From contig NZ_FKBR01000012.1 in assembly GCF_900078335.1 (NCBI RefSeq), forward strand, positions 205,618-269,617: 64,000 nt of DNA. Reading direction: 5' to 3'. This DNA comes from Bordetella trematum (GTDB lineage: Bacteria; Pseudomonadota; Gammaproteobacteria; Burkholderiales; Burkholderiaceae_B). The notes beneath the pieces were generated by a model. It ran no database searches and had not been told where the DNA came from. It saw only the letters and a program-made list of their open reading frames with translations. Made by a program: the position numbers and the translations under genes. The first letter of the stretch is position 1. Every line of letters starts with the position of its first letter. This document shows positions 1 to 64,000 of this stretch, one piece after another.

Positions 1-550
1 GCGCGGCAATCTCGACCACCGGCGCGGCTGCGGGCGTCGCGACGACGGCCGGCTCGAGCGCCACAGGCGCTTCGGGCACGGCAATCTCGACCACCGGCGC
101 GGCTGCGGGCGTCGCGACGACGGCCGGCTCGACCGACGGGACGGCTGCGGGCGCGCTTTCGCGCGCGACGGAAACGGTTCCCGGCGCGATCTGCGGGGCC
201 TCGCCCGGCTGCGCCTCCTGCGCGTCGGTCCACCAGCGATGCGTCGAGCCGGCGCCCAAGGCCGCTCCGCGCCGCAGGGGCGCGCCGTGGCCGCCGCTGA
301 CTGGCGGCAATGCAGCGGGCGCGGCGGACGTGCCGCCCGGTGGCCACGGCGCAGCCGGCACAGGCATCTCGGTGCGCCCTTCGTCGACCGACGGCGGCAT
401 CAACCCGGCATCGCCCGGCAACGCGCGATCGAACATGGGCCAGCGGTGGCGCGCGGCCTCGGCCTTCTCCTGCTCCGTTATTTCCCGGTACTCGCCCGGA
501 TCGCCCCCGAATTCTCGGTAGAGGCGGCTGATGTCGCTATCACCCTGCAT
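1..550 (-). CDS. bcsP: Cellulose biosynthesis protein BcsP (partial, runs off the left edge)
   Basis: Reading right to left from ATG at 550, 183 codons are open to the window edge with no stop. The first 45 residues (MQGDSDISRLYREFGGDPGE then YREI...RWPMF) have the short conserved N-terminal pattern of BcsP/BcsR-type accessory proteins of bacterial cellulose synthase. The rest is low-complexity Pro/Ala/Val-rich sequence with a 25-residue in-frame repeat near the edge. A good ribosome-binding site, AGGAG with a 6-nt spacer, precedes the ATG. It lies 50 nt downstream of bcsD on the same strand, so it is probably co-transcribed, with bcsQ/A/B expected beyond the edge. Family assignment is from memory of the N-terminal pattern and the bcsD context. 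The gene is missing from simple open-reading-frame lists because its stop is outside the window. Confidence 0.75.
   Translation of the reverse strand, partial: MQGDSDISRLYREFGGDPGEYREITEQEKAEAARHRWPMFDRALPGDAGLMPPSVDEGRTEMPVPAAPWPPGGTSAAPAALPPVSGGHGAPLRRGAALGAGSTHRWWTDAQEAQPGEAPQIAPGTVSVARESAPAAVPSVEPAVVATPAAAPVVEIAVPEAPVALEPAVVATPAAAPVVEIAA
4..132 (-). repeat. Direct repeat inside bcsP: 54-bp identical units, 75-bp period
   Basis: Positions 4-57 and 79-132 are identical over 54 bp. The period is 75 bp, exactly 25 codons, so the repeat stays in frame and encodes a Pro/Ala/Val-rich unit containing EPAVVATPAAAPVVEIAVPE. The first copy touches the window edge, so more copies may follow. The nucleotide identity suggests recent duplication or slippage rather than an old protein repeat. 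Confidence 0.9.
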
Positions 551-600
551 GCCAAGCTCCTAGACCCCATGTCATCCGGCCGCGCGAGCGGCCAGGCTGC

Positions 601-1056
601 TCAACGACCAAACCGGAAAACGATCGTGCCGTCCTCGGACGGCGTCTGTTGCTGCGTCATACGCAACTGGTCATCGGCGCCCAGTTGGCGCATCCACAGC
701 TCATAGGCTCCTTCCAGGAAACCCGTGCTCCAGGTCAGATGATCGGCTCCAAATGCTGCACGCAATGGTGCGCAGTAATGCGTCAGCGCCAGATGGTCGT
801 CTGCCTCGCTGATTTCGACCCAGCCCCAATCCAGGGTGCGCCACAGCTGGTTGGCCGCCGTGCCCAGCTCTTCGATCGTGCCGGCCTGCGGCAACATATT
901 CCCACTGGCAAAACGCTCGCCGGCGCGGCGCATCATCTGGCGCAAGCGTTGGGTGGTCAGATCCTGCGCCAACTCATGCGCAAACGCAGCCAGGGTGTCA
1001 CGCCATTGATGGGCGCACAGACGGTCGTTCAGGTGGGAGAGAATGGCGCTATTCAC
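601..1056 (-). CDS. bcsD: Cellulose synthase subunit D (BcsD)
   Basis: A 151-residue protein of the usual BcsD length, without signal peptide or membrane segment. The family is periplasmic/envelope-associated in Komagataeibacter, where its octamer helps order glucan chains. The start is GTG at 1056, preceded by AAGGA about 7 nt upstream. Features consistent with the family are the N-terminal helix (residues 1-40), the central region with TWSTGFLEGAYELWMRQLGA (about 105-125), and a short C-terminal strand ending VFRFGR. It is the first gene of a leftward operon continuing into bcsP. BcsD marks a type I cellulose synthase operon. Identification rests on recognised sequence pattern plus the bcsP neighbour. 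Confidence 0.8.
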   Translation of the reverse strand: MNSAILSHLNDRLCAHQWRDTLAAFAHELAQDLTTQRLRQMMRRAGERFASGNMLPQAGTIEELGTAANQLWRTLDWGWVEISEADDHLALTHYCAPLRAAFGADHLTWSTGFLEGAYELWMRQLGADDQLRMTQQQTPSEDGTIVFRFGR

Positions 1057-1579
1057 GTTGTTCCTTCATTTCACTGGAAAGCAGTCGGCTGTTTTCTCGG
1101 GACGCAAAAAACCGCCCCGCATACCTGAAAATAGGCAGAGCGAGCAGCGTCACGCGCTGTCTGCCTTATTGAAAAAGGCAGAGCACGAACTGCTTTGAAA
1201 AATGCTAATGGGAGACGGCCGTTCTTGTGCGATACGCGAAACACAAGAAACGCCGCGAACAGTGTATTTCCGTGGCCCTGCATAGGGCAATCCGCAATTT
1301 GGCAAGGCGGAGCTGCGGGACGTTAGGCCGCATTCTTGGAGCATAACCTTGCTTCTCAGAGTGCGGCGAATAAATGTTGTCACATTATCCCGATCCACCG
1401 CTGGGCCCAAGTTTAGTATATTGACGCCTTAAATTAAAATATTCAGTCACCCGCATTAGTAACAAAGGTTACACCGTTCGGGCCGGCCTGGCCGCCATGC
1501 GCAAACCACCGGCGCCGCGTACCAACGGTTATGCGGGGGTCGCACCCGCGCTGTCGGCCGCAGATTGCAAGGACCTCAG
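1057..1579. other. Divergent intergenic region between bcsD and manC
   Basis: About 520 bp without a credible gene. It must hold the leftward bcs promoter and the rightward manC promoter. Composition falls to AT-rich at about 1405-1450 (TTTAGTATATTGACG and TTAAATTAAAATATT). A TATACT-like minus-strand -10 is visible there, but no convincing -35 pairs with it, so I do not call a promoter. An interrupted inverted repeat lies at 1133-1166 (separate entry). Short open frames here lack ribosome-binding sites and coding character. Confidence 0.6.
1133..1166. promoter_or_regulatory. Interrupted inverted repeat upstream of bcsD
   Basis: AGGCAGA at 1133-1139 is the exact complement of TCTGCCT at 1160-1166. 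Inside it CAGCG (1145-1149) pairs with CGCTG (1155-1159) around a 5-nt loop. The element lies about 80 bp upstream of the bcsD GTG, in its leader or promoter. It could be an operator or an RNA hairpin. No regulator is assigned. Confidence 0.4.
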
Positions 1580-2998
1580 ATGTCGAGTTTGTCGCCAAAG
1601 CTGCGCCCAATAATGTTGGTCGGCGGCTCCGGCACCCGCTTGTGGCCACTTTCACGCAGCGCATACCCCAAACAGTTTCTGCCCTTGCTGGGCGAGGCCT
1701 CGCCGTTGCAGGCGACCTGCGAACGCGTCGCCGCCGTGCAATCCGAGGCGCCCATCTTCATCGCCAACGAAGCGCACCGCTTCCTGGTGGCCGAACAACT
1801 GCGCCAGATCGGCCTGAAAGCGCCGACGCTGCTGCTGGAGCCGGCCGGGCGCAATACCGCGCCGGCCATTGCGCTGGCCGCCCTGCTGGCCACGGCCCAA
1901 GGCGAAGACCCCCTGTTGCTGGTGCTGCCTTCGGATCACGCCATCGCCGACACGGCAGCCTTCCATGCCGCCGTGCGCCTGGCGCAGCCGGCTGCGGCAG
2001 CAGGCCGCCTGGTGACCTTCGGCGTCGTGCCGCAGTATGCCGAAACCGGCTACGGCTACATCCGCGCCGCGGCCCTCGAAGCGGGCGTGGCGCGCGTCCA
2101 AGCCTTTGTCGAGAAACCCGATCTGGCCACCGCCGAACAGTACCTGGCTAGCGGCCAGTACTACTGGAACAGCGGCATGTTCCTGTTTCGCGCCTCGCGC
2201 TATCTGCAGGCGCTGCAGGCGCAGCGCCCGGACATCCTGGCGGCCTGCCGCGCCGCCATGCAGCAACCGCGTCATGACGGCGATTTCGTGCGCGTGGACG
2301 AGGCCGCATTTCTCGCCTGCCCCTCCGAGTCGATTGACTACGCCGTGATGGAACACGACCCCGACGTCGCGATGGTGCCGCTGCAGGCCGGCTGGAGCGA
2401 CATCGGTTCGTTCTCGTCGCTATGGCAGCTGGCGCCCAAGGATGCCTCGGGCAACGCCTTGCGCGGGGATGTCATCGCCGAAAGTTGCCGCAATGTCTAT
2501 GCCTACGCCAACCACCGCCTGGTGGCGCTGCTCGGGCTGGAGGATGCGGTGGTGGTGGAAACGCCGGACGCCGTACTGGTGGCCGCGCGCGACAGAGTCC
2601 AGGACGTGCGCGACATCGTCGCCCGCCTGAACGACACCCGGCGCAGCGAAGCCCATGCCCATCGCCAGGTCTTCCGCCCCTGGGGCAGCTATGACGCCAT
2701 CGACAACGGCCCGCGCTTTCAGGTCAAGCGCATTCGCGTGGCGCCCGGCGCCTGCCTGTCGCTGCAGATGCACCATCATCGCGCCGAGCACTGGATCGTG
2801 GTCAGCGGTACCGCGCGTGTCACACGCGGCGAGGAAACTTTCCTCCTGACCGAAAACCAGTCCACCTACATTCCGCTGGGTGTGAAGCATCGCCTGGAGA
2901 ACCCCGGCGCCATCGATCTGGAATTGATTGAAGTACAGTCCGGCCCCTACCTGGGCGAAGACGACATCGTTCGTTTCGACGACGCCTACGGACGCTGA
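1580..2998 (+). CDS. manC: Mannose-1-phosphate guanylyltransferase / mannose-6-phosphate isomerase
   Basis: Bifunctional type II enzyme, 472 residues from ATG 1580, preceded by AAGGA with a good spacer. It isomerises fructose-6-P to mannose-6-P and makes GDP-mannose from mannose-1-P and GTP. The N-terminal nucleotidyltransferase signature ([12 protein letters not shown] then PKQ) sits at about residues 14-35, and FVEKPD at about 175-180. The C-terminal cupin isomerase domain (about 355-470) has RPWGSY and metal-binding-type [10 protein letters not shown]. Length matches AlgA/XanB/CpsB. As first gene of the EPS cluster it supplies GDP-mannose (or a derived sugar) for the polymer. The next gene starts 10 nt after its stop, so the two are probably co-transcribed. 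Confidence 0.93.
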
Positions 2999-3008
2999 CC
3001 TGCCCGAC

Positions 3009-4430
<1,422 letters not shown>

Positions 4431-4436
4431 GGCGTC

Positions 4437-5723
4437 TCAGGGCTCGGCGTTGATCGGATCGCACAGCGCCAGCTCGGGGCGACGCCACTGGCAGTCGGAG
4501 GGCTGCATGGAGCGGACCAGGCCCTCCCGGGCCCCCTTTCCGAAGGTGTACTCCAGGCCGACCCGCACGAAGTTCTGGGTGTAGCTGTCGGCCTGCCCGT
4601 TGCCTTGCTGACGGTCGCGGTAGACATCCGCCACCCAGCGCAGGTTGTCGTCGGCCTGCCACTGCACCCGCGCGCCCAGGCGCTGGATGTGCAGAACCTG
4701 ATCGTTACCGCCGCTGTAGGCCGTGTTGCGCTGGCGGCCATACTCCACCCCCAGCTGGAAGGCTGTCTTGACCGTGGGCCGCCAGGTCAGCGAGGCCTGC
4801 CCGCCGGTGATCACGGCGTACAGCACCGAGGGATCGTCGTCATAGGCATAGGGCCGGCGCCAGAGCTGGAAGTCAAAACGCGTCTTGGGCGAATAATCCC
4901 AGGTGGCCCGACCCTCGAAAGTCAGCAGGCGCGTATCGCGATCGTCGAGGTGCTGGTAGCTGCGCTGCAGCACGCCCACCCGGCCCTGGAGCAGGGTCTT
5001 GGGGCTGTAGTCCCAGCGCGCGGCCACGAAGGCTTCATTGTCCGTGTACCGGTCATCGATGGTCGACACCAGATCCGGCGTGCGCTCGTAGTAATCGACA
5101 TCGGTCTGGCGCAGGCCGGCCTGCGCGAAAGAACGGCCATAGCCCGCGTAACGGGCCGACAGTTGCCAGCCCTCGTCCTTGCGGTCGTACAGACGCTGGT
5201 TGATGCTCTGGTCGTAGTGCGTATCGTTGTGGAACACGCCCAGCACCGGCAGCGTGAGACTGTCGGTGACCCGCAGGCCCAGTTCGGCGGAACGGTTCTG
5301 GCGCGACTCCTGGTCACGCTCCGGCCAGGTGCGCCCGAGATTGGAGCTCAGGCTGCTCTGGTAGCCATATTGAAAACGCCCGCTCACCAGTTGTCCGGCG
5401 CGCCAGGGCAGCGCGGCGTTCAGCACACGGGGCTGATGATCGAGCTGCCGGTTGTTGCTGTAGCGTGCATCGGCCAGCATGCCGCCGGCCTCCAGGCGCG
5501 TGTCTTCGGACAACAGGGGCAGGCGCAGGCCCAGCCCGACCGAATTCACGCGCACCGTGTCGCTGCGGATGTCTTCGCTGGCAGCATCGGGCAGACGGGC
5601 CGGGTTGCTCTGGTGCTGCACCGAACTGCCCAGCTGCACGGCATAATCTGCCGGCCCCGGCGCGGCGGCGGCCGGCAGGCTGCAGAAGGCCAGACTGGCG
5701 ACAGCCAGTTTGGCGCGAGTCAT
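4437..5723 (-). CDS. epsL: EpsL-like outer-membrane beta-barrel, exopolysaccharide biosynthesis
   Basis: 428 residues from ATG 5723, which overlaps the upstream gene's stop as ATGA. A signal peptide of about 20 residues (MTRAKLAVASLAFCSLPAAA) is followed by alternating polar/hydrophobic strands rich in Tyr, Arg and Asp, ending in an outer-membrane-type strand (FVRVGLEYTFGKG). This is the pattern of the EpsL family in methanolan-type eps clusters, thought to help polymer pass the outer membrane. A short Cys-containing tail (QPSDCQWRRPELALCDPIN) follows the last strand. It pairs with the GT26 gene upstream and converges on wcaJ with no visible terminator between them. Confidence 0.78.
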   Translation of the reverse strand: MTRAKLAVASLAFCSLPAAAAPGPADYAVQLGSSVQHQSNPARLPDAASEDIRSDTVRVNSVGLGLRLPLLSEDTRLEAGGMLADARYSNNRQLDHQPRVLNAALPWRAGQLVSGRFQYGYQSSLSSNLGRTWPERDQESRQNRSAELGLRVTDSLTLPVLGVFHNDTHYDQSINQRLYDRKDEGWQLSARYAGYGRSFAQAGLRQTDVDYYERTPDLVSTIDDRYTDNEAFVAARWDYSPKTLLQGRVGVLQRSYQHLDDRDTRLLTFEGRATWDYSPKTRFDFQLWRRPYAYDDDPSVLYAVITGGQASLTWRPTVKTAFQLGVEYGRQRNTAYSGGNDQVLHIQRLGARVQWQADDNLRWVADVYRDRQQGNGQADSYTQNFVRVGLEYTFGKGAREGLVRSMQPSDCQWRRPELALCDPINAEP

Positions 5724-6481
5724 GGGGCGCGTCGCTGCGACCGCCATTGCCGCCAGCACAACACCAGAAAGCGGGGGTCGTCGACCAGATAGCGGCGCCA
5801 CAGGCGGCGAGGATTGCTGGCCAGGCGCCACAGCCATTCCAGCCCGAAGCGCTGCATCCAGCCCGGCGCGCGGCGCTGCAGACCGATGGCGAACTCCATG
5901 GCCGCGCCCACGCACAACAGAATGCCGCCCGGCAGCGAAGCCGCGTAATGCAGGGCCCAGTTTTCCTGCTTGGGCATGCCCACGCACAGGAACACCACAT
6001 CGGGCTGGCGCTCGCGCACCCGCTGCGCAAATGCCTGGCCCTCTTCACCAAGAGGGTCAAAGCGCATCGAGGGGCTGACGATATCGATGTCCAGGCCAGG
6101 GAAATACTGCGCGAAACGCGCCAGCAGCTCCGGTTCGCCGCCCGGCATGCCGCCCAGCAGCATGACCTTCCATTGACGACGCTGGGCCTGGCGGCAGAGC
6201 GCCACGAAAAGATCGGAGCCCGTCACGCGCTGCGGCAGCGCACGGCCCAGCAAGCGGCTGGCCCAAACCAGGGGCATGCCGTCGGCGAAGATGAAGTCGG
6301 CCGCGCGATAGCGCTCATGAAACTCGGGGGAGGCATCCAGGCGCACCACGTGGTCCACATTGGGTGTGACCACCACGCGGGCATGGCCGTCACGCCGCTC
6401 GGCGGCCTGCGACAGATGTTCCAGCGCGGTGTCAAAGGACACCGCGGCGATGTCCAGACCGAACAGACTCACACTGGGCAT
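5720..6481 (-). CDS. WecG/TagA/CpsF family glycosyltransferase (GT26)
   Basis: 253 residues, the usual length of the family, which transfers a sugar to an undecaprenyl-diphosphate-linked acceptor at the inner membrane. Recognisable elements are TPNVDHVVRLD (about 40-50), ADFIFADGMPLVWASRLLG (about 60-78), the Gly-rich MLLGGMPGG and the FLCVGMPKQENW motif near residue 175. I chose ATG 6481; an upstream TTG at 6547 has no ribosome-binding site. The gene overlaps epsL by ATGA and should be translationally coupled to it. It probably adds the second sugar after the WcaJ-type step. The exact sugar is unknown. Confidence 0.85.
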   Translation of the reverse strand: MPSVSLFGLDIAAVSFDTALEHLSQAAERRDGHARVVVTPNVDHVVRLDASPEFHERYRAADFIFADGMPLVWASRLLGRALPQRVTGSDLFVALCRQAQRRQWKVMLLGGMPGGEPELLARFAQYFPGLDIDIVSPSMRFDPLGEEGQAFAQRVRERQPDVVFLCVGMPKQENWALHYAASLPGGILLCVGAAMEFAIGLQRRAPGWMQRFGLEWLWRLASNPRRLWRRYLVDDPRFLVLCWRQWRSQRRAP

Positions 6482-6710
6482 GGGCTCGACGTCAGTCGTC
6501 GAAGCGGGCCCGGGTACTTGCGAAGTACGTAGCAAGGATGGTCTCAATACGAAGGGCGGTATGCTTGGACTAGAATCGCGGGCTCATCCTCGCGATTACC
6601 TTGGCGATGCACGCCAGGAACGTCCGTATTGTATTTAAAATATGGGACGATGCGGCACCATGCCTGAACCAGGTGTAAGCGCAAGAATCACCAGCAGATC
6701 GGAGAACAAT

Positions 6711-7778
6711 GTGGCGGGTCTGAAAAAAAGAATATCGGCGGCTGTGCTGATGACGGGTTTGCTGGCTGCGCGGGCCGCCTTTGCCCAGGATCTGCCCATC
6801 CCCGATCCGGTGGCGCCTGCGACGACGAGTCAGGAGGGCCTGGCGCCCCTGGCTCCGCTCGCGCCCCTGGCCCCGGCCCTGCCCTCGGCCAGCGACGGCG
6901 CGCCGCGCACGCCCACGCCCACCACCCGCGCCAAGATCGGCAGCGGCGATCGCGGCTCCGAACGCAACCTCGCAGGCAATCGGCTGCCCCAGGACGCTGC
7001 GCTGCTGATCGTGCCGGCGGTCGAGGACAACATTGAACAGGCCATCAGCGGCGCCATCGGCGCGGTGGGCCCGGGCGACACCCTGAACGTCAACATCATG
7101 GGCACCGGCGGATCGCAGGTGCGCGTGACCGTGGACGCCGATGGCCAGCTGGTCGTGCCCATGCTGGGCAAGGTGCAGGCCGGCGGCAAGACGCCTGCGG
7201 CGATCGGCCAGCAGATCGAGAAAGGCCTGCGCAGCAAGGGCTACATGGTGGATCCGCAAGTCGCCATCGAAGTCATCACCCTGCGCAGCCGCATCGTATC
7301 GGTGCTCGGTCAGGTCGAACGCCCCGGCCGCTACCCCCTGGAAGGACGCCTCTCGGTGCTGGAACTGCTGGCCATGGCCGGCGGCGCGGCGCCCGATGCC
7401 GGCGAGATCGCCACCGTGGTGCGCCGCAAGGGCGGCGGCAACGAACGGCTCAATCTGTACATGGGCAATCGCCAGTCTCCGTCCCGCCCCTTGCAGGACA
7501 CCGAGCTCGAGCCGGGCGACGTGGTGTTCGTGCCCCAGGCGCCGCGCTTCTATGTGTATGGCGAAGTCGGCAAGCCGGGCGCCTACCCGATCGAGCAGGG
7601 CCTGAACGTGATGCGGGCGCTGGCGCTGGCCGGCGGCCTCACCCCGCGCGCCTCCGACAGCCGCATCGATCTCAATCGCACCGACGTGCTGACCGGCGAA
7701 GTCACCGAGAAGCGCGTCAAGCTCACCGACGCCATCCAGCCTGGCGACGTCCTTCACGTCAACGAACGCTTCTTCTGA
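6711..7778 (+). CDS. Wza/EpsE-type polysaccharide export protein with SLBB domains
   Basis: 355 residues from GTG 6711, set by GGAG at 6701-6704. A Sec signal peptide ends in ARAAFA before QD; there is no lipobox cysteine, so unlike Wza it is not predicted to be lipidated. A Pro/Ala-rich stretch precedes the Poly_export domain (about 120-210: GPGDTLNVNIMGTGG...GKVQAGGKTPAAIG). Two SLBB-like segments follow (VLGQVERPGRYPLEG and VYGEVGKPGAYPIEQG). It should form the outer-membrane/periplasmic conduit for the polymer together with EpsL. The downstream SGNH gene overlaps its stop as TGATG. It opens the rightward five-gene block. Confidence 0.88.
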   Translation: MAGLKKRISAAVLMTGLLAARAAFAQDLPIPDPVAPATTSQEGLAPLAPLAPLAPALPSASDGAPRTPTPTTRAKIGSGDRGSERNLAGNRLPQDAALLIVPAVEDNIEQAISGAIGAVGPGDTLNVNIMGTGGSQVRVTVDADGQLVVPMLGKVQAGGKTPAAIGQQIEKGLRSKGYMVDPQVAIEVITLRSRIVSVLGQVERPGRYPLEGRLSVLELLAMAGGAAPDAGEIATVVRRKGGGNERLNLYMGNRQSPSRPLQDTELEPGDVVFVPQAPRFYVYGEVGKPGAYPIEQGLNVMRALALAGGLTPRASDSRIDLNRTDVLTGEVTEKRVKLTDAIQPGDVLHVNERFF

Positions 7779-8560
7779 TGGCCATGCGCCCGCCTCTTCG
7801 CCTGACCCGGCGCCGCGCACTGCTGTGCGCCCTGGCGCTGGCGCCAGCCTGCCTGACCCTGCCCGCCCTGGCGGCCCAGCCCTATGCCGTGGTGATGGGC
7901 GACTCCATTGCCGAAGGCGAAATCGAACGCAAGGGCCGCCTGAACGTCCAGGGCCGCTTCGTGCCCGACTACCCTTCGCAGCCCGGGCAGCTGTCGCACG
8001 AGCTGGCCGCCTACTCCGGGGTATTCCATTTCAACCACGGCATCGGCGGACAGACCTCCTCGCAGGTGCGGGCGCGCTGGCCGCGCGATGTGCTGGCCCG
8101 GCAATTCGATCCCGGTGACGGCCGCGGCCCACGCACCCTGCCCGAAGGCACCCGGCCCGACCTGGTCTATCTGCATGCAGGCATCAACGACATTGCCATG
8201 GCGCAGCTGCCCTTGCAGGTCATGCAGGACAACTTTCGCTACTTTGCGCAATCTGCAGCCGACCACGGCATCGTGCTGGTGATCGACAACGTTGGCGCCT
8301 ACCTGGGCATGACCGACGCCATGGCGGCCCAGGCGCGCGCCTTCAATGACTGGCTGCGCAACGAGCTCGCGCCGGCGTATCCGAACGTGCGCATCGTCGA
8401 CTACCTGGACTGGTCCAGCGGCGGCACCCAGGATTTCCTCAAACTGGCTCCGGGCCGCTTCGCCGATGGCGTGCACCCCTCGGCGCAGGGTTATGCGGAC
8501 TTCGCGCGCTACGTCCACGACACGCTTGAACTGCCTGCCGGCAGCCCCGTACGCTATTGA
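7778..8560 (+). CDS. Secreted SGNH/GDSL-family hydrolase
   Basis: 260 residues with an N-terminal signal (MRPPLRLTRRRALLCALALA to LPALAA), so periplasmic or exported. SGNH blocks are visible: block I GDSIAEGE (about 42-49), block II/III-type NHGIGGQTSSQ, GINDI, and block V DGVHPSAQGY with the catalytic Asp-x-x-His. The family includes acetyl-esterases and lysophospholipase-type enzymes. Inside an EPS block the likely role is removing or trimming O-acyl groups from the polymer, opposing the acyltransferase at 12264-13295; this is inference. Start and previous stop overlap (TGATG), indicating coupled translation. Confidence 0.82.
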   Translation: MAMRPPLRLTRRRALLCALALAPACLTLPALAAQPYAVVMGDSIAEGEIERKGRLNVQGRFVPDYPSQPGQLSHELAAYSGVFHFNHGIGGQTSSQVRARWPRDVLARQFDPGDGRGPRTLPEGTRPDLVYLHAGINDIAMAQLPLQVMQDNFRYFAQSAADHGIVLVIDNVGAYLGMTDAMAAQARAFNDWLRNELAPAYPNVRIVDYLDWSSGGTQDFLKLAPGRFADGVHPSAQGYADFARYVHDTLELPAGSPVRY

Positions 8561-8589
8561 GAAGCCGGCCCCGGGCCGGCCACGACACC

Positions 8590-10242
8590 ATGATTCTGGA
8601 CGCGAATTCGATTCCGAACGGCTCGGTGCTGGAGGCCGACCTGTGCATCATCGGCGCCGGCGCAGCCGGCATCACGCTGGCCCTGGCCTTGCAGGACAGC
8701 GGCCTGGACGTGTTGCTGATCGAGAGCGGCGGGCATGGCGATGACGCCGCGACCCAGGCGCTCTACGAAGGCAGCGTGGCCGACGAGAAGCTGCACAGCG
8801 CTCCGGATCGCTATCGTCAGCGCCGCATGGGCGGCTCGACCACCATCTGGGGCGGGCGCTGCATGCCGTTTGATCCGATCGACTTCGAGGCGCGCGACTA
8901 CATCGCCCACAGCGGCTGGCCCATCGGGCCCCAGGCGCTGCAGGATTATTATCCGCGCGCCAACCAGCTGTGCGAGGCGGGCGACTTCGCCTATACCGTG
9001 CAGACCGCTTTCGATCATCCGGTCAGGCCGATGATCGGCGGTTTCGACAGCGCGGCCTTCTCGACCGATACGCTCGAACGCTTCAGTTGCCCGACCGACT
9101 TCAGCCGTCGCTACGCCCAGGCGCTGGCCGCCGGCCCGCTGCGCGTGCTGCAACATGCCAATCTGTGCCGTCTGGACAGCGGCGAAACGGGCCAGCCGGC
9201 CGGCCCGGCCCATGTGCGCACCCTGGCCGGCGTGGCGTTCACGGTGCGCGCCCGCGCCTATGTGCTGGCCGCCGGCGGCCTGGAAACCGCGCGCCTGCTG
9301 CTGGCCAGCCCGGGCGCCAGCGGCCGTGGCCTGGGCAACGCCCATGATGTCGTGGGCCGCTACTACATGTGCCATCTGGCCGGCACCATCGGCGAGGTGG
9401 ATCTGGCCCCGGCGAGCTCGGTCTGGCACGGCTACGAGATCAGCGACGAAGGCGTCTATTGCCGCCGCCGGCTGGCCCTGCGCCCCCAGGCGCAGCGCGA
9501 ACTGCAGGCCGGCAACTTCGTGGCCCGTCTGCACCATCCGCGCATTCCCGACCCCGGGCACGGCAACGGCATTCTGTCGGCGCTGTACCTGGCTCGTCCG
9601 ATCGTGCCCTATGAGTATGCCAAGCGGCTCTATGGCGACACCCCCTCCAGCCCGGGCCTGTGGCTGCGCCACCTGCGCAATGTCCTGCTGGGGGTGCCGG
9701 CGACCGCGGCCTTTCTGTGGCACTGGCTGACCCGGCGCACACTGGCAGAACGCAAGTTCCCATCCATCATCGTGCATCCGCGCAACCGCCGCTACAGCCT
9801 GGATTTCCATGCCGAGCAGGAGCCCAACCCCGACAGCCGCGTGACCCTGGGCGAGGCGCGCGATGCGCTCGGCGTGCCGAAGCTGCACGTCGACTGGCGC
9901 TACACGGCGCGCGACGTCGCCACGGTGCAAAGCGCGCTGGCTGCCCTGGCACAGGCCTTGCGCGACAGCGGCGTGGGCCGTTTCGACTATGATCCTGCCT
10001 TGGTGGAAGCGGAAATGACGCGCTACGGCGCCTATGGGGGGCATCATATCGGCACCGCCCGCATGGGTCGCGATCCACGCAGCAGCGTGGTCGACGCGGA
10101 TTGTCGCGTCCACGAAACCAGCAATCTTTACGTCGCCGGCTCGGCCGTGTTTCCCACGTCCAGCCAGGCGAATCCCACCTTGACCATTGTCGCCCTGGCC
10201 TTGCGCCTGGCCGCGCACCTGCGCGCGCGCCTGCGGGCCTGA
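8590..10242 (+). CDS. GMC-family FAD-dependent oxidoreductase
   Basis: 550 residues from ATG 8590 (weak ribosome-binding site; about 30 nt after the SGNH stop). The ADP-binding Rossmann motif CIIGAGAAGITLAL is at about residues 18-31. RMGGSTTIWGGRC is the GMC N-domain flavin loop. The C-terminal GMC domain has HHIGTARMG, SNLYVAGSAVFPTSS and ANPTLTIVALALR. GMC enzymes oxidise alcohols, sugars or polyols. Its place among EPS modification genes suggests it oxidises a sugar or sugar-linked intermediate, possibly with the epimerase that follows. There is no signal peptide or twin-arginine motif, so it is probably cytoplasmic. The substrate is unknown. Confidence 0.88.
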   Translation: MILDANSIPNGSVLEADLCIIGAGAAGITLALALQDSGLDVLLIESGGHGDDAATQALYEGSVADEKLHSAPDRYRQRRMGGSTTIWGGRCMPFDPIDFEARDYIAHSGWPIGPQALQDYYPRANQLCEAGDFAYTVQTAFDHPVRPMIGGFDSAAFSTDTLERFSCPTDFSRRYAQALAAGPLRVLQHANLCRLDSGETGQPAGPAHVRTLAGVAFTVRARAYVLAAGGLETARLLLASPGASGRGLGNAHDVVGRYYMCHLAGTIGEVDLAPASSVWHGYEISDEGVYCRRRLALRPQAQRELQAGNFVARLHHPRIPDPGHGNGILSALYLARPIVPYEYAKRLYGDTPSSPGLWLRHLRNVLLGVPATAAFLWHWLTRRTLAERKFPSIIVHPRNRRYSLDFHAEQEPNPDSRVTLGEARDALGVPKLHVDWRYTARDVATVQSALAALAQALRDSGVGRFDYDPALVEAEMTRYGAYGGHHIGTARMGRDPRSSVVDADCRVHETSNLYVAGSAVFPTSSQANPTLTIVALALRLAAHLRARLRA

Positions 10243-10267
10243 GGCGGCCCGGGGGACACGCTGAACG

Positions 10268-11206
10268 ATGAAACAGACGATTTTGGTATTGGGCGCAGGC
10301 GGCTATGTGGGCCGCCGGGTGGTGGCGGCGCTGGCCGCCAGCGATTGGGCCGAACCCGTTGCTGCCCTGCGCCGCGCAGGCGCGCCCGGTCCGGTACGCC
10401 AGGTCGTGCTCGACGCCACTGACGGCGCCGCCCTGCAACAGGCCCTGCAACAGGCCGACGCCGTGGTCAACTGCGTGGCCGGCGCGCCCGACACCATGGT
10501 CAATGGCGCGCGTGCGCTGGCCCGGGCCCTGGCCGGGCTGCCAGCCCGACGCCTGGTGCACTTCAGTTCCATGGCCGTCTATGGCGATGCGCGCGGCCCG
10601 GTCGACGAAGACCATCCGCTGGCCAGCGGGCTGGCCGGCTACGGCGGCGCCAAGGCACAGGCCGAACAGATCCTGGCGGCCCATGCCGATCGGGTGGTGC
10701 TGCGCCCGGGCTGTATCTACGGCCCCGACAGCCCCCAATGGAGCACCCGCATCGCCCGCCTGCTGCGCGCGCGCCGCATCGGCGATCTTGGCGCCGGTGG
10801 CGACGGCTGCAGCAATCTGGTCTATATCGACGATGTGGTGGCGGCGGTGCTGGCGGGCCTGCGCGGCCCCGCGACGGGCGCGTTCAACCTCGCCATGGAC
10901 GACGCCCCCGACTGGAACGGCTACTTTCTCGCCTACGCGCGGGCCCTGGGCGCGGTGCCCGTGCGCCGCATCGGCGCACGTCGCCTGAAAATCGAGACCC
11001 ACCTGCTGGCGCCCGCGCTCAAGATCGCCGAAATCGGCCTGCGCCGGGTGGGGCTTAAGGTGCCGCCGCCCATCCCGCCTTCACTGGCACGCCTGTGGCG
11101 CCAGGACATCCGTCTGCTCGGCGCGCGCGCCCGCGAGCAACTGGGGCTGCACTGGACCCCGCTGCAGGCCGGCCTGGCCGCCACCGTAGCCGGCGCACGT
11201 CCATGA
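10268..11206 (+). CDS. NAD-dependent epimerase/dehydratase (extended SDR)
   Basis: 312 residues. The NAD(P)-binding motif VLGAGGYVGRRV lies at residues 6-17. HFSSMAVYGD provides the catalytic Ser region, and the active-site Tyr-x3-Lys is YGGAK at about residue 127. VLRPGCIYGPDSPQW is typical of nucleotide-sugar epimerases/dehydratases. It follows the GMC gene by 25 nt. Together they could make an oxidation/epimerisation step on an activated sugar. Fold and cofactor are secure; specificity is not. Its stop overlaps a possible ATG of the next gene (ATGA). Confidence 0.85.
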   Translation: MKQTILVLGAGGYVGRRVVAALAASDWAEPVAALRRAGAPGPVRQVVLDATDGAALQQALQQADAVVNCVAGAPDTMVNGARALARALAGLPARRLVHFSSMAVYGDARGPVDEDHPLASGLAGYGGAKAQAEQILAAHADRVVLRPGCIYGPDSPQWSTRIARLLRARRIGDLGAGGDGCSNLVYIDDVVAAVLAGLRGPATGAFNLAMDDAPDWNGYFLAYARALGAVPVRRIGARRLKIETHLLAPALKIAEIGLRRVGLKVPPPIPPSLARLWRQDIRLLGARAREQLGLHWTPLQAGLAATVAGARP

Positions 11207-11256
11207 CGCGCCGCCCTCCGCATCCCTCGCAACCCATTCCGCAAGGAGGCAATACC

Positions 11257-12267
11257 TTGGGCTACCCCTATCGCGTCGCCGCGCAGATCAGCATGTATCC
11301 CATGGACTACCCCCATGCGGCCTTGCTGCTGCCGCACCAGATCCGTGTCTGGGCGCCGATGGTCGACCGCATCGTGGTCACCATCGACACCCATCGCAGC
11401 CGCACGGGGCGCTATCGCGGCAATCACTTCGAGGAGTACCGCGACAAGCTGCTCGCGCTGGCGCGCGAGCTGCAACGCGACACCCCCCAGCTTGAGGTGA
11501 TCGAGGTCGATTACAGCGATCGCGCCCGGCACGACGTGGCCCAGTCCTTCTTTGGCCTGGACGACATCCCGGTCAAGGCCTGGGACGGCGGGCCCTTTTA
11601 CGCCTACTTTTATGGCATGCACCACAGCCAGGCCCGCTACATCGTGCACTTCGATGGCGACATGCTGTTTGGCGGCGGCAGCCACCGCTGGGTGGAAGAA
11701 GCCATCGCCTTCACCGAAGATGATCCGTCCGTCTTGCTGACCGGCCCCTTCCCCGGCCCTCCGGCGGCGGACGCCGTCATCCACGGCCACGGCCTGCCCG
11801 AGCCGCAGCGCATCGAGGTGGCCGGGGCGCCGGCCTATCGCTTCCAGACGGCCAGCACGCGCATTTTCATGCTCGATATGGAACGCCTGCGCGAGACCCT
11901 CGGCGTGCTGCCGCTGCTGCCGCCCGGCCCCGTGCAACGTCTCAAGTCCCATGTGCTCGGGCATCCCCCGCTGGCGCGCGAGGCCGAGGTCATCCTGGGG
12001 GAAGTGCTGCGCATGCACGGCCTGTACCGGGTGGACCTGCTGGGCTCGGGCCCTGGCCTGTGGTCGCTGCACCCGCCCTATCGGGGCGCAGCATTCTATC
12101 GCCAGCTGCCCGAGGTGATCGCCGCCGTGGAGGCCGGCACGCTGCCTGCCGCGCAATGCGGCCACTACGATATCCACGACAGCGTGATCGACTGGTCGGA
12201 TCAGCGCGCCGCCACGCGTCGCCACAAACGCTGGCTGCGCATGGCCAAGGACCGCCTGCGCCGCTAG
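11257..12267 (+). CDS. Putative GT-A-fold glycosyltransferase of unknown family
   Basis: Not confidently recognised. It has no signal peptide or membrane segment. A DGDML motif at about residue 132 (VHFDGDMLFGGG) looks like the DxD metal/nucleotide-sugar site of GT-A glycosyltransferases. The start RVAAQISMYP...PHQIRVWAPMVDRIVVTIDTHR resembles the first strand of such a fold. I chose TTG 11257, with AGGAGG at 11244-11249 and a 7-nt spacer (336 residues). The alternative ATG 11203 overlaps the epimerase stop as ATGA but has no ribosome-binding site, and would add 18 residues of low complexity. It ends the rightward EPS block; its stop overlaps the convergent acyltransferase stop. Confidence 0.65.
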   Translation: MGYPYRVAAQISMYPMDYPHAALLLPHQIRVWAPMVDRIVVTIDTHRSRTGRYRGNHFEEYRDKLLALARELQRDTPQLEVIEVDYSDRARHDVAQSFFGLDDIPVKAWDGGPFYAYFYGMHHSQARYIVHFDGDMLFGGGSHRWVEEAIAFTEDDPSVLLTGPFPGPPAADAVIHGHGLPEPQRIEVAGAPAYRFQTASTRIFMLDMERLRETLGVLPLLPPGPVQRLKSHVLGHPPLAREAEVILGEVLRMHGLYRVDLLGSGPGLWSLHPPYRGAAFYRQLPEVIAAVEAGTLPAAQCGHYDIHDSVIDWSDQRAATRRHKRWLRMAKDRLRR

Positions 12268-13295
12268 GCGGCCGCCTGAACCCGCGGCTTTCTGAAGAAG
12301 TTGATAAGCGGGCGCTCCAGCCACTGATAGACCAGCAGGCCGACGATGCTGCAGGCCAGCACGCCGGCCACGCAGAACAGCACCTGCCCTCCGGGCAGAC
12401 TGTCCAGATGCAGGCGCCGCCATCCCTGGCTCAGGGCCGACAGCACGAAGGCATGCGACAGATACAGCGAGTAGGAGGCGTCGCCCAGTTTGTGCAGCCA
12501 TCGCATCGGCGGCAGGCCGCCGAAACGTTCGAGCATGATGGCGCCCACCACGATCGCCATGGCCGGCAACCCCATGGTGAGCGGTCGCGAAGCGCCCGGA
12601 AAATACCAGGCCAGGATGCCAAAGGCGGCAAACCCGCCCAGCACCAGCAGCCAGGCCAGCGCCGCCGAGCCGCCGCGCGAATCTCGCAGAAACCACGCTC
12701 CCACCGCCATGCCGAACAGGAACTCCAGCACGATATCGGAGGTGTAGACCTGCAGGATGGGCGTCTGGTCGGTGGCAACGAACCAGCCTATCAGGCACAT
12801 TCCCAGCAGCACTGCCGTGGTGGCGGCAAAGCGCCAGGCAATGGGCAGCAGCAGCGCCAGGCCGAAGATGACGTAATACAGCATCTCGTAGTTCAGCGTC
12901 CAGCCCACCGTGAGCACCGGTTCGATATGGCCAGCCGGATTGGGCGCCATGATGAAGAAGTACGAGGCGATCACATGGCCCAGGCCGAAGCGCGTAGTCT
13001 GCAACAGCTGCGGCGCCACCAGCATGACCCCCACGGCCACCGAGGTCAGCGCCCAGTAAAGCGGGATGATGCGCACCGCGCGGCGGCGGTAGAACTCCAG
13101 CACGCCGACCTTCTTGCCCCGCGTGGTGATCCACATCAAGAAGCCGCTGAGCACGAAGAAAATATCGACGCCGGCAGCCATCCAGTGCGGCCAATAGCCC
13201 TGAAACCCCATGCGCTCAAGCTGGGGATGCAGGTGCACCAGCACCACCATCATGGCGGCCACGCCGCGTAAATACTGTATCGAGAGAATATCCAT
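12264..13295 (-). CDS. Acyltransferase 3 family membrane O-acyltransferase
   Basis: 343 residues with about ten membrane segments. The N-terminal family motif is present: IQYLRGVAAMMVVLVHL with the catalytic-type His, then FFVLSGFLMW and RRRAVRIIPLYW. This family acetylates or succinylates sugars of exopolysaccharides and O-antigens across the inner membrane. It begins 49 nt after wzx on the same strand and is the last gene of the leftward EPS operon. Likely role: O-acetylation of the lipid-linked repeat unit or the polymer. Acyl donor and acceptor are unknown. Confidence 0.9.
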   Translation of the reverse strand: MDILSIQYLRGVAAMMVVLVHLHPQLERMGFQGYWPHWMAAGVDIFFVLSGFLMWITTRGKKVGVLEFYRRRAVRIIPLYWALTSVAVGVMLVAPQLLQTTRFGLGHVIASYFFIMAPNPAGHIEPVLTVGWTLNYEMLYYVIFGLALLLPIAWRFAATTAVLLGMCLIGWFVATDQTPILQVYTSDIVLEFLFGMAVGAWFLRDSRGGSAALAWLLVLGGFAAFGILAWYFPGASRPLTMGLPAMAIVVGAIMLERFGGLPPMRWLHKLGDASYSLYLSHAFVLSALSQGWRRLHLDSLPGGQVLFCVAGVLACSIVGLLVYQWLERPLINFFRKPRVQAAA

Positions 13296-13344
13296 AAACC
13301 ACCGTCCGGCGCGGCCGGCCCTGGCCGCCGCGCGCGCTATCCTG

Positions 13345-14640
13345 TCACTCGGCCCGTGCCGCTTCGGGCCGGGCCGGCCCCTGCCGATCGGCGCGCGCTT
13401 CGCGCCAGGCCAGCCACCCCACCACCACGCCGTAACACGCCTCGCCGGCCACGATGCCGATCGCCGCGCCTACCGGCCCCCAGGCCAGCATGCCGGCGTA
13501 GCTGACGCCCAGCGCCAGCAAGGCGCAGATCAGCGCCGATCCGCTCAGCACCCGGAAGCGCTGGCGCACCACCAGCAACATCATCACCGGCTCGCGCAGC
13601 ACCATCAGCACGAACAGGGCGATCCACCACAGCAGCAAGGCATCGCGCTGAGCGAAATCCTTGCGCATGACATCCAGGAAAATCCACTCGCGCAGCCACC
13701 ACAGCACCGCGCCGAAGAGCAAGGTGAACAGCGCCAACCCGAGGGAGAACAGCAACAGGCGACGCAGCGTGCGATCGGCGCCCTGGGCATGCACCCAGCC
13801 GGAGGCGAGCGGCGCGAGCTGCTTCTGCAGGCCCGCCAGCAAGAGATTGATCGGCATCAGCGTCAGGCGCGTGGCCGCCAGCGCCGCCACCGCCGCTAGG
13901 TCCAGCGTGGCGGCAGTCAGGAAGTTGTAGCCCTGATTGAACAGCCAGTAGATCACCCCGCCCGACGCCGCCCAGAAGCCGACCCGCGCGATCTCGCGCA
14001 GACGGCCCGGCGCGGCCCGCGCGTCGATCTCGTCGCCCAGGCGGCGGCGCAGCAATGCCGCGCACACCAGCGCCGCCAGCGCGCCGGCCAGCAACGCGGC
14101 GCTGGCCGGCTGTCCGCCCTGCACCGCCAGCCCCACCCCGCCCAGCAGCATGAGCACATAGACCACATCGGCGGCCAGAACCTGCTGCGGACGTTGATAC
14201 ATCAGGAGAATGCCACGCAGATATTCCCGATACAGCGCGGCCAGGATCAGCAGCAGCGCCGCAGCGGCGACCGCTGCGGTCTGGGCCGACAACAGCCCCA
14301 GCGCCCAGCCACCGGCGATCCCCGCCAGCGCCAGGGGCCCGGCCCGGGCTGCCAGGCGCAACTGGTCGCGCAGCAGGCTGCCCATCCATTGGCGGCGCGC
14401 CGCCGCGTCGAGCGAAGGCAGGCGCACCACGACGGGCGTGCCGATGAAGGTGCCCTGCAAGGTAGTCAGCAGCATCATGGCGTTGAAGGCCAGGATGTAA
14501 TAGCCGTACTGGGTTTCAGAGGCATAGCGGATGAGCAGCAGGCCGGCGGCCAGGTTGGCCGCCGAGAGCATGGCCTGATCGATGATGGCGCTGCCGAACA
14601 GGCGCGCCAGGGCCGTGGTCGAGCCGCGCCGCTGGTTCAC
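13345..14640 (-). CDS. wzx: Wzx-like repeat-unit flippase (MATE/polysaccharide transport family)
   Basis: 431 residues from GTG 14640, which overlaps the upstream GT2 stop as GTGA. It has about 12 hydrophobic segments and a start typical of polysaccharide flippases (FGSAIIDQAMLSAANLAAGLLL...YGYYILAFNAM). It should flip the undecaprenyl-diphosphate-linked repeat unit to the periplasm for Wzy. The open frame continues about 277 codons further upstream, but that extension lies over the GT2 gene in another frame and has the composition of a shadow, so the coupled GTG is the better start. The C-terminus is short and charged. Confidence 0.83.
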   Translation of the reverse strand: MNQRRGSTTALARLFGSAIIDQAMLSAANLAAGLLLIRYASETQYGYYILAFNAMMLLTTLQGTFIGTPVVVRLPSLDAAARRQWMGSLLRDQLRLAARAGPLALAGIAGGWALGLLSAQTAAVAAAALLLILAALYREYLRGILLMYQRPQQVLAADVVYVLMLLGGVGLAVQGGQPASAALLAGALAALVCAALLRRRLGDEIDARAAPGRLREIARVGFWAASGGVIYWLFNQGYNFLTAATLDLAAVAALAATRLTLMPINLLLAGLQKQLAPLASGWVHAQGADRTLRRLLLFSLGLALFTLLFGAVLWWLREWIFLDVMRKDFAQRDALLLWWIALFVLMVLREPVMMLLVVRQRFRVLSGSALICALLALGVSYAGMLAWGPVGAAIGIVAGEACYGVVVGWLAWREARADRQGPARPEAARAE

Positions 14641-15827
14641 CGCGAATCCCGTTCGGTCTTGATCCAGTGCTTGTTGCGCCGGTTGCGCAGCAGCACGTAG
14701 AGCTTCCACAACACGAAGAACGGCGCACGCGCCAGATCCAGCAGGGCGCGCGGCCCCAGAGGGGAAAGCTGCCAGCCGCGCAACACATGCAGCGCCAGCA
14801 CCGCCAGCAGGCCCAGCGCCAGCGCCGGCCAGGCCCACAGCCCGGCCGCCGGCAGCAGCAGCGCGGCCACCCCGCCCGCCATCCCCAACGCCACGATCTG
14901 CAGCACGATGTAGCCCAAGGGCAAGGTCAGCAGGTCGATGGCCAGTTCCAGGCAGATCCAGCTGGGCTGGCGCAGCGCCTGCCCCAGCAGACGCCCCACA
15001 TAGGCGCGCACCACGGCCAGACGGCCGCCCTCCCAGCGCTGGCGCTGGCTGCGCGAACCGCGCTCGGAGGCGATCAGCTCGGCATCGGCGCTGGCCTCGT
15101 CGATGTACACCACGCGATAGCCGCGCAGGCCCAGCACGATGCCGTACTCCAGGTCTTCCGTCATCGAGTGGATATTGAAAGGCACCTCGCGCAGCAGCGC
15201 ATGGGTCATGCACATGCCGTTGCCCCGCAGGCCGCAGGAGGCTCGCAGACGCTCGCGCGCGCGGCCGCGCACCGCATGGAAAGCCCCGTAGGCCATGGTG
15301 ATCAGGCGGGTACGCCACGAGTCGTTGGGATTGAGCACCCCGTAGTGGACCTGCATCACCTCGGCGCCGGCCTCGATGCGCGCGGCATAGGCAGACAGCA
15401 GATTGGGCGTGACCTCGGTGTCCGCATCGATCACCGCCACCGCCTGGGCGAAACCATCGGCGGCGCTGCACGCAATTCCGTACTCCAGCGCATAGCCCTT
15501 GCCGCGCCGCACGTCATCCTGGCGCTCGATCACCCGCGCGCCGGCGGCCCGCGCCAGCGCCGCGGTGTCGTCGCTGCAGTTGTCGGCGATGACCACGATG
15601 CGAAAGTGTTCGCGCGGCCAGTCCACGGCCGCCAGGCTGCGCACGGTACGCTCGATCACGGCGGTTTCGTTGTGCGCCGGCACCAGAATGTCGAATCGCA
15701 ACGTACGCTCGCGCGGCCGGGGACGCGGCAACCGTGCCGACAGCAGGGTCAGCACGCCGAGATAGAGCGTGGCCAGCGTCACGGGAAAGGCCACGATGGC
15801 CAGAATCAGGTGCAGGAAGATCGCCAT
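14637..15827 (-). CDS. Membrane glycosyltransferase family 2 (processive-synthase-like)
   Basis: 396 residues from ATG 15827. An N-terminal membrane anchor (about 5-28) precedes a GT2 catalytic domain: ILVPAHNETAVIERT, VIADNCSDDTA, VIDADTEV (DxD), SMTEDLEYG (TED catalytic-base motif) and QRQRWEGGR (QxxRW). Two or three more membrane segments lie near the C-terminus. TED plus QxxRW is the signature of the larger GT2 synthase-type enzymes, here fused to few membrane spans. It probably adds a beta-linked sugar to the lipid-linked repeat unit at the cytoplasmic face. It is 8 nt from the GT2 gene upstream and overlaps wzx downstream. Confidence 0.88.
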   Translation of the reverse strand: MAIFLHLILAIVAFPVTLATLYLGVLTLLSARLPRPRPRERTLRFDILVPAHNETAVIERTVRSLAAVDWPREHFRIVVIADNCSDDTAALARAAGARVIERQDDVRRGKGYALEYGIACSAADGFAQAVAVIDADTEVTPNLLSAYAARIEAGAEVMQVHYGVLNPNDSWRTRLITMAYGAFHAVRGRARERLRASCGLRGNGMCMTHALLREVPFNIHSMTEDLEYGIVLGLRGYRVVYIDEASADAELIASERGSRSQRQRWEGGRLAVVRAYVGRLLGQALRQPSWICLELAIDLLTLPLGYIVLQIVALGMAGGVAALLLPAAGLWAWPALALGLLAVLALHVLRGWQLSPLGPRALLDLARAPFFVLWKLYVLLRNRRNKHWIKTERDSR

Positions 15828-15834
15828 GGCAGCC

Positions 15835-16773
15835 TCAAGCGTACTCTTGGTAATGCCCGCCCCACAGGGTGGACAGTTTTCCGTAGTTGGCCCAGGCACG
15901 CGCCAGCCAGTGCACCGCGCGATGGCGCCCCACCGGCCAGGTGATCGCGGCCAACCCGCCTGCGACCAGCATCTGCAGCAGCGCGCGGCCGAAGAAAAGC
16001 AAGCTGCGTCCCAGGTTGGGTTGCACCCCCAGCCGTCCATGGCGGAAATGAATGGCGAAATCCTGGCCGCCGCGCAGGGCCCGGCGCAGGATCCAGCCCG
16101 TCTTCAGACGGCTGTCCGGCACCGGCTCGGTCACCTCGGCTTCGTCGCACCAGACCAGGCGCACGCCCTGGTTGATCAGGCGCATCAGCAGATCGCCGTC
16201 TTCGCCCCCGCTCAGGCCCAGCGCCGGATCGAACACCGGGTCCAGGCCCTCCAGGCGATCGGCGCGCAGCAACACGTTGCCCATGCGCATGGCATGGTGC
16301 GGCACCAGCGTGCCCGTCTTGAAACGCGCCCAGTCATAGAATGTGCCGCGGCGGACCCAGGCCGGCGCATGCTCCGGCACCTCGGCCAGCACCGGCGCCA
16401 GCACCCCATGGGCGCGGAAATCGCGCGCCGTGGCGCGCAGTCGCTCCAGCCAATAGGGCGGCGCGCGCTCGTCATCGTCCAGAAAGGCCAGCCACTCGCC
16501 GGTGGCCAGCGCCACCGTCATGTTGCGCGTGAGCGAAATATTCTTCTCCGGCTGCAAGGCATAATCGACCTGCACCCCGCGGGCCACGAAGGCCGGCCGC
16601 ATCTTCAGCATCACCGCTTCGGCGCTGCCCTGGGCGTCGTTGTCGACCACCACCAGTTGCACCGGCATGAGCGTCTGCGCCAGCAGATCCTCCAGCAGGG
16701 CCTGCAATTGATCAAGCCGCCGATAGGTGGCGATGCAGACCGAGATACGGCCGGGATAGTCGGGCGCACTCAT
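15835..16773 (-). CDS. Glycosyltransferase family 2 (ExoM-like)
   Basis: 312 residues. GT2 hallmarks are ISVCIATYRRLDQL at the start, VVVDNDAQGSA, RNMTVALATGEWLAFLDDDERAPP (DDD metal site at about residue 98) and GGEDGDLLMRL (catalytic base region). A hydrophobic C-terminal helix (about 265-285) suggests membrane attachment. The pattern resembles ExoM-type transferases of succinoglycan synthesis. It overlaps the glycosidase gene upstream by ATGA, so the two are coupled. Linkage and donor sugar unknown. Confidence 0.87.
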   Translation of the reverse strand: MSAPDYPGRISVCIATYRRLDQLQALLEDLLAQTLMPVQLVVVDNDAQGSAEAVMLKMRPAFVARGVQVDYALQPEKNISLTRNMTVALATGEWLAFLDDDERAPPYWLERLRATARDFRAHGVLAPVLAEVPEHAPAWVRRGTFYDWARFKTGTLVPHHAMRMGNVLLRADRLEGLDPVFDPALGLSGGEDGDLLMRLINQGVRLVWCDEAEVTEPVPDSRLKTGWILRRALRGGQDFAIHFRHGRLGVQPNLGRSLLFFGRALLQMLVAGGLAAITWPVGRHRAVHWLARAWANYGKLSTLWGGHYQEYA

Positions 16774-19061
16774 GGCGTTTCCTCGAAAACCAATTCATAC
16801 CAGGGGCTGGCGTCGGCATCACGGGCCTGCACGCGCACCTGCGCGCCGGCCGCATCCTGACTGACATCGCCGGGGGGCAGCGCTGGCCGGCGGCGGCCCT
16901 GACCATCCAGCGGGTAAACCGCCAGGCGGCCTGCGCGCGCGCCCAGGCCCAGGGTCGCCGGGCTGCGCCGCAACCATACGGGAGCCACGGTGGCCATCGG
17001 CGCCGAGGGTCCCCCGGCCGCTGCCGACGGCGCCAGGGTCAACCAGCCGGCCTGCCCGCGATAGGCCGCCCGCGCCTGCGGGCGAGGCGGATGCGAGCCC
17101 GGCACGGAACCGCTCGTGTCATTGCCCAGGCCAAGCAAGAGGTGGCGCGAGCGCGCCAGCGGCTGGCCATCGAGCGCAGTCAGCATGACACTGGCGGCAG
17201 CCGGGCCGCCCGGCTCGAACTGCATCCAGATCGCCTCCGAGCCGATCCGTGCAGTGCCGGTCGCGCCGAACAGGCCCCACAGTCTGGGCGCATCCAAGAC
17301 CACCCTCCCGGACTCGTGACGCAACACGCCATCGGCGCTGACGCGCCGCGGCGGCGCGGGCGGCAAGGACGCCGGCGTAGGGGCGGGTTGCAGATCGAGA
17401 GCGAGACGGCCGGCAAGGGCCAGGCTGGGAGAGATACTCAAGGCCTCGCCCAGGGCCACGGCAATGGCGTCGAAACGCCGCTCGGCCCCCAGCGCCAGGC
17501 GCGTCTGCGGACCAGCCGGCACGTCGATCGCCGCGGCCAGCGGCGCCAGCAGCGGCTCGCGGAACAGGCGGGCGCTCTGGCCGGCCAGCGCCAGCCGCCC
17601 CCAGTCGCCGCTGAGCGTGAAGCGGGCCGGCGCACGCGGCAGCGTCGCGCTGTCGCTGTAATCGAAGTAGAACAAGCCATCCCAGTCCTGCAGCGCCCCC
17701 ACGGCGCTCATCAGTGGCAGGATCTCCGCGCCACGCGGATTGGGAAAGGGTTGATTGAACTCGCTCACCACGAAAGGCCGCGCGCGGTCACGGCGCAGCG
17801 ACAGCGCCAGCACCCGGTCGAACTCCTGCCCGCTGGCGCTGATATCGGCGATGCGCCAGTCCTGCTCGCCCCGGATATCCGGATGGGCCACGTAGAAGTG
17901 TTCGTCGATATAGTCCATCGAGGCCTGCGAATCGAAGTTCAGCAAGCCTCCATAAGCCATCTGCGTGCCGGTGACCGGCACCGGCATCCCCGCAGCCTCG
18001 CGCACCACCGCGCGCAGACGATCGAAATAGGCCCGGTCGGTGGCGGCCAGAAAGCGCAGGAAGTCCTCCTCGCGCCGGTTGCCCGCCTCGGACTGGCCAA
18101 ACCAGTCATTCCAGCGCCGGGCCACGCCGGCGCGCAATTGCGCCAGACCCGTGGCATGTGCGCTGGCCTGGCCCGGCATGGGCAATTGCGCCGCGCCGGC
18201 TTCGCCATCGGGGCATCCGCCCCAGGCCTCGCAAGCCTGCCGCAGCGAGCCGTACTGCGCCAGCAACCAGTCCTGCCATCGCTGCCGCAACTGCGGAGCA
18301 TAGGCCGACGGCACCGCCGAAGCCCAGTCCGTCCCCAGCCAGGAAGCCAGCAGGGATGACTCATTGTTGATCTCGACCATGGCCAGCGCCGGATTGTCGC
18401 GCAGGCCCAGGCGCTCGATCAGCGTGCGCGCATACGTTTCCTGGCGTGCCAGCAACCGCGGGTCATAGAGATGGATCGGCGCGCTGAGCGCCGGCCGGTC
18501 CTGCCCGCCGTCCAGTTCCGGCAGGCCATCGACGCGCGGGCGGAAGCGATAGCCGACATGCAGATTCAGGTTGACGTACAGCCCTTCGGCGGCCAGCGCC
18601 CCGATCAGCCCGCGCAGACGTGTCACCGCCTCGTCGCTGAACGTGGGGAAGGGGCCGCTGGTCAGGATGCTGATCGGCGCGTCCGGGAAGTCCGAAGGCA
18701 GGGAGTCCAGATGGTGCAGACGCACCGCGTTCATCCCCAGCTTGCGCAGATCGCGGGCCAGGTCGCGCGCCTGGGCCGGCTCCGGGAAATTGGCGCCGAA
18801 GCTCAGGTTGACGCCGAACAGACGCAGCCGTTCATCGTCGGCGGTACCGCCGCGGCCGTCGTCGCCGACGCGGTAGAAATGCCCGTCGCGCGCCACCAGC
18901 CGGTCGGACGGCCCCAGAGCGCGGTTGAGATCCGCCACATCGGGAGGACCGCCCAGGCCCGCCAGGTCGATCTCGAAAGGAAACAGTGCCGCTGGCGCGG
19001 CACCCGCCGCCCCGGCGGCCGCCAGCATCCAGGCTGCCGCCGCGCGCCGCCATAGCGTCAT
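16770..19061 (-). CDS. Secreted glycoside hydrolase, clan GH-A-like
   Basis: 763 residues with a signal peptide (MTLWRRAAAAWMLAAAGAAG...). Residues about 75-440 look like a TIM-barrel of clan GH-A: LGMNAVRLHHLD (about 108-119), an acid/base Asn-Glu at N233-E234 (MVEINNES) and a candidate nucleophile E434 (PFVVSEFNQPF). The remaining 300 residues are beta-rich with Pro/Ala linkers. It is probably periplasmic or exported and cuts the EPS. Its place between polymerase and transferases, with ATGA overlaps on both sides, ties it to production of the polymer (chain-length trimming or clearing of stalled chains), as endoglycanases do in other EPS operons. Specific GH family not assigned. Confidence 0.8.
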   Translation of the reverse strand: MTLWRRAAAAWMLAAAGAAGAAPAALFPFEIDLAGLGGPPDVADLNRALGPSDRLVARDGHFYRVGDDGRGGTADDERLRLFGVNLSFGANFPEPAQARDLARDLRKLGMNAVRLHHLDSLPSDFPDAPISILTSGPFPTFSDEAVTRLRGLIGALAAEGLYVNLNLHVGYRFRPRVDGLPELDGGQDRPALSAPIHLYDPRLLARQETYARTLIERLGLRDNPALAMVEINNESSLLASWLGTDWASAVPSAYAPQLRQRWQDWLLAQYGSLRQACEAWGGCPDGEAGAAQLPMPGQASAHATGLAQLRAGVARRWNDWFGQSEAGNRREEDFLRFLAATDRAYFDRLRAVVREAAGMPVPVTGTQMAYGGLLNFDSQASMDYIDEHFYVAHPDIRGEQDWRIADISASGQEFDRVLALSLRRDRARPFVVSEFNQPFPNPRGAEILPLMSAVGALQDWDGLFYFDYSDSATLPRAPARFTLSGDWGRLALAGQSARLFREPLLAPLAAAIDVPAGPQTRLALGAERRFDAIAVALGEALSISPSLALAGRLALDLQPAPTPASLPPAPPRRVSADGVLRHESGRVVLDAPRLWGLFGATGTARIGSEAIWMQFEPGGPAAASVMLTALDGQPLARSRHLLLGLGNDTSGSVPGSHPPRPQARAAYRGQAGWLTLAPSAAAGGPSAPMATVAPVWLRRSPATLGLGARAGRLAVYPLDGQGRRRPALPPGDVSQDAAGAQVRVQARDADASPWYELVFEETP

Positions 19062-20446
19062 GCCCCGGCCCTCCGCTGCGAGACGAAACGCGGCGCAGTC
19101 GGCCGGGGAGGCTGCGCCGCCAGCTCCGCTGCGCGCCGCTGGGCGCGCACCGACGCCAGACGTCCGCTGATGGCCAGCGAAGAATAGATGAACAGGATGT
19201 TCTGGAAGGACGTGTCGCGCAGGATCTGGGTTTCCGAGATATTGCTCACCAGGATGATGAACAGGATCGCCAGGTGCATGGCGGCGTCTTCACGGTCGAT
19301 GCGGAACAGTTTCACGATCCCGGTCACATGCCAGAGCAGGCAGCCGATGAACAGCGCCATCCCCACCTCGCCCATGTCCAGCAGAATGTCCAGGTAGCCG
19401 TTGTGCCCGTGGGCCGGCACCCAGCCCAGCTTGTCGATGATGAACTGGGCCGGCCCGCCCTCGCCGGTCCAGAATGCGCCGTAGCCGGTACCCAGCAAGG
19501 GCCGCTGATCGATGGCGATCTCCATCATGTCCCAGATCTCGCCACGTCCGGTCAGGTCGCTGCTCTTGTTGAAAAGCGCGGTCACCGGGCCGACGATATC
19601 GCCCACGCCAGGCATGCGCCCGGCCACCACGAAAAACAGCAGCACCGCATACAACAGGGCCAGCAGCGCCGCCAGCACCACGATCTGCCCGGCATGGCGT
19701 CCGCCGAACAGGCGGTGACGCGTCATCATGTACAGGCCGGCGCCCAGGGTGGTCACGAGAATGGAGGTCGCGCTCTTGGACATGACCATCATGAAGGCGC
19801 AGAACAGCATGCCCAGGAAGGTCAGCCCCCGGTGGTGGGGGTTCATGAGCCACTCGCGCAGCCACAGCAGGGCCGCCACCCCGGCGATCGCACCCATCAC
19901 GTTTTTCTGCCAGGTGATGCCGCGCCAGGCATTGCCCAGAAAGCTATCCACCCCCACCCGCGGCACGAAAATCACCACCAGGAAAGACACCAGCAGAATG
20001 AAAGTGAACGTGCCCATGACGACACGCAGAAACTGACGCGGCTCGCTGATGGGCGGCGCGACCGCCAGGCCGATCAGCACCAGGCCGGCGAAAATCACCG
20101 TGCGCTTGATGGTGATGCTGGGATAGAGCGACCACGTCATGCTCAGCAGGCAATAGGCCACCAGCAACAGCAGGAACAGGTTGGCGGCGCGCAGATTGCG
20201 CCAGGCCGTGCTCAGATGACGCCAGACCATCACGGCCGCGCCCAGAAACAACGAGCCGTACTGCACCTGGCGCAGCATCGAGCCTTGCGTGATGGTGTGG
20301 TTGGCCTCCGGCCCCAGCTCGTTCATCGACAGCGTATCGGGCACGATGGCGAACAGCAGGCTCAAGCCGATCAGCAGCCATACCGCCCAGCGCTCGCCCC
20401 GGCTCTGGCCGTCGGCAAAAGGGGGGCTGGATGAAAGCGGCCTCAT
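19058..20446 (-). CDS. wzy: O-antigen ligase/Wzy polymerase family membrane protein
   Basis: 462 residues with about 11 membrane segments. A large periplasmic loop (about 280-350) contains GRGEIWDMM and the HGHNGYLDILLDMGEVG motif of the Wzy_C family. In this context, with flippase, chain-length regulator and export protein present and no lipid A core genes, it is best read as the EPS repeat-unit polymerase rather than a lipopolysaccharide ligase. The start is ATG 20446 with AAGGG upstream, just after epsG. It overlaps the glycosidase gene by ATGA. Confidence 0.85.
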   Translation of the reverse strand: MRPLSSSPPFADGQSRGERWAVWLLIGLSLLFAIVPDTLSMNELGPEANHTITQGSMLRQVQYGSLFLGAAVMVWRHLSTAWRNLRAANLFLLLLVAYCLLSMTWSLYPSITIKRTVIFAGLVLIGLAVAPPISEPRQFLRVVMGTFTFILLVSFLVVIFVPRVGVDSFLGNAWRGITWQKNVMGAIAGVAALLWLREWLMNPHHRGLTFLGMLFCAFMMVMSKSATSILVTTLGAGLYMMTRHRLFGGRHAGQIVVLAALLALLYAVLLFFVVAGRMPGVGDIVGPVTALFNKSSDLTGRGEIWDMMEIAIDQRPLLGTGYGAFWTGEGGPAQFIIDKLGWVPAHGHNGYLDILLDMGEVGMALFIGCLLWHVTGIVKLFRIDREDAAMHLAILFIILVSNISETQILRDTSFQNILFIYSSLAISGRLASVRAQRRAAELAAQPPRPTAPRFVSQRRAGA

Positions 20447-20456
20447 GCGCGCACCC

Positions 20457-21824
20457 TTAGCGGCGCGCCCGGGCCGAACCGCGCAACATCTTGCGCAGCC
20501 ACTGGCGCAAGCCCTGCGGCCGGTGCTCGAACTCGTTGTACACGGCGCCCAGCAGACGCACGCCGGCCGACTCCAGCACCTCCGTGACCCGCTCCAGCTC
20601 GTTCAGCCGGGTCACGTCCTTGCGCACGACCATCAGACAGGCATCGACCTGCCGGCCGATGCTCTGCGCATCCGCCGACTCGCCGGCCGCCGGAGTATTG
20701 AGGATGAAAATCTCGAAGCGATCGGCATAAGCCGTGAGCACGCGGTCGAGCGCCGGCTCGCGCAGCAGTTCCGCCGGGTTGGGCGGCTGCGGGCCGGCAT
20801 CCAGCACCGCCAGCTTGGGGAAACCGGCCACCGGCCGGCTGAAGCCGGGCTGCGCCCGGCCTGCCAGCATGGCCGACAGGCCCGGCCCGTCGCTGCCGCC
20901 CAGCAGGTCGCGCTGGCCGCTGGCGCGCAGATCGGCATTGACCAGCAACGTGCTGCGCCCCGTCTGCGCAAAAGCGATGGCCAGGCTGGCGGCCAGATAG
21001 CCGCGGCCCTCCCCGTCTTGCGGACTGACGATGGCCAGCGCCAGCTTGGGCAGATCCTGCAGTCGGATGGAGATTTCGCTGCGCAGCTGGCGGATGGCCT
21101 CGGCCTCCTGGCTGTAGGGCGCGGCGGCGATGGCCAGTTCGAAATGATGCGCCGCCTGCCGGGCCGGCGAGGCCACGTCATACTGATACTGCTCGGCCAG
21201 CACTTCCTGCACCCGGCTTTCGGACACCAGCCCCAGCTTGACGGCCGCCTGTCCGAAGCGCAGGCGCTCGGCCTGCTGCAGCTGCACCACGCGCTGCACC
21301 TGCGCTTCGGTCAGCAGGCCCAGACGCAGGAAACGCTCGCCCATTTTCTCGGCTGCCGCGCCCTGCTCCGGCCCGGCGGCGGCTGGCGCAGCAGCGTCGA
21401 CAGCCGGCTGGCTGAGTGCCGCAGACGGAGTGGCGGCCGGCCCGGCAGCCGGCGGCACAGCGGGCGGCGCTGCCACCGGGCGCGGCGTCGGGCGACGCAG
21501 GGGCGGCGCCATGCGGGCCTGCGATACCGCTTCAGGCCGTACGCCCGGCGGCGCGGCCGCAGCAAAGGGATCCACCGCCACCGCGATGGACGCGCCCGCA
21601 GGCGTGCCTTGCGCGCGGTCCGGCGACGCGGCCGCAGGCGGCGGGCTGCCGGCTTCAGGCATTGCCGGAGCCGGCGTGGGAGCGGCCGCTTGCGCGGGGC
21701 CGGGCCCCGCCTCGAACGGCGACGGCGCCACGCGAGCCTGCGCCGCTGGCGGAACCGGGGCAGACGCGCCGGCCTGGGGCTGCTTGAGCCGGTCGAACAG
21801 GTTTCGCAGGGCGGAATCGTTCAT
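20457..21824 (-). CDS. epsG: EpsG-type chain-length-control ATPase (tyrosine-kinase-like) with unusual P-loop
   Basis: 455 residues. Residues 1-158 are a Pro/Ala-rich low-complexity extension. About 160-215 form a GspE-N/MshEN-like domain (FLRLGLLTEAQVQRVVQLQQ...FGQAAVKLGLVSESRVQEVL). About 225-440 are a MinD/BY-kinase-like nucleotide-binding domain with TLLVNADLR and PELA-like later elements. The P-loop is GEGRGYL (271-277): the usual Walker A Lys is Arg and the next Ser/Thr is Gly. EpsG relatives often have GEGRS, so Arg is familial, but Gly at the Ser position is odd. There is no C-terminal Tyr cluster. It overlaps epsF by ATGA and probably acts as its cytoplasmic partner in chain-length control. 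Confidence 0.8.
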   Translation of the reverse strand: MNDSALRNLFDRLKQPQAGASAPVPPAAQARVAPSPFEAGPGPAQAAAPTPAPAMPEAGSPPPAAASPDRAQGTPAGASIAVAVDPFAAAAPPGVRPEAVSQARMAPPLRRPTPRPVAAPPAVPPAAGPAATPSAALSQPAVDAAAPAAAGPEQGAAAEKMGERFLRLGLLTEAQVQRVVQLQQAERLRFGQAAVKLGLVSESRVQEVLAEQYQYDVASPARQAAHHFELAIAAAPYSQEAEAIRQLRSEISIRLQDLPKLALAIVSPQDGEGRGYLAASLAIAFAQTGRSTLLVNADLRASGQRDLLGGSDGPGLSAMLAGRAQPGFSRPVAGFPKLAVLDAGPQPPNPAELLREPALDRVLTAYADRFEIFILNTPAAGESADAQSIGRQVDACLMVVRKDVTRLNELERVTEVLESAGVRLLGAVYNEFEHRPQGLRQWLRKMLRGSARARR

Positions 21825-23263
21825 GGCTTCACCGGGGTCGGCGCCCGCATATGCCGGCCGATGCGGCCAAGCACGGGCAGGCGGGCATTGCGAGACAGAT
21901 CATCGCCGCAGCGCAGGCGGCGGCGCGTGAGCTCCAGCAGCATGGCCAGCGCCAGACCGCCGAACAGGCCGACGGCCAGGCCCAGCACCAGACTGCGCGT
22001 GACCTTGGGGCGCGAGGGCGAAGTCGGCATCTCGGCGACCCGCAGCACCGACAGGTTGGGCAGGGAAATATTGCTGGCCATCAGGATGCCGTCATACTTC
22101 TGCAAAGCCGTGTTGTAGACCTGCTCCATGCCGGCGAACTGGCGTTGATAGGCCGCGATGCGGTCGCGCTTGCCCATCTGCTCCAGCACCTTGGCGCGTT
22201 GCGCCTCGATGTCGCGATGCAAGGCCGTGCGCTGTTGCTGCAGGCGGTTGAGCGCGCTTTCCTGCGCTTCGATGGCCGCCTTGGCCTGGCGGGATATCTC
22301 GGCCTGCATCTGCGCGCGCTGCGCCAGCAGTCCGGTCACATCGGGGTGCTTGGGCCCGAGCGCGCCGCGCAACTGGCCCAGCTGGTGATCCAGCACGGTC
22401 AGGCCATTGCGCAGATCGTTCAACGGCATGACCGTGCCCACCTCGGGCAGGTCTTCCGGACGCATGCCGCTCTGGAGCAGGCGCTGGGTCGTGTCGTTGC
22501 GGGCGCGCGCCTCTTCGAGCTGGGTTTCCAGCACCAGCAGCGAACTGACCATGTCATTCAGGCGACGGATGTCGATGTCGCCGCTTTGCGGCGTATCGAC
22601 GATGCCTGTCTCCTGCTGGTAACGGGTCAATTTTTCCTGAATGGCGTCGATGTCGTTGCGCAGCTGGTCCAGTTGCGCGGTGTATTGTTCGCTGCGCGCG
22701 CGCGCGGCCTGCGAGGCGATATTCTGGCTGACCGCGATATAGGAATTGACGATTGCGTTGGCATAATCGCGCGCCTTCTGGGGCGAGTCGGCCGAAAACG
22801 CCACCGTGAGCACACGACTGTTGGGCTGTTTGGTGACTTCCAGATTGCGTTTGATCGAGGCCACCAGCGCCTGGTGCGCCGCCGATTCGCTGGCGCCGCC
22901 AGCCGGCAGCAGCCCCAGAGTCTTGATCATGTGATCGGCCACGGCCTGGCTCTGGATCATGTCGATCTGGGTCTGCATATAACTTTCGTCGAGCAGCGCA
23001 GAAAATGAACGGCCGTTGATCGGGTCATTTTCGCGGTAATCGATGAAAACATCCGACGTGGCCGTCCAGACGCGCGGAATCACCAGCAGCATCATGCCGG
23101 TCAGAACCAGCGTGGCCAGAGCCACCCAGATGATGAGCCGGGCCCTCGCGGCCAGCATGGCCAACACCTGATTCAACGACAGCAGACTGTTATCGGGAGA
23201 CGGGCTCACAGGCAGACCTTGAGACGGCGTACGGGATATAGGGACTGATTCTACCGGAGACAT
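21821..23263 (-). CDS. epsF: EpsF/Wzz-type chain-length determinant protein
   Basis: 480 residues from ATG 23263. An N-terminal membrane segment (about 45-65, IIWVALATLVLTGMMLLVIP) is followed by a long periplasmic domain with coiled coils (about 180-400) and a second membrane segment near the C-terminus (VLGLAVGLFGGLALAMLLEL). The Wzz signature start SDVFIDYRENDP follows the first span. It is a polysaccharide co-polymerase controlling Wzy chain length, working with EpsG. The frame is open upstream to 23443 but without a ribosome-binding site; the chosen start is also weak. First gene of the leftward EPS operon. Confidence 0.87.
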   Translation of the reverse strand: MSPVESVPISRTPSQGLPVSPSPDNSLLSLNQVLAMLAARARLIIWVALATLVLTGMMLLVIPRVWTATSDVFIDYRENDPINGRSFSALLDESYMQTQIDMIQSQAVADHMIKTLGLLPAGGASESAAHQALVASIKRNLEVTKQPNSRVLTVAFSADSPQKARDYANAIVNSYIAVSQNIASQAARARSEQYTAQLDQLRNDIDAIQEKLTRYQQETGIVDTPQSGDIDIRRLNDMVSSLLVLETQLEEARARNDTTQRLLQSGMRPEDLPEVGTVMPLNDLRNGLTVLDHQLGQLRGALGPKHPDVTGLLAQRAQMQAEISRQAKAAIEAQESALNRLQQQRTALHRDIEAQRAKVLEQMGKRDRIAAYQRQFAGMEQVYNTALQKYDGILMASNISLPNLSVLRVAEMPTSPSRPKVTRSLVLGLAVGLFGGLALAMLLELTRRRLRCGDDLSRNARLPVLGRIGRHMRAPTPVKP

Positions 23264-23662
23264 CTGCGCCAAGGCAGACGCCGGCACCGCCCCTGCAGGG
23301 CCGGTCGGGAATCCCGAAAGCGCGACGCCAAACGCATGGGCCTTGGCGCGGCGCGAAAGACGCTGGCGATTATAGGCGCTGGCCCCGGTTAATTGAGGTT
23401 CCCCTCCGATGGCTGGCCGGCACTTCGTAAAAAAATATTTCATAGCCCGACGAAACCAGGCCAGGCTGCCGACTATCCCCGTCTGCCGCCAGGCTGCGCG
23501 CCATGCCGGACATTATCTGGAACACGATACAAAACCCTCCCTCGCAATATCGCAAAAGGCTTCGGGATAATCCCCGGCGATAATGCCCGCCGGTCTGCGA
23601 TATCACCGGCTGCAGGCGTTCCTGTTATCGGGCCGCCGGCGGATGTCCGGCGCTCGGGCCGG
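23264..23662. other. Region upstream of the leftward EPS operon, no gene seen
   Basis: About 400 bp between the AraC-type gene's end and epsF. It must carry the EPS operon promoter, since the AraC-family gene upstream is a separate unit. A minus-strand GATAAT hexamer lies in the 23500-23570 stretch, but I found no -35 at proper distance. Part of the region (23264-23443) is open in the epsF frame yet lacks coding signs or a start signal. Confidence 0.5.
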
Positions 23663-24502
23663 TCAAGGGCGCGCAGCGCGACGCGCCAGCAAGGCGCTGG
23701 GAGGCTGACCGAAGGCACGCCGGAAGGTCGCGCTGAACGCGCTCGGGCTGTCATAGCCGTGCGCCAGCGCAACTTCCAGCACGGAGGCGCCGCCGGCCAG
23801 CATCGGCACGCTCAGGAGCAGACGGGCCTGGCGGCACCAGGCTCCGAAGTTCATGCCGGTTTCGCGCAGGAAGAGCCGCGCCAGGGTGCGCGAGTGCATA
23901 TGCAGCGCCGCCGCCCAGTGCGCCAGCGCCGCCGGCTGGGCAGGATCATCGATGAACTGGCGGCAACGCGCCAGCAGCCCGGCATGCGCCGGCATGGGCA
24001 CATGCAGCGGCAGCTCGGGCGCAAGCGCGATCTCGTCGAGAATGAGATCCATGATGCGCGCCTCGCGCCCGCCGCAGGGGTAGTCCAGCGGCAGGTCAAC
24101 CGCGCTGACCACCAGCTCGCGCAACAGGCGCGAGACCTGCAGCACCTGGCAATGCGGCCAGAACCCGCCCCGCAGCCCGGGCTCGACAAACACCGTGCGC
24201 ATCGCCACGGGCGCGCCGGCCATGCGGATGTCATGCAGGGTCGCCGGCGGCACCCAGACGGCGCAGCCCGGCGGCACCACCCAGCCCCCGTCGGGCGTGC
24301 GCACCAGCATCACCCCTTCGGTGGCATGCAGCAGCTGCCCGCGCCGGTGGCGGTGCGGCGCGATGGCCGCATTGGCCGGCATGTCGGAAGCGAACGCCGC
24401 CACCGGCCGCAGCGTGTGCTCGCCATGGATCGGGTGGGCGGGTGGGTCCGGCACGCGCACGGCCGGCGGCAATTGGGCGTCAAGGGCACGCGGCAGGGGC
24501 AT
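23663..24502 (-). CDS. AraC-family transcriptional regulator
   Basis: 279 residues. The N-terminal half is a cupin-type sensor domain (HRHRRGQLLHATEGVMLVRTPDG at about 50-72, VPPGCAVWVPP). The C-terminal half has two helix-turn-helix motifs: HMHSRTLARLFLRETGMNFGAWCRQARLL and VLEVALAHGYDSPSAFSATFRRAFG with the AraC-typical GYDSPSAFSxxFRRxFG pattern. It is divergent from the Fsr-like MFS gene across 151 bp and most likely regulates it, as in many AraC/MFS pairs. Inducer unknown. Confidence 0.9.
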   Translation of the reverse strand: MPLPRALDAQLPPAVRVPDPPAHPIHGEHTLRPVAAFASDMPANAAIAPHRHRRGQLLHATEGVMLVRTPDGGWVVPPGCAVWVPPATLHDIRMAGAPVAMRTVFVEPGLRGGFWPHCQVLQVSRLLRELVVSAVDLPLDYPCGGREARIMDLILDEIALAPELPLHVPMPAHAGLLARCRQFIDDPAQPAALAHWAAALHMHSRTLARLFLRETGMNFGAWCRQARLLLSVPMLAGGASVLEVALAHGYDSPSAFSATFRRAFGQPPSALLARRAARP

Positions 24503-24653
24503 GGCGATCGGGGCTTGTCATTTTCGCGACGATTCTTGTTCATTCCAAGCAGGATTGCAAGAAGCCGTCTGCCTAGCATGTATCGCTTTCCCTTCTCTCT
24601 CTCTCAGGAAAGCCCATGCCGTTTCCCTTCCCCTTCCAGCAGGCGGGTCCACG
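24503..24653. promoter_or_regulatory. Divergent promoter region, araC-type gene / MFS pump
   Basis: 151 bp between two divergent start codons, so it carries both promoters and probably the AraC-family operator. It is less GC-rich than its surroundings. I could not assign -35/-10 pairs or a clear palindrome. Confidence 0.4.
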
Positions 24654-25835
24654 ATGAATCGCGCCCGCCTCGGCCTGCTGACCGGTACTCACGCCGTCAA
24701 TGATCTCTATCAGGGCCTGGTGCCGGCCCTGCTGCCTTTCATGGTGCTCGAACGCGGTTACAGCTATACCGCCATCAGCGGCCTGATGCTGGCGGCCACG
24801 GGCCTGTCCAGCGTGGTGCAGCCGCTGTTCGGCTTGTACGCCGACCGGGCCTCACGCCCCTGGATGATTCCGATGGGTTTCATGGTGGCCGCCCTGGGCC
24901 TGGTGCTCGCCGGCATGAGCGCCGAGTACTGGGTCAGCTGGTTTGCCGCCGCGCTCTGCGGCCTGGGCATCGCGGCCTACCATCCGCCGGCCACGGTGGC
25001 TGCGCGCCAAGCCGGCGGCGCGTCGCAAAAGGCCATGAGCGTCTTTTCGGTCGGCGGCACGGTGGGCGCTTCGTTCGCGCCCCTGCTGGCCGCCCTGGTG
25101 GTGGCCGATGGCGCGCTCGAACGCAGCTGGATGCTGGCGTTGCCCGCCTTGCTGATGCTGTTCATCTGGCAATACGGCACGCGCACCGACCCCCGCACGC
25201 CGCCCGTCGCGGCGCGTGCCCGCCACGGCCACGCGCCGCAGCGCCCGCTCAATCACTGGCCGGCCTTCTTCCTGCTGTGCGCCGTCATCGTAGGCTGGTC
25301 GATCCCCTATGTGACCGTGCTCTCCACCCTGCCCCTGTATGTCACCCGCGAACTCGGCGGCAGCGCCTTCATGGGCGCCGCCACGCTGACCACCTTCACG
25401 GCCGCCGGCGCGCTGGGCACGCTCCTGGGCGGCTGGATGGGCGACCGCAAGGGTCGCATGCGACCCATCCGCTACGGCTATCTGCTGGCCCTGCCGGCGC
25501 TGGCTTGCCTGGCCTTGTCGAGCACGCCCCTGGCCGCCTGGGCGAGCACTTTTGCGCTGGGTCTGTTCATGTTCCTGCCCTTTGCGGCGCAGGTGACGCT
25601 GGCGCAGGATTACCTGCCCCGCAACCAGGCCACCGCCAGCGGCATCACGCTGGGCCTGGCCATGTCCATCGGCGGGATGGTGGCGCCGCTGTTCGGGCTG
25701 CTCTCGGATGCCCGCGGCCTGCGCTACACCCTGAGCGCCGTACTGGCCGTGCTGTGCCTGGCCGCCCTCATGGCCTGGTGCATGCGCAACCGCCAGGACC
25801 TGTCGGCGCCCGCGCCGGCGGCCGCGCGCGCCTGA
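24654..25835 (+). CDS. MFS transporter, fosmidomycin-resistance (Fsr)-like
   Basis: 393 residues, about 12 membrane segments. The N-terminal sequence THAVNDLYQGLVPALLPFMVLERGYS and VVQPLFGLYADRASRPWMIPMG match the Fsr branch of the major facilitator superfamily, as does GIAAYHPPATVAARQAGGA. The second half begins near residue 205 with the MFS loop motif GGWMGDRKGRMRP. Probably a drug or metabolite exporter at the inner membrane. Start ATG 24654; upstream in-frame codons overlap the divergent regulator and are non-coding. Regulated most likely by the adjacent AraC-family protein. A hairpin follows the gene. Confidence 0.87.
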   Translation: MNRARLGLLTGTHAVNDLYQGLVPALLPFMVLERGYSYTAISGLMLAATGLSSVVQPLFGLYADRASRPWMIPMGFMVAALGLVLAGMSAEYWVSWFAAALCGLGIAAYHPPATVAARQAGGASQKAMSVFSVGGTVGASFAPLLAALVVADGALERSWMLALPALLMLFIWQYGTRTDPRTPPVAARARHGHAPQRPLNHWPAFFLLCAVIVGWSIPYVTVLSTLPLYVTRELGGSAFMGAATLTTFTAAGALGTLLGGWMGDRKGRMRPIRYGYLLALPALACLALSSTPLAAWASTFALGLFMFLPFAAQVTLAQDYLPRNQATASGITLGLAMSIGGMVAPLFGLLSDARGLRYTLSAVLAVLCLAALMAWCMRNRQDLSAPAPAAARA

Positions 25836-25839
25836 AGCC

Positions 25840-25870
25840 CGGCCTGGCCGCCCCAGCGGCGGTCAGGCCG
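25840..25870 (+). terminator. Hairpin after the Fsr-like gene
   Basis: A 13-bp stem (25840-25852 with 25858-25870, one G-T wobble) and a 5-nt loop lie just downstream of the MFS stop. There is no T-tract, so it is terminator-like but not a textbook intrinsic terminator. Confidence 0.45.
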
Positions 25871-25878
25871 CGAATTGC

Positions 25879-25922
25879 GAATCAGTTACACTGGCAGATG
25901 GTTTTGTTTTCATAACTGATTC
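25879..25922. promoter_or_regulatory. Likely MarR operator: 10-bp inverted repeat before the DHA2 MFS gene
   Basis: GAATCAGTTA at 25879-25888 and its exact complement TAACTGATTC at 25913-25922 flank 24 bp of AT-rich sequence. The right arm abuts the ATG at 25923. The element covers the probable core promoter and start site. The operon it controls ends in a MarR-family gene, so autorepression is the simplest reading. Confidence 0.65.
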
Positions 25923-27326
25923 ATGTTGCCACCCGCCGCTCATGCCCGTCGCCACGCCATTCTGGCCATCTGCTGCCTGAGCCTGTTTCTGGTCAGCCTG
26001 GACAGCAGCATCGTCAACGTGGCGTTGCCGGCGATGGGGCGCGATATCCGGGCTGATGTGGCCGACATGCAGTGGATCATCGACGCCTACACCCTGCCCC
26101 TGGCCAGCCTGCTGATCCTGGGCGGCAGCCTGGGTGATCGCTATGGCCGCAAGCCGGTGTTCATGGCCGGACTGAGCCTGTTCGCCCTGGGCTCGCTGCT
26201 GTGCTCGATCGCACCCACGCCATCGGCGCTGATCGCCGCGCGCGCCTTTCAGGCCCTGGGCGGGGCGATGCTCAATCCGGTGGCCATGTCCATCATCACC
26301 AATACCTTCACCGACCGGCGCGAACGCGCCCAGGCCATCGGCGTCTGGGGCGCCGTCAACGGGCTGGGTGCGGCAGCCGGGCCGGTACTGGGCGGCTTTC
26401 TGGTCACAGCGGCGGGCTGGCGCTCCATCTTCTGGATCAACCTGCCGGTGGCGGCCGTCGGCCTGTTCCTGACCTGGCGCTTCATCCCGGATTCGCGCGC
26501 GCCGCAACGGCGCCGCTTCGATGCGCCCGGCCAATTGCTGATGCTGGCCATGCTGGCCTGCGGCATCGGCGCAATCATCGAAGGGCCCCGCGCCGGCTGG
26601 CTCTCGCCGCTGGTAGCGGGCCTGGCCGGCGCCGCACTGGTGTCGACCGCGCTGTTCATCGCCTGGGAGCGGCGGGCCGCCGAGCCCCTGATTGATCTGA
26701 GCCTGTTTCGCAACCGGGGCCTGAACGCCGCCGTACTCAGCGCCATCTTCGCGTTCGCCTCGCTGAGCGCACTGCTGTTTCTCAATACGCTTTATCTGCA
26801 AGACACGCGCGGCCTGAGCCCGCTGGCCGCCGGCCTGATGACATTGCCCATCGCCGTGCTGACGATCCCTTTCTCGCCACTGTCGGGCTGGCTGGTGGCC
26901 CGGGTCGGCCCACGCCTGCCCATGATGGCGGCCGGCCTGGCTTATGCCGTGACGGCGCTGCTGCAATGGCTGCTGTGGCAGGACGCCAGCAGCGCCACGC
27001 TGCTGGGCATCTATGCCCTGTTCGGCATCGGCACGGGTCTGGTCAACGCCCCCATCACCCACGGAGCCGTCTCCAGCCTGCCGGGCAGCCAGGGCGGCGT
27101 GGCCGCCGGCATCGCCTCGACCTCGCGCCAGATCGGTCTGGCGCTGGGCGTGGCGCTGGCCGGCTCCATCATCGCCGTGCCCGATGGCGGCGTGGCTGCG
27201 GCCACCCTGGTCACGCGGGCCCAGCCCATGTGGGTCATCGCCCTGTTCATGGGCGTGGGCATCTGCGCGATGGGCTGGCTGGCAGGTGGCCAGCCACGCA
27301 CCGGCGAGGCAGGCCATGGCCGCTGA
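25923..27326 (+). CDS. MFS transporter, DHA2 (EmrB/QacA-like) drug efflux family
   Basis: 467 residues with about 14 membrane segments. DHA2 motifs are LDSSIVNVALPAMGRDI in span 1, the loop GGSLGDRYGRKPVF, and RAFQALGGAMLNPVAMSII followed by the antiporter-type GAVNGLGAAAGPVLGGFLV (motif C). It exports hydrophobic toxic compounds by proton antiport. The ATG touches the right arm of a 10-bp inverted repeat. The MarR-family gene overlaps its 3' end by 11 nt, so the pump and its regulator form one operon. Substrate unknown. Confidence 0.9.
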   Translation: MLPPAAHARRHAILAICCLSLFLVSLDSSIVNVALPAMGRDIRADVADMQWIIDAYTLPLASLLILGGSLGDRYGRKPVFMAGLSLFALGSLLCSIAPTPSALIAARAFQALGGAMLNPVAMSIITNTFTDRRERAQAIGVWGAVNGLGAAAGPVLGGFLVTAAGWRSIFWINLPVAAVGLFLTWRFIPDSRAPQRRRFDAPGQLLMLAMLACGIGAIIEGPRAGWLSPLVAGLAGAALVSTALFIAWERRAAEPLIDLSLFRNRGLNAAVLSAIFAFASLSALLFLNTLYLQDTRGLSPLAAGLMTLPIAVLTIPFSPLSGWLVARVGPRLPMMAAGLAYAVTALLQWLLWQDASSATLLGIYALFGIGTGLVNAPITHGAVSSLPGSQGGVAAGIASTSRQIGLALGVALAGSIIAVPDGGVAAATLVTRAQPMWVIALFMGVGICAMGWLAGGQPRTGEAGHGR

Positions 27327-27744
27327 CGCCGGCGTCACCGCCGCCCGGGCCTGGGCCAGCCTGCGCCGCTTCGTGATCGAAACCCACAACCCGCGCAAGG
27401 CGCTGTCGCGCGCGCTGGGCATCACCTACTTCAAGATCAAGATCCTGCTCTACCTGGAACGCCATCCGCAGGCGTCGGCCTCGGCGCTGGTGCAGCAATT
27501 CGCTTCCGACAAAACCTATATCTCGCTCATCTTGCGCGACCTCGAAGCCGATGGCAGCCTGCTGCGCAGCGCCGATCCCCGGGACCGGCGCTGCAAGCGC
27601 ATCACCCTGACCGAACAGGGCCGTGCGCGGGCCCGGCAGGCCGCCGGCCTGCTGGAGCAGCCGCCCGCGGGCCTGGCGCGGCTAAGCCCTGAGGAACTGG
27701 CCACCCTGCAGCGCCTGCTGGACAAGGCCGGCGCCGACGGCTAG
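27316..27744 (+). CDS. MarR-family transcriptional regulator
   Basis: 142 residues from ATG 27316, overlapping the DHA2 gene by 11 nt in another frame. The winged helix-turn-helix is visible: ASALVQQFASDKTYISLILRDLEADGSLLR (about 54-83), then the wing DPRDRRCKRITLTEQGRA with the DxR motif of MarR proteins. It probably represses the pump-regulator operon through the inverted repeat at 25879-25922 and is released by a pump substrate. This regulatory link is inferred from gene arrangement. Confidence 0.88.
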   Translation: MAADAGVTAARAWASLRRFVIETHNPRKALSRALGITYFKIKILLYLERHPQASASALVQQFASDKTYISLILRDLEADGSLLRSADPRDRRCKRITLTEQGRARARQAAGLLEQPPAGLARLSPEELATLQRLLDKAGADG

Positions 27745-27796
27745 GCCCGCCCGAGCGGTTTTGCTAGTATCGGCCCTTAGCCGTTCTTTGCCCGCC

Positions 27797-28738
27797 ATGC
27801 TCAACACCGCCCTGCGCTACTTTCTCGAAGTCGTGGACTCCGGTTCGCTGACCGTCGCCGCCCAGAAGCTGCACGTCTCGCCATCGGCCGTCAGTCGCAT
27901 GATCCGCAAGCTCGAAGAAGAGCACCAGACGCTGTTATTCGAGCGACATGCGCGCGGCATGGTCCTTACCGAAGCGGGCCGCCTGCTCAAGGCCTATGGC
28001 CGGCGCGCCTCGCTGGAAGCCGAGCGCACCCGCGCCGAAATCCGCGACCTCAGCCACGTCGGCCAGCGCCTGATCCGCATCTCGGCCAACCAGGCCTTCG
28101 GGCGCGAGTTGCTGCCGCGCGTGATCGGCCAGTTCCGTGACGAAGATCCCAGCCTGAAGTTCGAACTCAATATCCTGCAGTCTTCCGAGATCAACCGCCG
28201 GGTGCGCGAAGGCGAGGACGATATCGGGGTGAGCTACAACCTCTCGCCGCCGCAAGGCGTGCACATCCAGTATGCGCGCCGCATGCCGGTCTTTGCCATG
28301 ATGGCGCCCGATCATCCCCTGGCGGGGCGGCCCACGCTCTGGATGCGCGAGATCGGCGATCATCCGGTGGCCCTGATGGGCCCGGGCAGCACCATCCGCT
28401 TCATCATCGACCTGTGCTGCATGCACGCGCAGATCGAACTCAACATCGCCCTGACCTGCAACAACCAGAGCGCCATCCAGACCAGTTGCCTGCGCTGGGG
28501 CGCCATCGGTTTCTCGGGCGACCTGACCGTCATGACGGCCACCGAACGTGGCGAGCTGGTCGCCATCCCCATGGCCGACGCCGAACTGCACCAGCGCAAC
28601 GTGCACATCCAGACCATGGCCGAACGCCAGCTGCCCGCCAGCGTGAGTCGCTTCGTCGAGTCGATGGTGCTGCATATGGACGCCGCCTACACCAGCCCGA
28701 CCTGGCAGCCGGCCAGAACGCAAAACGGCGCGCCCTGA
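27797..28738 (+). CDS. LysR-family transcriptional regulator
   Basis: 313 residues from ATG 27797. The N-terminal HTH reads LRYFLEVVDSGSLTVAAQKLHVSPSAVSRMIRKLEEE, classical LysR. The C-terminal effector-binding domain (about 90-295) has the periplasmic-binding-like fold. It is convergent with the M81 peptidase/ABC importer operon and not divergent from any gene, so its target is not obvious; that operon is one candidate. It ends inside a hairpin shared with the opposite strand. Confidence 0.9.
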   Translation: MLNTALRYFLEVVDSGSLTVAAQKLHVSPSAVSRMIRKLEEEHQTLLFERHARGMVLTEAGRLLKAYGRRASLEAERTRAEIRDLSHVGQRLIRISANQAFGRELLPRVIGQFRDEDPSLKFELNILQSSEINRRVREGEDDIGVSYNLSPPQGVHIQYARRMPVFAMMAPDHPLAGRPTLWMREIGDHPVALMGPGSTIRFIIDLCCMHAQIELNIALTCNNQSAIQTSCLRWGAIGFSGDLTVMTATERGELVAIPMADAELHQRNVHIQTMAERQLPASVSRFVESMVLHMDAAYTSPTWQPARTQNGAP

Positions 28739-28752
28739 CAAGGGACGCGCCG
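28722..28752 (-). terminator. Intrinsic terminator of the mlrC operon
   Basis: CGGCGCGCCCT (28726-28736) pairs with AGGG and CGCGCCG (28741-28744, 28746-28752), an 11-bp stem with one bulged A and a 4-nt loop. On the minus strand it is followed by TTTT (28725-28722). It overlaps the last codons of the LysR gene and may stop transcription from both sides. Confidence 0.7.
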
Positions 28753-28776
28753 CAAGCAAGCACCGGGCCGCGTGAA

Positions 28777-30315
28777 CTAGCCGAGCCCGGCAGCCCAGGC
28801 CGGCTCGTGCCAGGCCGCGTTTTCATCCAGCGGCCATACCGGACGTGGCAGACGCTTGAAGTCGATCTGCTTGAGGTTGGGCGTGGTCAGGCCCGGGCTG
28901 TCGACATCATGGATGCGTTCGTTGGGGAAGAACTCATCGAAGCCGGCGCGGTAATGCCCGCGGCTCTTCACGATGACGTGCCCGGCCGTGGCGATGTCGA
29001 TGCCGTGCATCTCCAGCATGGCCGGCTCGGCCAGCTGGCGGCGCAAACTGCCCACCACCACCTTGATGCCCGAATCCACCAGCTCCAGCAGGCAGCTGCG
29101 GCCCAGCGAGAACTTGCGCCCCCGCAGGATGCCGCGCCGGCCCATGCCCTCGCCGTCGGTCAGCTTCAGCACGCGCGCCTTGCTGGCGTAGCGGCGCGAA
29201 TACTCGCTTTCCTCGCGGTTGAAGACGGCCTCGAACTCGGCCCCCTCGCCCAGCGCGGCAGCCTCCTGAACCAGGGCGGGATCGACGAACACGCCCAGCA
29301 CGGCCGGCACCCGCGCCTGATCGAAAGCACGCAGCAACCAGCTGGTATTGCCGCGCCCGCCCCCGCCGGGATTGTCGGCCACGTCGGCGAACAGCAACGG
29401 CTCGCTGGCCTGGCGGGCCAGCTCGACCGCCCGTTCGACGCTGATGGTATTGGCCACGTAGCGGCCGCGGTCGGCCCAGCCGGCGCGCGCGACCTGCAAC
29501 GCCGTGCGACGCGCGGCCTGCAGGTCGCCGCGCGCGGTGACCGTGATGGTCAGTCCGCACTTGGGCAGGTCTGAGAACACGAAACCGGAGCAGACCGCCA
29601 CGTTGGCGATCGGCCCTTCCCCGGGTTTCTGCGTCAGCGCCATTCCCATGCGGACCAGATCGGCATAGGGGCCGCTGGCCGTGCCCAGCGTCACCGAGGG
29701 CGGCGTGAGCGGCAGGCGCACGTAGGCGGTCACCATCTTCGTGCCGCCCAGGATCTCGACGATCAGGTCGGCCGCCTCGGCGCCGCGCTCGCGCTGGTCG
29801 ACGTGCGGATTGGTGCGGTAGGCGATGAGGCCGTCGAGCGCCTGGACGGTGCGCTCTGACACGTTGCAGTGCAGATCATGGGTCGCCACGATGGGGACGT
29901 CAGGCCCGACGACACGCCGCAACAGGTGCATCAGCACCCCCTCGGTGTCATCCTCACCCTCGGCCGAAGAGGCCCCGTGGTTGGCGATGTAGATCGCATC
30001 CACCGGCAAGGCGGCACGCAGGCGCTGTTCCACTTCGGTCAGAAAAGTGTCCCAGACGCCGGCGCTGGCCGGCCCGCCCGGCGGCGCGCCGATCACGATC
30101 AGCGGCGCCGGGACCCAGTCTCCCAGCTGGTTCATGCGTTCATAGAACCCCGTGACCTCGGTGGGCAGGCGGCTGGGGCCGCGCACCAGTTCGGACACGG
30201 CGTCGCCTTCCTCCCAGCACTGAGCCAGGAAGTCGGCCTGCACCGAAGGCGGGCTGAACGCATTGGATTCGAGATGAAAGCCGAGAATCGCGACTTTCGG
30301 GGCCTTACTGCTCAT
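28777..30315 (-). CDS. mlrC: M81-family metallopeptidase, MlrC-like
   Basis: 512 residues, standard length. MlrC (microcystinase C) family motifs are HLESNAFSPP near the N-terminus, IYIANHGASSAEGEDDTEG (about 108-126), IVATHDLHCNVS (about 141-152) and LLFADVADNPGGGGRGNT (about 305-322); conserved His/Asp residues there are the presumed zinc ligands. Members hydrolyse linear peptides or peptide-like compounds, and are common in soil betaproteobacteria that never meet microcystin. AGGAG precedes the ATG. It is the last gene of the ABC importer operon, so it probably degrades what that importer brings in. Confidence 0.88.
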   Translation of the reverse strand: MSSKAPKVAILGFHLESNAFSPPSVQADFLAQCWEEGDAVSELVRGPSRLPTEVTGFYERMNQLGDWVPAPLIVIGAPPGGPASAGVWDTFLTEVEQRLRAALPVDAIYIANHGASSAEGEDDTEGVLMHLLRRVVGPDVPIVATHDLHCNVSERTVQALDGLIAYRTNPHVDQRERGAEAADLIVEILGGTKMVTAYVRLPLTPPSVTLGTASGPYADLVRMGMALTQKPGEGPIANVAVCSGFVFSDLPKCGLTITVTARGDLQAARRTALQVARAGWADRGRYVANTISVERAVELARQASEPLLFADVADNPGGGGRGNTSWLLRAFDQARVPAVLGVFVDPALVQEAAALGEGAEFEAVFNREESEYSRRYASKARVLKLTDGEGMGRRGILRGRKFSLGRSCLLELVDSGIKVVVGSLRRQLAEPAMLEMHGIDIATAGHVIVKSRGHYRAGFDEFFPNERIHDVDSPGLTTPNLKQIDFKRLPRPVWPLDENAAWHEPAWAAGLG

Positions 30316-30331
30316 GCTTGACTCCTGCCCT

Positions 30332-31924
30332 TTAATCCTTGTTCACCGTGTAGAACAGCGACATCTGGGGCTGGAAGTCCTTCCACGGCTTGCGCAGGGC
30401 GGTCACCGGGTAGGTCGCGCCCAGCGGGATGTACGGCACGTCCTCGAACACCTGCAGCTGGATCTCGCGGCCGATCTTCTTCTGGGTTTCCAGGTCCGGG
30501 GCATTGAACCAGTCCAGGCGCAGCTGCTCCAGACGCTCGCTGGTGGGCCAGCCGAACCAGGCCTGCTTGCCGTTGCCGCGCATGGCCAGGTGGCCGGCCG
30601 GATCCAGGTTGTTGGGGCCGGTGTTGCCGGTGAACGCCACGCTCCAGCCGCCGTTCTCCGGCGCTTCCTGGTTGTTGCGACGCTGCACGGCGGTGCCCCA
30701 GTCCATGGTCTGCACGTCCACGTTAAAGCCCAGGCGCTTGAAGAGGTCAGCCGTCACCAGGGCCGCGGCATGCCAGGTCGGGAAATCCACCGGATCCAGC
30801 AGCACGACCTTCTCGCCCTTGTAGCCGGCATCCTTGATGGCCTTGCGGGCAGCTTCGATGTCGCGCTTGCCGGTCAGTTTTTCCATGCCGGCGTCGCTGT
30901 CCATCGGCGAGCCGGGCACGAACACGCCACAGCGATCGCTCCAGTACTCGGGGAAATCGGCGCCGTTCATGGCCGTCATGTATTCGGTCTGGTTGACCGC
31001 GCTCAGCACCGCGCGACGAATGTCCGGGTTGTTGAACGGCGCATGCAGGTGGTTCAGGCGCATCACGCCGATGGTCGGCAGGCTGCGCTTGACCAGATGA
31101 ATGTTGGGGTCCTGGCTGAGGATGGGCAGGAAGTCCGGGTCGACCATCTCCACGCCATCGACCTCATTGGCCTGCAGGGCGGCAATGGCGGTGGCGCGGT
31201 CGGGAATGATGTGCCAGTTCACTTCGTCGACGTGGGCGATCTTGGGGCCCGAGGTGAACGACGGCTTGACGTCTTCCTTGCGCGGCGCATAGCCGTCGAA
31301 CTTGTTGTAGACCACGCGCGAGCCGGAAACCCACTTGTCCTTGTCGAACGTGAACGGGCCGCTGCCGACCATTTCCTTGACGGCTTCGGTTTCCGGCAGC
31401 TGGGCCAGGCGTTCCGGCATGATGGCTGCCATGTTGCCCGACTGGCGGCCCAGGGCGTTCAGGATCAGGGGGAAGGGCTTTTTCAGCTTGAATTGCAGGG
31501 TCTTGTCGTCCAGCGCGGTCAGCGACTCGGTCGACTGCATCAGCGAGCGGCCCATCAGGTCCTTCTTGGCCCAGCGCTGGATGCTGGCCACGGCGTCCTG
31601 GGCGCGCACCGGCGAGCCGTCATGGAACTTCAGGCCATCGCGCAGGGTAATGGTCCACAGCAGGCCGTCGTTCTCGCTCTTGGCGCTTTCGGCCATCTGC
31701 GGCGTGGGCTGGTACTGCTCGTCCAGGCCGAACAGGGTGTCGAACACCAGCTGGGCGTGAACCTGGGTCATGGCCACCGTGGTGAACATGGGGTCCAGCA
31801 GCGTCAGGTCAGCCTGCGGCACCCAGCGGAACACCTTCTTGGCGGGTGCTGCCCAGGCCAGGTTGGGCAGGCCGAAAGCGGCTGCGGAAGCGCCAGTCGC
31901 CAGCAAAAAACTTCTACGATCCAT
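30332..31924 (-). CDS. ABC transporter substrate-binding protein, family 5 (peptide/nickel/opine type)
   Basis: 530 residues. The N-terminus MDRRSFLLATGASAAAFGLPNLAWA has paired arginines and an h-region suited to Tat or Sec export to the periplasm. The mature part follows SBP family 5 (DppA/OppA-like): LLDPMFTT, LRDGLKFHDGSPVRAQDAVASIQRW and AIKDAGYKGEKV. AGGAG lies upstream of the ATG. It is followed 16 nt later by mlrC and preceded by the ATPase gene. It captures the ligand for this importer; peptide-like substrates fit the peptidase neighbour. Confidence 0.9.
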   Translation of the reverse strand: MDRRSFLLATGASAAAFGLPNLAWAAPAKKVFRWVPQADLTLLDPMFTTVAMTQVHAQLVFDTLFGLDEQYQPTPQMAESAKSENDGLLWTITLRDGLKFHDGSPVRAQDAVASIQRWAKKDLMGRSLMQSTESLTALDDKTLQFKLKKPFPLILNALGRQSGNMAAIMPERLAQLPETEAVKEMVGSGPFTFDKDKWVSGSRVVYNKFDGYAPRKEDVKPSFTSGPKIAHVDEVNWHIIPDRATAIAALQANEVDGVEMVDPDFLPILSQDPNIHLVKRSLPTIGVMRLNHLHAPFNNPDIRRAVLSAVNQTEYMTAMNGADFPEYWSDRCGVFVPGSPMDSDAGMEKLTGKRDIEAARKAIKDAGYKGEKVVLLDPVDFPTWHAAALVTADLFKRLGFNVDVQTMDWGTAVQRRNNQEAPENGGWSVAFTGNTGPNNLDPAGHLAMRGNGKQAWFGWPTSERLEQLRLDWFNAPDLETQKKIGREIQLQVFEDVPYIPLGATYPVTALRKPWKDFQPQMSLFYTVNKD

Positions 31925-31966
31925 CGTCTCTCTCCTAGATAAAAAGGAAGTTACTTCCGTGCAGCC

Positions 31967-33814
31967 TTAATACGCGCCGCCAATGCGGTGGCGCGCCACA
32001 AAATGCCCCGGCCCGACCTGCACCAGGGGTTCGACCACGGGCTCGTCGCCCACGGCGCGCGCCGGGCTGGGCAGCTCGGTCAGCTCCAGCACGCCCTGAC
32101 GCCGCTTGGTCGGGTCGGCAATCGGCACCGCCTGCATCAGTTTCCTGGTGTAGGGGTGCTGGGGGTTCTCGAAGATCTCGCGGCGCGGGCCGATCTCGAC
32201 GATCTGGCCCAGGTACATCACCGCCACCCGGTGGCTGATGCGCTCGACCACCGCCATGTCGTGCGAGATGAACAGGTAGCTCACGCCCAGATCGCGCTGC
32301 AGGTCGATCAGCAGGTTGACGATCTGCGCCTGAATCGACACGTCCAGCGCCGAAACCGACTCGTCCGCGATCAGCACCTTCGGGCTGACCGACAGGGCGC
32401 GCGCAATGCAGATGCGCTGGCGCTGGCCGCCGGAGAACTCATGCGGCCAGCGGCGCATCATGGCCGGCGACAGCCCCACGCGCTCGAACAGCTCTGCCAC
32501 CCGGCGCTCGGCCTGCTCGCCGCTGAACAGATTGTGGATCAGCATCGGCTCCATCACGCAATCGCCCACACGCATGCGCGGGTTGAGCGAGGCGAAGGGG
32601 TCCTGAAACACGAACTGCATGTTGCGCCGCAGGGCGCGCAGCGAAGCGGCGTCATCCTGATGAACGGCGCGACCCTCGAACTCGATGTTGCCGCGCGTGA
32701 CCTTGGCCAGACGCAACAGCGAACGGCCGGTCGAGGTCTTGCCGCAACCGGATTCGCCCACCAGCGACAGCGTCTCGCCGGCATGCAGATCGAAGCTGAC
32801 CTGCTCGACGGCGTGCACGCGCTTCTTTACCCGGGCGAACACGCCGCCACGCACGTCAAAGCGCGTGACCAGCCCGTCTACCTTCAGGATGACTTCCGGC
32901 TTGGGCGGCAGCGCAATGCGCTCGGGCTCGCGCTCGCCGGACTCCGACAGCAGCGGGAAGCGGGCCGGCAGGTCCGTGCCACGCATCGCGCCCAGGCGCG
33001 GCACGGCCGCCATCAAGGCCTTGGTGTAAGGGTGGCGCGGCGCCTCGAACAGGCCGCGCACATCGTTGTGCTCGACCGTGTCGCCCTTGCGCATCACGAG
33101 CACGCGGTCGGCCACTTCCGCCACCACGCCCATGTCGTGGGTGATGAAGATGACCCCCATGTCCATCTCGTGCTGCAGCTCGCGGATGAGCTGCAGGATC
33201 TGGGCCTGGATGGTTACGTCAAGCGCGGTGGTCGGTTCGTCGGCGATCAGCAGCGCCGGCTTGCACGACAGCGCCATGGCGATCATGACGCGCTGGCGCA
33301 TGCCGCCGGACAGTTCATGCGGATAGCGGCCCATGATGGCCGCGGCATCCGGGATGCGGACCTGATCCAGAATGCGCCTGGCTGCCGCCTCGGCCTGGCG
33401 CTGGTCGCCCGGCTGGTGCAGGCGGATGGCCTCCACGATCTGCGAACCCACCGTGAACACCGGGTTCAGGGAGGTCATCGGTTCCTGGAAGATCATCCCC
33501 AGGTCGTTGCCGCGCATGCCGCGCATGGTGTCTTCCGAGGCCGCGCCCAGGTCGATGCTCTCGCCGGGCGAACGATGGAATGTCATGCGGCCCTGCTCGA
33601 TGCGGCCGCCGCCGAACTCCACCAGACGCATCACGGCCAGCGAGGTCACCGACTTGCCCGATCCGGACTCGCCCACGATGGCCAGCGTCTCGCCGCGATC
33701 GACGTGCAGGCTCAGGTCCTTGACGGCGCGGAAGGTATTGGGGCCCCGACCGAAAGCGATCGACAGGTTCTCGATCTCCAGCACACGCCGGTTCTGACTC
33801 GTAGTAGTGCTCAT
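31967..33814 (-). CDS. Fused dipeptide/oligopeptide-type ABC ATPase (two ATP-binding domains)
   Basis: 615 residues from ATG 33814, with AGAGG upstream; a TTG three codons earlier is too close to that site. Two complete ABC domains correspond to fused DppD and DppF, as in GsiA: Walker A GESGSGKS and GESGCGKT, signatures LSGGMRQR and FSGGQRQR, Walker [13 protein letters not shown] and [11 protein letters not shown]. Each domain ends with the oligopeptide-type C-terminal extension ([28 protein letters not shown]). In the second Walker B the usual Pro after Glu is Ser. It energises the DppB/C-like permeases encoded 5 nt upstream. Confidence 0.92.
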
Positions 33815-33819
33815 GTGCT

Positions 33820-34653
33820 TCAAATCCTCTTGGCCATGCGCGGATCGACCGCGTCGCGCAGACCGTCACCCAGCATGTTGATCGCCAGGATGGTCACCGA
33901 CAGGAACAGCGCCGGGAAGGCGATCAGGTAAGGCTTGATCTGCCACAACGCGCGCCCTTCGGCCATGATGTTGCCCCACGACGGCAGCGACGGCGGCACG
34001 CCTGCGCCGATGAACGACAGGCTGGCCTCGGCCAGAATCGCCACGCCGCAGATATAGGTGGCCTGCACCATCAGGGCCGCCAGCGTGTTGGGGAAGATAT
34101 GGCGCAGCACGATGCGCAGGCGGCTGGCGCCAGCGGCCACGGCGGCCTCCACATAGGGCTGCTCGCGCAGCGACAGCACCAGGCCGCGCACCAGTCGCAC
34201 CACGCGCGGCACCTCGGCCACGGTGATGGCGATGATCACGTTCTCCAACGACGCGCGCGACAGCGCGATCAGGGCGATGGCCAGCAGGATGGTCGGAATG
34301 GACATGAAGCCGTCCATGATGCGCATCACGATGGCGTCGACCCAGCGCACGAAGCCGGCCGCCAGGCCAATGAGCACGCCGATCACGGTCGACAGGGCCG
34401 CCACCGAGAAACCCACGATGAGCGAGACGCGCGCGCCATAGATCACCCGCGAGTACACGTCGCGACCCAGCAGATCGGTGCCGAACCAGAACTGCTCGCT
34501 CGGCGGGCGAGTGCGGTGGATGGGCGACAGGGCCGTGGGATCGACCGTGCCCAGCCAGGGCGCAAACACCGCCATCAGGAACAGCAGCACTATCAACAGC
34601 CCGCCCACGCCAGCGGTGGGGTGCCGTTTCACGAATTCGAGAACTTGGCGCAT
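33820..34653 (-). CDS. ABC transporter permease, DppC-like
   Basis: 277 residues, six membrane segments. [22 protein letters not shown] and the EAA loop region [23 protein letters not shown] are typical of the DppC/OppC subfamily. Its ATG overlaps the stop of the DppB-like gene as TGATG, so the two permeases are coupled. It forms the inner-membrane channel with its neighbour. Confidence 0.93.
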
Positions 34654-35594
34654 CAGTATTTAATCCTCGGGTCGAAAGCGCGGTAAAGCAGATCGACCAG
34701 CAGGTTGATCAGCACGTACATGAAGCTGAACAGCAGGATGACCCCCTGGATCACGGGGTAGTCGCGGCGCAGGATCGCATCGACCACCAGGCGGCCCAGC
34801 CCGGGAATGGAGAACACCGTCTCGGTGACCACCGTGCCGCTGATCAGCAGGGCCACGCCGCTGCCGATGACGGTGATGATGGGCACCGCCGCGTTCTTGA
34901 GCGCATGGCGAAACAGCAGGCCGCGGTTGCCCACGCCCTTGGCGCGCGCCGTACGCACGTAATCCTGGTTGAGCGTTTCCAGCAGCGTGGCGCGGGTGAT
35001 CCGCGTGATCAGGGCGACGTAGACGCTGCCCAGCGCCAGCGCCGGCAGCACCAGCGTGTGCAGCGACGCCCAGAAACCGTCAGCCAGCGGCACATAGCCC
35101 TGCACCGGAAACCAGCGCAGTTGCAGACCGAAGATCCATGCCAGCAGGTAGCCCACCGCGAACGACGGCACCGAGAAGCTGAATACGGCCAGGACCATGA
35201 TGGCGCGGTCCTGCAGGCGGTTGTGTTTCCAGGCGGCCAGCGCGCCGATGGGGATGGCGATGATGACCGACACCAGCAGCGTCATCAGCATCAGCGAGAA
35301 CGTCGGGGCCAGCCGCTGGCTGATCATGTGGCTGACCGGCAGGCCGGTAAACAGCGACGAACCCAGGTCCCCGTGGATCACATTCCAGCCCCAGGCCCCG
35401 AAACGCTGCAGAAACGGCTGATCCAGCCCCAGCGTGGCCCGGATGCGCGCGATGTCCTGCGGCGTGGCGTCCTCGCCGGCCAGCAGCGCCGCCGGATCGC
35501 CGGGCGCCAGGTCCAGCAGGCCGAATACGAACAGCGCGACAAACAGCATGACCGGCAGTGTCATGAGCAGCCGTCGCAGTGTGTACGAAAGCAT
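34653..35594 (-). CDS. ABC transporter permease, DppB-like
   Basis: 313 residues with six membrane segments. Typical DppB/OppB pattern: an N-terminal span, LAPGDPAALLAGEDATPQDIARIRATLGLDQP, and the EAA loop YVRTARAKGVGNRGLLFRHALKNAAVPIIT. AAGGGG lies 5-9 nt before the ATG. It is the first gene of the five-gene leftward operon permease-permease-ATPase-binding protein-MlrC. Confidence 0.93.
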   Translation of the reverse strand: MLSYTLRRLLMTLPVMLFVALFVFGLLDLAPGDPAALLAGEDATPQDIARIRATLGLDQPFLQRFGAWGWNVIHGDLGSSLFTGLPVSHMISQRLAPTFSLMLMTLLVSVIIAIPIGALAAWKHNRLQDRAIMVLAVFSFSVPSFAVGYLLAWIFGLQLRWFPVQGYVPLADGFWASLHTLVLPALALGSVYVALITRITRATLLETLNQDYVRTARAKGVGNRGLLFRHALKNAAVPIITVIGSGVALLISGTVVTETVFSIPGLGRLVVDAILRRDYPVIQGVILLFSFMYVLINLLVDLLYRAFDPRIKY

Positions 35595-35848
35595 TGATTC
35601 CCCTTCCTTCAGTCAAGCCAGGGCCTGGCGGCCATGGCACCCAAACCGGCCCGGCTTGCAAGCAGGGACGATGTGCGGCGGATTCTAGTAAGGCACCAGC
35701 GTTCCATCCATATCAATCTTTTAAAAAAAGCATTGCCTTTATTAGAAACCTCGCGCAAAGCCTTGCCAGCAATGGAACTCGCCTGCGGACGAGCCGGCGC
35801 GCCCTAGGGAAAGCCCCTAGGGAATCCAGCCGTGCGCAGCGCACGCAA
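35595..35848. other. Promoter region of the peptide-importer operon
   Basis: No gene. 35690-35760 is a markedly AT-rich island (TCTTTTAAAAAAAGCATTGCC on the plus strand), the likely promoter zone for the leftward operon. Minus-strand TTGATA and TAGAAT hexamers are present, but 23 bp apart, too far for a normal promoter. Farther right come a CCCTAGGG pair (35802-35822) and a short palindrome CGTGCGC-A-GCGCACG (35831-35845). Confidence 0.5.
35802..35822. repeat. Paired 8-bp palindromes CCCTAGGG
   Basis: CCCTAGGG at 35802-35809 and 35815-35822 are separated by AAAGC, giving a 13-bp period. Each unit is a perfect palindrome and the pair as a whole is near-symmetric. A related CCTAGG occurs at 63603-63608, upstream of the Crp/Fnr gene. 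The spacing looks like a dimeric protein-binding site; the binding factor is unknown. Confidence 0.5.
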
Positions 35849-35891
35849 AACCTTCCCGCCCGCCGGTTTTCGGCCGGCGGACGGGAAGGTT
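35847..35891 (-). terminator. Intrinsic terminator of the fatty acid hydroxylase gene
   Basis: A 17-bp stem with one C-A mismatch (35849-35866 with 35874-35891) and a 7-nt loop. On the minus strand it is followed by TTTT at 35850-35847. It lies 58 nt downstream of the hydroxylase stop. Confidence 0.8.
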
Positions 35892-35948
35892 ATAGAGGAT
35901 TGCGGGGAGATCACGGGCCGCCCCTGAGGCGGCCCGGCAGGCGCCGGC

Positions 35949-37109
35949 TCAGGGGCGGCGACGGAAGGGGTAGGTCTGCTGTGCCAGGAAGGTGCCCGGC
36001 ATGTCGTTGTCCAGGATGCCGTACTTGACCGGCAGGCGCTTGCCCGCGCCGCGCACCGCCGTGCCGAACAGATAGTCGATGAAGGAAAAATGGGCCGCGT
36101 AGTTGCGATCGATGGCCTCTTCATCGGTGGCGTGGTGCCAATGGTGAAAGTCCGGCGTCACGATGATGTAGCGCAGCCAGCCCCAGGGCAGGCGGATATT
36201 GGAGTGAATCAGCACGGCCTGGAAGCCGACGATGATGATGTAGGCATCCAGCACATCCTTGGAGAAGCCCAGCACGAACAGCACGCCCAGCACCGCCACG
36301 CGCGTGATCAGCAGCTCCACCACGTGCAGGCGCGAGCCCGACAGCCAGTCCAGCGTGCGGGTGCTGTGGTGCACCGCGTGAATGCGCCACAGAAAAGGGA
36401 TCTCGTGATAGGCACGGTGCGCGGCGTACTGGGCCAGGTCGGCCACCAGCACGCCCAGGAACAGCTCCACCGGAAACGGCAGCGACACGATGGCCGCCTG
36501 CAGCGGCGGGTAGGCCGCCCACGAAAACAGCTTGTGCACGAAGAAGTTGATGCACAGCAGCACCGCCCCGACCGAGAGGTGGTTGAACAGGAAATGCTTC
36601 ATGTCCACCTGCCAATCCACCCGGAACACCGGCTGGCCGGGATACAGCGGAAACAGCTTTTCGAAGATGATGAAGACCGTGCTGGAGGCCAGCAGGTCCA
36701 GGATGAACCAGTCCAGCCCCAGATAGGGATGGCCGCCCGTGTTGGCCTGGCTGACCACCACATTGCTGCCGCCGGCTGCCACCGCCAGGCACACCAGGGC
36801 GAAGGCGCTGATATTCAGCCAACGCTTGCGCCCGAGCACCGTGTTGCCCAGCGAGATCGTGCCCGCGATCAGCAGGGCCGCGAACAGCAGCACCCGCATG
36901 GCGTCGACGTCGTAGTAAGCGCGCAGCTCGGGCGTGGTGAGATAGGCGGGGAAATGAAAAGCCAGCACGCCCAGCACCGCCAGAATGGCCAGAAACAGGG
37001 CTATGACGCCGCTCATCATGCCGGTGCCGCGATAGATGCGGCCATCCTGGCGAAACAGATTCAACACCCGGCGGTGAGCCGGCGGAACGGGAGGCAGTTG
37101 CGGTTCCAT
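35949..37109 (-). CDS. Sterol desaturase / fatty acid hydroxylase superfamily protein
   Basis: 386 residues with about eight membrane segments. The three His clusters that bind the di-iron centre are present: HRAYHE (about 223-228), HAVHHS (about 237-242) and HHWHH (about 318-322). Members hydroxylate or desaturate lipids at the membrane using O2. The N-terminal 150 residues are extra membrane spans of unknown role. It follows prpR by 69 nt on the same strand, with no strong ribosome-binding site and its own terminator downstream, so it may be a separate unit. Substrate unknown. Confidence 0.85.
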   Translation of the reverse strand: MEPQLPPVPPAHRRVLNLFRQDGRIYRGTGMMSGVIALFLAILAVLGVLAFHFPAYLTTPELRAYYDVDAMRVLLFAALLIAGTISLGNTVLGRKRWLNISAFALVCLAVAAGGSNVVVSQANTGGHPYLGLDWFILDLLASSTVFIIFEKLFPLYPGQPVFRVDWQVDMKHFLFNHLSVGAVLLCINFFVHKLFSWAAYPPLQAAIVSLPFPVELFLGVLVADLAQYAAHRAYHEIPFLWRIHAVHHSTRTLDWLSGSRLHVVELLITRVAVLGVLFVLGFSKDVLDAYIIIVGFQAVLIHSNIRLPWGWLRYIIVTPDFHHWHHATDEEAIDRNYAAHFSFIDYLFGTAVRGAGKRLPVKYGILDNDMPGTFLAQQTYPFRRRP

Positions 37110-37178
37110 ATCGTTATTGTGTTACCCGGGGTTGCGAGTGTAGCGCCCGCCCCGGAACGCGCCTGCAAGCAAACGTGA

Positions 37179-39119
37179 CTAGCTTTCGCGCAGACGCCGC
37201 CACAGCGTGGTCGGGCTGATGCCCAGGAGCTCGCAGGCGGCGCGCCGGTCGCCGCCACAGCGCGCCAGCACCTCGCGGATATGGGCCGCCTGCTGGCGCC
37301 GCCCATGCCGGGCCAGATCCTCGGGCGCGGCCCGGGCGGCCAGCGCCAGCTCCGGCGCCACGTCGGCCAGGATGCGACGCACCTGCGCTTCGGGCAGATC
37401 CGCATCATGGCCGGCCAGGTAGACCGCCAGCCGCTCCAGCACATTTTCCAGCTCGCGGATGTTGCCGGGCCAGGCGTAGCCCAGCAGCGCCGCCTCGGCA
37501 CTGGCCGGCAACGGCATGCGCGGCCCCAGCCCCAGCGTCTGCTGCACGCGCTCGTAAAGGCGCTGGGCCAGCGGCCATATGTCTTCGCGGCGCTCGCGCA
37601 GGGTGGGCATGTCGATGCGCAGGATGTTCAGGCGGAAGAACAGATCCTGGCGGAACTCGCCGGCCGCCACCATGGCGGGCAGATCGCGATGCGTGGCGGC
37701 GATGATGCGCACGTTGACCGGCACCGGCTCGATGCCGCCCACCGGCAGCACCTGGCGTTCCTGCAGCACCCGCAGCAGGCGGATCTGCAACGCCGCCGGC
37801 ATGTCGCCGACCTCGTCCAGGAACAGCGTGCCGTTGTGGGCCGACTCGAACAGGCCCGGTTTCCCGCCCCGGCGCGCGCCGCTGAAGGCGCCGTCCTCAT
37901 AGCCGAACAATTCGCTTTCGAGCAGGTTTTCCGGAAAGGCCGCGCAGTTGACCGCGATGAAGGGAAAGTGATGGCGCGCGCTGGCCTGGTGCATGCCCTG
38001 GGCCAGCACCTCCTTGCCGGTGCCGCTTTCCCCGCCGATCAGCACGGTCGAGTCCACCCGGGCATAGCGCCGCGCCAGCATGCGTGCCTTCTCCAGGGCC
38101 GCCGAGGTGCCGAACAGGTCGTCCAGGGTATAGCGCACCGTGTTGGCGCGCGCCCGCGCCCGGGTGCGCAGGCTGCGGTCGGCGCGATGGATGGCGCCAG
38201 CCTCCTGCAGAGTCAGGACCGCCCCCGATACCCCGCCCCCGATGGCCAGCGGAATCCGGTTGACCACCACCATCTTGCCGGCCAGCCGATGCACGGATTC
38301 GGCTTCGCGCTTGCCGCTGCGCAGAACCTCGTCCAGCGAGAGCGCCGGCGAAATCTCTTCCAGACGCCGCCCGGCCAGCCCGGCCGCGCTGATGCCCAGC
38401 AGGCGCTCGACCGCCGGGTTGAGCGCCTGCACCCGGCCCGAAGCGTCCACCGCCGCCACGCCCTCATCCAGATTGGCCAGCACCGCGTTCAGGTACTCGC
38501 GCCGCCCGGACTCGATGCGCTGCAGGCGGGAGATCTCGATGGCATCCTCGATGCAGGCCGCCACCGTATCCAGCGAGTACACCAGCACGCCGGCCAGGCC
38601 CATGCGGTCCGCGTAGTCCACGATCAGGCCCGAGCCCACCAACACTTCGATGCCCTCGTCCTTGAGCACCTTCGCCTGGGCCAGCGCATCGTCCTGGTCA
38701 CGGTAGGTGCGCACCGGAATGCCCACCGCAAACGTGCGCATGAAAGTATCCAGATCGGGGTACTGCGCCTCCTGGCCCAGCAGGGCCACGCGCGGCGAGA
38801 TGCGGCGCGCCGTGGCCAGGGCGTTCATCACCTCGAAGCCGCTGATCTTGAGCTGCACCACGGGCACCGTCACATGGCGGCGCAGATAGCTGCCGTTCAG
38901 GCCGGCGGCCACCACCGCATCCAGCCGGCCCTGACGGGCGGCCTCGTTGATGGCCGTGGCGGCAGTCTCGAAGCCGGCTTCGATCAGCTTGAACTCGCCG
39001 CGCCCGGCGTAGCGCGGCAGGATCTGCGCAAAGGTGCGCGAGATGCGCGCCACCCCGACGGCCCAGATGCGCGGCAGGGCGGCGGACTCGGCATCCGGCG
39101 GGGCGGGAAAGGGCAGCAC
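37179..39119 (-). CDS. prpR: PrpR-type sigma-54-dependent activator
   Basis: 646 residues from GTG 39119, chosen because GGAG sits 5 nt upstream; a TTG five codons earlier has none. Domain order: PrpR_N sensor (about 15-190), PAS (about 205-310), AAA+ sigma-54 activation domain (about 325-565) with Walker A GESGTGKE (363-370) and Walker B LFLDEVGD, then a Fis-type HTH at the C-terminus ([20 protein letters not shown]). The loop that contacts sigma-54 is GAFSGA (410-415) instead of GAFTGA. PrpR senses 2-methylcitrate in enterobacteria. It is divergent from prpB, whose upstream region has a sigma-54 promoter and two dyads. Confidence 0.92.
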
Positions 39120-39153
39120 GGCGGCTCCAGGCAAGGATAAGGGGGGGCAATCA

Positions 39154-39189
39154 TTTCAACATTGCAATCCAGCTATTTCAATAATGAAA
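39154..39189. promoter_or_regulatory. Two PrpR-like upstream activator sites
   Basis: TTTCA-ACAT-TGCAA (39154-39167) and TTTCA-ATAA-TGAAA (39176-39189) share the layout TTTCA-N4-TGnAA. The second is a perfect dyad and the first has one mismatch. Their centres are 22 bp apart, about two helical turns, so both lie on one face of the DNA. They sit about 50-80 bp upstream of the -24/-12 promoter and just upstream of the prpR start, so they may also autoregulate prpR. Assignment to PrpR is inference from position and symmetry. Confidence 0.65.
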
Positions 39190-39233
39190 ACCCTGCCCCG
39201 CACGCGCTCGCCCTCTCCCAGGGAGAGCGGGGC

Positions 39234-39250
39234 TGGCACGCATATTGCGT
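39234..39250 (+). promoter_or_regulatory. Sigma-54 (-24/-12) promoter of prpB-acnD
   Basis: TGGCACG (39234-39240), four bases, then TTGCGT (39245-39250): the invariant GG (39235-39236) and GC (39247-39248) are exactly 10 bp apart, matching the TGGCACG-N4-TTGCW consensus. Transcription should start near 39260, 50 nt before the prpB ATG. The adjacent divergent gene encodes a sigma-54 activator, which supports the call. Confidence 0.85.
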
Positions 39251-39310
39251 AGAGAGAAAAGCCCCCGGCCATGCCGGATCACGATTCCCGCCTCGCAGAT
39301 GGAGTTCACC

Positions 39311-40219
39311 ATGCAGCCTTCTTCCTCAACCAACCTGCCGGCCAGCGCAGGCCAGCGCCTGCACCAGGCCATGCAGGCCGAGCAGCCCCTCCAGGTCGTT
39401 GGCGCCATCAACGCCAACCACGCGCTGCTGGCGCAGCAGGCCGGTTTCCGGGCCATTTATCTTTCCGGCGGCGGGGTGGCAGCCGGCTCGCTGGGCGTGC
39501 CGGACCTGGGCATCGTGGGCCTGGAAGACGTGCTGACCGATGTGCGGCGCATCACCGAGGTCTGCAGCCTGCCGCTGGTGGTCGATGCCGACACCGGTTT
39601 CGGCGCCTCGGCCTTCAATGTGGCGCGCACCACCCGCAGCCTGGTGGCCGCGGGCGCGGCCGCGATGCAGATCGAGGATCAGGCGCCCGCCAAGCGCTGC
39701 GGCCACCGCCCCAACAAGGAGGTCGTGACGTTGCCGGAGATGGTGGACCGCATCAAGGCGGCCGTGGATGCGCGCCTCGACCCCAACTTCATCATCATCG
39801 CCCGCACCGATGCGCTGGCCAGCGAAGGCCGCCAGAGCGCACTCGACCGCCTGGCTGCCTGCATCGAGGCCGGCGCCGACGTCGCCTTCCCAGAGGCCGT
39901 CCATGACCTGGAGAGCTTCCGCGAATTCGCCCGCGCCCTGCCCGCCCCCATCCTGGCCAACATCACCGAGTTCGGCCAGACCCCCATGCTGACCGTGCAG
40001 GAGCTGGCCGATGCCCGGGTCGCCATGGCGCTTTACCCGCTGTCGGCCTTTCGCGCCATGAACCGCGCCGCCCAGCGCACCTACGAAGCCATCCGACGCG
40101 ACGGCACGCAGCGCGCCATGCTCGACCAGATGCAGACGCGCATGGAGCTGTACGAAAGCATCGGCTACTTTGCCTACGAAGAAAAACTCGACGCGCTGTA
40201 CGCGGCCAGGTCGGCCTGA
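39311..40219 (+). CDS. prpB: Methylisocitrate lyase
   Basis: 302 residues from ATG 39311, with GGAG at 39301-39304. It splits 2-methylisocitrate into pyruvate and succinate, the last step of the methylcitrate cycle. Closely PrpB-like throughout: [38 protein letters not shown] (Mg-binding Asp), the catalytic KRCGHRPNK with active Cys, RTDALA, and [10 protein letters not shown]. This excludes isocitrate lyase or PEP mutase. First gene of the sigma-54-driven operon, divergent from prpR. prpC is absent nearby. Confidence 0.95.
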
Positions 40220-40270
40220 AGCCCCGACACGCGCAAGCCGCAACCGACCGGATAACATGGAGACAAGCTG

Positions 40271-42940
40271 ATGCAGCACCCCACTCAAGACCCCTACCTG
40301 TTGAGCTACGACGAAGGCGCCGACCACGGCCTGCACTTCTCGGTGCCGGCCTTTGCCGCCGACCATGGCCTGAACGCCAGCCGCCTGCCCTATGTCGCGC
40401 GCGTGCTGATCGAGAACGCCCTGCGCCATGAAAGCGCGCCCGGCGCCGAGCGCAGGCATGCGCTGGCCCTGCTGCGCGCCTACCACCCTGACACCGCCGC
40501 GCAGGCCGAGGCCGCCGATGTCTGGCTGCACCCGACCCGCGTACTGGCCCAGGATGTCAGCGGCATTCCCAGCCTGATCGACCTGGCAGCCATGCGCGAC
40601 GTGGTGCAGGCGCGCGGCGGGGATCCGCGCCGCATCAACCCCATGATCCCGGTCGACCTGATCGTGGATCACTCGCTGATCGCCGAGGAAGGCGGCCACC
40701 CCGGTGCGCGCCAGGCCAACGAAGCGCGCGAATATGCCCAGAACCGCGAGCGCTACACCTTTCTGAAATGGGCCCAGGGCGCCTTCGACAACCTGCGCCT
40801 GGTGCCGCCCGGCAAGGGCATCCTGCATCAGATCAACGTGGAATACCTGGCCGATGTGGCCACCACCGTCACCACGGCGCAGGGCGCGCGCGTGACCTGT
40901 CCCGACACCCTGGTCGGCACCGACAGCCACACCACCATGGTCAATGCCCTGGGCGTGCTGGGCTGGGGCGTGGGCGGCATCGAGGCCGAGGCCGCCATGC
41001 TGGGCGATGCGCTGGTGCTGCGCGCGCCCGACATCATCGGGGTGCGACTGTTCAACCGCCCCGCCCCCGGCATCACGGCTACCGATATCGTGCTCAACCT
41101 CACTCGCATCCTGCGCGAGGCCAAGGTGGTGGCCCAGTTCGTGGAGTTCACCGGCGAAGCCCTCGACGGCGTGCTGTCGCTCGAAGACCGGGCCACCCTG
41201 TCGAACATGGCGCCCGAATATGGCTCGACCTGCGCCTACTTCCCCATCGACGAGGAAACCCTCGCCTATCTGGCGCGCACCGGCCGCCAGCCGGCGCAGA
41301 TCGCGCGGGTGCGCCGCTATGCCCAGGCGGCCGGCCTGTGGCGCACCGCTGCGGCACCGGGCTATCGCCGCATGGTGGAGGTGGATCTGGCGCAGATCAC
41401 GCGCGTGGCCGCCGGCCCCACCCGCCCCCAGGACCGCATGACGCTGGCCGAGGTGCCGTTGACCTTCAGGAAAACCACGGCCGCCCTGCCTGCCACCCCC
41501 AGCCCCGAGCTGCCCGAGGGGGCCGTGGTGCTGGCCGCCATCACCAGCTGCACCAACACCTCCAACCCGCGTCTGCTGGTGGCCGCCGGCCTGCTCGCCC
41601 GCAAGGCGCAGGCCCTGGGCTTGCGCCCGCCAGCCTGGACCAAGACCTCGCTCACACCCGGCTCGCGCGTGGTGACCGACTACCTGGAAAGCAGCGGCCT
41701 GCAGGCCGCGCTGGATGCGCTGGGCTTTCACACTGCGGGGTATGGTTGCGCCACTTGCGCCGGCCTGTCGGGCTCGCTCGACGCCACGGTCGAGCAACAC
41801 ATCGCCCAGGGCAACCCCCGTGTGGCTGCGGTGCTCTCGGGCAATCGCAATTTCCCGGGCCGGGTGCATCCGCTGGCGCGCGCCAACTACCTCGTGTCGC
41901 CCGCGCTGGTGGTGGCCTACGCCATCGCCGGCACGGTCACGCGCGACCTGGAAAGCGAACCGGTCAGCTGGCGCGCCGACGGCACGCCGGTGATGCTGGC
42001 CGAGCTGTGGCCCGACGACGCCGAGATCGACGCCGTGGTGGCCGGGCACGTGCATCCGTCGCTGTTCACCGAACGCTACCGCGATGTCTTCGATGGCGAT
42101 CCCGCCTGGATGGCGCTGCCGACCCATGCCGGCGCCTGCTATGCCTGGGACGCCGACAGTCTGTACCTGCGCCGCCCGCCCTATCTGGATGTGCCGCTGC
42201 AGCAAGGCCATGTGCGCATCGAGGGCGCCCGCCCGCTGCTCATCCTGGGCGACTCGGTCACCACCGACCATATTTCGCCGGCCAATGAGATCCCGCCGCA
42301 ATCGAGCGCCGGACGCTACCTGCTGTCGCTGGGCGTGGCCCCCGATGCGCTGCACACCTATCTCGCGCGGCGCGGCAACCACCGCGTGATGATGCGCGCG
42401 ACCTTCGCCCAGCCGACCCTGATCAACGAACTGCTGCCTGACGGACCGGTCGGCGCCACGCGCCACCAGCCCGATGGCGCCGTGCTGCCGATCTATGACG
42501 TGGCCATGCAGTACCGCGATGCGCAGGTGCCGGTGGTCGTGGTGGCCGGCAAGGACTATGGCAACGGTTCCTCGCGCGACTGGGCCGCCAAGGGCACCCG
42601 CCTGCTGGGCGTGCGCGCCGTGATCGCCGAGAGCTTCGAACGCATCCACCGCTCCAACCTGGTCAACATGGGCGTGCTGCCGCTGCAGCTGCCGGCCGGC
42701 GTCACCCGCCTGACCCTGGGCCTGGACGGCACCGAAACCTTTGACCTGGACATCCCCGCCAGCCTGGCGCCGCAGGGCATGGTGCATTGCCTGATCCGGG
42801 GCCGCGGCGCGCCCCAGCCGCTGTCCTTGCTGTGCCGCCTGGACAATGAACACGAGATCGAGATCTGGCGCGCCGGCGGCATCCTGCCCGCCGTGCTGCG
42901 TCAGGCGCTCGAAGACTCGCGCGAAGTGCCGCAACACTAG
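40271..42940 (+). CDS. acnD: Fe/S-dependent 2-methylcitrate dehydratase (AcnD-like aconitase)
   Basis: 889 residues, aconitase A/IRP family. Cluster-binding Cys are visible: SCTNTSNP (about 421-428) and GYGCATCAG (about 487-495). The sequence after the second motif (LSGSLDATVEQHI) is nearer AcnD than AcnA, where GNSGPLPE is usual. The C-terminal swivel domain has GDSVTTDHISPA and KDYGNGSSRDWAAKG. AcnD dehydrates 2-methylcitrate and normally needs PrpF to handle the resulting isomer; prpF is not in this window. ATG with GGAG upstream, 51 nt after prpB. It could act on citrate or another tricarboxylate. Confidence 0.85.
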   Translation: MQHPTQDPYLLSYDEGADHGLHFSVPAFAADHGLNASRLPYVARVLIENALRHESAPGAERRHALALLRAYHPDTAAQAEAADVWLHPTRVLAQDVSGIPSLIDLAAMRDVVQARGGDPRRINPMIPVDLIVDHSLIAEEGGHPGARQANEAREYAQNRERYTFLKWAQGAFDNLRLVPPGKGILHQINVEYLADVATTVTTAQGARVTCPDTLVGTDSHTTMVNALGVLGWGVGGIEAEAAMLGDALVLRAPDIIGVRLFNRPAPGITATDIVLNLTRILREAKVVAQFVEFTGEALDGVLSLEDRATLSNMAPEYGSTCAYFPIDEETLAYLARTGRQPAQIARVRRYAQAAGLWRTAAAPGYRRMVEVDLAQITRVAAGPTRPQDRMTLAEVPLTFRKTTAALPATPSPELPEGAVVLAAITSCTNTSNPRLLVAAGLLARKAQALGLRPPAWTKTSLTPGSRVVTDYLESSGLQAALDALGFHTAGYGCATCAGLSGSLDATVEQHIAQGNPRVAAVLSGNRNFPGRVHPLARANYLVSPALVVAYAIAGTVTRDLESEPVSWRADGTPVMLAELWPDDAEIDAVVAGHVHPSLFTERYRDVFDGDPAWMALPTHAGACYAWDADSLYLRRPPYLDVPLQQGHVRIEGARPLLILGDSVTTDHISPANEIPPQSSAGRYLLSLGVAPDALHTYLARRGNHRVMMRATFAQPTLINELLPDGPVGATRHQPDGAVLPIYDVAMQYRDAQVPVVVVAGKDYGNGSSRDWAAKGTRLLGVRAVIAESFERIHRSNLVNMGVLPLQLPAGVTRLTLGLDGTETFDLDIPASLAPQGMVHCLIRGRGAPQPLSLLCRLDNEHEIEIWRAGGILPAVLRQALEDSREVPQH

Positions 42941-42978
42941 AAGATGAGCAGCAACCTCACCTATTCCAAGGAGACACT

Positions 42979-43956
42979 ATGAACAGCAAGCGATTTCCCT
43001 TCCCGCTGCGCGCGCTGGCGCTGGCCGCCGGCCTGACGGCGGCCTCGCTGGCACAGGCCGCCGACTGGCCCGACCGTGCGGTGCGCCTGGTGGTGCCGTT
43101 CTCGGCAGGCGGCCAGCTGGACAACATGACCCGCATCTTCGCCACGGGTCTGTCCGAACAGCTCAAGCAGCCGGTCATCATCGACAACCGGCCGGGAGCA
43201 GGCGGCATCATCGGTTCGGACATCGTCGCCAAAGGAGCGGCCGACGGCTACACCTTCCTGATCGCGGGCAACGGCGCCATCACCAACAAGATGCTGCGCA
43301 GCAAGATGCCCTATGAAGACAGCGACCTGGTGCCGGTGGGTCTGCTGTTCGAATCGGCCTCGGTGATCGTGGTCAAGGCCGACAGCAAGATCCACTCGCT
43401 CAAAGACTGGCAGGAAGAGGCGCGCAAGAAAAAGCACCCCATCCTCTTTGCCACCGCCGGAACTGGCAGCACCGGCCACTTTGTCGCCGAGATGCTCGGC
43501 CAGGCGCTGCAGGTTCCGGTCACGGTCGTGCCCTACAAGAGCGGCTCGGAAAGCTCTACCGCGCTGATGGGCGGGCAGGTCGACGCCGCCTCGGAAGCCG
43601 CCGTCTCGGTACGGGCCTACGTCAATGCCGGCAAGGTACGCGCACTGGCGGCCACCGCCGACCATCGCAGCCCGCTGCTGCCCGACACCCCCACCACCGG
43701 CGAGCAGGGCTTCGGCCAGATCAACATCACCCACTGGGGCGGCATGTATGCGCCCAAGGACACGCCCCAGCCCATCATCACCGCCATGAACCACGCGATT
43801 GACCAGGTGATGGCCATGCCCAAGGTCAAGCAGCAGCTGACCGACGCCGGCTACGAAGCCATCCCCAACACGGTCGAGCAGTTCAAGACCTTCATCGCCG
43901 CCGAAGACAAGCGCCTGGGCGCCATCGTCAAGGCAGCCAACATGAAGGCCGAGTAA
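42979..43956 (+). CDS. Bug-family periplasmic solute receptor (TctC-like)
   Basis: 325 residues with a signal peptide ending SLAQA before ADWPD. Bug/TctC pattern: WPDRAVRLVVPFSAGGQLDNMTR, IIDNRPGAGGIIGSDIVAKGAADGYT (about 58-83), the ligand-loop region TAGTGSTGHF, and PDTPTTGEQGFGQINITHWGG. AAGGAG precedes the ATG, 38 nt after acnD. Bug proteins bind carboxylates such as citrate or amino acids for tripartite (TctAB) transporters, whose membrane genes are often elsewhere, as here. Co-transcription with prpB-acnD suggests a tricarboxylate ligand. Confidence 0.88.
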   Translation: MNSKRFPFPLRALALAAGLTAASLAQAADWPDRAVRLVVPFSAGGQLDNMTRIFATGLSEQLKQPVIIDNRPGAGGIIGSDIVAKGAADGYTFLIAGNGAITNKMLRSKMPYEDSDLVPVGLLFESASVIVVKADSKIHSLKDWQEEARKKKHPILFATAGTGSTGHFVAEMLGQALQVPVTVVPYKSGSESSTALMGGQVDAASEAAVSVRAYVNAGKVRALAATADHRSPLLPDTPTTGEQGFGQINITHWGGMYAPKDTPQPIITAMNHAIDQVMAMPKVKQQLTDAGYEAIPNTVEQFKTFIAAEDKRLGAIVKAANMKAE

Positions 43957-44016
43957 GGCCGCGCCCGCCTCACGGTGCGAAGCGGCAGGGCCTGCCCTGC
44001 CCCGGCCCGGTTTGAC

Positions 44017-44053
44017 AGCCCGGCGCAGGCCAGCCTGCGCCGGGCTCTTTTTT
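44017..44053 (+). terminator. Intrinsic terminator of the prpB-acnD-Bug operon
   Basis: A 14-nt perfect inverted repeat (44017-44030 with 44033-44046, effective stem 12-13 bp) is followed by TTTTTT at 44048-44053. Strong rho-independent terminator, 60 nt after the Bug receptor stop. Confidence 0.93.
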
Positions 44054-44076
44054 CGCCCTTGGCCGGCCGCCCGGCC

Positions 44077-45315
44077 TCAGGGCGCCAGCATGCGGGCAGC
44101 CTCTTTGGACAGGTCCACCCCCGGCGTATCGCGGTTGCGGGCGCCCCAGTTGTACGACTCCCCGCCGGTGATCTTCGCCGCGCAGGCGTCCAGGCTCTTG
44201 TCGCCGGTCAGGTCCACCACGTTGATGCGCAGGCGCGGCTTGCTGCGATGGATCTCGCGGGCGGTCGCGCAGACGTCCCCGCCGCAGCCATCCGGGCCGC
44301 CGGCAAAGACAAAGATCAAGGCATCGCGCTGCCTGCCATCCACTTTGGAAGCGGCCACCTTGAGGCTCTCGGCCAGGGCTGAAGCCCCCACGCTGGAGGT
44401 CTGGCGCAACTGCGTGAGCAAGGCGTCGCGCTGATTGGCCTTGTAAGGCCCGTTGTGCACCGGCGCGGCGCAGCTCTTGCCGGCGTAACGCACCAGATGG
44501 GTCTCGGTACGCGCAGGCAGGCCCCCGACGATGCGCTCGATCTCATGACGCGCAAGCTGCTGGCGCAAGGGCGAGTCCGCCCCAGCCGGCCGAGCCATGC
44601 CCGCCGAGGAGTCCAGCACGAAGACCAGTTCGGTGGGCCAGCCGGGCTGGGGATCGGGCTTGGGTTGCGGCTTGGGCTTGGGCGCAGGCGGTGGCTCGGC
44701 CACGGGCTCGGGCGGCGCAGGCTCGGGCGCAGGCGGCGCCACCGGTTCGGGCGCAGTGTGCACCACCGGCGCCGCCGGGGGCATGACGGGCGCCACCGGG
44801 CGACGCATCAGCCACCACCACAACAGCCCCAGCAACAAGGCCAGCAGCAACAGCGCCAGCAGCCACCACCACCAGCGCCGGCGCGGCACGACGACCGGCA
44901 CAGGCGCCGGCGCGCGCGGCTCGCTCCAGTGCGTGATCAGCAAGCGTCCTTCCACACTGTGCAGGCGCGCCGGATCCGGCGCGCTGCGCAGGCCGCGCAC
45001 CGTGGCGGCCTGCTCGCTCAATCCACGCGCCTCCAGGGTCTGCGCCAGGCTTTCCAGCTGCCCCTGATGCTCCGCATAGCGGGCCAACAGCTCGCGCTGC
45101 TGGTCGGCACTGAGGGCCGCGAAAGGCGTGACCTTGCCTTCCTGGCGGGTCCACCACTCAAGGGTCCCGTCGGCGCCGGCCCGGGCAATGGCGTAGGCCT
45201 GCGCCACGCTGGGCGGAAAATGACGCTCGATCAGGGCCAGGCCGTCGCTGAAGGCGCGCGCGGCCTGCTCGGCAGCCGCGCCATCGGTATTCGGCTCACG
45301 TAGAAAACGTTGCAC
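44077..45315 (-). CDS. Bitopic vWA-domain protein, N-terminus related to SrfA
   Basis: 412 residues from GTG 45315. Residues 1-145 are a cytoplasmic domain, 148-169 one membrane span (RRRWWWWLLALLLL...), about 172-224 a Pro-rich linker (KPKPQPKPDPQPG), and 225-412 a periplasmic von Willebrand A domain with MIDAS-type DSSAG at 234-238. Residues 38-95 (AQAYAIARAGADG..EWWTRQEGKVTPFAAL) align with SrfA 43-100 (AQHFAIPQPSADG..DWYAPQNGAVVPWAAA), so both share an N-terminal module. Last gene of the srf locus, after a hairpin-plus-T terminator at 45331-45357. Likely a complex component with metal-dependent binding; function unknown. Confidence 0.75.
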   Translation of the reverse strand: MQRFLREPNTDGAAAEQAARAFSDGLALIERHFPPSVAQAYAIARAGADGTLEWWTRQEGKVTPFAALSADQQRELLARYAEHQGQLESLAQTLEARGLSEQAATVRGLRSAPDPARLHSVEGRLLITHWSEPRAPAPVPVVVPRRRWWWWLLALLLLALLLGLLWWWLMRRPVAPVMPPAAPVVHTAPEPVAPPAPEPAPPEPVAEPPPAPKPKPQPKPDPQPGWPTELVFVLDSSAGMARPAGADSPLRQQLARHEIERIVGGLPARTETHLVRYAGKSCAAPVHNGPYKANQRDALLTQLRQTSSVGASALAESLKVAASKVDGRQRDALIFVFAGGPDGCGGDVCATAREIHRSKPRLRINVVDLTGDKSLDACAAKITGGESYNWGARNRDTPGVDLSKEAARMLAP

Positions 45316-45330
45316 GGTGATGCTCTATAG

Positions 45331-45357
45331 AAAAGCGGCGGCCCGCGCGGGCCGCCG
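45331..45357 (-). terminator. Internal terminator before the last gene of the srf locus
   Basis: A 22-bp perfect palindrome (45336-45357) followed on the minus strand by TTTT (45334-45331). It lies between the small lipoprotein gene and the last vWA gene, so expression of the latter may be reduced or depend on readthrough. Confidence 0.65.
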
Positions 45358-45361
45358 GGAT

Positions 45362-45871
45362 TTAAGGCGCCTGCAGCACGCTGGCGCGCAGGCGCTTGAC
45401 CATCTGCTCCAGCTCCTGGGCCTTGCGCTGACGCGCCGCGATCTCCGCATTGCCTGCCGAGGCCGTGATGGGCTGGGCCTGCAGTTCGGCCAGATCCTTC
45501 TCGGCCAGCTTCAGCTGGGCCTGCAGCTTCTTGTCGGTCGAGCCCTTCTGCTTGACCTGATCCAGCAGGCGACGGGTGCTGGAGACGACCTGGTCGCGAG
45601 CCTGTTGCTGCGCCTGAAGCGGCAGCTTATAGGAAGCCTGCTGGGCTTCCAGCGCGGCCAATGACTCGCGGAACAGGGCGTTCTCCTCCTGCGCGGCGCT
45701 CAGGCGCGCCTCCTTGCGATCGACACTTTCGCGATAGCCCCCGGAGGCATCGCACTGCATCTTGCGAAAGATGCTGACATCGGCATTGTTGGGATCGCAG
45801 GCGCCCGGCGGCAGACTGCCGCAACCGCCCAGGGCGGCAAGCATCAGGACAAGCAGATAACGCGGTTTCAT
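45362..45871 (-). CDS. Small coiled-coil lipoprotein
   Basis: 169 residues from ATG 45871, overlapping the previous stop as ATGA. The signal peptide is lipoprotein type (MKPRYLLVLMLAALGGC, lipobox LGGC, Cys17). The mature part has three further Cys/Gly-rich residues early (PGACDPNN, QCDASGGY), then a long charged coiled coil (about 50-165). Probably anchored in the outer membrane because residue +2 is Gly. It sits beside a second coiled-coil lipoprotein and the FGE-like gene, like lipoprotein TagQ beside TagR in T6SS loci. Unknown function. Confidence 0.75.
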   Translation of the reverse strand: MKPRYLLVLMLAALGGCGSLPPGACDPNNADVSIFRKMQCDASGGYRESVDRKEARLSAAQEENALFRESLAALEAQQASYKLPLQAQQQARDQVVSSTRRLLDQVKQKGSTDKKLQAQLKLAEKDLAELQAQPITASAGNAEIAARQRKAQELEQMVKRLRASVLQAP

Positions 45872-46605
45872 GCGGCTTTCCCCCAATCCAGCGAATCACG
45901 TTGCGTGGTCAGCACGCCCATGGCGTTGCGCAGCTTGGCCGCCTCGACCTGCATTTTCTCGATCTGGGCGTCGAGCTTCTTGATCTCGGCCTTGCTGCCG
46001 CCGGTGGTGGCGGCCGACACCTCGCGATAGGACGCGATCTTGTCGTCGATGTTGGCCTGCTCTTTCTTGATGCGCGCAATGTTGGCATCGATATTGCGCA
46101 ACTGCTTGCGCGCGGCCTCTTCCTGCATGCGGCCGGTTTTCACTTCGGCATTGAGCTGGGCCAGCTTTTGCTTGTCCGAGTCGATCACCGCCTGGATGGT
46201 CTGCGAGCGCTGCTGCAGTTTCTGGGTATCCTGTTCGACGTCCTGGGTCATGGCGTCCAGCATCTCACCGGTGGTCTTGTACTGGCTGCGACGATAGTCG
46301 AGGTAGTAGTTGGTGCCCATGGCCACGCCGCAGGCGGCCACGCCGGCGATGATGGCGCACATCGCCTTCTTGTTGCTGGGCGCGGTCAACAGGCAGGCCG
46401 CCACCCCCAGGGCCGCCGCCCCCGCGCACGCCTGGAAGCCCGAGCGGCTGAAGAACTCGGCATCATTGCCGGCGTCCAGGCGCGGGTCGACCTGGGCGCC
46501 GCCCAGCATGCTGCTGCCGGTGCTCGCGCACCCGGTGATGGCCAATGTGGCCGCCATCATTGCGGCCATCCAAGCGCGCCGCCAGCGCGCGATTCTGCTT
46601 TGCAT
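45868..46605 (-). CDS. TagQ-like lipoprotein with hydrophobic Gly/Ala segment and coiled coil
   Basis: 245 residues from ATG 46605, set by GGAG 6 nt upstream (another ATG at 46617 has no such site). The signal ends LAITGC, lipobox at Cys26 counted from this start. The mature part has ERSGYQAC-like FFSRSGFQACAGAAALG, a hydrophobic Ala/Gly/Cys-rich stretch (about 50-85) and a long coiled coil (about 95-240). This layout resembles TagQ, the outer-membrane lipoprotein of the T6SS TagQRST signalling module; the match is from memory of pattern, not a search. It follows the FGE-like gene by 16 nt. Confidence 0.65.
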   Translation of the reverse strand: MQSRIARWRRAWMAAMMAATLAITGCASTGSSMLGGAQVDPRLDAGNDAEFFSRSGFQACAGAAALGVAACLLTAPSNKKAMCAIIAGVAACGVAMGTNYYLDYRRSQYKTTGEMLDAMTQDVEQDTQKLQQRSQTIQAVIDSDKQKLAQLNAEVKTGRMQEEAARKQLRNIDANIARIKKEQANIDDKIASYREVSAATTGGSKAEIKKLDAQIEKMQVEAAKLRNAMGVLTTQRDSLDWGKAA

Positions 46606-46621
46606 CTGCTTCTCCATCCGG

Positions 46622-48223
46622 TCAGTTCTTGACCGCCTCTACACATGCCGCCAGCCAGGCGTCCTTGTTTATCTTCCAGGACTTGAGATAAGCCTGCTGG
46701 TGGCCCCAATACACATTCAGATAGGGCTGCAGCCCTTTGAGTTTTTCGTTCTGCTCCAGGATCCTGGAGATCACAGGCATCTGCCGCGCAATGTTTTCCT
46801 TGCCATAGAGCGTGGCCGCATCGACCAGGCTGCTGGCGTAGTACTGCGTCGTTTCCGCCAGTTCGTAGCGCCGCTTGTCGATGTTGCCCTTGTAGCCCAC
46901 GCACTCGGGCGAATCGGCGGATGCCTCGCACAGTTCCTTGTAGGTGTTCTCGACGAACTGCACATAGCGTCCGTCATCACGCAGCTTGGTGCACAGAAAG
47001 GCGCCCAGGTTGAGGCTGGCCCGGATGGCCTGGTCGCGCGCCTCCTCCTGGCGCTGGTTGCTGGCGCGCAGCTTGCCTTCCAGCTCCTTGAGTTGCTCCT
47101 TGAGTTTTGCGTCCTCGACCTTGCCGGCCAGTTCGCCGAGCTCCTGCACCGCCGCACGCCCCTTGCCCGCGGCGTCGTTGGAAACATCGCCGCTGCCCAG
47201 CTTGCGCCAGCTTTGCTCCAGCTGCTGGATGCGCTCGCGCGAGGTCATCTCGGGCGCGGCCACCACCCAGCGCATGCCCACGGCATTGTCGAGCTGTTCG
47301 CCATCCTCGCTGTAGAAGTTGCCTTCACGACGCGCCGCCGAACGGATCCCGTCTTCCGGCTTGCGAAAATCGCCGCCACGGATCACATAGGCTCCGGCTC
47401 CGCCATGCTGGCGATCCAGCTTGTTGAGCCGGAAGGCATCCTGGGTCATCTCGGCGGCATTGCCCAGCATGTCATGCAAGCCCAGGGGGTTGGGAGCCAG
47501 CAAGCCGACCAGTTGCAGCTTGCCATTGGAGGACTGGGCGCCGCCATACCACTCGTGGGCCTGCACGCCCTCAGGCATGGGGTAGCGCAGTTCGGCATAA
47601 GCCGCCGGATCGACGTTGGCGCCGCCGCGGGCCGCAAACTCCCATTCCACCTCGGTGGGCAGGCGCACGAAGCCCGTGATCCCGTCTTCCTTGGGCAGCG
47701 CATTCTTGTGATGCTGGCGCAGCCACACGCTGTAGCGGTGGGCCAGGTTGACCGCCTCGAACCAGCTCACGCCGGTGACCGGCAGCATGCCCTTGCGCGA
47801 CGGCGCCTCGCAACCCTTGCCCTCGTTCTCCAGCGTCTTGAGCGCCTGGTACTGCTGCCCGGTCAGCTCGTACTTGGCCATCAGGTAATAGCGCGCCGCG
47901 GCCCCCTTGCCCTGTTCGGTGAAGCTGCCGGCGATATGGGCCTGGCGACGCTGCTCCACGAAAGCAAACTGCTCCGACTCCTGCCCCACCATGACCGGCA
48001 AATCATCCAGCGGGCCGGCCGACGGCACCACGACTTTGCGAAACACCAGTTCGCCGCCGCAAGGCAGCGGCAATACCACGTCGCCGGCGGCCGGCTTGGG
48101 ATTGGTGTAGCGGGTGTCCCACTTGGCCGCCTCGGCAGCATGGACCGCCGAGCCCGCCATGAGGCCCATGGCCACAGCCAGGACTCGCCAGCCGGCCTGC
48201 GGCAGATTGGATTCAGATTTCAC
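46622..48223 (-). CDS. Periplasmic FGE/SUMF1-fold protein (TagR-like) with C-terminal helical domain
   Basis: 533 residues from GTG 48223, with GGAG 7 nt upstream and an 11-nt overlap with the permease gene. The signal peptide ends about residue 29 (SAVHA). The formylglycine-generating-enzyme/sulfatase-modifying fold spans about 50-330: PVTGVSWFEAVNLA, RLPTEVEWEFAARGG, GLHDMLGNAAEMTQDAF, YVIRGGDF. Residues 335-533 are charged helices with several Cys. No sulfatase gene is nearby. In T6SS the FGE-fold protein TagR activates PpkA; here it is encoded next to the same kinds of partners (permease, ATPase, vWA protein). A structural or sensory role is more likely than catalysis. Confidence 0.78.
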   Translation of the reverse strand: MKSESNLPQAGWRVLAVAMGLMAGSAVHAAEAAKWDTRYTNPKPAAGDVVLPLPCGGELVFRKVVVPSAGPLDDLPVMVGQESEQFAFVEQRRQAHIAGSFTEQGKGAAARYYLMAKYELTGQQYQALKTLENEGKGCEAPSRKGMLPVTGVSWFEAVNLAHRYSVWLRQHHKNALPKEDGITGFVRLPTEVEWEFAARGGANVDPAAYAELRYPMPEGVQAHEWYGGAQSSNGKLQLVGLLAPNPLGLHDMLGNAAEMTQDAFRLNKLDRQHGGAGAYVIRGGDFRKPEDGIRSAARREGNFYSEDGEQLDNAVGMRWVVAAPEMTSRERIQQLEQSWRKLGSGDVSNDAAGKGRAAVQELGELAGKVEDAKLKEQLKELEGKLRASNQRQEEARDQAIRASLNLGAFLCTKLRDDGRYVQFVENTYKELCEASADSPECVGYKGNIDKRRYELAETTQYYASSLVDAATLYGKENIARQMPVISRILEQNEKLKGLQPYLNVYWGHQQAYLKSWKINKDAWLAACVEAVKN

Positions 48224-49421
48224 GCAGACTCTCCGCAGGTTGGATCCGGCGCGCGCTGGCCGCGCCCAGCAGGCAGGCCAGCAGCGCCACGGCCAGCGTC
48301 AGGCCCAACGCCGCCAGCGCATGCCAGGGCGTGATATGGCTGATGAAGCGGCCGGTCTCCTGGCTCAGGCCAAGCAGATGGTTGAACAGGCTGCTGCCGG
48401 CGGCATACAGCCCCAGCCCCAGCACAAAGGCGATGGCCGTCAGCACCAGCGCCTGGATGAGGATGTAAGCGCTGATCGCCCCGCCCTGCAGGCCCACCAG
48501 GCGCAACAGCGCCAGGTCGCGGCGCTTGCGCCGCACATTGGCCAGGAAGGCCCCGCCCAGCGAAGCCAGGCAGCCCAGCACCGCCGTGCCGGCGATCACG
48601 CCGAAGACGGTCGACAACAGGTGATCGATGGCCTTGACGTTGCGGATCTCGGCCAGCCGGCTGGACGTCTCGATCCGCTGGCTGTTCAGGCGCTGCTCCA
48701 GCGCCTGCACGGCGTCGATGTCACGGGCATAGATGCGCGCCTTGGAAAAACGACGCTGGGCCTGCGAGGCGGGCCGGCCCTCGTCCACGCCCAGCGACGC
48801 CACGGCAAAGCCGTCGCGATACCATTCGATATCCTGCAGCAGCGCGGGGGCCACGAAACCGGCGGCGCGCGGATAGGCTTGCGGCGCCAGCACCGCGCTG
48901 ACCCGCAGGCCATGCATGACGCGCTGCTCGCGCCCGTCCAGACGCCGCAGAATGCGCAGACGCACCGCATCCCCCGCCCGCACGTCCAGTTTCCGGGCGG
49001 CCTGCGCGCTGAGCACCACGTCGCCGGCCGTCAGGCCCGGGTGGTCCACGCCGGCCAGCAAAGGGTCGCCCGCCGCCGTGGGCAGGATCTCGGCGCTGTC
49101 GACAAAGCGCCCGCCGGCCACGAAATCGGCCTGGGTATTGAGCGAGCGCGTCAACCCGATCACAAAGCCGGCCTGCGGCTCGCGCGCCAGGGCATCGACC
49201 CAGTCCTGATCATAGCTGCCGCTGCTCAGCATGCGGATTTCGAGGTTGCGCGGGTCATTGAGCAACTGATCCTGCAGGGCGCTGACTACGCCATGCTTGA
49301 GGCCGAACAACAGCAGCAGCGGCGCGATCACCGCCACCAGCGAGGCCACCATGCACAGCGATACCAGCCAGTCGTGACGCAGATCGGCGCAGGACAGCCG
49401 CGCCACCTGAAGGACTTTCAT
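48213..49421 (-). CDS. FtsX-like ABC permease (TagS-like)
   Basis: 402 residues with four membrane spans: one at about 20-44, then a periplasmic MacB/PCD-type domain (about 45-265), then three spans (about 270-300, 320-350, 370-395). The C-terminal half has the FtsX-type RRKRRDLALLRLVGLQGGAI coupling motif. LolCE/MacB-type permeases act mechanically on periplasmic proteins or lipoproteins rather than importing solutes. Its partner ATPase gene overlaps by ATGA. The position between ATPase and FGE-fold protein matches tagT-tagS-tagR order. Confidence 0.85.
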   Translation of the reverse strand: MKVLQVARLSCADLRHDWLVSLCMVASLVAVIAPLLLLFGLKHGVVSALQDQLLNDPRNLEIRMLSSGSYDQDWVDALAREPQAGFVIGLTRSLNTQADFVAGGRFVDSAEILPTAAGDPLLAGVDHPGLTAGDVVLSAQAARKLDVRAGDAVRLRILRRLDGREQRVMHGLRVSAVLAPQAYPRAAGFVAPALLQDIEWYRDGFAVASLGVDEGRPASQAQRRFSKARIYARDIDAVQALEQRLNSQRIETSSRLAEIRNVKAIDHLLSTVFGVIAGTAVLGCLASLGGAFLANVRRKRRDLALLRLVGLQGGAISAYILIQALVLTAIAFVLGLGLYAAGSSLFNHLLGLSQETGRFISHITPWHALAALGLTLAVALLACLLGAASARRIQPAESLREI

Positions 49422-50122
49422 GGGGCCGCTCCCGCGAGGGTGAAGACGCTTTTTCGCGGGCCCAGGCGCGCGGCCAGCTCGGGCAGGCCGAACTCGCGCA
49501 CCAGGGCGCGATCGTGCGACACGACCAGGCAGGCCATCTCGCGACGTCGCGCCAGCTCCAGAAACAGGCCGAACAGGCGGCGCGCATTGTCCGGATCCAG
49601 CGCTGAGGTCGGTTCATCGGCCAGCAGCAGCTGCGGACCGTGCGCCATGGCGCGCACGCAGGCCACGCGCTGGCGTTCACCGATCGACAGGGCCGCCGGC
49701 ATCTTGTGCAACAGCCCGCCCAGGTTGAGGGCTTCGATGGCATAGTCGAGATGCGCATCGCGCAGCGCCAGGCCAGCCAGCCGGCGCGGCAGCACCAGAT
49801 TCTCGAAGGCGCTCAGGTAAGGCAGCAGACCGCCCGACTGCAGCACGAAGCCCAGCTGGCGCGCGCGCAGTCCCGCCAAGGCGCGATCATCGCCGCGCAG
49901 CGCCCACTGGCCGACGCTGGCGCAATCGCCCAGCCGGTAGCTGCCCAGCCGCTGCGGCGTCAGCAGCAAACCCACGCCTTCGAGCAGCGTGCTCTTGCCG
50001 CAGCCGCTGTCGCCGACGACCGCCACCACTTCGCCGGCCCGCAGGCGCAACGCCGGCAGCTCGACCTCGTAGGCATCGGCGCCGGCGCCGCGCCGCAAAT
50101 GCAAATCCTCGATTGCCAGCAT
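49418..50122 (-). CDS. LolD-like ABC ATPase (TagT-like)
   Basis: 234 residues. Walker A GDSGCGKST (about 37-45), signature LSIGERQRV in place of LSGGQ, Walker B LLLADEPTSALD, H-loop VVSHD. Single-domain LolD/MacB-type ATPase for the FtsX-like permease encoded immediately downstream (ATGA overlap). It begins 10 nt after the vWA gene. Degenerate signature residues (Ile for Gly, Glu for Gln) occur in some LolD relatives, so activity is still expected. Confidence 0.88.
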   Translation of the reverse strand: MLAIEDLHLRRGAGADAYEVELPALRLRAGEVVAVVGDSGCGKSTLLEGVGLLLTPQRLGSYRLGDCASVGQWALRGDDRALAGLRARQLGFVLQSGGLLPYLSAFENLVLPRRLAGLALRDAHLDYAIEALNLGGLLHKMPAALSIGERQRVACVRAMAHGPQLLLADEPTSALDPDNARRLFGLFLELARRREMACLVVSHDRALVREFGLPELAARLGPRKSVFTLAGAAP

Positions 50123-50132
50123 CAGAGCCGTC

Positions 50133-52127
50133 TCAGGGCATCATTTCCAGCGGCACCGGATAGACGTGTTCGCGCGGATCGCTGTCCGGCGCCAGCGCCA
50201 CCCAGCGGTCGACATCGGCGTTATAGAGTTGGTAATGCTTCAGCTTGATGGTCAGGCTGCGGATGAACTTCTCCTGCGCCAGCCCGTCCATGCTTTTCCA
50301 GGTGTCCTCATCCAGGTTTAGCACCTCGCTCTGGTACGGCAGCCCCTCCAGATACTCGGCCAGGAACCCCATCTCGGCGAGCTTCTTGTCGGATTGCTTG
50401 AGCTGATTGGGGTCCGCGCCCATGGCGGCGGCCACCGCACGCAACTGGTTGAACATCTCCGATGACGAGATCAGGCCCTGGTTGGCCGCCTCCACGATCT
50501 TGCGCATGACATCGCTCAGGTCGCTGAGCTGCCCCTTGGTGAGCAGCACCCGCACATCGGTGGTGGGCAGATTCTGCCTGATCAGATCGCGGTCGCTGAT
50601 CCAGGCCTGGAACACCGGCGGCGCCTGTGCGCCGATCCGCTCGCCCAGATAAGCCAGCTTCATGGCCTGGCCGATCAGCGCGGCGTCTTCCTGCAATTTC
50701 TCATCCGGGGTGGCCGGTTTGCGCCCGGGGTCCGTGGCATTGGCTGCGCTGCCCACGGCATCCTCGCCCAGATAAGCCGACTTGACCTGCTGGGTGATGG
50801 CGCTGGAGAGCAGATCGACCTTCTTGCCGAACTCGTTCAGATCACCGGCGTCGACCGGGTAATAGAGCGACAGATTGGTCGAGCCGTAGGTCGACAGATC
50901 ACGATACTGGGCCTGGGCGTGGGCATGATTCTTGGCGCCGGCCGGCGTCTTCAGGTGCAGCGTGTAGATCGCCACGCCCGGCTTGGCGGCCTCCATGCGG
51001 ATCTGCCCGGCATCCAGGCCCGTGGAGGAAAGCTTGTGCGAGCCCTCGATCGCGCCGGCATCGGTGATCAGCACGATATAGCGGGCGCCGAACTGGCTCC
51101 AGTCCACCGAGTTCAGCGCATCCATCACGCCGGCGTAGGAGTCCTCGTCGAACAGCGCGCTGGATACCTTGGCCTGGCTCAGGCCCGAGACCTTGTCCAG
51201 AAAGTCGGCGCCGTCCTTGACGGTGTTCGGATCCGCGTAGACGCGGCTGACGTATTCCAGCCCGGGCACCGCCTTCACATTGGAGCGAAAGGCGACCAGG
51301 CCGAACTTGACGCGCTCGCCGAGCTTTTCCTGCTCGATCTGCTGATACACGCGGCGCACGGCTTCGCGCGTGCGCTCGATGTAGGGATCCATCGAGATGC
51401 TGGAGTCCACCACGAACACCACGGCGGCCGAAAACTCCTTGATCTGGTTGACGCGCTGCTCGCTGGATGACACCTCGTCGCCGGCCGTGGCCTGGGCGCC
51501 GGCGGCGGCTTCCTTGGCGCTGACCGAGGCGACATTCAGCACCCGGGTGCGAAAGCCCTGCTCGGTCATCACTTCCTCGCCGCTCAGGATGGGCAGCAGG
51601 TAGAAGTTCTTCTGCATGTCCACGAAGAGCTCGGGCTCCTGGGCCACCACGCCATCGGCGCGCCCCTGCTTCTTGAGCTGCTGGCGCAGCGGCGCCACCC
51701 GCGTGACCGGGTCGATGGCGTCGAGCACGCCTTCGAGCGTGGCGCGGTCCTTGAAGAACAAGGTGCGTTCGCGCCCGGCCGGGTTGGTGAAGGCCAGCGC
51801 CAGCTGCATCTTCCAGTCCACCGTGCAGGCCTGGTCCAGCCAGCCCACCGTCTTGCCGAAAGAGTCCGGCCCCACCTGTATCCAGTTGCGCCCCTGCTCG
51901 GGCTTGACCGCATAGACATAGAAACGGCTGAAGGCCGGCTGCGGCTTGCCGCCCGCCCCCCCGGGTTCGGCCACCAGCTGGCAGCCCGGCGTGGTCAGCA
52001 CGCGCTGGTACAGGGTCTTCTTGCCTTCCTGCAGCAAGGGGGCGGCGCTGTGGGCGGCCGCGCTGAACGCCAGCAGGCCAAGCCCCAGCAGACTGCGGCG
52101 AAAAAGCGGGGGCACGGAACTCGTCAT
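50133..52127 (-). CDS. Periplasmic vWA protein resembling the C-terminal sensor part of PpkA (no kinase domain)
   Basis: 664 residues. A signal peptide (MTSSVPPLFRRSLLGLGLLA..AHSA) replaces the kinase domain and membrane span of PpkA. Residues 35-105 look SH3-like (GKKTLYQRVLTTPGC, WIQVG..GKTVGWLDQ). The von Willebrand A domain (about 233-430) has a perfect MIDAS DSSIS (241-245) and then DPYIERTREAVRRVYQQIE. A helical C-terminal region follows. In T6SS PpkA the same order, Tyr-Gln-Arg region then vWA with a similar MIDAS context, forms the periplasmic part of a Ser/Thr kinase. Here it is a free periplasmic protein. It precedes the TagT/S/R-like genes, as ppkA neighbours them in T6SS loci. Confidence 0.78.
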   Translation of the reverse strand: MTSSVPPLFRRSLLGLGLLAFSAAAHSAAPLLQEGKKTLYQRVLTTPGCQLVAEPGGAGGKPQPAFSRFYVYAVKPEQGRNWIQVGPDSFGKTVGWLDQACTVDWKMQLALAFTNPAGRERTLFFKDRATLEGVLDAIDPVTRVAPLRQQLKKQGRADGVVAQEPELFVDMQKNFYLLPILSGEEVMTEQGFRTRVLNVASVSAKEAAAGAQATAGDEVSSSEQRVNQIKEFSAAVVFVVDSSISMDPYIERTREAVRRVYQQIEQEKLGERVKFGLVAFRSNVKAVPGLEYVSRVYADPNTVKDGADFLDKVSGLSQAKVSSALFDEDSYAGVMDALNSVDWSQFGARYIVLITDAGAIEGSHKLSSTGLDAGQIRMEAAKPGVAIYTLHLKTPAGAKNHAHAQAQYRDLSTYGSTNLSLYYPVDAGDLNEFGKKVDLLSSAITQQVKSAYLGEDAVGSAANATDPGRKPATPDEKLQEDAALIGQAMKLAYLGERIGAQAPPVFQAWISDRDLIRQNLPTTDVRVLLTKGQLSDLSDVMRKIVEAANQGLISSSEMFNQLRAVAAAMGADPNQLKQSDKKLAEMGFLAEYLEGLPYQSEVLNLDEDTWKSMDGLAQEKFIRSLTIKLKHYQLYNADVDRWVALAPDSDPREHVYPVPLEMMP

Positions 52128-52139
52128 GCGGCGCCTCGA

Positions 52140-53066
52140 TCAGTTGGGCAAGGCCTGCAGCTTGGCGCGGGCCTCGGCATGTTTGGGGTCTTTTTCCAGC
52201 ACGGCCTCGTACCAGTAGCGCGCCGTGGCGGCCTCGGGCGGGAAGCAGGGGCTGGCGGCATGCGCCGGGTCATACTCCTGCGCATAGGCATAGGCGATGG
52301 TGATGTCGCCTGCATTGGCGCGGTTGGCATACAGGCGCTGCGCAATTTCGCACTGGCCACCGTCGCGCGCGGCCTGGATGACGGCCAGCAGGGCCGCCGG
52401 GTCCTGCACGTCGCGCACGCAGGCTTGCACGAACGTCATGACGTCCAGCTTATCCTGCTTGAGTCCGGTGGCCGTGCAGCCCATGGCGGCGGGCGTCCCG
52501 TCCGCCGGGGCCTCGGCCGGGGCCTCACGGCCCAGCAGCAGGTAGGCCGCCACGGCCGCCGCCGCGATCAAGACCGCCAGCAGCAGCCACAGCCACAGCC
52601 GGCTCTTGCGCGGCTCGGTCGTCGGCGCGGGCGGTGCCGGCGGCGCGGGTGGTGGCGAGGGTGGCGGCTCGGCCGGCGCGCTGATGGCGCTGTGGCTGCC
52701 TACCGTGGGCGCCTGCCCGGCCGCCGAACTCGGCAGCACCTCGGCCTCGACGCGGAAACCGTGTTGCACGGCCTCGCCCCCGCCGCTGCGCACATAGCCC
52801 CGGCAACGGGGGCCTTGCGTGCCGGCCAGCAAGGTATCGACGAAATCCGGCCCCACCGGCATGACCAGGGCGTCGCCCTGCAGGCGGGCGCCTTGCAGAC
52901 GCATCCAGCGCTCGTCGCCGACCCATTGGCGGGCGTTGGCATCCAGGTGCCGCGCGCCTTCGTTGCGCTGTACCGACAACTCGACCTCATCGGCCGGCCC
53001 TTCCCAGGGCGAGATGTGCAGTTCCGCGTGACCCGGCGAAACCGCCTTCAAAAGTATGCTTGCCAT
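52140..53066 (-). CDS. Bitopic membrane protein with Pro-rich linker and Sel1/TPR-like C-terminus
   Basis: 308 residues, family not recognised. Residues 1-115 are a beta-rich cytoplasmic domain, 130-150 a Pro-rich linker (PPPSPPPAPPAPPAP), 157-178 a single membrane span, then a periplasmic part with three Cys and a helical repeat-like end (AAARYWYEAVLEKDPKHAEARAKLQ-like, about 280-305). Topology N-in/C-out repeats that of SrfA and of the terminal vWA protein. It lies 9 nt after srfC and 12 nt before the PpkA-like gene. Probably a linker between cytoplasmic SrfB/SrfC and periplasmic components; inference. Confidence 0.65.
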   Translation of the reverse strand: MASILLKAVSPGHAELHISPWEGPADEVELSVQRNEGARHLDANARQWVGDERWMRLQGARLQGDALVMPVGPDFVDTLLAGTQGPRCRGYVRSGGGEAVQHGFRVEAEVLPSSAAGQAPTVGSHSAISAPAEPPPSPPPAPPAPPAPTTEPRKSRLWLWLLLAVLIAAAAVAAYLLLGREAPAEAPADGTPAAMGCTATGLKQDKLDVMTFVQACVRDVQDPAALLAVIQAARDGGQCEIAQRLYANRANAGDITIAYAYAQEYDPAHAASPCFPPEAATARYWYEAVLEKDPKHAEARAKLQALPN

Positions 53067-53075
53067 GTTGTTCGA

Positions 53076-55826
53076 CTATGCCTGCGTGAAGCCTTGCAGA
53101 ATGCGCCCCAGCGCCTGGTTCTGTTCCAGCGAGATGTCCCGGCCGGCCGCGTGGCCGGCATTGTTGAGCACCACATCGGTCAGGCCGGTCAGCCAGTAAC
53201 CGGCGTATTGCGCGTTGGTGTCCAGCGGCTGCGCATCCAGATCCGGCAGCCCGGCCGCATCCAGGCGCGTGGTGGCGGTGAACAGATGCTGTTTATTGAC
53301 CAGGCTGAGCGGACGCTGCGCCTGGTCAATCTCCAGGAAACCCAGCCAGGCCAGAAAATCATGCAGCGCGAGCTGGGCGCGCAACACCTGGCGCATGGCC
53401 AGCTGTTCACGCCGGGAGCTGCTGTCCTGACGCTGCGTCAGGCGCGCCTCGATCTGCTCCTGCAACTGCATCCGGTGCGCGGCGGTCACCAGTTCCTCGA
53501 CCAGCATGTCGGCCAGTTCCGGCGCGATGCCCAGGCTGGCCAGCAGGTGCGTGCGCTGCGGCAGTTCGCGCAGATGCGCCACCCAGCGCTGGAACACCGC
53601 CTGCGCATAGCGGTGGTCCGCCGTCTTGAGCGCCGGCTGGCGCGCGCCGGCCGGGGCGCTGGCCGGCGCCGCCCCGAACGGGCCGGGTTCGGCGGCGAAG
53701 GGGTTGGGTTCGGCCGCAAAGGGATTGGGCTCGGCGGCGGCAAAGGGGTTGGCTGCGCTCGCCGCCGCGGCAAAGGGATTCGACTCGACCGGCGCCTCGG
53801 CCGCCGCCGGCGACACCGCTTCGTCCTCGCCTTCCGGTGTCTTCAGTCCGTTCAGGTAGAGGTCGCGCAGGTCTTCGCGCTGCAGCTCCAGGGCATGCAT
53901 CAGCTCGGGGATGGCCTTGCGCGCACCGTACAGCGCCTGCGCCAGCTGTTGGCCGCGCTGTTTCTTGAGCGCCAGGTCATCGCCGTCGATGCTCTGGTGA
54001 TACTGGGCCAGACGATGCAGCACGCCGGTCTTGCCTTCGCGCTCGTCCTGCAACTGCTGACGCAGGCGATCGAGCTTGAAGTCGATGTCGACGATGCGGC
54101 TCAGGCCTTCGGCCAGGCGCGACATGCCGCCGTCGTTTTCCACCAGCACCGCGTCCCAGGCCTGCTGGGGCTGCGCCACGCGCTGCCGGATACTGGGGTG
54201 GGCCACGAAGTCCCGGCCCAGGGCATCCAGCCGCGCACGGCGCTGCGGATCGATTTCCTCGCGCTGGCCGTTGAGCCGGATGAAGGAGATCTCCATGCCG
54301 GGCTTGCGCACCAGGTAGACGTTGTTGAAAGGCACCTCGCCCGCCGGCCCCGTTGACCAGGCCTTCATGAAACCCAGGCCGCCATAGCGGTCTTCCATGG
54401 TACCGTGGATCATGCCGTACCAGCTTTCGTCGATCTGAGCGCCATCGGTCAGCCCCAGCATGCGCTGCAGCCGCAGGTCAAACTTGGTGATGGCCCAGAA
54501 CAGGCCGCAGGCCCGCCCGGCGCGCGCCTGCGGCGAATCGCCCTGGCTGCGATCGACCCAGCGTTCCAGCACCTTGGCGATGTCACTGACATCGCTTTGC
54601 TCATGCGTGCACATCACCAGGCCATTCATGGCCTGGGTATCGGTATAGCGCTCGAACAGATAGGCCACCTTGCCGCGCAGCAACAGCTGCGCCACCGGAT
54701 TGCCCTCGGCCGGCACATCGCTCAGCTCGCGCGCCGTGTAGCGCCCGCGATAACCGGGAAAATCAAGCAGGTCGACGCTGGCCACGCAAGGCTCGCGCGG
54801 TTCGTCGCGCAGGGGAAACACCAGTTCCAGCGTCAGCACGGCCAGGTGCTGCAGGTCGACGCTGACCGGCGCGGCCAGGCGCCCCTGCACGCAGGGACGG
54901 GCCTCGATACGCTTGCCCTCGTTCGGACGCAGCAGCACATCCACCGACATGATGCTGTCGCGGCCGTACTGCAGGCGGCCATCGACCGTGGAGGTCAATG
55001 CCTGCAGCGGCAGAAAGGCGGTCTGCGCGTAATCCAGCCGGCCCAGGCTGGCCGCGATGTCGGCATAGCAGCGGGTCAGTTCGGGAATCTCGCCCCACAG
55101 CAGCGAAAACAGCTCCGCGCGCTCGTGGGCGGCCAGACGTGGCGCCAGGCGCATGGCCTGCTGCCAATAGCCGTTTTCCAGCGCATGCAAGGGCCGCTCG
55201 AACGACACCCGGGCGTAATCCCACAACGACACCACATCGTCGGCGTCCACGCCTGCCTGCACCGCGCCCGCCTCGCGCCCCTCGAAGCGGCTCAGCACCC
55301 GTTCGATGCGCGTCTCGTCCAGGCGATACTCGACCCGGTTCTGGTCGAAGTCGTTGAACCAGCTGTTGCACAGAATCTTGGCCAGGTCGACCTCGCGCAT
55401 CAGGCGCACCTCGATCGGGAAGGCGGGATCCTCTGCGGGCTGCGCCGCGCGCGTGAAGCGGGTCACCAGGCCGGTGGCTTCCTTGCCGGTGCCGGGCGGG
55501 TTCACATGACTGATGAAATTGACGCGCTGGCCGCCGTAATCGGTCTCGAACTGGCCATCGGCATCGGCGCCCAGCGCCGAGATCAGGAACGACTTGCCGG
55601 CCTGCGAGACACCGAAAAAGCCGATCGCCATGGGGGTGGCGGCGGCCTGCTGCAGATCGCGGCTCTTGTTGCGCATCTGGCGCAACTGGCGCAGCAGACT
55701 ATCGGCGTCGTTGTCCAGACGCCTGGAGTCGCCGCGCACCTGTTCCACCCACTCGATGGCCTGGCCGGCGCCATCCAGGACGGCGCCCCACTCGCGCGCC
55801 AAGAGAGCTTGTTTTTCCGTCGTCAT
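53076..55826 (-). CDS. srfC: SrfC-family protein: dynamin-like GTPase with NPF-rich linker
   Basis: 916 residues. After an N-terminal helix bundle, GVSQAGKS (72-79) is the G1/P-loop. VDLLDFPGYRGR has DFPG (355-358) as G3, and WAITKFD (TKFD 447-450) as G4, so this is a GTPase of the large dynamin-like kind. Helical regions follow (about 560-665). An Ala/Pro-rich linker (678-730) holds four NPF motifs at 683, 693, 701 and 708, and then a helical C-terminal domain. SrfC is annotated as a virulence factor in Salmonella (srfABC, under SsrB). Start ATG 55826, 4 nt after srfB. Cytoplasmic, perhaps membrane-remodelling. Confidence 0.85.
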   Translation of the reverse strand: MTTEKQALLAREWGAVLDGAGQAIEWVEQVRGDSRRLDNDADSLLRQLRQMRNKSRDLQQAAATPMAIGFFGVSQAGKSFLISALGADADGQFETDYGGQRVNFISHVNPPGTGKEATGLVTRFTRAAQPAEDPAFPIEVRLMREVDLAKILCNSWFNDFDQNRVEYRLDETRIERVLSRFEGREAGAVQAGVDADDVVSLWDYARVSFERPLHALENGYWQQAMRLAPRLAAHERAELFSLLWGEIPELTRCYADIAASLGRLDYAQTAFLPLQALTSTVDGRLQYGRDSIMSVDVLLRPNEGKRIEARPCVQGRLAAPVSVDLQHLAVLTLELVFPLRDEPREPCVASVDLLDFPGYRGRYTARELSDVPAEGNPVAQLLLRGKVAYLFERYTDTQAMNGLVMCTHEQSDVSDIAKVLERWVDRSQGDSPQARAGRACGLFWAITKFDLRLQRMLGLTDGAQIDESWYGMIHGTMEDRYGGLGFMKAWSTGPAGEVPFNNVYLVRKPGMEISFIRLNGQREEIDPQRRARLDALGRDFVAHPSIRQRVAQPQQAWDAVLVENDGGMSRLAEGLSRIVDIDFKLDRLRQQLQDEREGKTGVLHRLAQYHQSIDGDDLALKKQRGQQLAQALYGARKAIPELMHALELQREDLRDLYLNGLKTPEGEDEAVSPAAAEAPVESNPFAAAASAANPFAAAEPNPFAAEPNPFAAEPGPFGAAPASAPAGARQPALKTADHRYAQAVFQRWVAHLRELPQRTHLLASLGIAPELADMLVEELVTAAHRMQLQEQIEARLTQRQDSSSRREQLAMRQVLRAQLALHDFLAWLGFLEIDQAQRPLSLVNKQHLFTATTRLDAAGLPDLDAQPLDTNAQYAGYWLTGLTDVVLNNAGHAAGRDISLEQNQALGRILQGFTQA
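53676..53780 (-). repeat. NPF-motif repeat in SrfC linker
   Basis: Encodes residues 683-717 with four copies of Asn-Pro-Phe-Ala-Ala and one degenerate Gly-Pro-Phe. Units are spaced 10, 8 and 7 residues apart. The nucleotide copies differ slightly, so this is a selected peptide pattern rather than fresh slippage. Confidence 0.85.
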
Positions 55827-55830
55827 GATG

Positions 55831-58800
55831 TCAGTTCTTCACGCTGCCGCTGTCCAGCCAGTAGGCGTCCTGGCCCAGACCGGCGTGCAACAGGGTATTC
55901 ATCTCGAAGCGCACCTGGCTTTTCTGGATCGCCACGTCGCCCACCCCTTCGACCCGCTCGATGGTCAGCCGGTCGCTGATAAGCCCTTGCCTGCGCTCGC
56001 GTTCGCTGGGCTGCGCCACGCTGAAATACACCCGCGCCTGCGGATCGGGCAGGCTGGCGTCGCGCTCCTGGTTCTCGCGGTAGCGCTTCTGCCAGGCCGG
56101 CTGGAAGCCCAACTGGTAGATGGGCGCGGCCGGCCAGCGCTCGGCGGCCAGCTGGCGATAGCCCAGACGGCTGTCGGCGTGCAGCACATAAGGCCGGGCA
56201 TCGCCCTGCGCGTCGCGCGGCAGTTCGATGCAGCCGTCTTCCGGCGGCAGCCCCTGCGGCGTGCGCGTGGTGATATCGGCCAGCAGCACGTCATCGGTCT
56301 TGATGAGGTTGTTGCTGTCGATCCGGCCAAAGTAGCGGATCAGCGGCAAGGGCCGGATGCGCGAGGGACTGAAATAGAAGTTGGGCAGACGGCGGTTCTC
56401 GGTCAGCCAGCACACCATCGCGCCCACCGAGGCGGTGGTCTTGGGATCGGCGATCACCCCTCCCTTGTGAAAGGGGAACCAGGTACCGCTGCGATAGTTC
56501 TGCATCGGCAGGATGCGCCCTGACGGCAGCGCCGCCAGGCTGCGGATCAGGGTCTGCACGCCCGGCAGGCAGGAAGGCCGCCCGGTCAGCAGCAACACGT
56601 CGCAGTCGTAGTGCGCCACCACCTCGCTCAGGGAGGTCAGGGTCTTGCAGATATCCAGCCCGTCCTGCAGGAACAGGCCGTGCAACTGGGCCGGGTCGAA
56701 GCTCAGGCGGATCGCGCCCAGATCGAGCACGGTCGGCCCGCCCAGCTCGCTGCTCAGGTTCTTGGAGACGAAATCGCGCACCGGCTGGCTGATGACCTTG
56801 TCCTTGCCCAGCCACTCGGCCCAGGTCGCCGTCTTGCGCTGGCTGCCCTGCTCCAGGCTGTAGCGCTCGTATTCGGCCAGCAGGGCCAGCGCCAGCGGAT
56901 GGAACACCTGCAGCGTCAGCTGCTGGCGCAGCACCATGTCGCCGGCGCCCAGGCTGCGCGCGCCGCAGATGCGGTCGGCCAGATCGGCCGGCAACGCCAC
57001 GCCTTTCTCTTTGAGCGCCTGCTCGAACGAAGGCAGGACGAACTGACGGATGACATCGAGCACGATATCGTCGCCGGCCACCTTGAAGCCATCGCGAAAG
57101 CGCTGCACCGGCACGATGGGCGCGTTGCTGCCATCGCCTGCGCCGTCGCGCTGCAGCGCGTAATCGTTGATCACCAGATCGGTCGTGCCGCCGCCGATAT
57201 CGATGGAGGCCACCGTGATGCGTTCGCGGTCGGGCTTGCCGGGGCGCGCCAGGGCGTCGAAGAACTCTTCCGGGTGGCCGCCGAAATGCTCGCCCACCTC
57301 GGTATACAGGTAAACCAGCTGCGCGCACGTGGCCTCGTCCCACTTGACCACCACCTTGGGCAGCGGCACCTTCAGGCGCGAAGCGTCGGCGCTGTCTTCC
57401 AGCGGGTCTTCGTCATACTGGCCGGCATGCCAGCCCATGCTTTTCCACAACAAGCCCAGCGCCTGCTGGACGCGATCGCGGAAAATGCTGCGCTCGACCT
57501 GCGGCGTGCTGGGCGGCACGGTCAGAATGACCGTGCGCAGCCAGCGCGAGGTCGCGGCGTTTTCCTTGTCCTTGCGGTACAGGATGCTGTTGATCTGCGT
57601 GACGGCCTGCGCAAACACCTCGTTGAGCATCAGCGTCATCAGCGAGGAGCGCGAATACTTGGTCTCGAAGACCGACTCCACGCCCTTGGTCACGTACAGC
57701 GCGCGGCCCAGGTCGTCGATCAGATCGGCCAAGGGCTTGAGCGTGGCCATGGGCTCCTGCTGGCCCTTCAGGCTGCTGGTATTCAGGCGCCAGACCTGAT
57801 CATAGGGACGCTCGTCCCACAGGTAACGCTTGGGGCTGGACAGGCCGGTCGAGCCTTCGGTGCCCTCGCGCAGCGCGGCCAGCTTGGCGGCCTCGCTGCC
57901 CACCCGCGTCATGCTGCCCCAGGCGAAGGCATCATGGCGACCGCTCTGCATCGACCACTGATCCATGCCCAGATTGATCTTGGCGAACTCCACGCGCGAC
58001 TCGAACGGATGGTCGTAGACCTGTTCGGGCGCGCTCATGTCGCGCAACACCAGATGGGTATTGCCGTGCAGGCCCCGATTGTTCTGCTCCGGATCCTCGA
58101 CCAGGATGCCGCAGCAACGTGAATTGCCCACGTCCAGCACCAGGTCCACCGCGATGGGCTTGCCCGCGCCGATGGCGTTGCGCAACTTGACCTTGACGGT
58201 CGGCACCGCCACGCGCGGCTCCAGGTTCGGATGGGTGGTCGGCGCCGGGCCGCGCAGCAGGCTCAGCAGGTTGAGGTAGTGCGCGAAATGACGCTTCTGA
58301 TTCAGATCCTGCTGAATGTCCTCGCGTTCGCGCTTGTCGGCCTGGCAGCGGTCGACGAACACTTCCGTCAGCCACTCCTTGACCCACACCTGATCGAGAA
58401 ACCACTGCATCTCATTCAGATGCACCGCCAGGCGGAAGGCCTGGCCATTGCGCAGGTCCTCGTCGTTGGGCGCCAGATAAGCCACGCCATCGCGCTTGGG
58501 CATGATGCGCGTGTCGAAGGCCAACGTCAGGCGATGGGTGTGGCCGTGCTCGTCGGGCGTGTCCAGCTTGACGATGCGCAGGCGCGCCCAGTTGTTCGGG
58601 CCCTGGTCATAGCGCGTGGGCGACAGATAGCGGAAAAAGGGCACCGGCAGCCACTGGCCATCCAGATACGTCAGGCTTTCCTTCATGCTGACGTCATCCA
58701 GGCCCGGCCCCGGATGTCCCGGACTCTGTTTCTCGGGCTCCGACTCGAAGTAGAGCTTGCCGTCGCGGTCCTCGAACAGACGCGCCAGCATGCCATTACC

Positions 58801-58932
58801 CAGCAGGGCGAACTGGCCGGCCGGCTCGCGGCGCAGGTCCAGGGTGACGGCCAGATCCAGGAACTGGATGCCGGTGTCGCCAAACAGATCGACAGTCTGG
58901 GATTCGGTATAGGTATCGACTTTGGGCAGCAT
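55831..58932 (-). CDS. srfB: SrfB-family protein: actin/Hsp70-fold ATPase
   Basis: 1033 residues, the expected family size. Phosphate-1 motif DVGNSRC (267-273), phosphate-2 motif SIDIGGGTTD (576-585) and adenosine motif LLLTGRPSCLPG (about 780-791) mark an ASKHA-type nucleotide-binding fold; GGTTD is nearly DnaK-identical. The first 250 residues are SrfB-specific. No signal peptide or membrane span. In Salmonella srfB is the middle gene of srfABC. It lies 15 nt after srfA and 4 nt before srfC, so the three are coupled. Probably an ATP-driven scaffold or assembly factor; biochemical role not known to me. Confidence 0.88.
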   Translation of the reverse strand: MLPKVDTYTESQTVDLFGDTGIQFLDLAVTLDLRREPAGQFALLGNGMLARLFEDRDGKLYFESEPEKQSPGHPGPGLDDVSMKESLTYLDGQWLPVPFFRYLSPTRYDQGPNNWARLRIVKLDTPDEHGHTHRLTLAFDTRIMPKRDGVAYLAPNDEDLRNGQAFRLAVHLNEMQWFLDQVWVKEWLTEVFVDRCQADKREREDIQQDLNQKRHFAHYLNLLSLLRGPAPTTHPNLEPRVAVPTVKVKLRNAIGAGKPIAVDLVLDVGNSRCCGILVEDPEQNNRGLHGNTHLVLRDMSAPEQVYDHPFESRVEFAKINLGMDQWSMQSGRHDAFAWGSMTRVGSEAAKLAALREGTEGSTGLSSPKRYLWDERPYDQVWRLNTSSLKGQQEPMATLKPLADLIDDLGRALYVTKGVESVFETKYSRSSLMTLMLNEVFAQAVTQINSILYRKDKENAATSRWLRTVILTVPPSTPQVERSIFRDRVQQALGLLWKSMGWHAGQYDEDPLEDSADASRLKVPLPKVVVKWDEATCAQLVYLYTEVGEHFGGHPEEFFDALARPGKPDRERITVASIDIGGGTTDLVINDYALQRDGAGDGSNAPIVPVQRFRDGFKVAGDDIVLDVIRQFVLPSFEQALKEKGVALPADLADRICGARSLGAGDMVLRQQLTLQVFHPLALALLAEYERYSLEQGSQRKTATWAEWLGKDKVISQPVRDFVSKNLSSELGGPTVLDLGAIRLSFDPAQLHGLFLQDGLDICKTLTSLSEVVAHYDCDVLLLTGRPSCLPGVQTLIRSLAALPSGRILPMQNYRSGTWFPFHKGGVIADPKTTASVGAMVCWLTENRRLPNFYFSPSRIRPLPLIRYFGRIDSNNLIKTDDVLLADITTRTPQGLPPEDGCIELPRDAQGDARPYVLHADSRLGYRQLAAERWPAAPIYQLGFQPAWQKRYRENQERDASLPDPQARVYFSVAQPSERERRQGLISDRLTIERVEGVGDVAIQKSQVRFEMNTLLHAGLGQDAYWLDSGSVKN

Positions 58933-58947
58933 GATCGGTACGCCTTA

Positions 58948-60279
58948 TCAGGGCTGGGGCTGGCGCATGGTCAGCGGAAACTGCTCGGCGCCGTAGTTGC
59001 CGGTGCAGGCAGCGACCTGCGCACCGTTGGGCTGGCATCGGATCGCCGGCATGTCATAGGTGGAGCCATCACTGCAGGCGGCGGCCGCGCCATTGCTGAT
59101 CATCAGCGCCCCGCCGTTCATGGCCGCGCTGACCGGCGCGCGGCATTGCACGCCGTTGTGGCGGTCTAGGGTCACGTGGCCTTCGCCCTGCTTGAATTGA
59201 TACTGCAGGCGCAACGGCTCGCCCGTATTGCGATCCTGGATGCCGGCGCGCACGCGCCAGTCGCCATTGAGAAAATCGGCTTTGCCATCGGGCAGTTGAG
59301 GCGGAATCGCCAGACCCGGCGCCTCGCCCGCGGGCAAAGCCGGAGGATGCGCGCCGGCGGGCTGGGCCGGGATGGCCGGCGCCGGCCCGGACGGCAAGCC
59401 AGGCGTGACCGGGTTGCCGGCCACGGGCGCCGCTGCAGCAGGCATCGCAGCGGCCTGCGACACCGACGGCGCCACCGCCGCGCTGCCGGCCGGGGCCGCC
59501 GGAACGACCGTCGCCGCGCCCGGCGCCGTGGCGCCCGGCACGCCAGCCACCGGCGCAGTCACTGCCGGCAACCCGACCTCGGGCAGCTTCACCGACGGCA
59601 CATCGACCGACGGCAGACTGACCGCAGGCAGCGCCGGCGTCGTTGGCGTGCAGGCACGCAGGCCAAAGAACAGCAAGGCCAGCAGCAACAGCAATGGCAG
59701 CAGCCACAGCCACCAGCGCCGCCACCAGGGCTGGCGCACGACCTCGGCGGCCAGCGGCGCGGCGGCAACGGGAGCTGCTGCGGCCGCCACCGGGCGCGCT
59801 GCAGCCAGAGGCGCGGCGCCCAAGGCGTGCAGGGGGGCCAGGTTGCGATCGGCGCCGGCGTTCAGAAACCCCCAGAAGGTGACCACCGGCGTGCCGTCGA
59901 CCAGATAGACATGGCTGCTGTCGGGATGGTGCAGCACCCAGCGCAGCAACTGGGCAAACAGCGAGTCGCTGCCCTCGCCCAGGCTGGCCCGCAAGGCCTC
60001 GACCTCCTGGCGCACCTGGTCCAGCCGCGCCGTGGCGGCCGCGCGCTCGCCTTCGGTGGCCGCCGCCCAGGGCACCACCGCGCCGTTCTGCGGCGCGTAC
60101 CAATCGATGACACGGCCATCGGCGCTGGGCTGGGGGATGGCGAAATGCTGCGCCAGGTCGGCGCGCCGCCGCTTGAGGGTAGAGAGGATCTGCGGCGCCG
60201 CCAGGTAGACCGCCTGGCCGCGTTCGCCCAGGGCGTCGTATTGATCTATTTTTTCACTACGAAGCTTGACGCCCGACAT
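58948..60279 (-). CDS. srfA: SrfA-family bitopic membrane protein
   Basis: 443 residues. Cytoplasmic N-terminal domain 1-150 (LRSEKIDQYDALGERGQAVYLAAPQIL..), an Ala-rich hinge, a single span at 189-207 (WWLWLLPLLLLLALLFFGL), a periplasmic Pro/Val/Ala-rich linker (about 211-320) with short repeats of LPSVDVPSVKLPEVGLPAV type, and a C-terminal domain (about 335-443) with four Cys likely to form disulfides. Residues 43-100 resemble residues 38-95 of the vWA protein at the other end of the locus. First gene of the locus; its leader contains a hairpin and T-tract. Identified by the following srfB and srfC and by layout. Confidence 0.8.
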   Translation of the reverse strand: MSGVKLRSEKIDQYDALGERGQAVYLAAPQILSTLKRRRADLAQHFAIPQPSADGRVIDWYAPQNGAVVPWAAATEGERAAATARLDQVRQEVEALRASLGEGSDSLFAQLLRWVLHHPDSSHVYLVDGTPVVTFWGFLNAGADRNLAPLHALGAAPLAAARPVAAAAAPVAAAPLAAEVVRQPWWRRWWLWLLPLLLLLALLFFGLRACTPTTPALPAVSLPSVDVPSVKLPEVGLPAVTAPVAGVPGATAPGAATVVPAAPAGSAAVAPSVSQAAAMPAAAAPVAGNPVTPGLPSGPAPAIPAQPAGAHPPALPAGEAPGLAIPPQLPDGKADFLNGDWRVRAGIQDRNTGEPLRLQYQFKQGEGHVTLDRHNGVQCRAPVSAAMNGGALMISNGAAAACSDGSTYDMPAIRCQPNGAQVAACTGNYGAEQFPLTMRQPQP

Positions 60280-60292
60280 CTACGCTTACCCG

Positions 60293-60323
60293 AAAAAAGA
60301 TTACGGCCCCTGTAAAAGGGGCC
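60293..60323 (-). terminator. Hairpin plus T-tract in the srfA leader (possible attenuator)
   Basis: GGCCCCT (60305-60311) pairs with AGGGGCC (60317-60323) around GTAAA. Reading the minus strand, six nucleotides later comes TTTTTT (60298-60293), only 14 nt before the srfA ATG. The spacer between stem and T-tract is longer than in efficient terminators. It could end upstream leftward transcripts or attenuate srfA. Confidence 0.5.
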
Positions 60324-60419
60324 TCACCAAGAATCCGGGCAAATTTACCATGTTTTATTCACACAATTACAAATCATCGATAATGCTTACGAACTCACAC
60401 AAACTGGCCGGAAGCCCCA
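60324..60419 (-). promoter_or_regulatory. AT-rich region carrying the likely srfA promoter
   Basis: A sharp AT-rich island in otherwise GC-rich DNA, between the SDR terminator hairpin and the srfA leader hairpin. On the minus strand TTGTAA, 17 nt, then GGTAAA is the best -35/-10 candidate, with a poor -10. No dyad is obvious. Confidence 0.35.
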
Positions 60420-60459
60420 GGGGCAGCCCGGCGCGGATAATCCCGCGCCGGGCTGCCCC
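60420..60459 (-). terminator. Large hairpin downstream of the SDR gene
   Basis: A 17-bp perfect stem (60420-60436 with 60443-60459) and a 6-nt ATAATC loop lie 25 nt after the SDR stop. There is no T-tract on either side, so it may terminate weakly, stabilise the mRNA 3' end, or insulate the srf promoter from readthrough. Confidence 0.55.
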
Positions 60460-60484
60460 TGCCCATTACCGATAATTGCGCCGA

Positions 60485-61261
60485 TTAACCCAGATACTCG
60501 ACGTTGCCGCAAACCGAAATACACTGACCGCTGATGATCGCGCCCTCGGCGGAACACAGATAAGCCACCTGGTTGGCAATATCCTCGGGCTGGGTCATGC
60601 GGCGCAGCGAGACTTTCTCGACCAGGCTGGCGCGCACCTGCTCGGGCGGCAAACCGCCGGCCGAAGCCCGCGCCGAGATGACGCGCTCGGCCCGATCGCC
60701 GGCCACCAGCCCGGGCAGCACGGCATTGACACGGATATCGGCGGGGCCCAGTTCCATCGCCCAGGTCTGGGTCAGCCCGGTCAGGCCGAATTTGCTGGCG
60801 CTGTAAGGAGAGCGCAGCGAAAACCCCAGCCGCCCGGCCACCGAGGAAATATTGACGATGGCCCCGCCGCCAGCGGCGCGCAGCAAAGGCACCGCGCTGC
60901 GCGCGCACAGGAAAACACCCGTCAGGTTGACATCCAGAGTGGCCTGCCAGGCCTGCAGCGTCATGTCTTCCAGGCGGCAAGTCGGCCCGGCCACCCCGGC
61001 GTTGTTGACCAGCGCGTCCAGCGCCCCCCAGCGTGCCGCCACCTGCTCGAACATCGCCAGCACCTGGGCCTCGTCGGCCACATCGGTGACGCTGGCGCTG
61101 GCCTGCGGATGGGCCCGGCGCACGGCCTGGACCGCCTCGGCGTCAATATCGCAGAAATGCACCTCGGCGCCCGCCTGCAGGAAGCGGCGCACCGTGGCCA
61201 GGCCGATGCCGCTGGCGCCGGCCGTGATCAGCACCCGCTGACCTCGCAAGGAATCACTCAT
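60485..61261 (-). CDS. Short-chain dehydrogenase/reductase
   Basis: 258 residues from ATG 61261 (GGAG 9 nt upstream; a second ATG at 61267 is too close to it). Classical SDR: cofactor motif TAGASGIGLA (about 13-22), NNAGVAG (about 86-92), catalytic Ser in ISSVAG and YSASK (Tyr-x3-Lys, about 151-155), then LPGLV. Asp after the second strand (FCDID) suggests NAD over NADP. It follows the BKACE-type gene by 31 nt on the same strand, so it may reduce or oxidise a hydroxy/keto acid in the same pathway. Substrate unknown. Confidence 0.88.
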   Translation of the reverse strand: MSDSLRGQRVLITAGASGIGLATVRRFLQAGAEVHFCDIDAEAVQAVRRAHPQASASVTDVADEAQVLAMFEQVAARWGALDALVNNAGVAGPTCRLEDMTLQAWQATLDVNLTGVFLCARSAVPLLRAAGGGAIVNISSVAGRLGFSLRSPYSASKFGLTGLTQTWAMELGPADIRVNAVLPGLVAGDRAERVISARASAGGLPPEQVRASLVEKVSLRRMTQPEDIANQVAYLCSAEGAIISGQCISVCGNVEYLG

Positions 61262-61292
61262 GATCATGCTCTCCAGTGCGCGGCGCGGCGGA

Positions 61293-62207
61293 TCAGACCG
61301 CGAACTCGGGCCGGATGCCGCTCTTGAGCGGCAACCCCAGAATCTCGCGCGCCTCGGCGGGAGTGGCCGGCTCCATGTCCATTTCGCGGATGATGCGCAC
61401 GATGCGCTCGGTCAGCTGCACGTTGGTGGCCAGTTCGCCCTGACGGTAATAAAGGTTGTCCTCCAGCCCGACGCGGGCATGCCCGCCCAGCAGCAGCGCC
61501 CCGATATTGGCCTCCAGCTGCGACGGGCCGATGCCGCTGACGCAGAACACGCTGTTCTTGGGCAGCATATCGACCATCATCTGCAGATTGCGCTGCGAGA
61601 ACGGCATGGCATTCTGGAAATTGCGATGCACGTTGAGCACCAGGTTGATGAAGTGCGGCCCCTCGTCCAGGCCCTCGTTGATGAGGGTGGTGGTGTCCTG
61701 CAGGATATGGGTGGGGCTGAAGACCTCCCACTCGGGCTTGATGCCGCGCGCCTTCATGCCCTCGGCCAGCTGGCGGGCCTTGCTCAGCGGCGTATTCATC
61801 AGGTAGTCGCGCCCATCGAACGCCAGGTTCAGGGTGGTGGCGTCCAGGGTGCACATCTCGGCGCCGGCATCCATGCCCTTGATGCGCTCTTCCCAGAGGA
61901 TTTCCCAGGTGCCGGGCGAGGTTTCCCTGATCATGTCGCCATGCACGCCGCCGCCGGTGGAGTTGTTGAGCACGATGTCGCAGCGGTCGCGGATCAGGCG
62001 ATTCATTTCGCGATAGACCGAGGCGTCGCAGGTCGCGCCATCGTCGGGGCGGCGCGCATGCAGGGCCGCCACGCTGGCGCCCGCATTGAAGCAACGATAG
62101 ACATCCTCGGCAATCTCCGCCGGCTGCGTCGGCAGATGCGGGCTTTGGGACTTGAAGGCCACCCCACCGGTCGGGGCAATGGTCACGATCACTTTACGCT
62201 TGGCCAT
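61293..62207 (-). CDS. BKACE-family (beta-keto acid cleavage) enzyme with altered metal site
   Basis: 304 residues from ATG 62207 (GAGGA upstream). TIM-barrel enzymes of this family condense a beta-keto acid with acetyl-CoA to give acetoacetate and a CoA ester. Family features: VTIAPTGG start, EIAEDVYRCFNAGAS, NNSTGGGVHGD, EWEVFSPTH, FCVSGIGPSQL, RVGLEDNLYYRQGELA. The usual zinc pair His-x-His is here Ala48-Leu49-His50 (AALHARRPDDG), so one ligand is missing. Arginine pattern after it is also unusual. It is flanked by an SDR and a binding-protein gene, which suggests a catabolic set. True substrate unknown; possibly a divergent subfamily. Confidence 0.8.
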   Translation of the reverse strand: MAKRKVIVTIAPTGGVAFKSQSPHLPTQPAEIAEDVYRCFNAGASVAALHARRPDDGATCDASVYREMNRLIRDRCDIVLNNSTGGGVHGDMIRETSPGTWEILWEERIKGMDAGAEMCTLDATTLNLAFDGRDYLMNTPLSKARQLAEGMKARGIKPEWEVFSPTHILQDTTTLINEGLDEGPHFINLVLNVHRNFQNAMPFSQRNLQMMVDMLPKNSVFCVSGIGPSQLEANIGALLLGGHARVGLEDNLYYRQGELATNVQLTERIVRIIREMDMEPATPAEAREILGLPLKSGIRPEFAV

Positions 62208-62236
62208 GAGCATCCTCGTAATGGCATTCGAACAGT

Positions 62237-62259
62237 GGGCCCGGCCTGCGGCCGGGCCC
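62237..62259 (-). terminator. Hairpin between binding-protein and BKACE genes
   Basis: A perfect 10-bp stem (62237-62246 with 62250-62259) and a 3-nt loop, without a T-tract. It lies 29 nt after the binding-protein stop. It may act as a partial terminator or RNA-stabilising element so the binding protein is made in excess. Confidence 0.5.
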
Positions 62260-62287
62260 TGCACAAACCTCGGCAGGCGCCGCCGGT

Positions 62288-63508
62288 TTACTTCCAGAGG
62301 GCGCAGCGGCTCTCTTCCTTGGTGGTGAAGGCCTCGTTGCCGTCGATCACCTGGACCACGTCGAAATAATCCCAGGGCTCCTTGGACTCTTCCGGCGACT
62401 TGACCTTCAGCAGGTACATATCGTGCACCACGCGGCCATCCGGGCGCACGACGCCATCCTTGATATAGGCGTCGTTGAGCTTGTTGCTGCGCAGATAGTT
62501 CAGCACGGTATCGGCGTCATCGGTGCCGGTGGCCTTGACCGCGCGCAGGTACTGCAGGGCAGCCGAATAGTCGGCCGCCTGCACCGACGACGGCATGGCG
62601 CCGCGGCGCTCATAGAACTTGCGCGCCCAGGCGCGGCTCTCGTCGTTGGTGTTCCAGTACCAGCTGTCGGTCAGGTACATGCCCTTGGCTGCCGGCAACC
62701 CGATGGCGTGGATGTCGTTGATGAACATGATCATCCCGGCCAGCTGCATGCCGGGCGTCACGCCGAACTCGTTGGCGGCCTTGATGGCGTTGATGGTGTC
62801 GGCGCTGGCATTGGCCAGGGCCAGGATGTCGGCCTTGCTGGCCTGGGCCTGCAGCATGAAGGACGAGAAGTCATTGGCCGACAGCGGATGCTTCACCGAC
62901 CCCAGCACCTTGCCGCCGCCTTCGGTGACGACCTTGGTGGTGTCAGCCTGCAGGGCGTGCCCGAAGGCATAGTCGGCGGTCAGGAAATACCAGTTCTTGC
63001 CGCCGGCCTTGAGCACGGCCGACCCCGTGCCGCGCGCCTGGGCGACGGTGTCATAGGCATAGTTCAGGGTATAGGGCGTGCACTGCTCGTTGGTGAGCGC
63101 CGGCGCGCCGGCCCCGACCACGATGATGGGCTTTTTCTTTTCGGCCGCGATCTTGGACATGGCCAGCGCGGTGCTGGAGTTGGTGCCGCCGATCAGCAGG
63201 TCCAGGTTCTGCTGGTCGAACCATTCGCGCGCCTTGGCCGAGGCGACGTCGGCCTTGTTCTGGTGGTCGGCCGTCAGCAGCTCGATTTTCTTGCCGTTGA
63301 TCTCGCCGCCCATTTCATCGATGGCCATTTTGATGGCCTCGATTCCACCGGGGCCGTCCGGGCCGGAATACACGCCCGACATATCCGTGATGAATCCGAT
63401 CCGGATAACATCATTGGAAATCTGCGCCTGGGCGCTGGCGCCCAGCATGGACATAATCGCGGCGCAGGCGACAGCGGCGCCCGATGCGGCGCGTGACATT
63501 GACAACAT
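62288..63508 (-). CDS. Branched-chain-amino-acid-type ABC substrate-binding protein
   Basis: 406 residues with a signal peptide ending GASAQA before QISND. Periplasmic_binding_6 (LIVBP-like) pattern: IRIGFITDMSGVYSG, GIEAIKMAIDEMGGEINGKKIELLTADHQNKADV, LLIGGTNSSTALAMSKIAAEKKKPIIVVGAGAPALT. GAGGAG precedes the ATG. No permease or ATPase genes follow, so it is an orphan or feeds an importer encoded elsewhere. Such proteins in this group often bind aromatic or carboxylic acids rather than amino acids. Its operon with BKACE and SDR genes suggests it captures their precursor. Confidence 0.9.
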   Translation of the reverse strand: MLSMSRAASGAAVACAAIMSMLGASAQAQISNDVIRIGFITDMSGVYSGPDGPGGIEAIKMAIDEMGGEINGKKIELLTADHQNKADVASAKAREWFDQQNLDLLIGGTNSSTALAMSKIAAEKKKPIIVVGAGAPALTNEQCTPYTLNYAYDTVAQARGTGSAVLKAGGKNWYFLTADYAFGHALQADTTKVVTEGGGKVLGSVKHPLSANDFSSFMLQAQASKADILALANASADTINAIKAANEFGVTPGMQLAGMIMFINDIHAIGLPAAKGMYLTDSWYWNTNDESRAWARKFYERRGAMPSSVQAADYSAALQYLRAVKATGTDDADTVLNYLRSNKLNDAYIKDGVVRPDGRVVHDMYLLKVKSPEESKEPWDYFDVVQVIDGNEAFTTKEESRCALWK

Positions 63509-63656
63509 CCCAGTCTCCTCTTATGGTTTTTTCGCCCCGCGAGGGGCTGCTTTATTCTGGGACGCGCCGGCGGTCAGTTCAGTCATCATGGTGACAATGC
63601 CGCCTAGGGTTTACCTGGGCGCATGCAACCCAGTCAGTCGGTCTAAAGGGGGGTAT
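63509..63656. promoter_or_regulatory. Divergent promoter region, binding protein / Crp-Fnr regulator
   Basis: 148 bp between divergent starts. It holds both promoters and a CCTAGGGTTTACC stretch at 63603-63615 reminiscent of the CCCTAGGG pair at 35802-35822. No confident -35/-10. Confidence 0.4.
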
Positions 63657-64000
63657 ATGCAAGCAGGTCCAGGTCATCAGGGCTCGGGCAACGGCCATGG
63701 GCCCGACTCCGGCCGGATGCGGCGCCGCCCTGCGCCCTGCCCGATAGACACGATGCTCAATGTCGTGCCGTGGTACCAGAGCCTGCCCGAGCACGAACGC
63801 CGCGTCGTGCGCGGCGAACTGCGCACCGTCAATCTGGCAACCGGGGAATATCTGTTCCGGGTGGGCGTACGCTCCCCCGGCTGGTACGGCGTGGTCGATG
63901 GCCTGGTGAAATGGTCGTGCCGGGGCGCCGATGGCAAAACCCTGTCGCTGGCGGGTTTCAGCACCGGCAGCTGGTTTGGCGAAGCCACCATGATCCGGGG
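63657..64000 (+). CDS. Crp/Fnr-family transcriptional regulator (partial, runs off the right edge)
   Basis: 114 codons are visible from ATG 63657, preceded by AAAGGGGGG. After about 30 low-complexity residues comes a cyclic-nucleotide-binding-type beta-roll: LPEHERRVVRGELRTVNLATG (about 46-66), EYLFRVGVRSPGWYGVVDGLVKW, LSLAGFSTGSWFGEATMI. GSWFGE matches the GxxFGE element of the Crp/Fnr sensor. The DNA-binding part lies beyond the edge. Divergent from the binding-protein operon, which it probably controls. Effector unknown. Confidence 0.85.
   Translation, partial: MQAGPGHQGSGNGHGPDSGRMRRRPAPCPIDTMLNVVPWYQSLPEHERRVVRGELRTVNLATGEYLFRVGVRSPGWYGVVDGLVKWSCRGADGKTLSLAGFSTGSWFGEATMIR

Follow-up and report, generated by a model that had tools for sequence, protein, structure and literature searches.

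The srfABC genes have been labelled variously as a virulence operon, as a toxin and even as surfactin genes, and to our knowledge there is no settled mechanism for them. Published work reports that a Salmonella srfC mutant and a srfABC deletion are impaired in swarming and not in swimming (PMC4219756), and that SrfA, B and C co-immunoprecipitate (PMC6950479). The TagQRST-PpkA relay, the threonine phosphorylation pathway (TPP) of the H1-type T6SS, is described as sensing outer-membrane damage (PMC11881912; PMC10482370). That srf and tag genes are linked is already on record: a 2013 paper on host-associated Deltaproteobacteria described it (PMC3608642), and a 2019 paper on Xenorhabdus mentions it (PMC6950479).

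Here we analyse a locus of Bordetella trematum in which srfABC is followed by eight further genes. It lies in a stretch of 64,000 nucleotides, called the window below. The interpretation that we favour, and to which we give slightly better than an even chance, is that the locus would be a TagQRST-type envelope-damage relay with SrfABC as its output.

RESULTS

Organization of the locus

A sequence-only reading of the window had reported eleven leftward, closely packed genes, and this description holds: the eleven ORFs, at unchanged coordinates, are all on the minus strand between 44077 and 60279, with intergenic gaps of -19 to +46 bp (15, 4, 9, 12, 10, -4, -11, 4, -19 and 46 bp from A to K).

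A, 58948..60279, minus strand: SrfA, 443 aa, bitopic (NF040486, 347 bits; TM helix; 242 bits with a SrfA-N profile that was built with this row among others)
B, 55831..58932, minus strand: SrfB, 1033 aa, predicted Hsp70-type ASKHA ATPase with an extra N-terminal part (PF07520; motifs; predicted fold)
C, 53076..55826, minus strand: SrfC, 916 aa, predicted dynamin-type GTPase (PF10139; Walker A Lys; predicted fold)
D, 52140..53066, minus strand: bitopic protein, 308 aa, TM 161-179 (hydropathy; position between C and E)
E, 50133..52127, minus strand: secreted vWA protein, 664 aa, PpkA periplasmic half without kinase (Pfam VWA; PpkA alignment)
F, 49418..50122, minus strand: TagT-type ABC ATPase, 234 aa (Pfam ABC_tran; profile match at the TagT position)
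G, 48213..49421, minus strand: TagS-type FtsX-like permease, 402 aa (Pfam FtsX; profile match at the TagS position)
H, 46622..48223, minus strand: TagR-type FGE-fold periplasmic protein, 533 aa (Pfam FGE-sulfatase; profile match at the TagR position)
I, 45868..46617, minus strand: coiled-coil lipoprotein, 249 aa, at the TagQ position (weak TagQ match; lipobox ITGC by eye)
J, 45362..45871, minus strand: second coiled-coil lipoprotein, about 169 aa from the likely ATG (lipobox LGGC by eye)
K, 44077..45315, minus strand: bitopic vWA protein, 412 aa (SrfA family, 35.7 bits; VWA_2 over cut-off; TM 152-170)
Hairpin, 44017..44046, no strand assigned: strong hairpin with T tract 3' of K, likely the operon terminator (13-pair stem; consensus match only)

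TM helices, one each in SrfA, D and K, were predicted with a hydropathy script, and the lipoboxes and the signal peptide of E were read by eye. Pfam cut-offs were passed by VWA (genes 5 and 11, i.e. E and K), ABC_tran, FtsX and FGE-sulfatase. Gene 10 (J) probably starts at the ATG at 45871, five codons inside the longest ORF. The locus is not a foreign island by composition (GC 0.676, versus 0.679 in the left flank and 0.646 in the right one). A role in anti-phage defence was also discarded: PADLOC, run on ten of the eleven proteins (F excluded), returned weak matches, of the coiled-coil kind for I and J and with LeoBC for SrfC.

SrfA, SrfB and SrfC

The three Srf proteins are encoded side by side, and each exceeds the cut-off of its family model (SrfA with 347 bits for a curated cut-off of 150, SrfB with 1277 bits and SrfC with 1020 bits). 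They had been described as bitopic, as bearing ASKHA motifs and as a GTPase, respectively, which is borne out by the family models, the one TM helix of SrfA and the fold matches. SrfA is made of a cytoplasmic SrfA-N domain (about residues 1-188), a TM helix (189-207), a Pro/Ala linker and a small periplasmic domain. The phosphate motifs of SrfB, DxGN, DxGGGTTD and GRP, are invariant in 25/25 rows. When the SrfB model was compared with PDB folds, 49 of the 50 matches listed were titled Hsp70/Hsp110 or a complex with one; TMt went up to 0.67 with Hsp70 nucleotide-binding domains and was 0.42-0.48 with near full-length DnaK. By its predicted fold, SrfB is an Hsp70-type ATPase.

SrfC keeps the Walker A Lys in 26/26 rows, and in its G4 motif, [TN]KxD, Thr is found in 26/26, Asp in 25/26 and Lys in 10/26. 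The first 28 ranks of its fold search all belong to the dynamin superfamily, five of these at an E-value of 0.001 or better, and the best Foldseek E-values are 2.8e-6 (SynDLP) and 3.3e-6 (BDLP). Low TM-scores to dynamins (0.12-0.22 for the first ten matches, normalised by query length) mean that the domain arrangement differs; the model also has a low-confidence linker at 662-731. As modelled, SrfC is a dynamin-type GTPase by fold, and the ATPase and GTPase reading of the pair thus gains support from structure prediction. At sequence level, SrfC, SrfB and E had no significant match in the PDB. A conserved role for the NPF repeats of SrfC was rejected, since just 3 of the 26 rows have them, namely the window and two others of its genus.

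Genes E to I are collinear with the TagQRST-PpkA relay

The proposal of a Tag-like envelope relay proved correct and can be made more precise: genes 5-9 (E-F-G-H-I) follow the order PpkA (periplasmic half)-TagT-TagS-TagR-TagQ of an H1-type T6SS cluster. In that cluster, L076, the full order is TssM-PppA-PpkA-TagT-S-R-Q, TagT, TagS and TagR being named there from their place next to PpkA and to a TagQ equivalog. The E profile covers PpkA 373-992 with 595 bits, and E is 36% identical to PpkA over 642 residues, i.e. the whole periplasmic half. Where PpkA has its kinase, E carries a signal peptide (by eye); its sole Pfam domain is a vWA domain over the cut-off, in agreement with the secreted vWA protein first described, and the metal-site motif D-x-(S/T)-x-S is found in 16/16 rows. 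At the TagT, TagS and TagR positions of L076 the scores are 251, 358 and 308 bits, respectively. With two further loci included, the F profile gives 251 and 252 bits (L076, L077), the G profile 358-372 bits and the H profile 307-316 bits over profile positions 21-521 (both L076-L078). F and G do not reach the cut-offs of the LolD and LolCE equivalog models (128 versus 308 bits and 24 versus 362 bits). A PDB search with H retrieves FGE-fold and PorK/GldK-type entries, and its match to formylglycine-generating enzyme is at fold-family level only. I is weakly TagQ-like by sequence (18 bits, E 0.0011, with the TagQ model, whose cut-off is 300; 40-43 bits by profile). J has homologues in 22 loci, the window included. 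Genes 9 and 10 (I and J) begin with the lipobox-like stretches noted above, consistent with the two coiled-coil lipoproteins that had been called. No FHA or PP2C domain was found among the eleven proteins in the Pfam search.

One alternative is that the vWA proteins are a structural scaffold like TssR and that the product of the locus is a trans-envelope channel or an adhesion device, not a signalling relay. TssR belongs to the TssNQOPR complex of the Bacteroidota T6SS (PMC10781749), and one locus, L107, has two TssR-type vWA proteins beside SrfB/SrfC. However, E of the window matches the PpkA sensor half nearly full length and has no TssR match in Pfam, and F, G and H have their matches at the TagT/S/R positions; we consider such a scaffold decidedly improbable.

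The single-pass proteins D and K

The TM helix and the VWA_2 match of K agree with its initial description as a bitopic vWA protein, which had missed a SrfA-N-like domain. This domain is followed by TM 152-170, a Pro linker and the periplasmic vWA domain. It scores 35.7 bits (E 6.5e-9) with the SrfA family, below the cut-off of 150, and 29 bits (E 3.5e-7) with the SrfA-N profile. These similarities mark K as a distant SrfA paralogue, the cytoplasmic domain being common to both. The vWA metal site of the window K is degenerate, with DSSAG in place of the expected DxSxS, which is present in 15 of 20 K rows. Elsewhere, the SrfA-N domain precedes a TM helix and then a vWA or subtilase domain. Matches to D sit between C and E in mapped Srf loci and are weak (19-44 bits) in L100, L101, L105, L106, L108 and L110. 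D was rejected as a SrfA-N carrier, its cytoplasmic part showing no relation to that domain by hhalign (probability 0.1).

Distribution of the eleven genes

A scan of genome contigs with a SrfB alignment found carriers; a single-protein scan of the contigs with SrfC found no relative. Sub-cut-off matches are excluded from the SrfB counts (G237, G298, G577), as are weak vWA-only matches of 20-26 bits from the E counts (G563, G663, G665, G747). The eight accessory genes might have proved unlinked to srfABC in other genomes, and they did not: co-occurrence and order are conserved, the eleven-gene order being identical in 15/15 intact loci of the family and in two loci outside it. Among 151 genomes of the own family, all 17 SrfB carriers have E, and one further genome has E without SrfB. 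In 199 genomes of another genus (f55), which we take to be Pseudomonas, SrfB and kinase-free E occur in the same 21, with a gap of 3746-3803 bp.

Nevertheless, the relay is not required by SrfABC in general, because SrfB occurs without E alongside in 13 of 20 other loci of the phylum (12 with A-B-C only, one with A-B-C-D) and in 14 of the 28 named loci, whose list includes three short contigs (L102, L111, L116) that are uninformative downstream and were dropped from the counts. A-B-C stands alone in 12/13 f58 loci and in 7/7 named Enterobacterales loci. Linkage, the NTPase folds and Tag-likeness are thus supported; a single physical machine made of the eleven proteins would be a further step, and the SrfB loci without E and the relay without Srf speak against an inseparable one.

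Another possibility is that SrfABC and the Tag-like genes are two independent modules, placed in one operon for co-expression. The many loci with SrfABC only would fit, as would G406 (E to J) and G031 (E-F-G), where the relay or part of it is found alone. Against this, K combines a cytoplasmic domain of SrfA type with a vWA domain in the periplasm and so bridges both sets, and the distances for SrfB and SrfC are correlated with the E, G and H distances (r 0.87-0.91, a value without housekeeping control). The correlation is weaker for F (r 0.64-0.71), which may reflect the choice of a different ABC ATPase at some loci. Overall we find two separate modules unlikely.

Kinase and T6SS genes

The own genome is rated 100% complete; searches for TssC, a T6SS sheath gene, and for TssM found neither, and no Pkinase match in it exceeded the Pfam cut-off (one reached 23 bits). 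TssC is present in 15 of the 23 E-bearing SrfB carriers searched and was not found in the other 8, the own genome included; in the f55 genus, 16 of 21 SrfB carriers have it. Among the 199 genomes of that genus, SrfB (21) and a kinase-sized E (73) were not found together, a count to which a scoring caveat applies. The distance between the kinase-sized E and TssC is 13.6-15.1 kb in 10/10 genomes searched (10 of the 73), whereas SrfB is at least 42 kb away from TssC in all 11 carriers with both on one contig. A relay without kinase, present also in genomes seemingly without T6SS, suggests a different envelope response machine.

These distributions bear on two other explanations. The relay could control a T6SS encoded elsewhere, its linkage to srfABC being incidental, as the TPP homology and the frequent presence of TssC (15/23 and 16/21 carriers) might indicate. 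This is hard to reconcile with the 8 carriers in which TssC was not found, the missing kinase, the distance to TssC and the fact that E tracks SrfB in two samples, and it would be inapplicable to the own genome unless the T6SS genes fall in an assembly gap; we regard it as very improbable. Alternatively, SrfABC could be an exported tripartite toxin, with the Tag-like genes controlling its release. This we think improbable: the vWA gene here is without kinase domain, the search for TssC drew a blank in the own genome and in 7 more E-bearing carriers, the predicted folds of SrfB and SrfC are those of Hsp70- and dynamin-type NTPases, and SrfA has a TM helix. Besides, the named carriers include the free-living Methylococcus, Terasakiella and Vreelandella. 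On the other side, Xenorhabdus SrfABC is reported to be cytotoxic to insect and HeLa cells, the biochemical activity described there for SrfABC, which counts against a relay-output reading (PMC6950479), and the authors of the 2013 study proposed that PpkA could trigger SrfC export (PMC3608642).

DISCUSSION

A proposed relay with SrfABC as output

Our favoured interpretation, the envelope-damage relay with SrfABC as output, draws on gene identity, order and linkage, collinearity with TPP, absence of a kinase, the failure to find TssC in several carriers and two NTPase fold classes obtained by modelling. By analogy with TagQRST, the signal would be outer-membrane damage. The two lipoproteins (I and J), the FGE-fold protein H and the ABC pair (F and G) would pass it on to E, the vWA protein in the periplasm. 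E corresponds to the PpkA sensor half minus the kinase, and there would be neither kinase dimerisation nor T6SS firing. We infer that E would act via the single-pass proteins SrfA, D and K, whose cytoplasmic domains would control the SrfB ATPase and the SrfC GTPase at the inner membrane. The output would likely be local membrane remodelling or repair, or the assembly of an envelope structure.

It is conceivable, although we are doubtful, that SrfABC serves as output of a widespread class of envelope responses, in which SrfB and SrfC would be steered from the periplasm via exchangeable SrfA-N/TM adaptors with a vWA or protease domain at their end, and that PpkA-TagQRST may be an offshoot whose output was swapped for a kinase. 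The offshoot idea comes from the E/PpkA tree, where the PpkA sensor half (3 rows) groups with an Srf-linked Desulfovibrio E (SH-aLRT 99) and the AU test rejects an exclusive clade of Srf-linked E that takes in G031 and leaves out PpkA and G406 (p 0.0015); the tree is quick and unrooted, with long branches, and the tested group was named after the first tree was seen.

A homologous, collinear sensor arm offers a concrete hypothesis for srfABC, namely a response to outer-membrane damage. It further points to TagQRST as a sensor module connectable to non-T6SS outputs, in which case tag genes alone would be no evidence of T6SS regulation.

Comparison with known systems

We did not find in print the absence of the kinase, the apparent mutual exclusion of Srf-linked and kinase-sized E or the NTPase folds. 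One close precedent is the srf/tag neighbourhood of Deltaproteobacteria, which has the same kinds of genes, i.e. srfABC, tagQ, ppkA and mostly tagR/S/T. Its ppkA is described there as a T6SS-pathway kinase (PMC3608642), whereas the counterparts in the window and in Desulfovibrio L110 (655 aa), which are other loci than those of that study, are kinase-free. As for the bacterial dynamin-like proteins (BDLP, SynDLP, Leo), SrfC resembles them in predicted fold, with the weak LeoBC match, but differs by its low TM-scores, its unconserved G4 lysine and its Hsp70-type partner. With TPP, the locus shares clear homologues of E, F, G and H over full or nearly full length. In contrast to TPP, it is without kinase, FHA and PP2C, and no TssC or TssM was found in its genome; SrfB/SrfC would stand in for the kinase output, and lipoprotein J and three single-pass proteins are added. 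Finally, the srfABC operon of Salmonella, Xenorhabdus and Yersinia has the same SrfA, SrfB and SrfC, which here are followed by eight more genes.

Organization of the locus

The sequence-only reading had described eleven tightly spaced leftward genes at 44077..60279, and this description holds: window 44077-60279 is filled by eleven ORFs, all on the minus strand, with gaps ranging from -19 to 46 bp (from A to K: 15, 4, 9, 12, 10, -4, -11, 4, -19 and 46 bp).

Features of the locus; both hairpins are consensus matches only
A, minus strand: SrfA (NF040486, 347 bits)
B, minus strand: SrfB (PF07520, 1277 bits)
C, minus strand: SrfC (PF10139, 1020 bits)
D, minus strand: bitopic protein
E, minus strand: secreted vWA protein
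F, minus strand: ABC ATPase
G, minus strand: FtsX-like protein
H, minus strand: FGE-fold protein
I and J, minus strand: lipoproteins
K, minus strand: bitopic vWA protein
45336-45357: GC hairpin resembling a terminator, between J and K
44017-44046: strong hairpin with a T tract, 3′ of K

Hairpin consensus matches numbered 20, compared with a shuffle mean of 9; promoter-like sites, sought along with them, were not found. Given the hairpin between J and K, the expression level of K may differ from that of the other genes.

Conservation of the gene order

Of the 151 genomes in the own family, 17 carry SrfB; over the cut-off, it occurs in 21 of 398 genomes of the phylum sample and in only one of 250 in the order sample, namely the genome under study. 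For every other SrfB-bearing genome, 16 in the family and 20 in the phylum sample, we examined the neighbourhood. The claim that the eleven families are linked in a conserved order stands for the family, since A-B-C-D-E-F-G-H-I-J-K is kept in the window and in 15/15 intact family loci (in the sixteenth, G025, it is divided between two contigs), and for two of the 20 phylum loci (G760 and G414), but not for 12 others, all from group f58, which have A-B-C alone. By our reading of gene content and related named loci, rather than by a taxonomic label, f58 corresponds to Enterobacterales and the f55 genus considered below to Pseudomonas. In G670 and G502 all gene kinds are present with a K-like gene ahead of A, G502 being on two contigs. 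Three loci of group f90 run from B to H with no SrfA adjoining B; in two of them I and J lie beyond a gap of ∼1.9 kb, occupied in G733 by an esterase gene, and in the third a transposase gene interrupts. In G527, B, C and D are accompanied by two A-like genes, and E-J are absent.

A scan with the SrfB alignment gave at least 28 named loci, mapped with profiles built from the locus genes. E adjoins SrfB/SrfC in 10 (Pseudomonas jessenii, P. defluvii, Vreelandella, Terasakiella, Arboricoccus, Rhodopila, Tistlia, Methylococcus, Anaerobiospirillum and Desulfovibrio intestinigallinarum, whose contig stops at its E locus). Seven Enterobacterales have A-B-C alone, seven further loci are without E (Enhydrobacter, one Desulfovibrio, one deltaproteobacterium, three Bacteroidota and one Phycisphaerae), one (L107) has TssR-type vWA proteins in place of E, and three are short contigs.

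Over 23 loci, distances correlate with those of SrfB at 0.95 for C, 0.90 for H, 0.88 for G, 0.87 for E and 0.65 for F, the maxima of 500 permutations being 0.53-0.57, with species history not controlled.

A putative sensor half related to PpkA-TagTSRQ

The Tag-like reading is supported by comparison with locus L076, ordered TssM-PppA-PpkA-TagT-TagS-TagR-TagQ, in which Pfam recognizes IcmF, PP2C and Pkinase with a weak VWA, and TagQ scores 505 bits; PppA, TagT, TagS and TagR are named there from position and the usual gene order. The E, F, G and H profiles match PpkA, TagT, TagS and TagR in the same order, with 595, 251, 358 and 308 bits, and I resembles TagQ weakly (40-43 bits). The E profile spans residues 373-992 of PpkA, directly beyond its TM at 325-343, and window E is 36% identical to PpkA across 642 residues. 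The metal-site motif D-x-(S/T)-x-S is present in 16/16 E sequences.

In a 32-row tree of E, PpkA clusters with the Srf-linked E of Desulfovibrio. A clade of Srf-linked E plus that of G031, excluding PpkA and G406, was rejected (AU p 0.0015), in a tree that is unrooted with long branches and for a group chosen after the first tree.

Two forms of E not found together in one genus

Among 199 genomes of a single f55 genus (that of G662), SrfB is present in 21, and kinase-free E (frame of 656-710 aa, >1000 bits) in exactly those 21, at 3746-3803 bp from SrfB. Kinase-sized E (frames of 877-1317 aa, up to ∼600 bits) is found in 73 others, a class called from frame length except in L076 (kinase domain by Pfam) and in L077 and L078 (by alignment), and including G845 and G816, where E is in pieces. 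None of the 73 is a SrfB carrier (hypergeometric P 3.5e-5, phylogeny ignored), although, with at most six E candidates scored per genome and scoring complete in 6/21 carriers, a second copy could escape in 15. Neither form occurs in 105/199.

Within the own family, 18/151 genomes have E: all 17 with SrfB, plus G031, where only E-F-G is present (L117:13829-17797) and the 35 kb searched gave no profile match to H-J or Srf. In the phylum sample, strong kinase-free E occurs in nine genomes, eight of them with SrfB, and 13/21 SrfB carriers are without E. The ninth, G406 (L079:9520-18684), has E-F-G-H-I-J followed by an S41 peptidase gene, in a genome without SrfB and a relay without kinase; the peptidase is perhaps a third relay output.

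T6SS and kinases in SrfB carriers

TssC was sought in 27 of the 37 distinct SrfB carriers, 23 of these with E, and was not found in eight, all E-bearing (the own genome G000, G108, G089, G097, G074, G760, G733 and G669). TssM was not found in these eight and G036, among 12 searched. In six genomes searched for kinases, none scored over the cut-off in G000, G089, G074 and G760 (sub-cut-off matches of 20-29 bits), and G097 and G108 have one each, with frames of 474 and 480 aa, neither being E. It would seem from the TssC and TssM searches that T6SS is not needed by every E-bearing SrfB carrier.

In the f55 genus, TssC is present in 16/21 SrfB carriers and was not found in five. SrfB and TssC are at least 42 kb apart (linear coordinates) in the 11 with both on one contig; in G814 and G843 they would be closer if the record is circular, yet coordinates still place them >42 kb apart. 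In the other five TssC-bearing carriers they are on separate contigs. TssC was found in 10/10 kinase-sized-E genomes searched (of 73), 13.6-15.1 kb from E.

Folds of SrfB and SrfC

Fold models bear out, as predictions, the reading of SrfB as an ATPase and SrfC as a GTPase, the former Hsp70-type and the latter dynamin-type. The SrfB model (pLDDT 84.2, pTM 0.88) matches 193 PDB chains at E 0.001 or better (best 2.7e-15); of the best 50, 49 are titled Hsp70/Hsp110 or a complex containing one, and the other is a ciliary-complex chain whose identity is not in the title. TMt to Hsp70 nucleotide-binding domains reaches 0.67, and the phosphate-motif residues are invariant (25/25). For SrfC (pLDDT 83.8, pTM 0.78), dynamin-superfamily chains occupy ranks 1-28, five at E 0.001 or better, led by SynDLP (2.8e-6) and BDLP (3.3e-6); TM-scores to dynamins are low, so the domain arrangement differs from theirs. 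The Walker A Lys is present in 26/26 sequences and the G4 Lys in 10/26. Four NPF repeats lie in a low-confidence SrfC linker (residues 683-710, window 53697-53780) and recur in 3/26 rows, i.e. the window and two of the same genus.

Single-pass candidate adaptors

A profile of SrfA-N, the cytoplasmic N-terminal domain of SrfA, built from 17 rows, matches the SrfA rows, 17/19 downstream K rows (missing L023 and L025) and the K ahead of A in G670. A single TM helix follows most matches, with none over threshold in six rows, and the periplasmic part varies: SrfA domain, vWA (K; L091, L100) or subtilase (L107, L113, L114). By hhalign, the cytoplasmic part of D showed no relationship to SrfA-N.

The SrfA-N-TM-subtilase (S8) fusions, immediately 3′ of SrfC (L113:15553-18420, L114:15601-18624, L107:16574-19009), come from three MAGs, two of Bacteroidales and a third whose title reads Acetofilamentum. 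Two TssR-type vWA proteins, one with the TssR C-terminal domain, lie near SrfB/SrfC at L107:913-3252 and 4761-7244. Upstream of another SrfB are five consecutive SrfA-N-TM proteins (L109:2082-9571), whose remaining parts gave no Pfam match. An FHA and trypsin-like protease protein is close to a Desulfovibrio SrfB/SrfC pair (L103:17644-18753), and in L086 a trypsin-like gene adjoins SrfA-N genes.

Relation to known systems

According to one study, srfBC is linked with tagQ, ppkA and mostly tagR/S/T in host-associated Deltaproteobacteria, only one of which has T6SS machinery genes (PMC3608642); another mentions srf-tag linkage for Xenorhabdus (PMC6950479). Outer-membrane damage is sensed by TagQRST-PpkA, as two papers state (PMC10482370, PMC11881912). 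In Salmonella, a srfC mutant swarms poorly and swims normally, and loss of the srfABC operon affects swarming only (PMC4219756). Enterobacterial srfABC are called surfactin genes in PMC5683332 and PMC3946378, apparently a mix-up with the srf genes of Bacillus. Among the titles and abstract openings searched, none reports the lack of a kinase, the exclusion between the two forms of E or the SrfB/SrfC folds, which is weak evidence of absence, most subscription journals being uncovered.

We infer a route from damage to SrfB/SrfC through E and the adaptors K, SrfA or D: I/J, H and F/G would sense damage and signal to E, from which the signal would pass to K, SrfA or D and on to SrfB and SrfC. The likeness to the TPP relay of the H1-type T6SS lies in the collinearity of E-F-G-H with PpkA-TagT-TagS-TagR of L076; the difference is that L076 PpkA has a kinase, whereas window E has no kinase and begins with a signal peptide, judged by eye.
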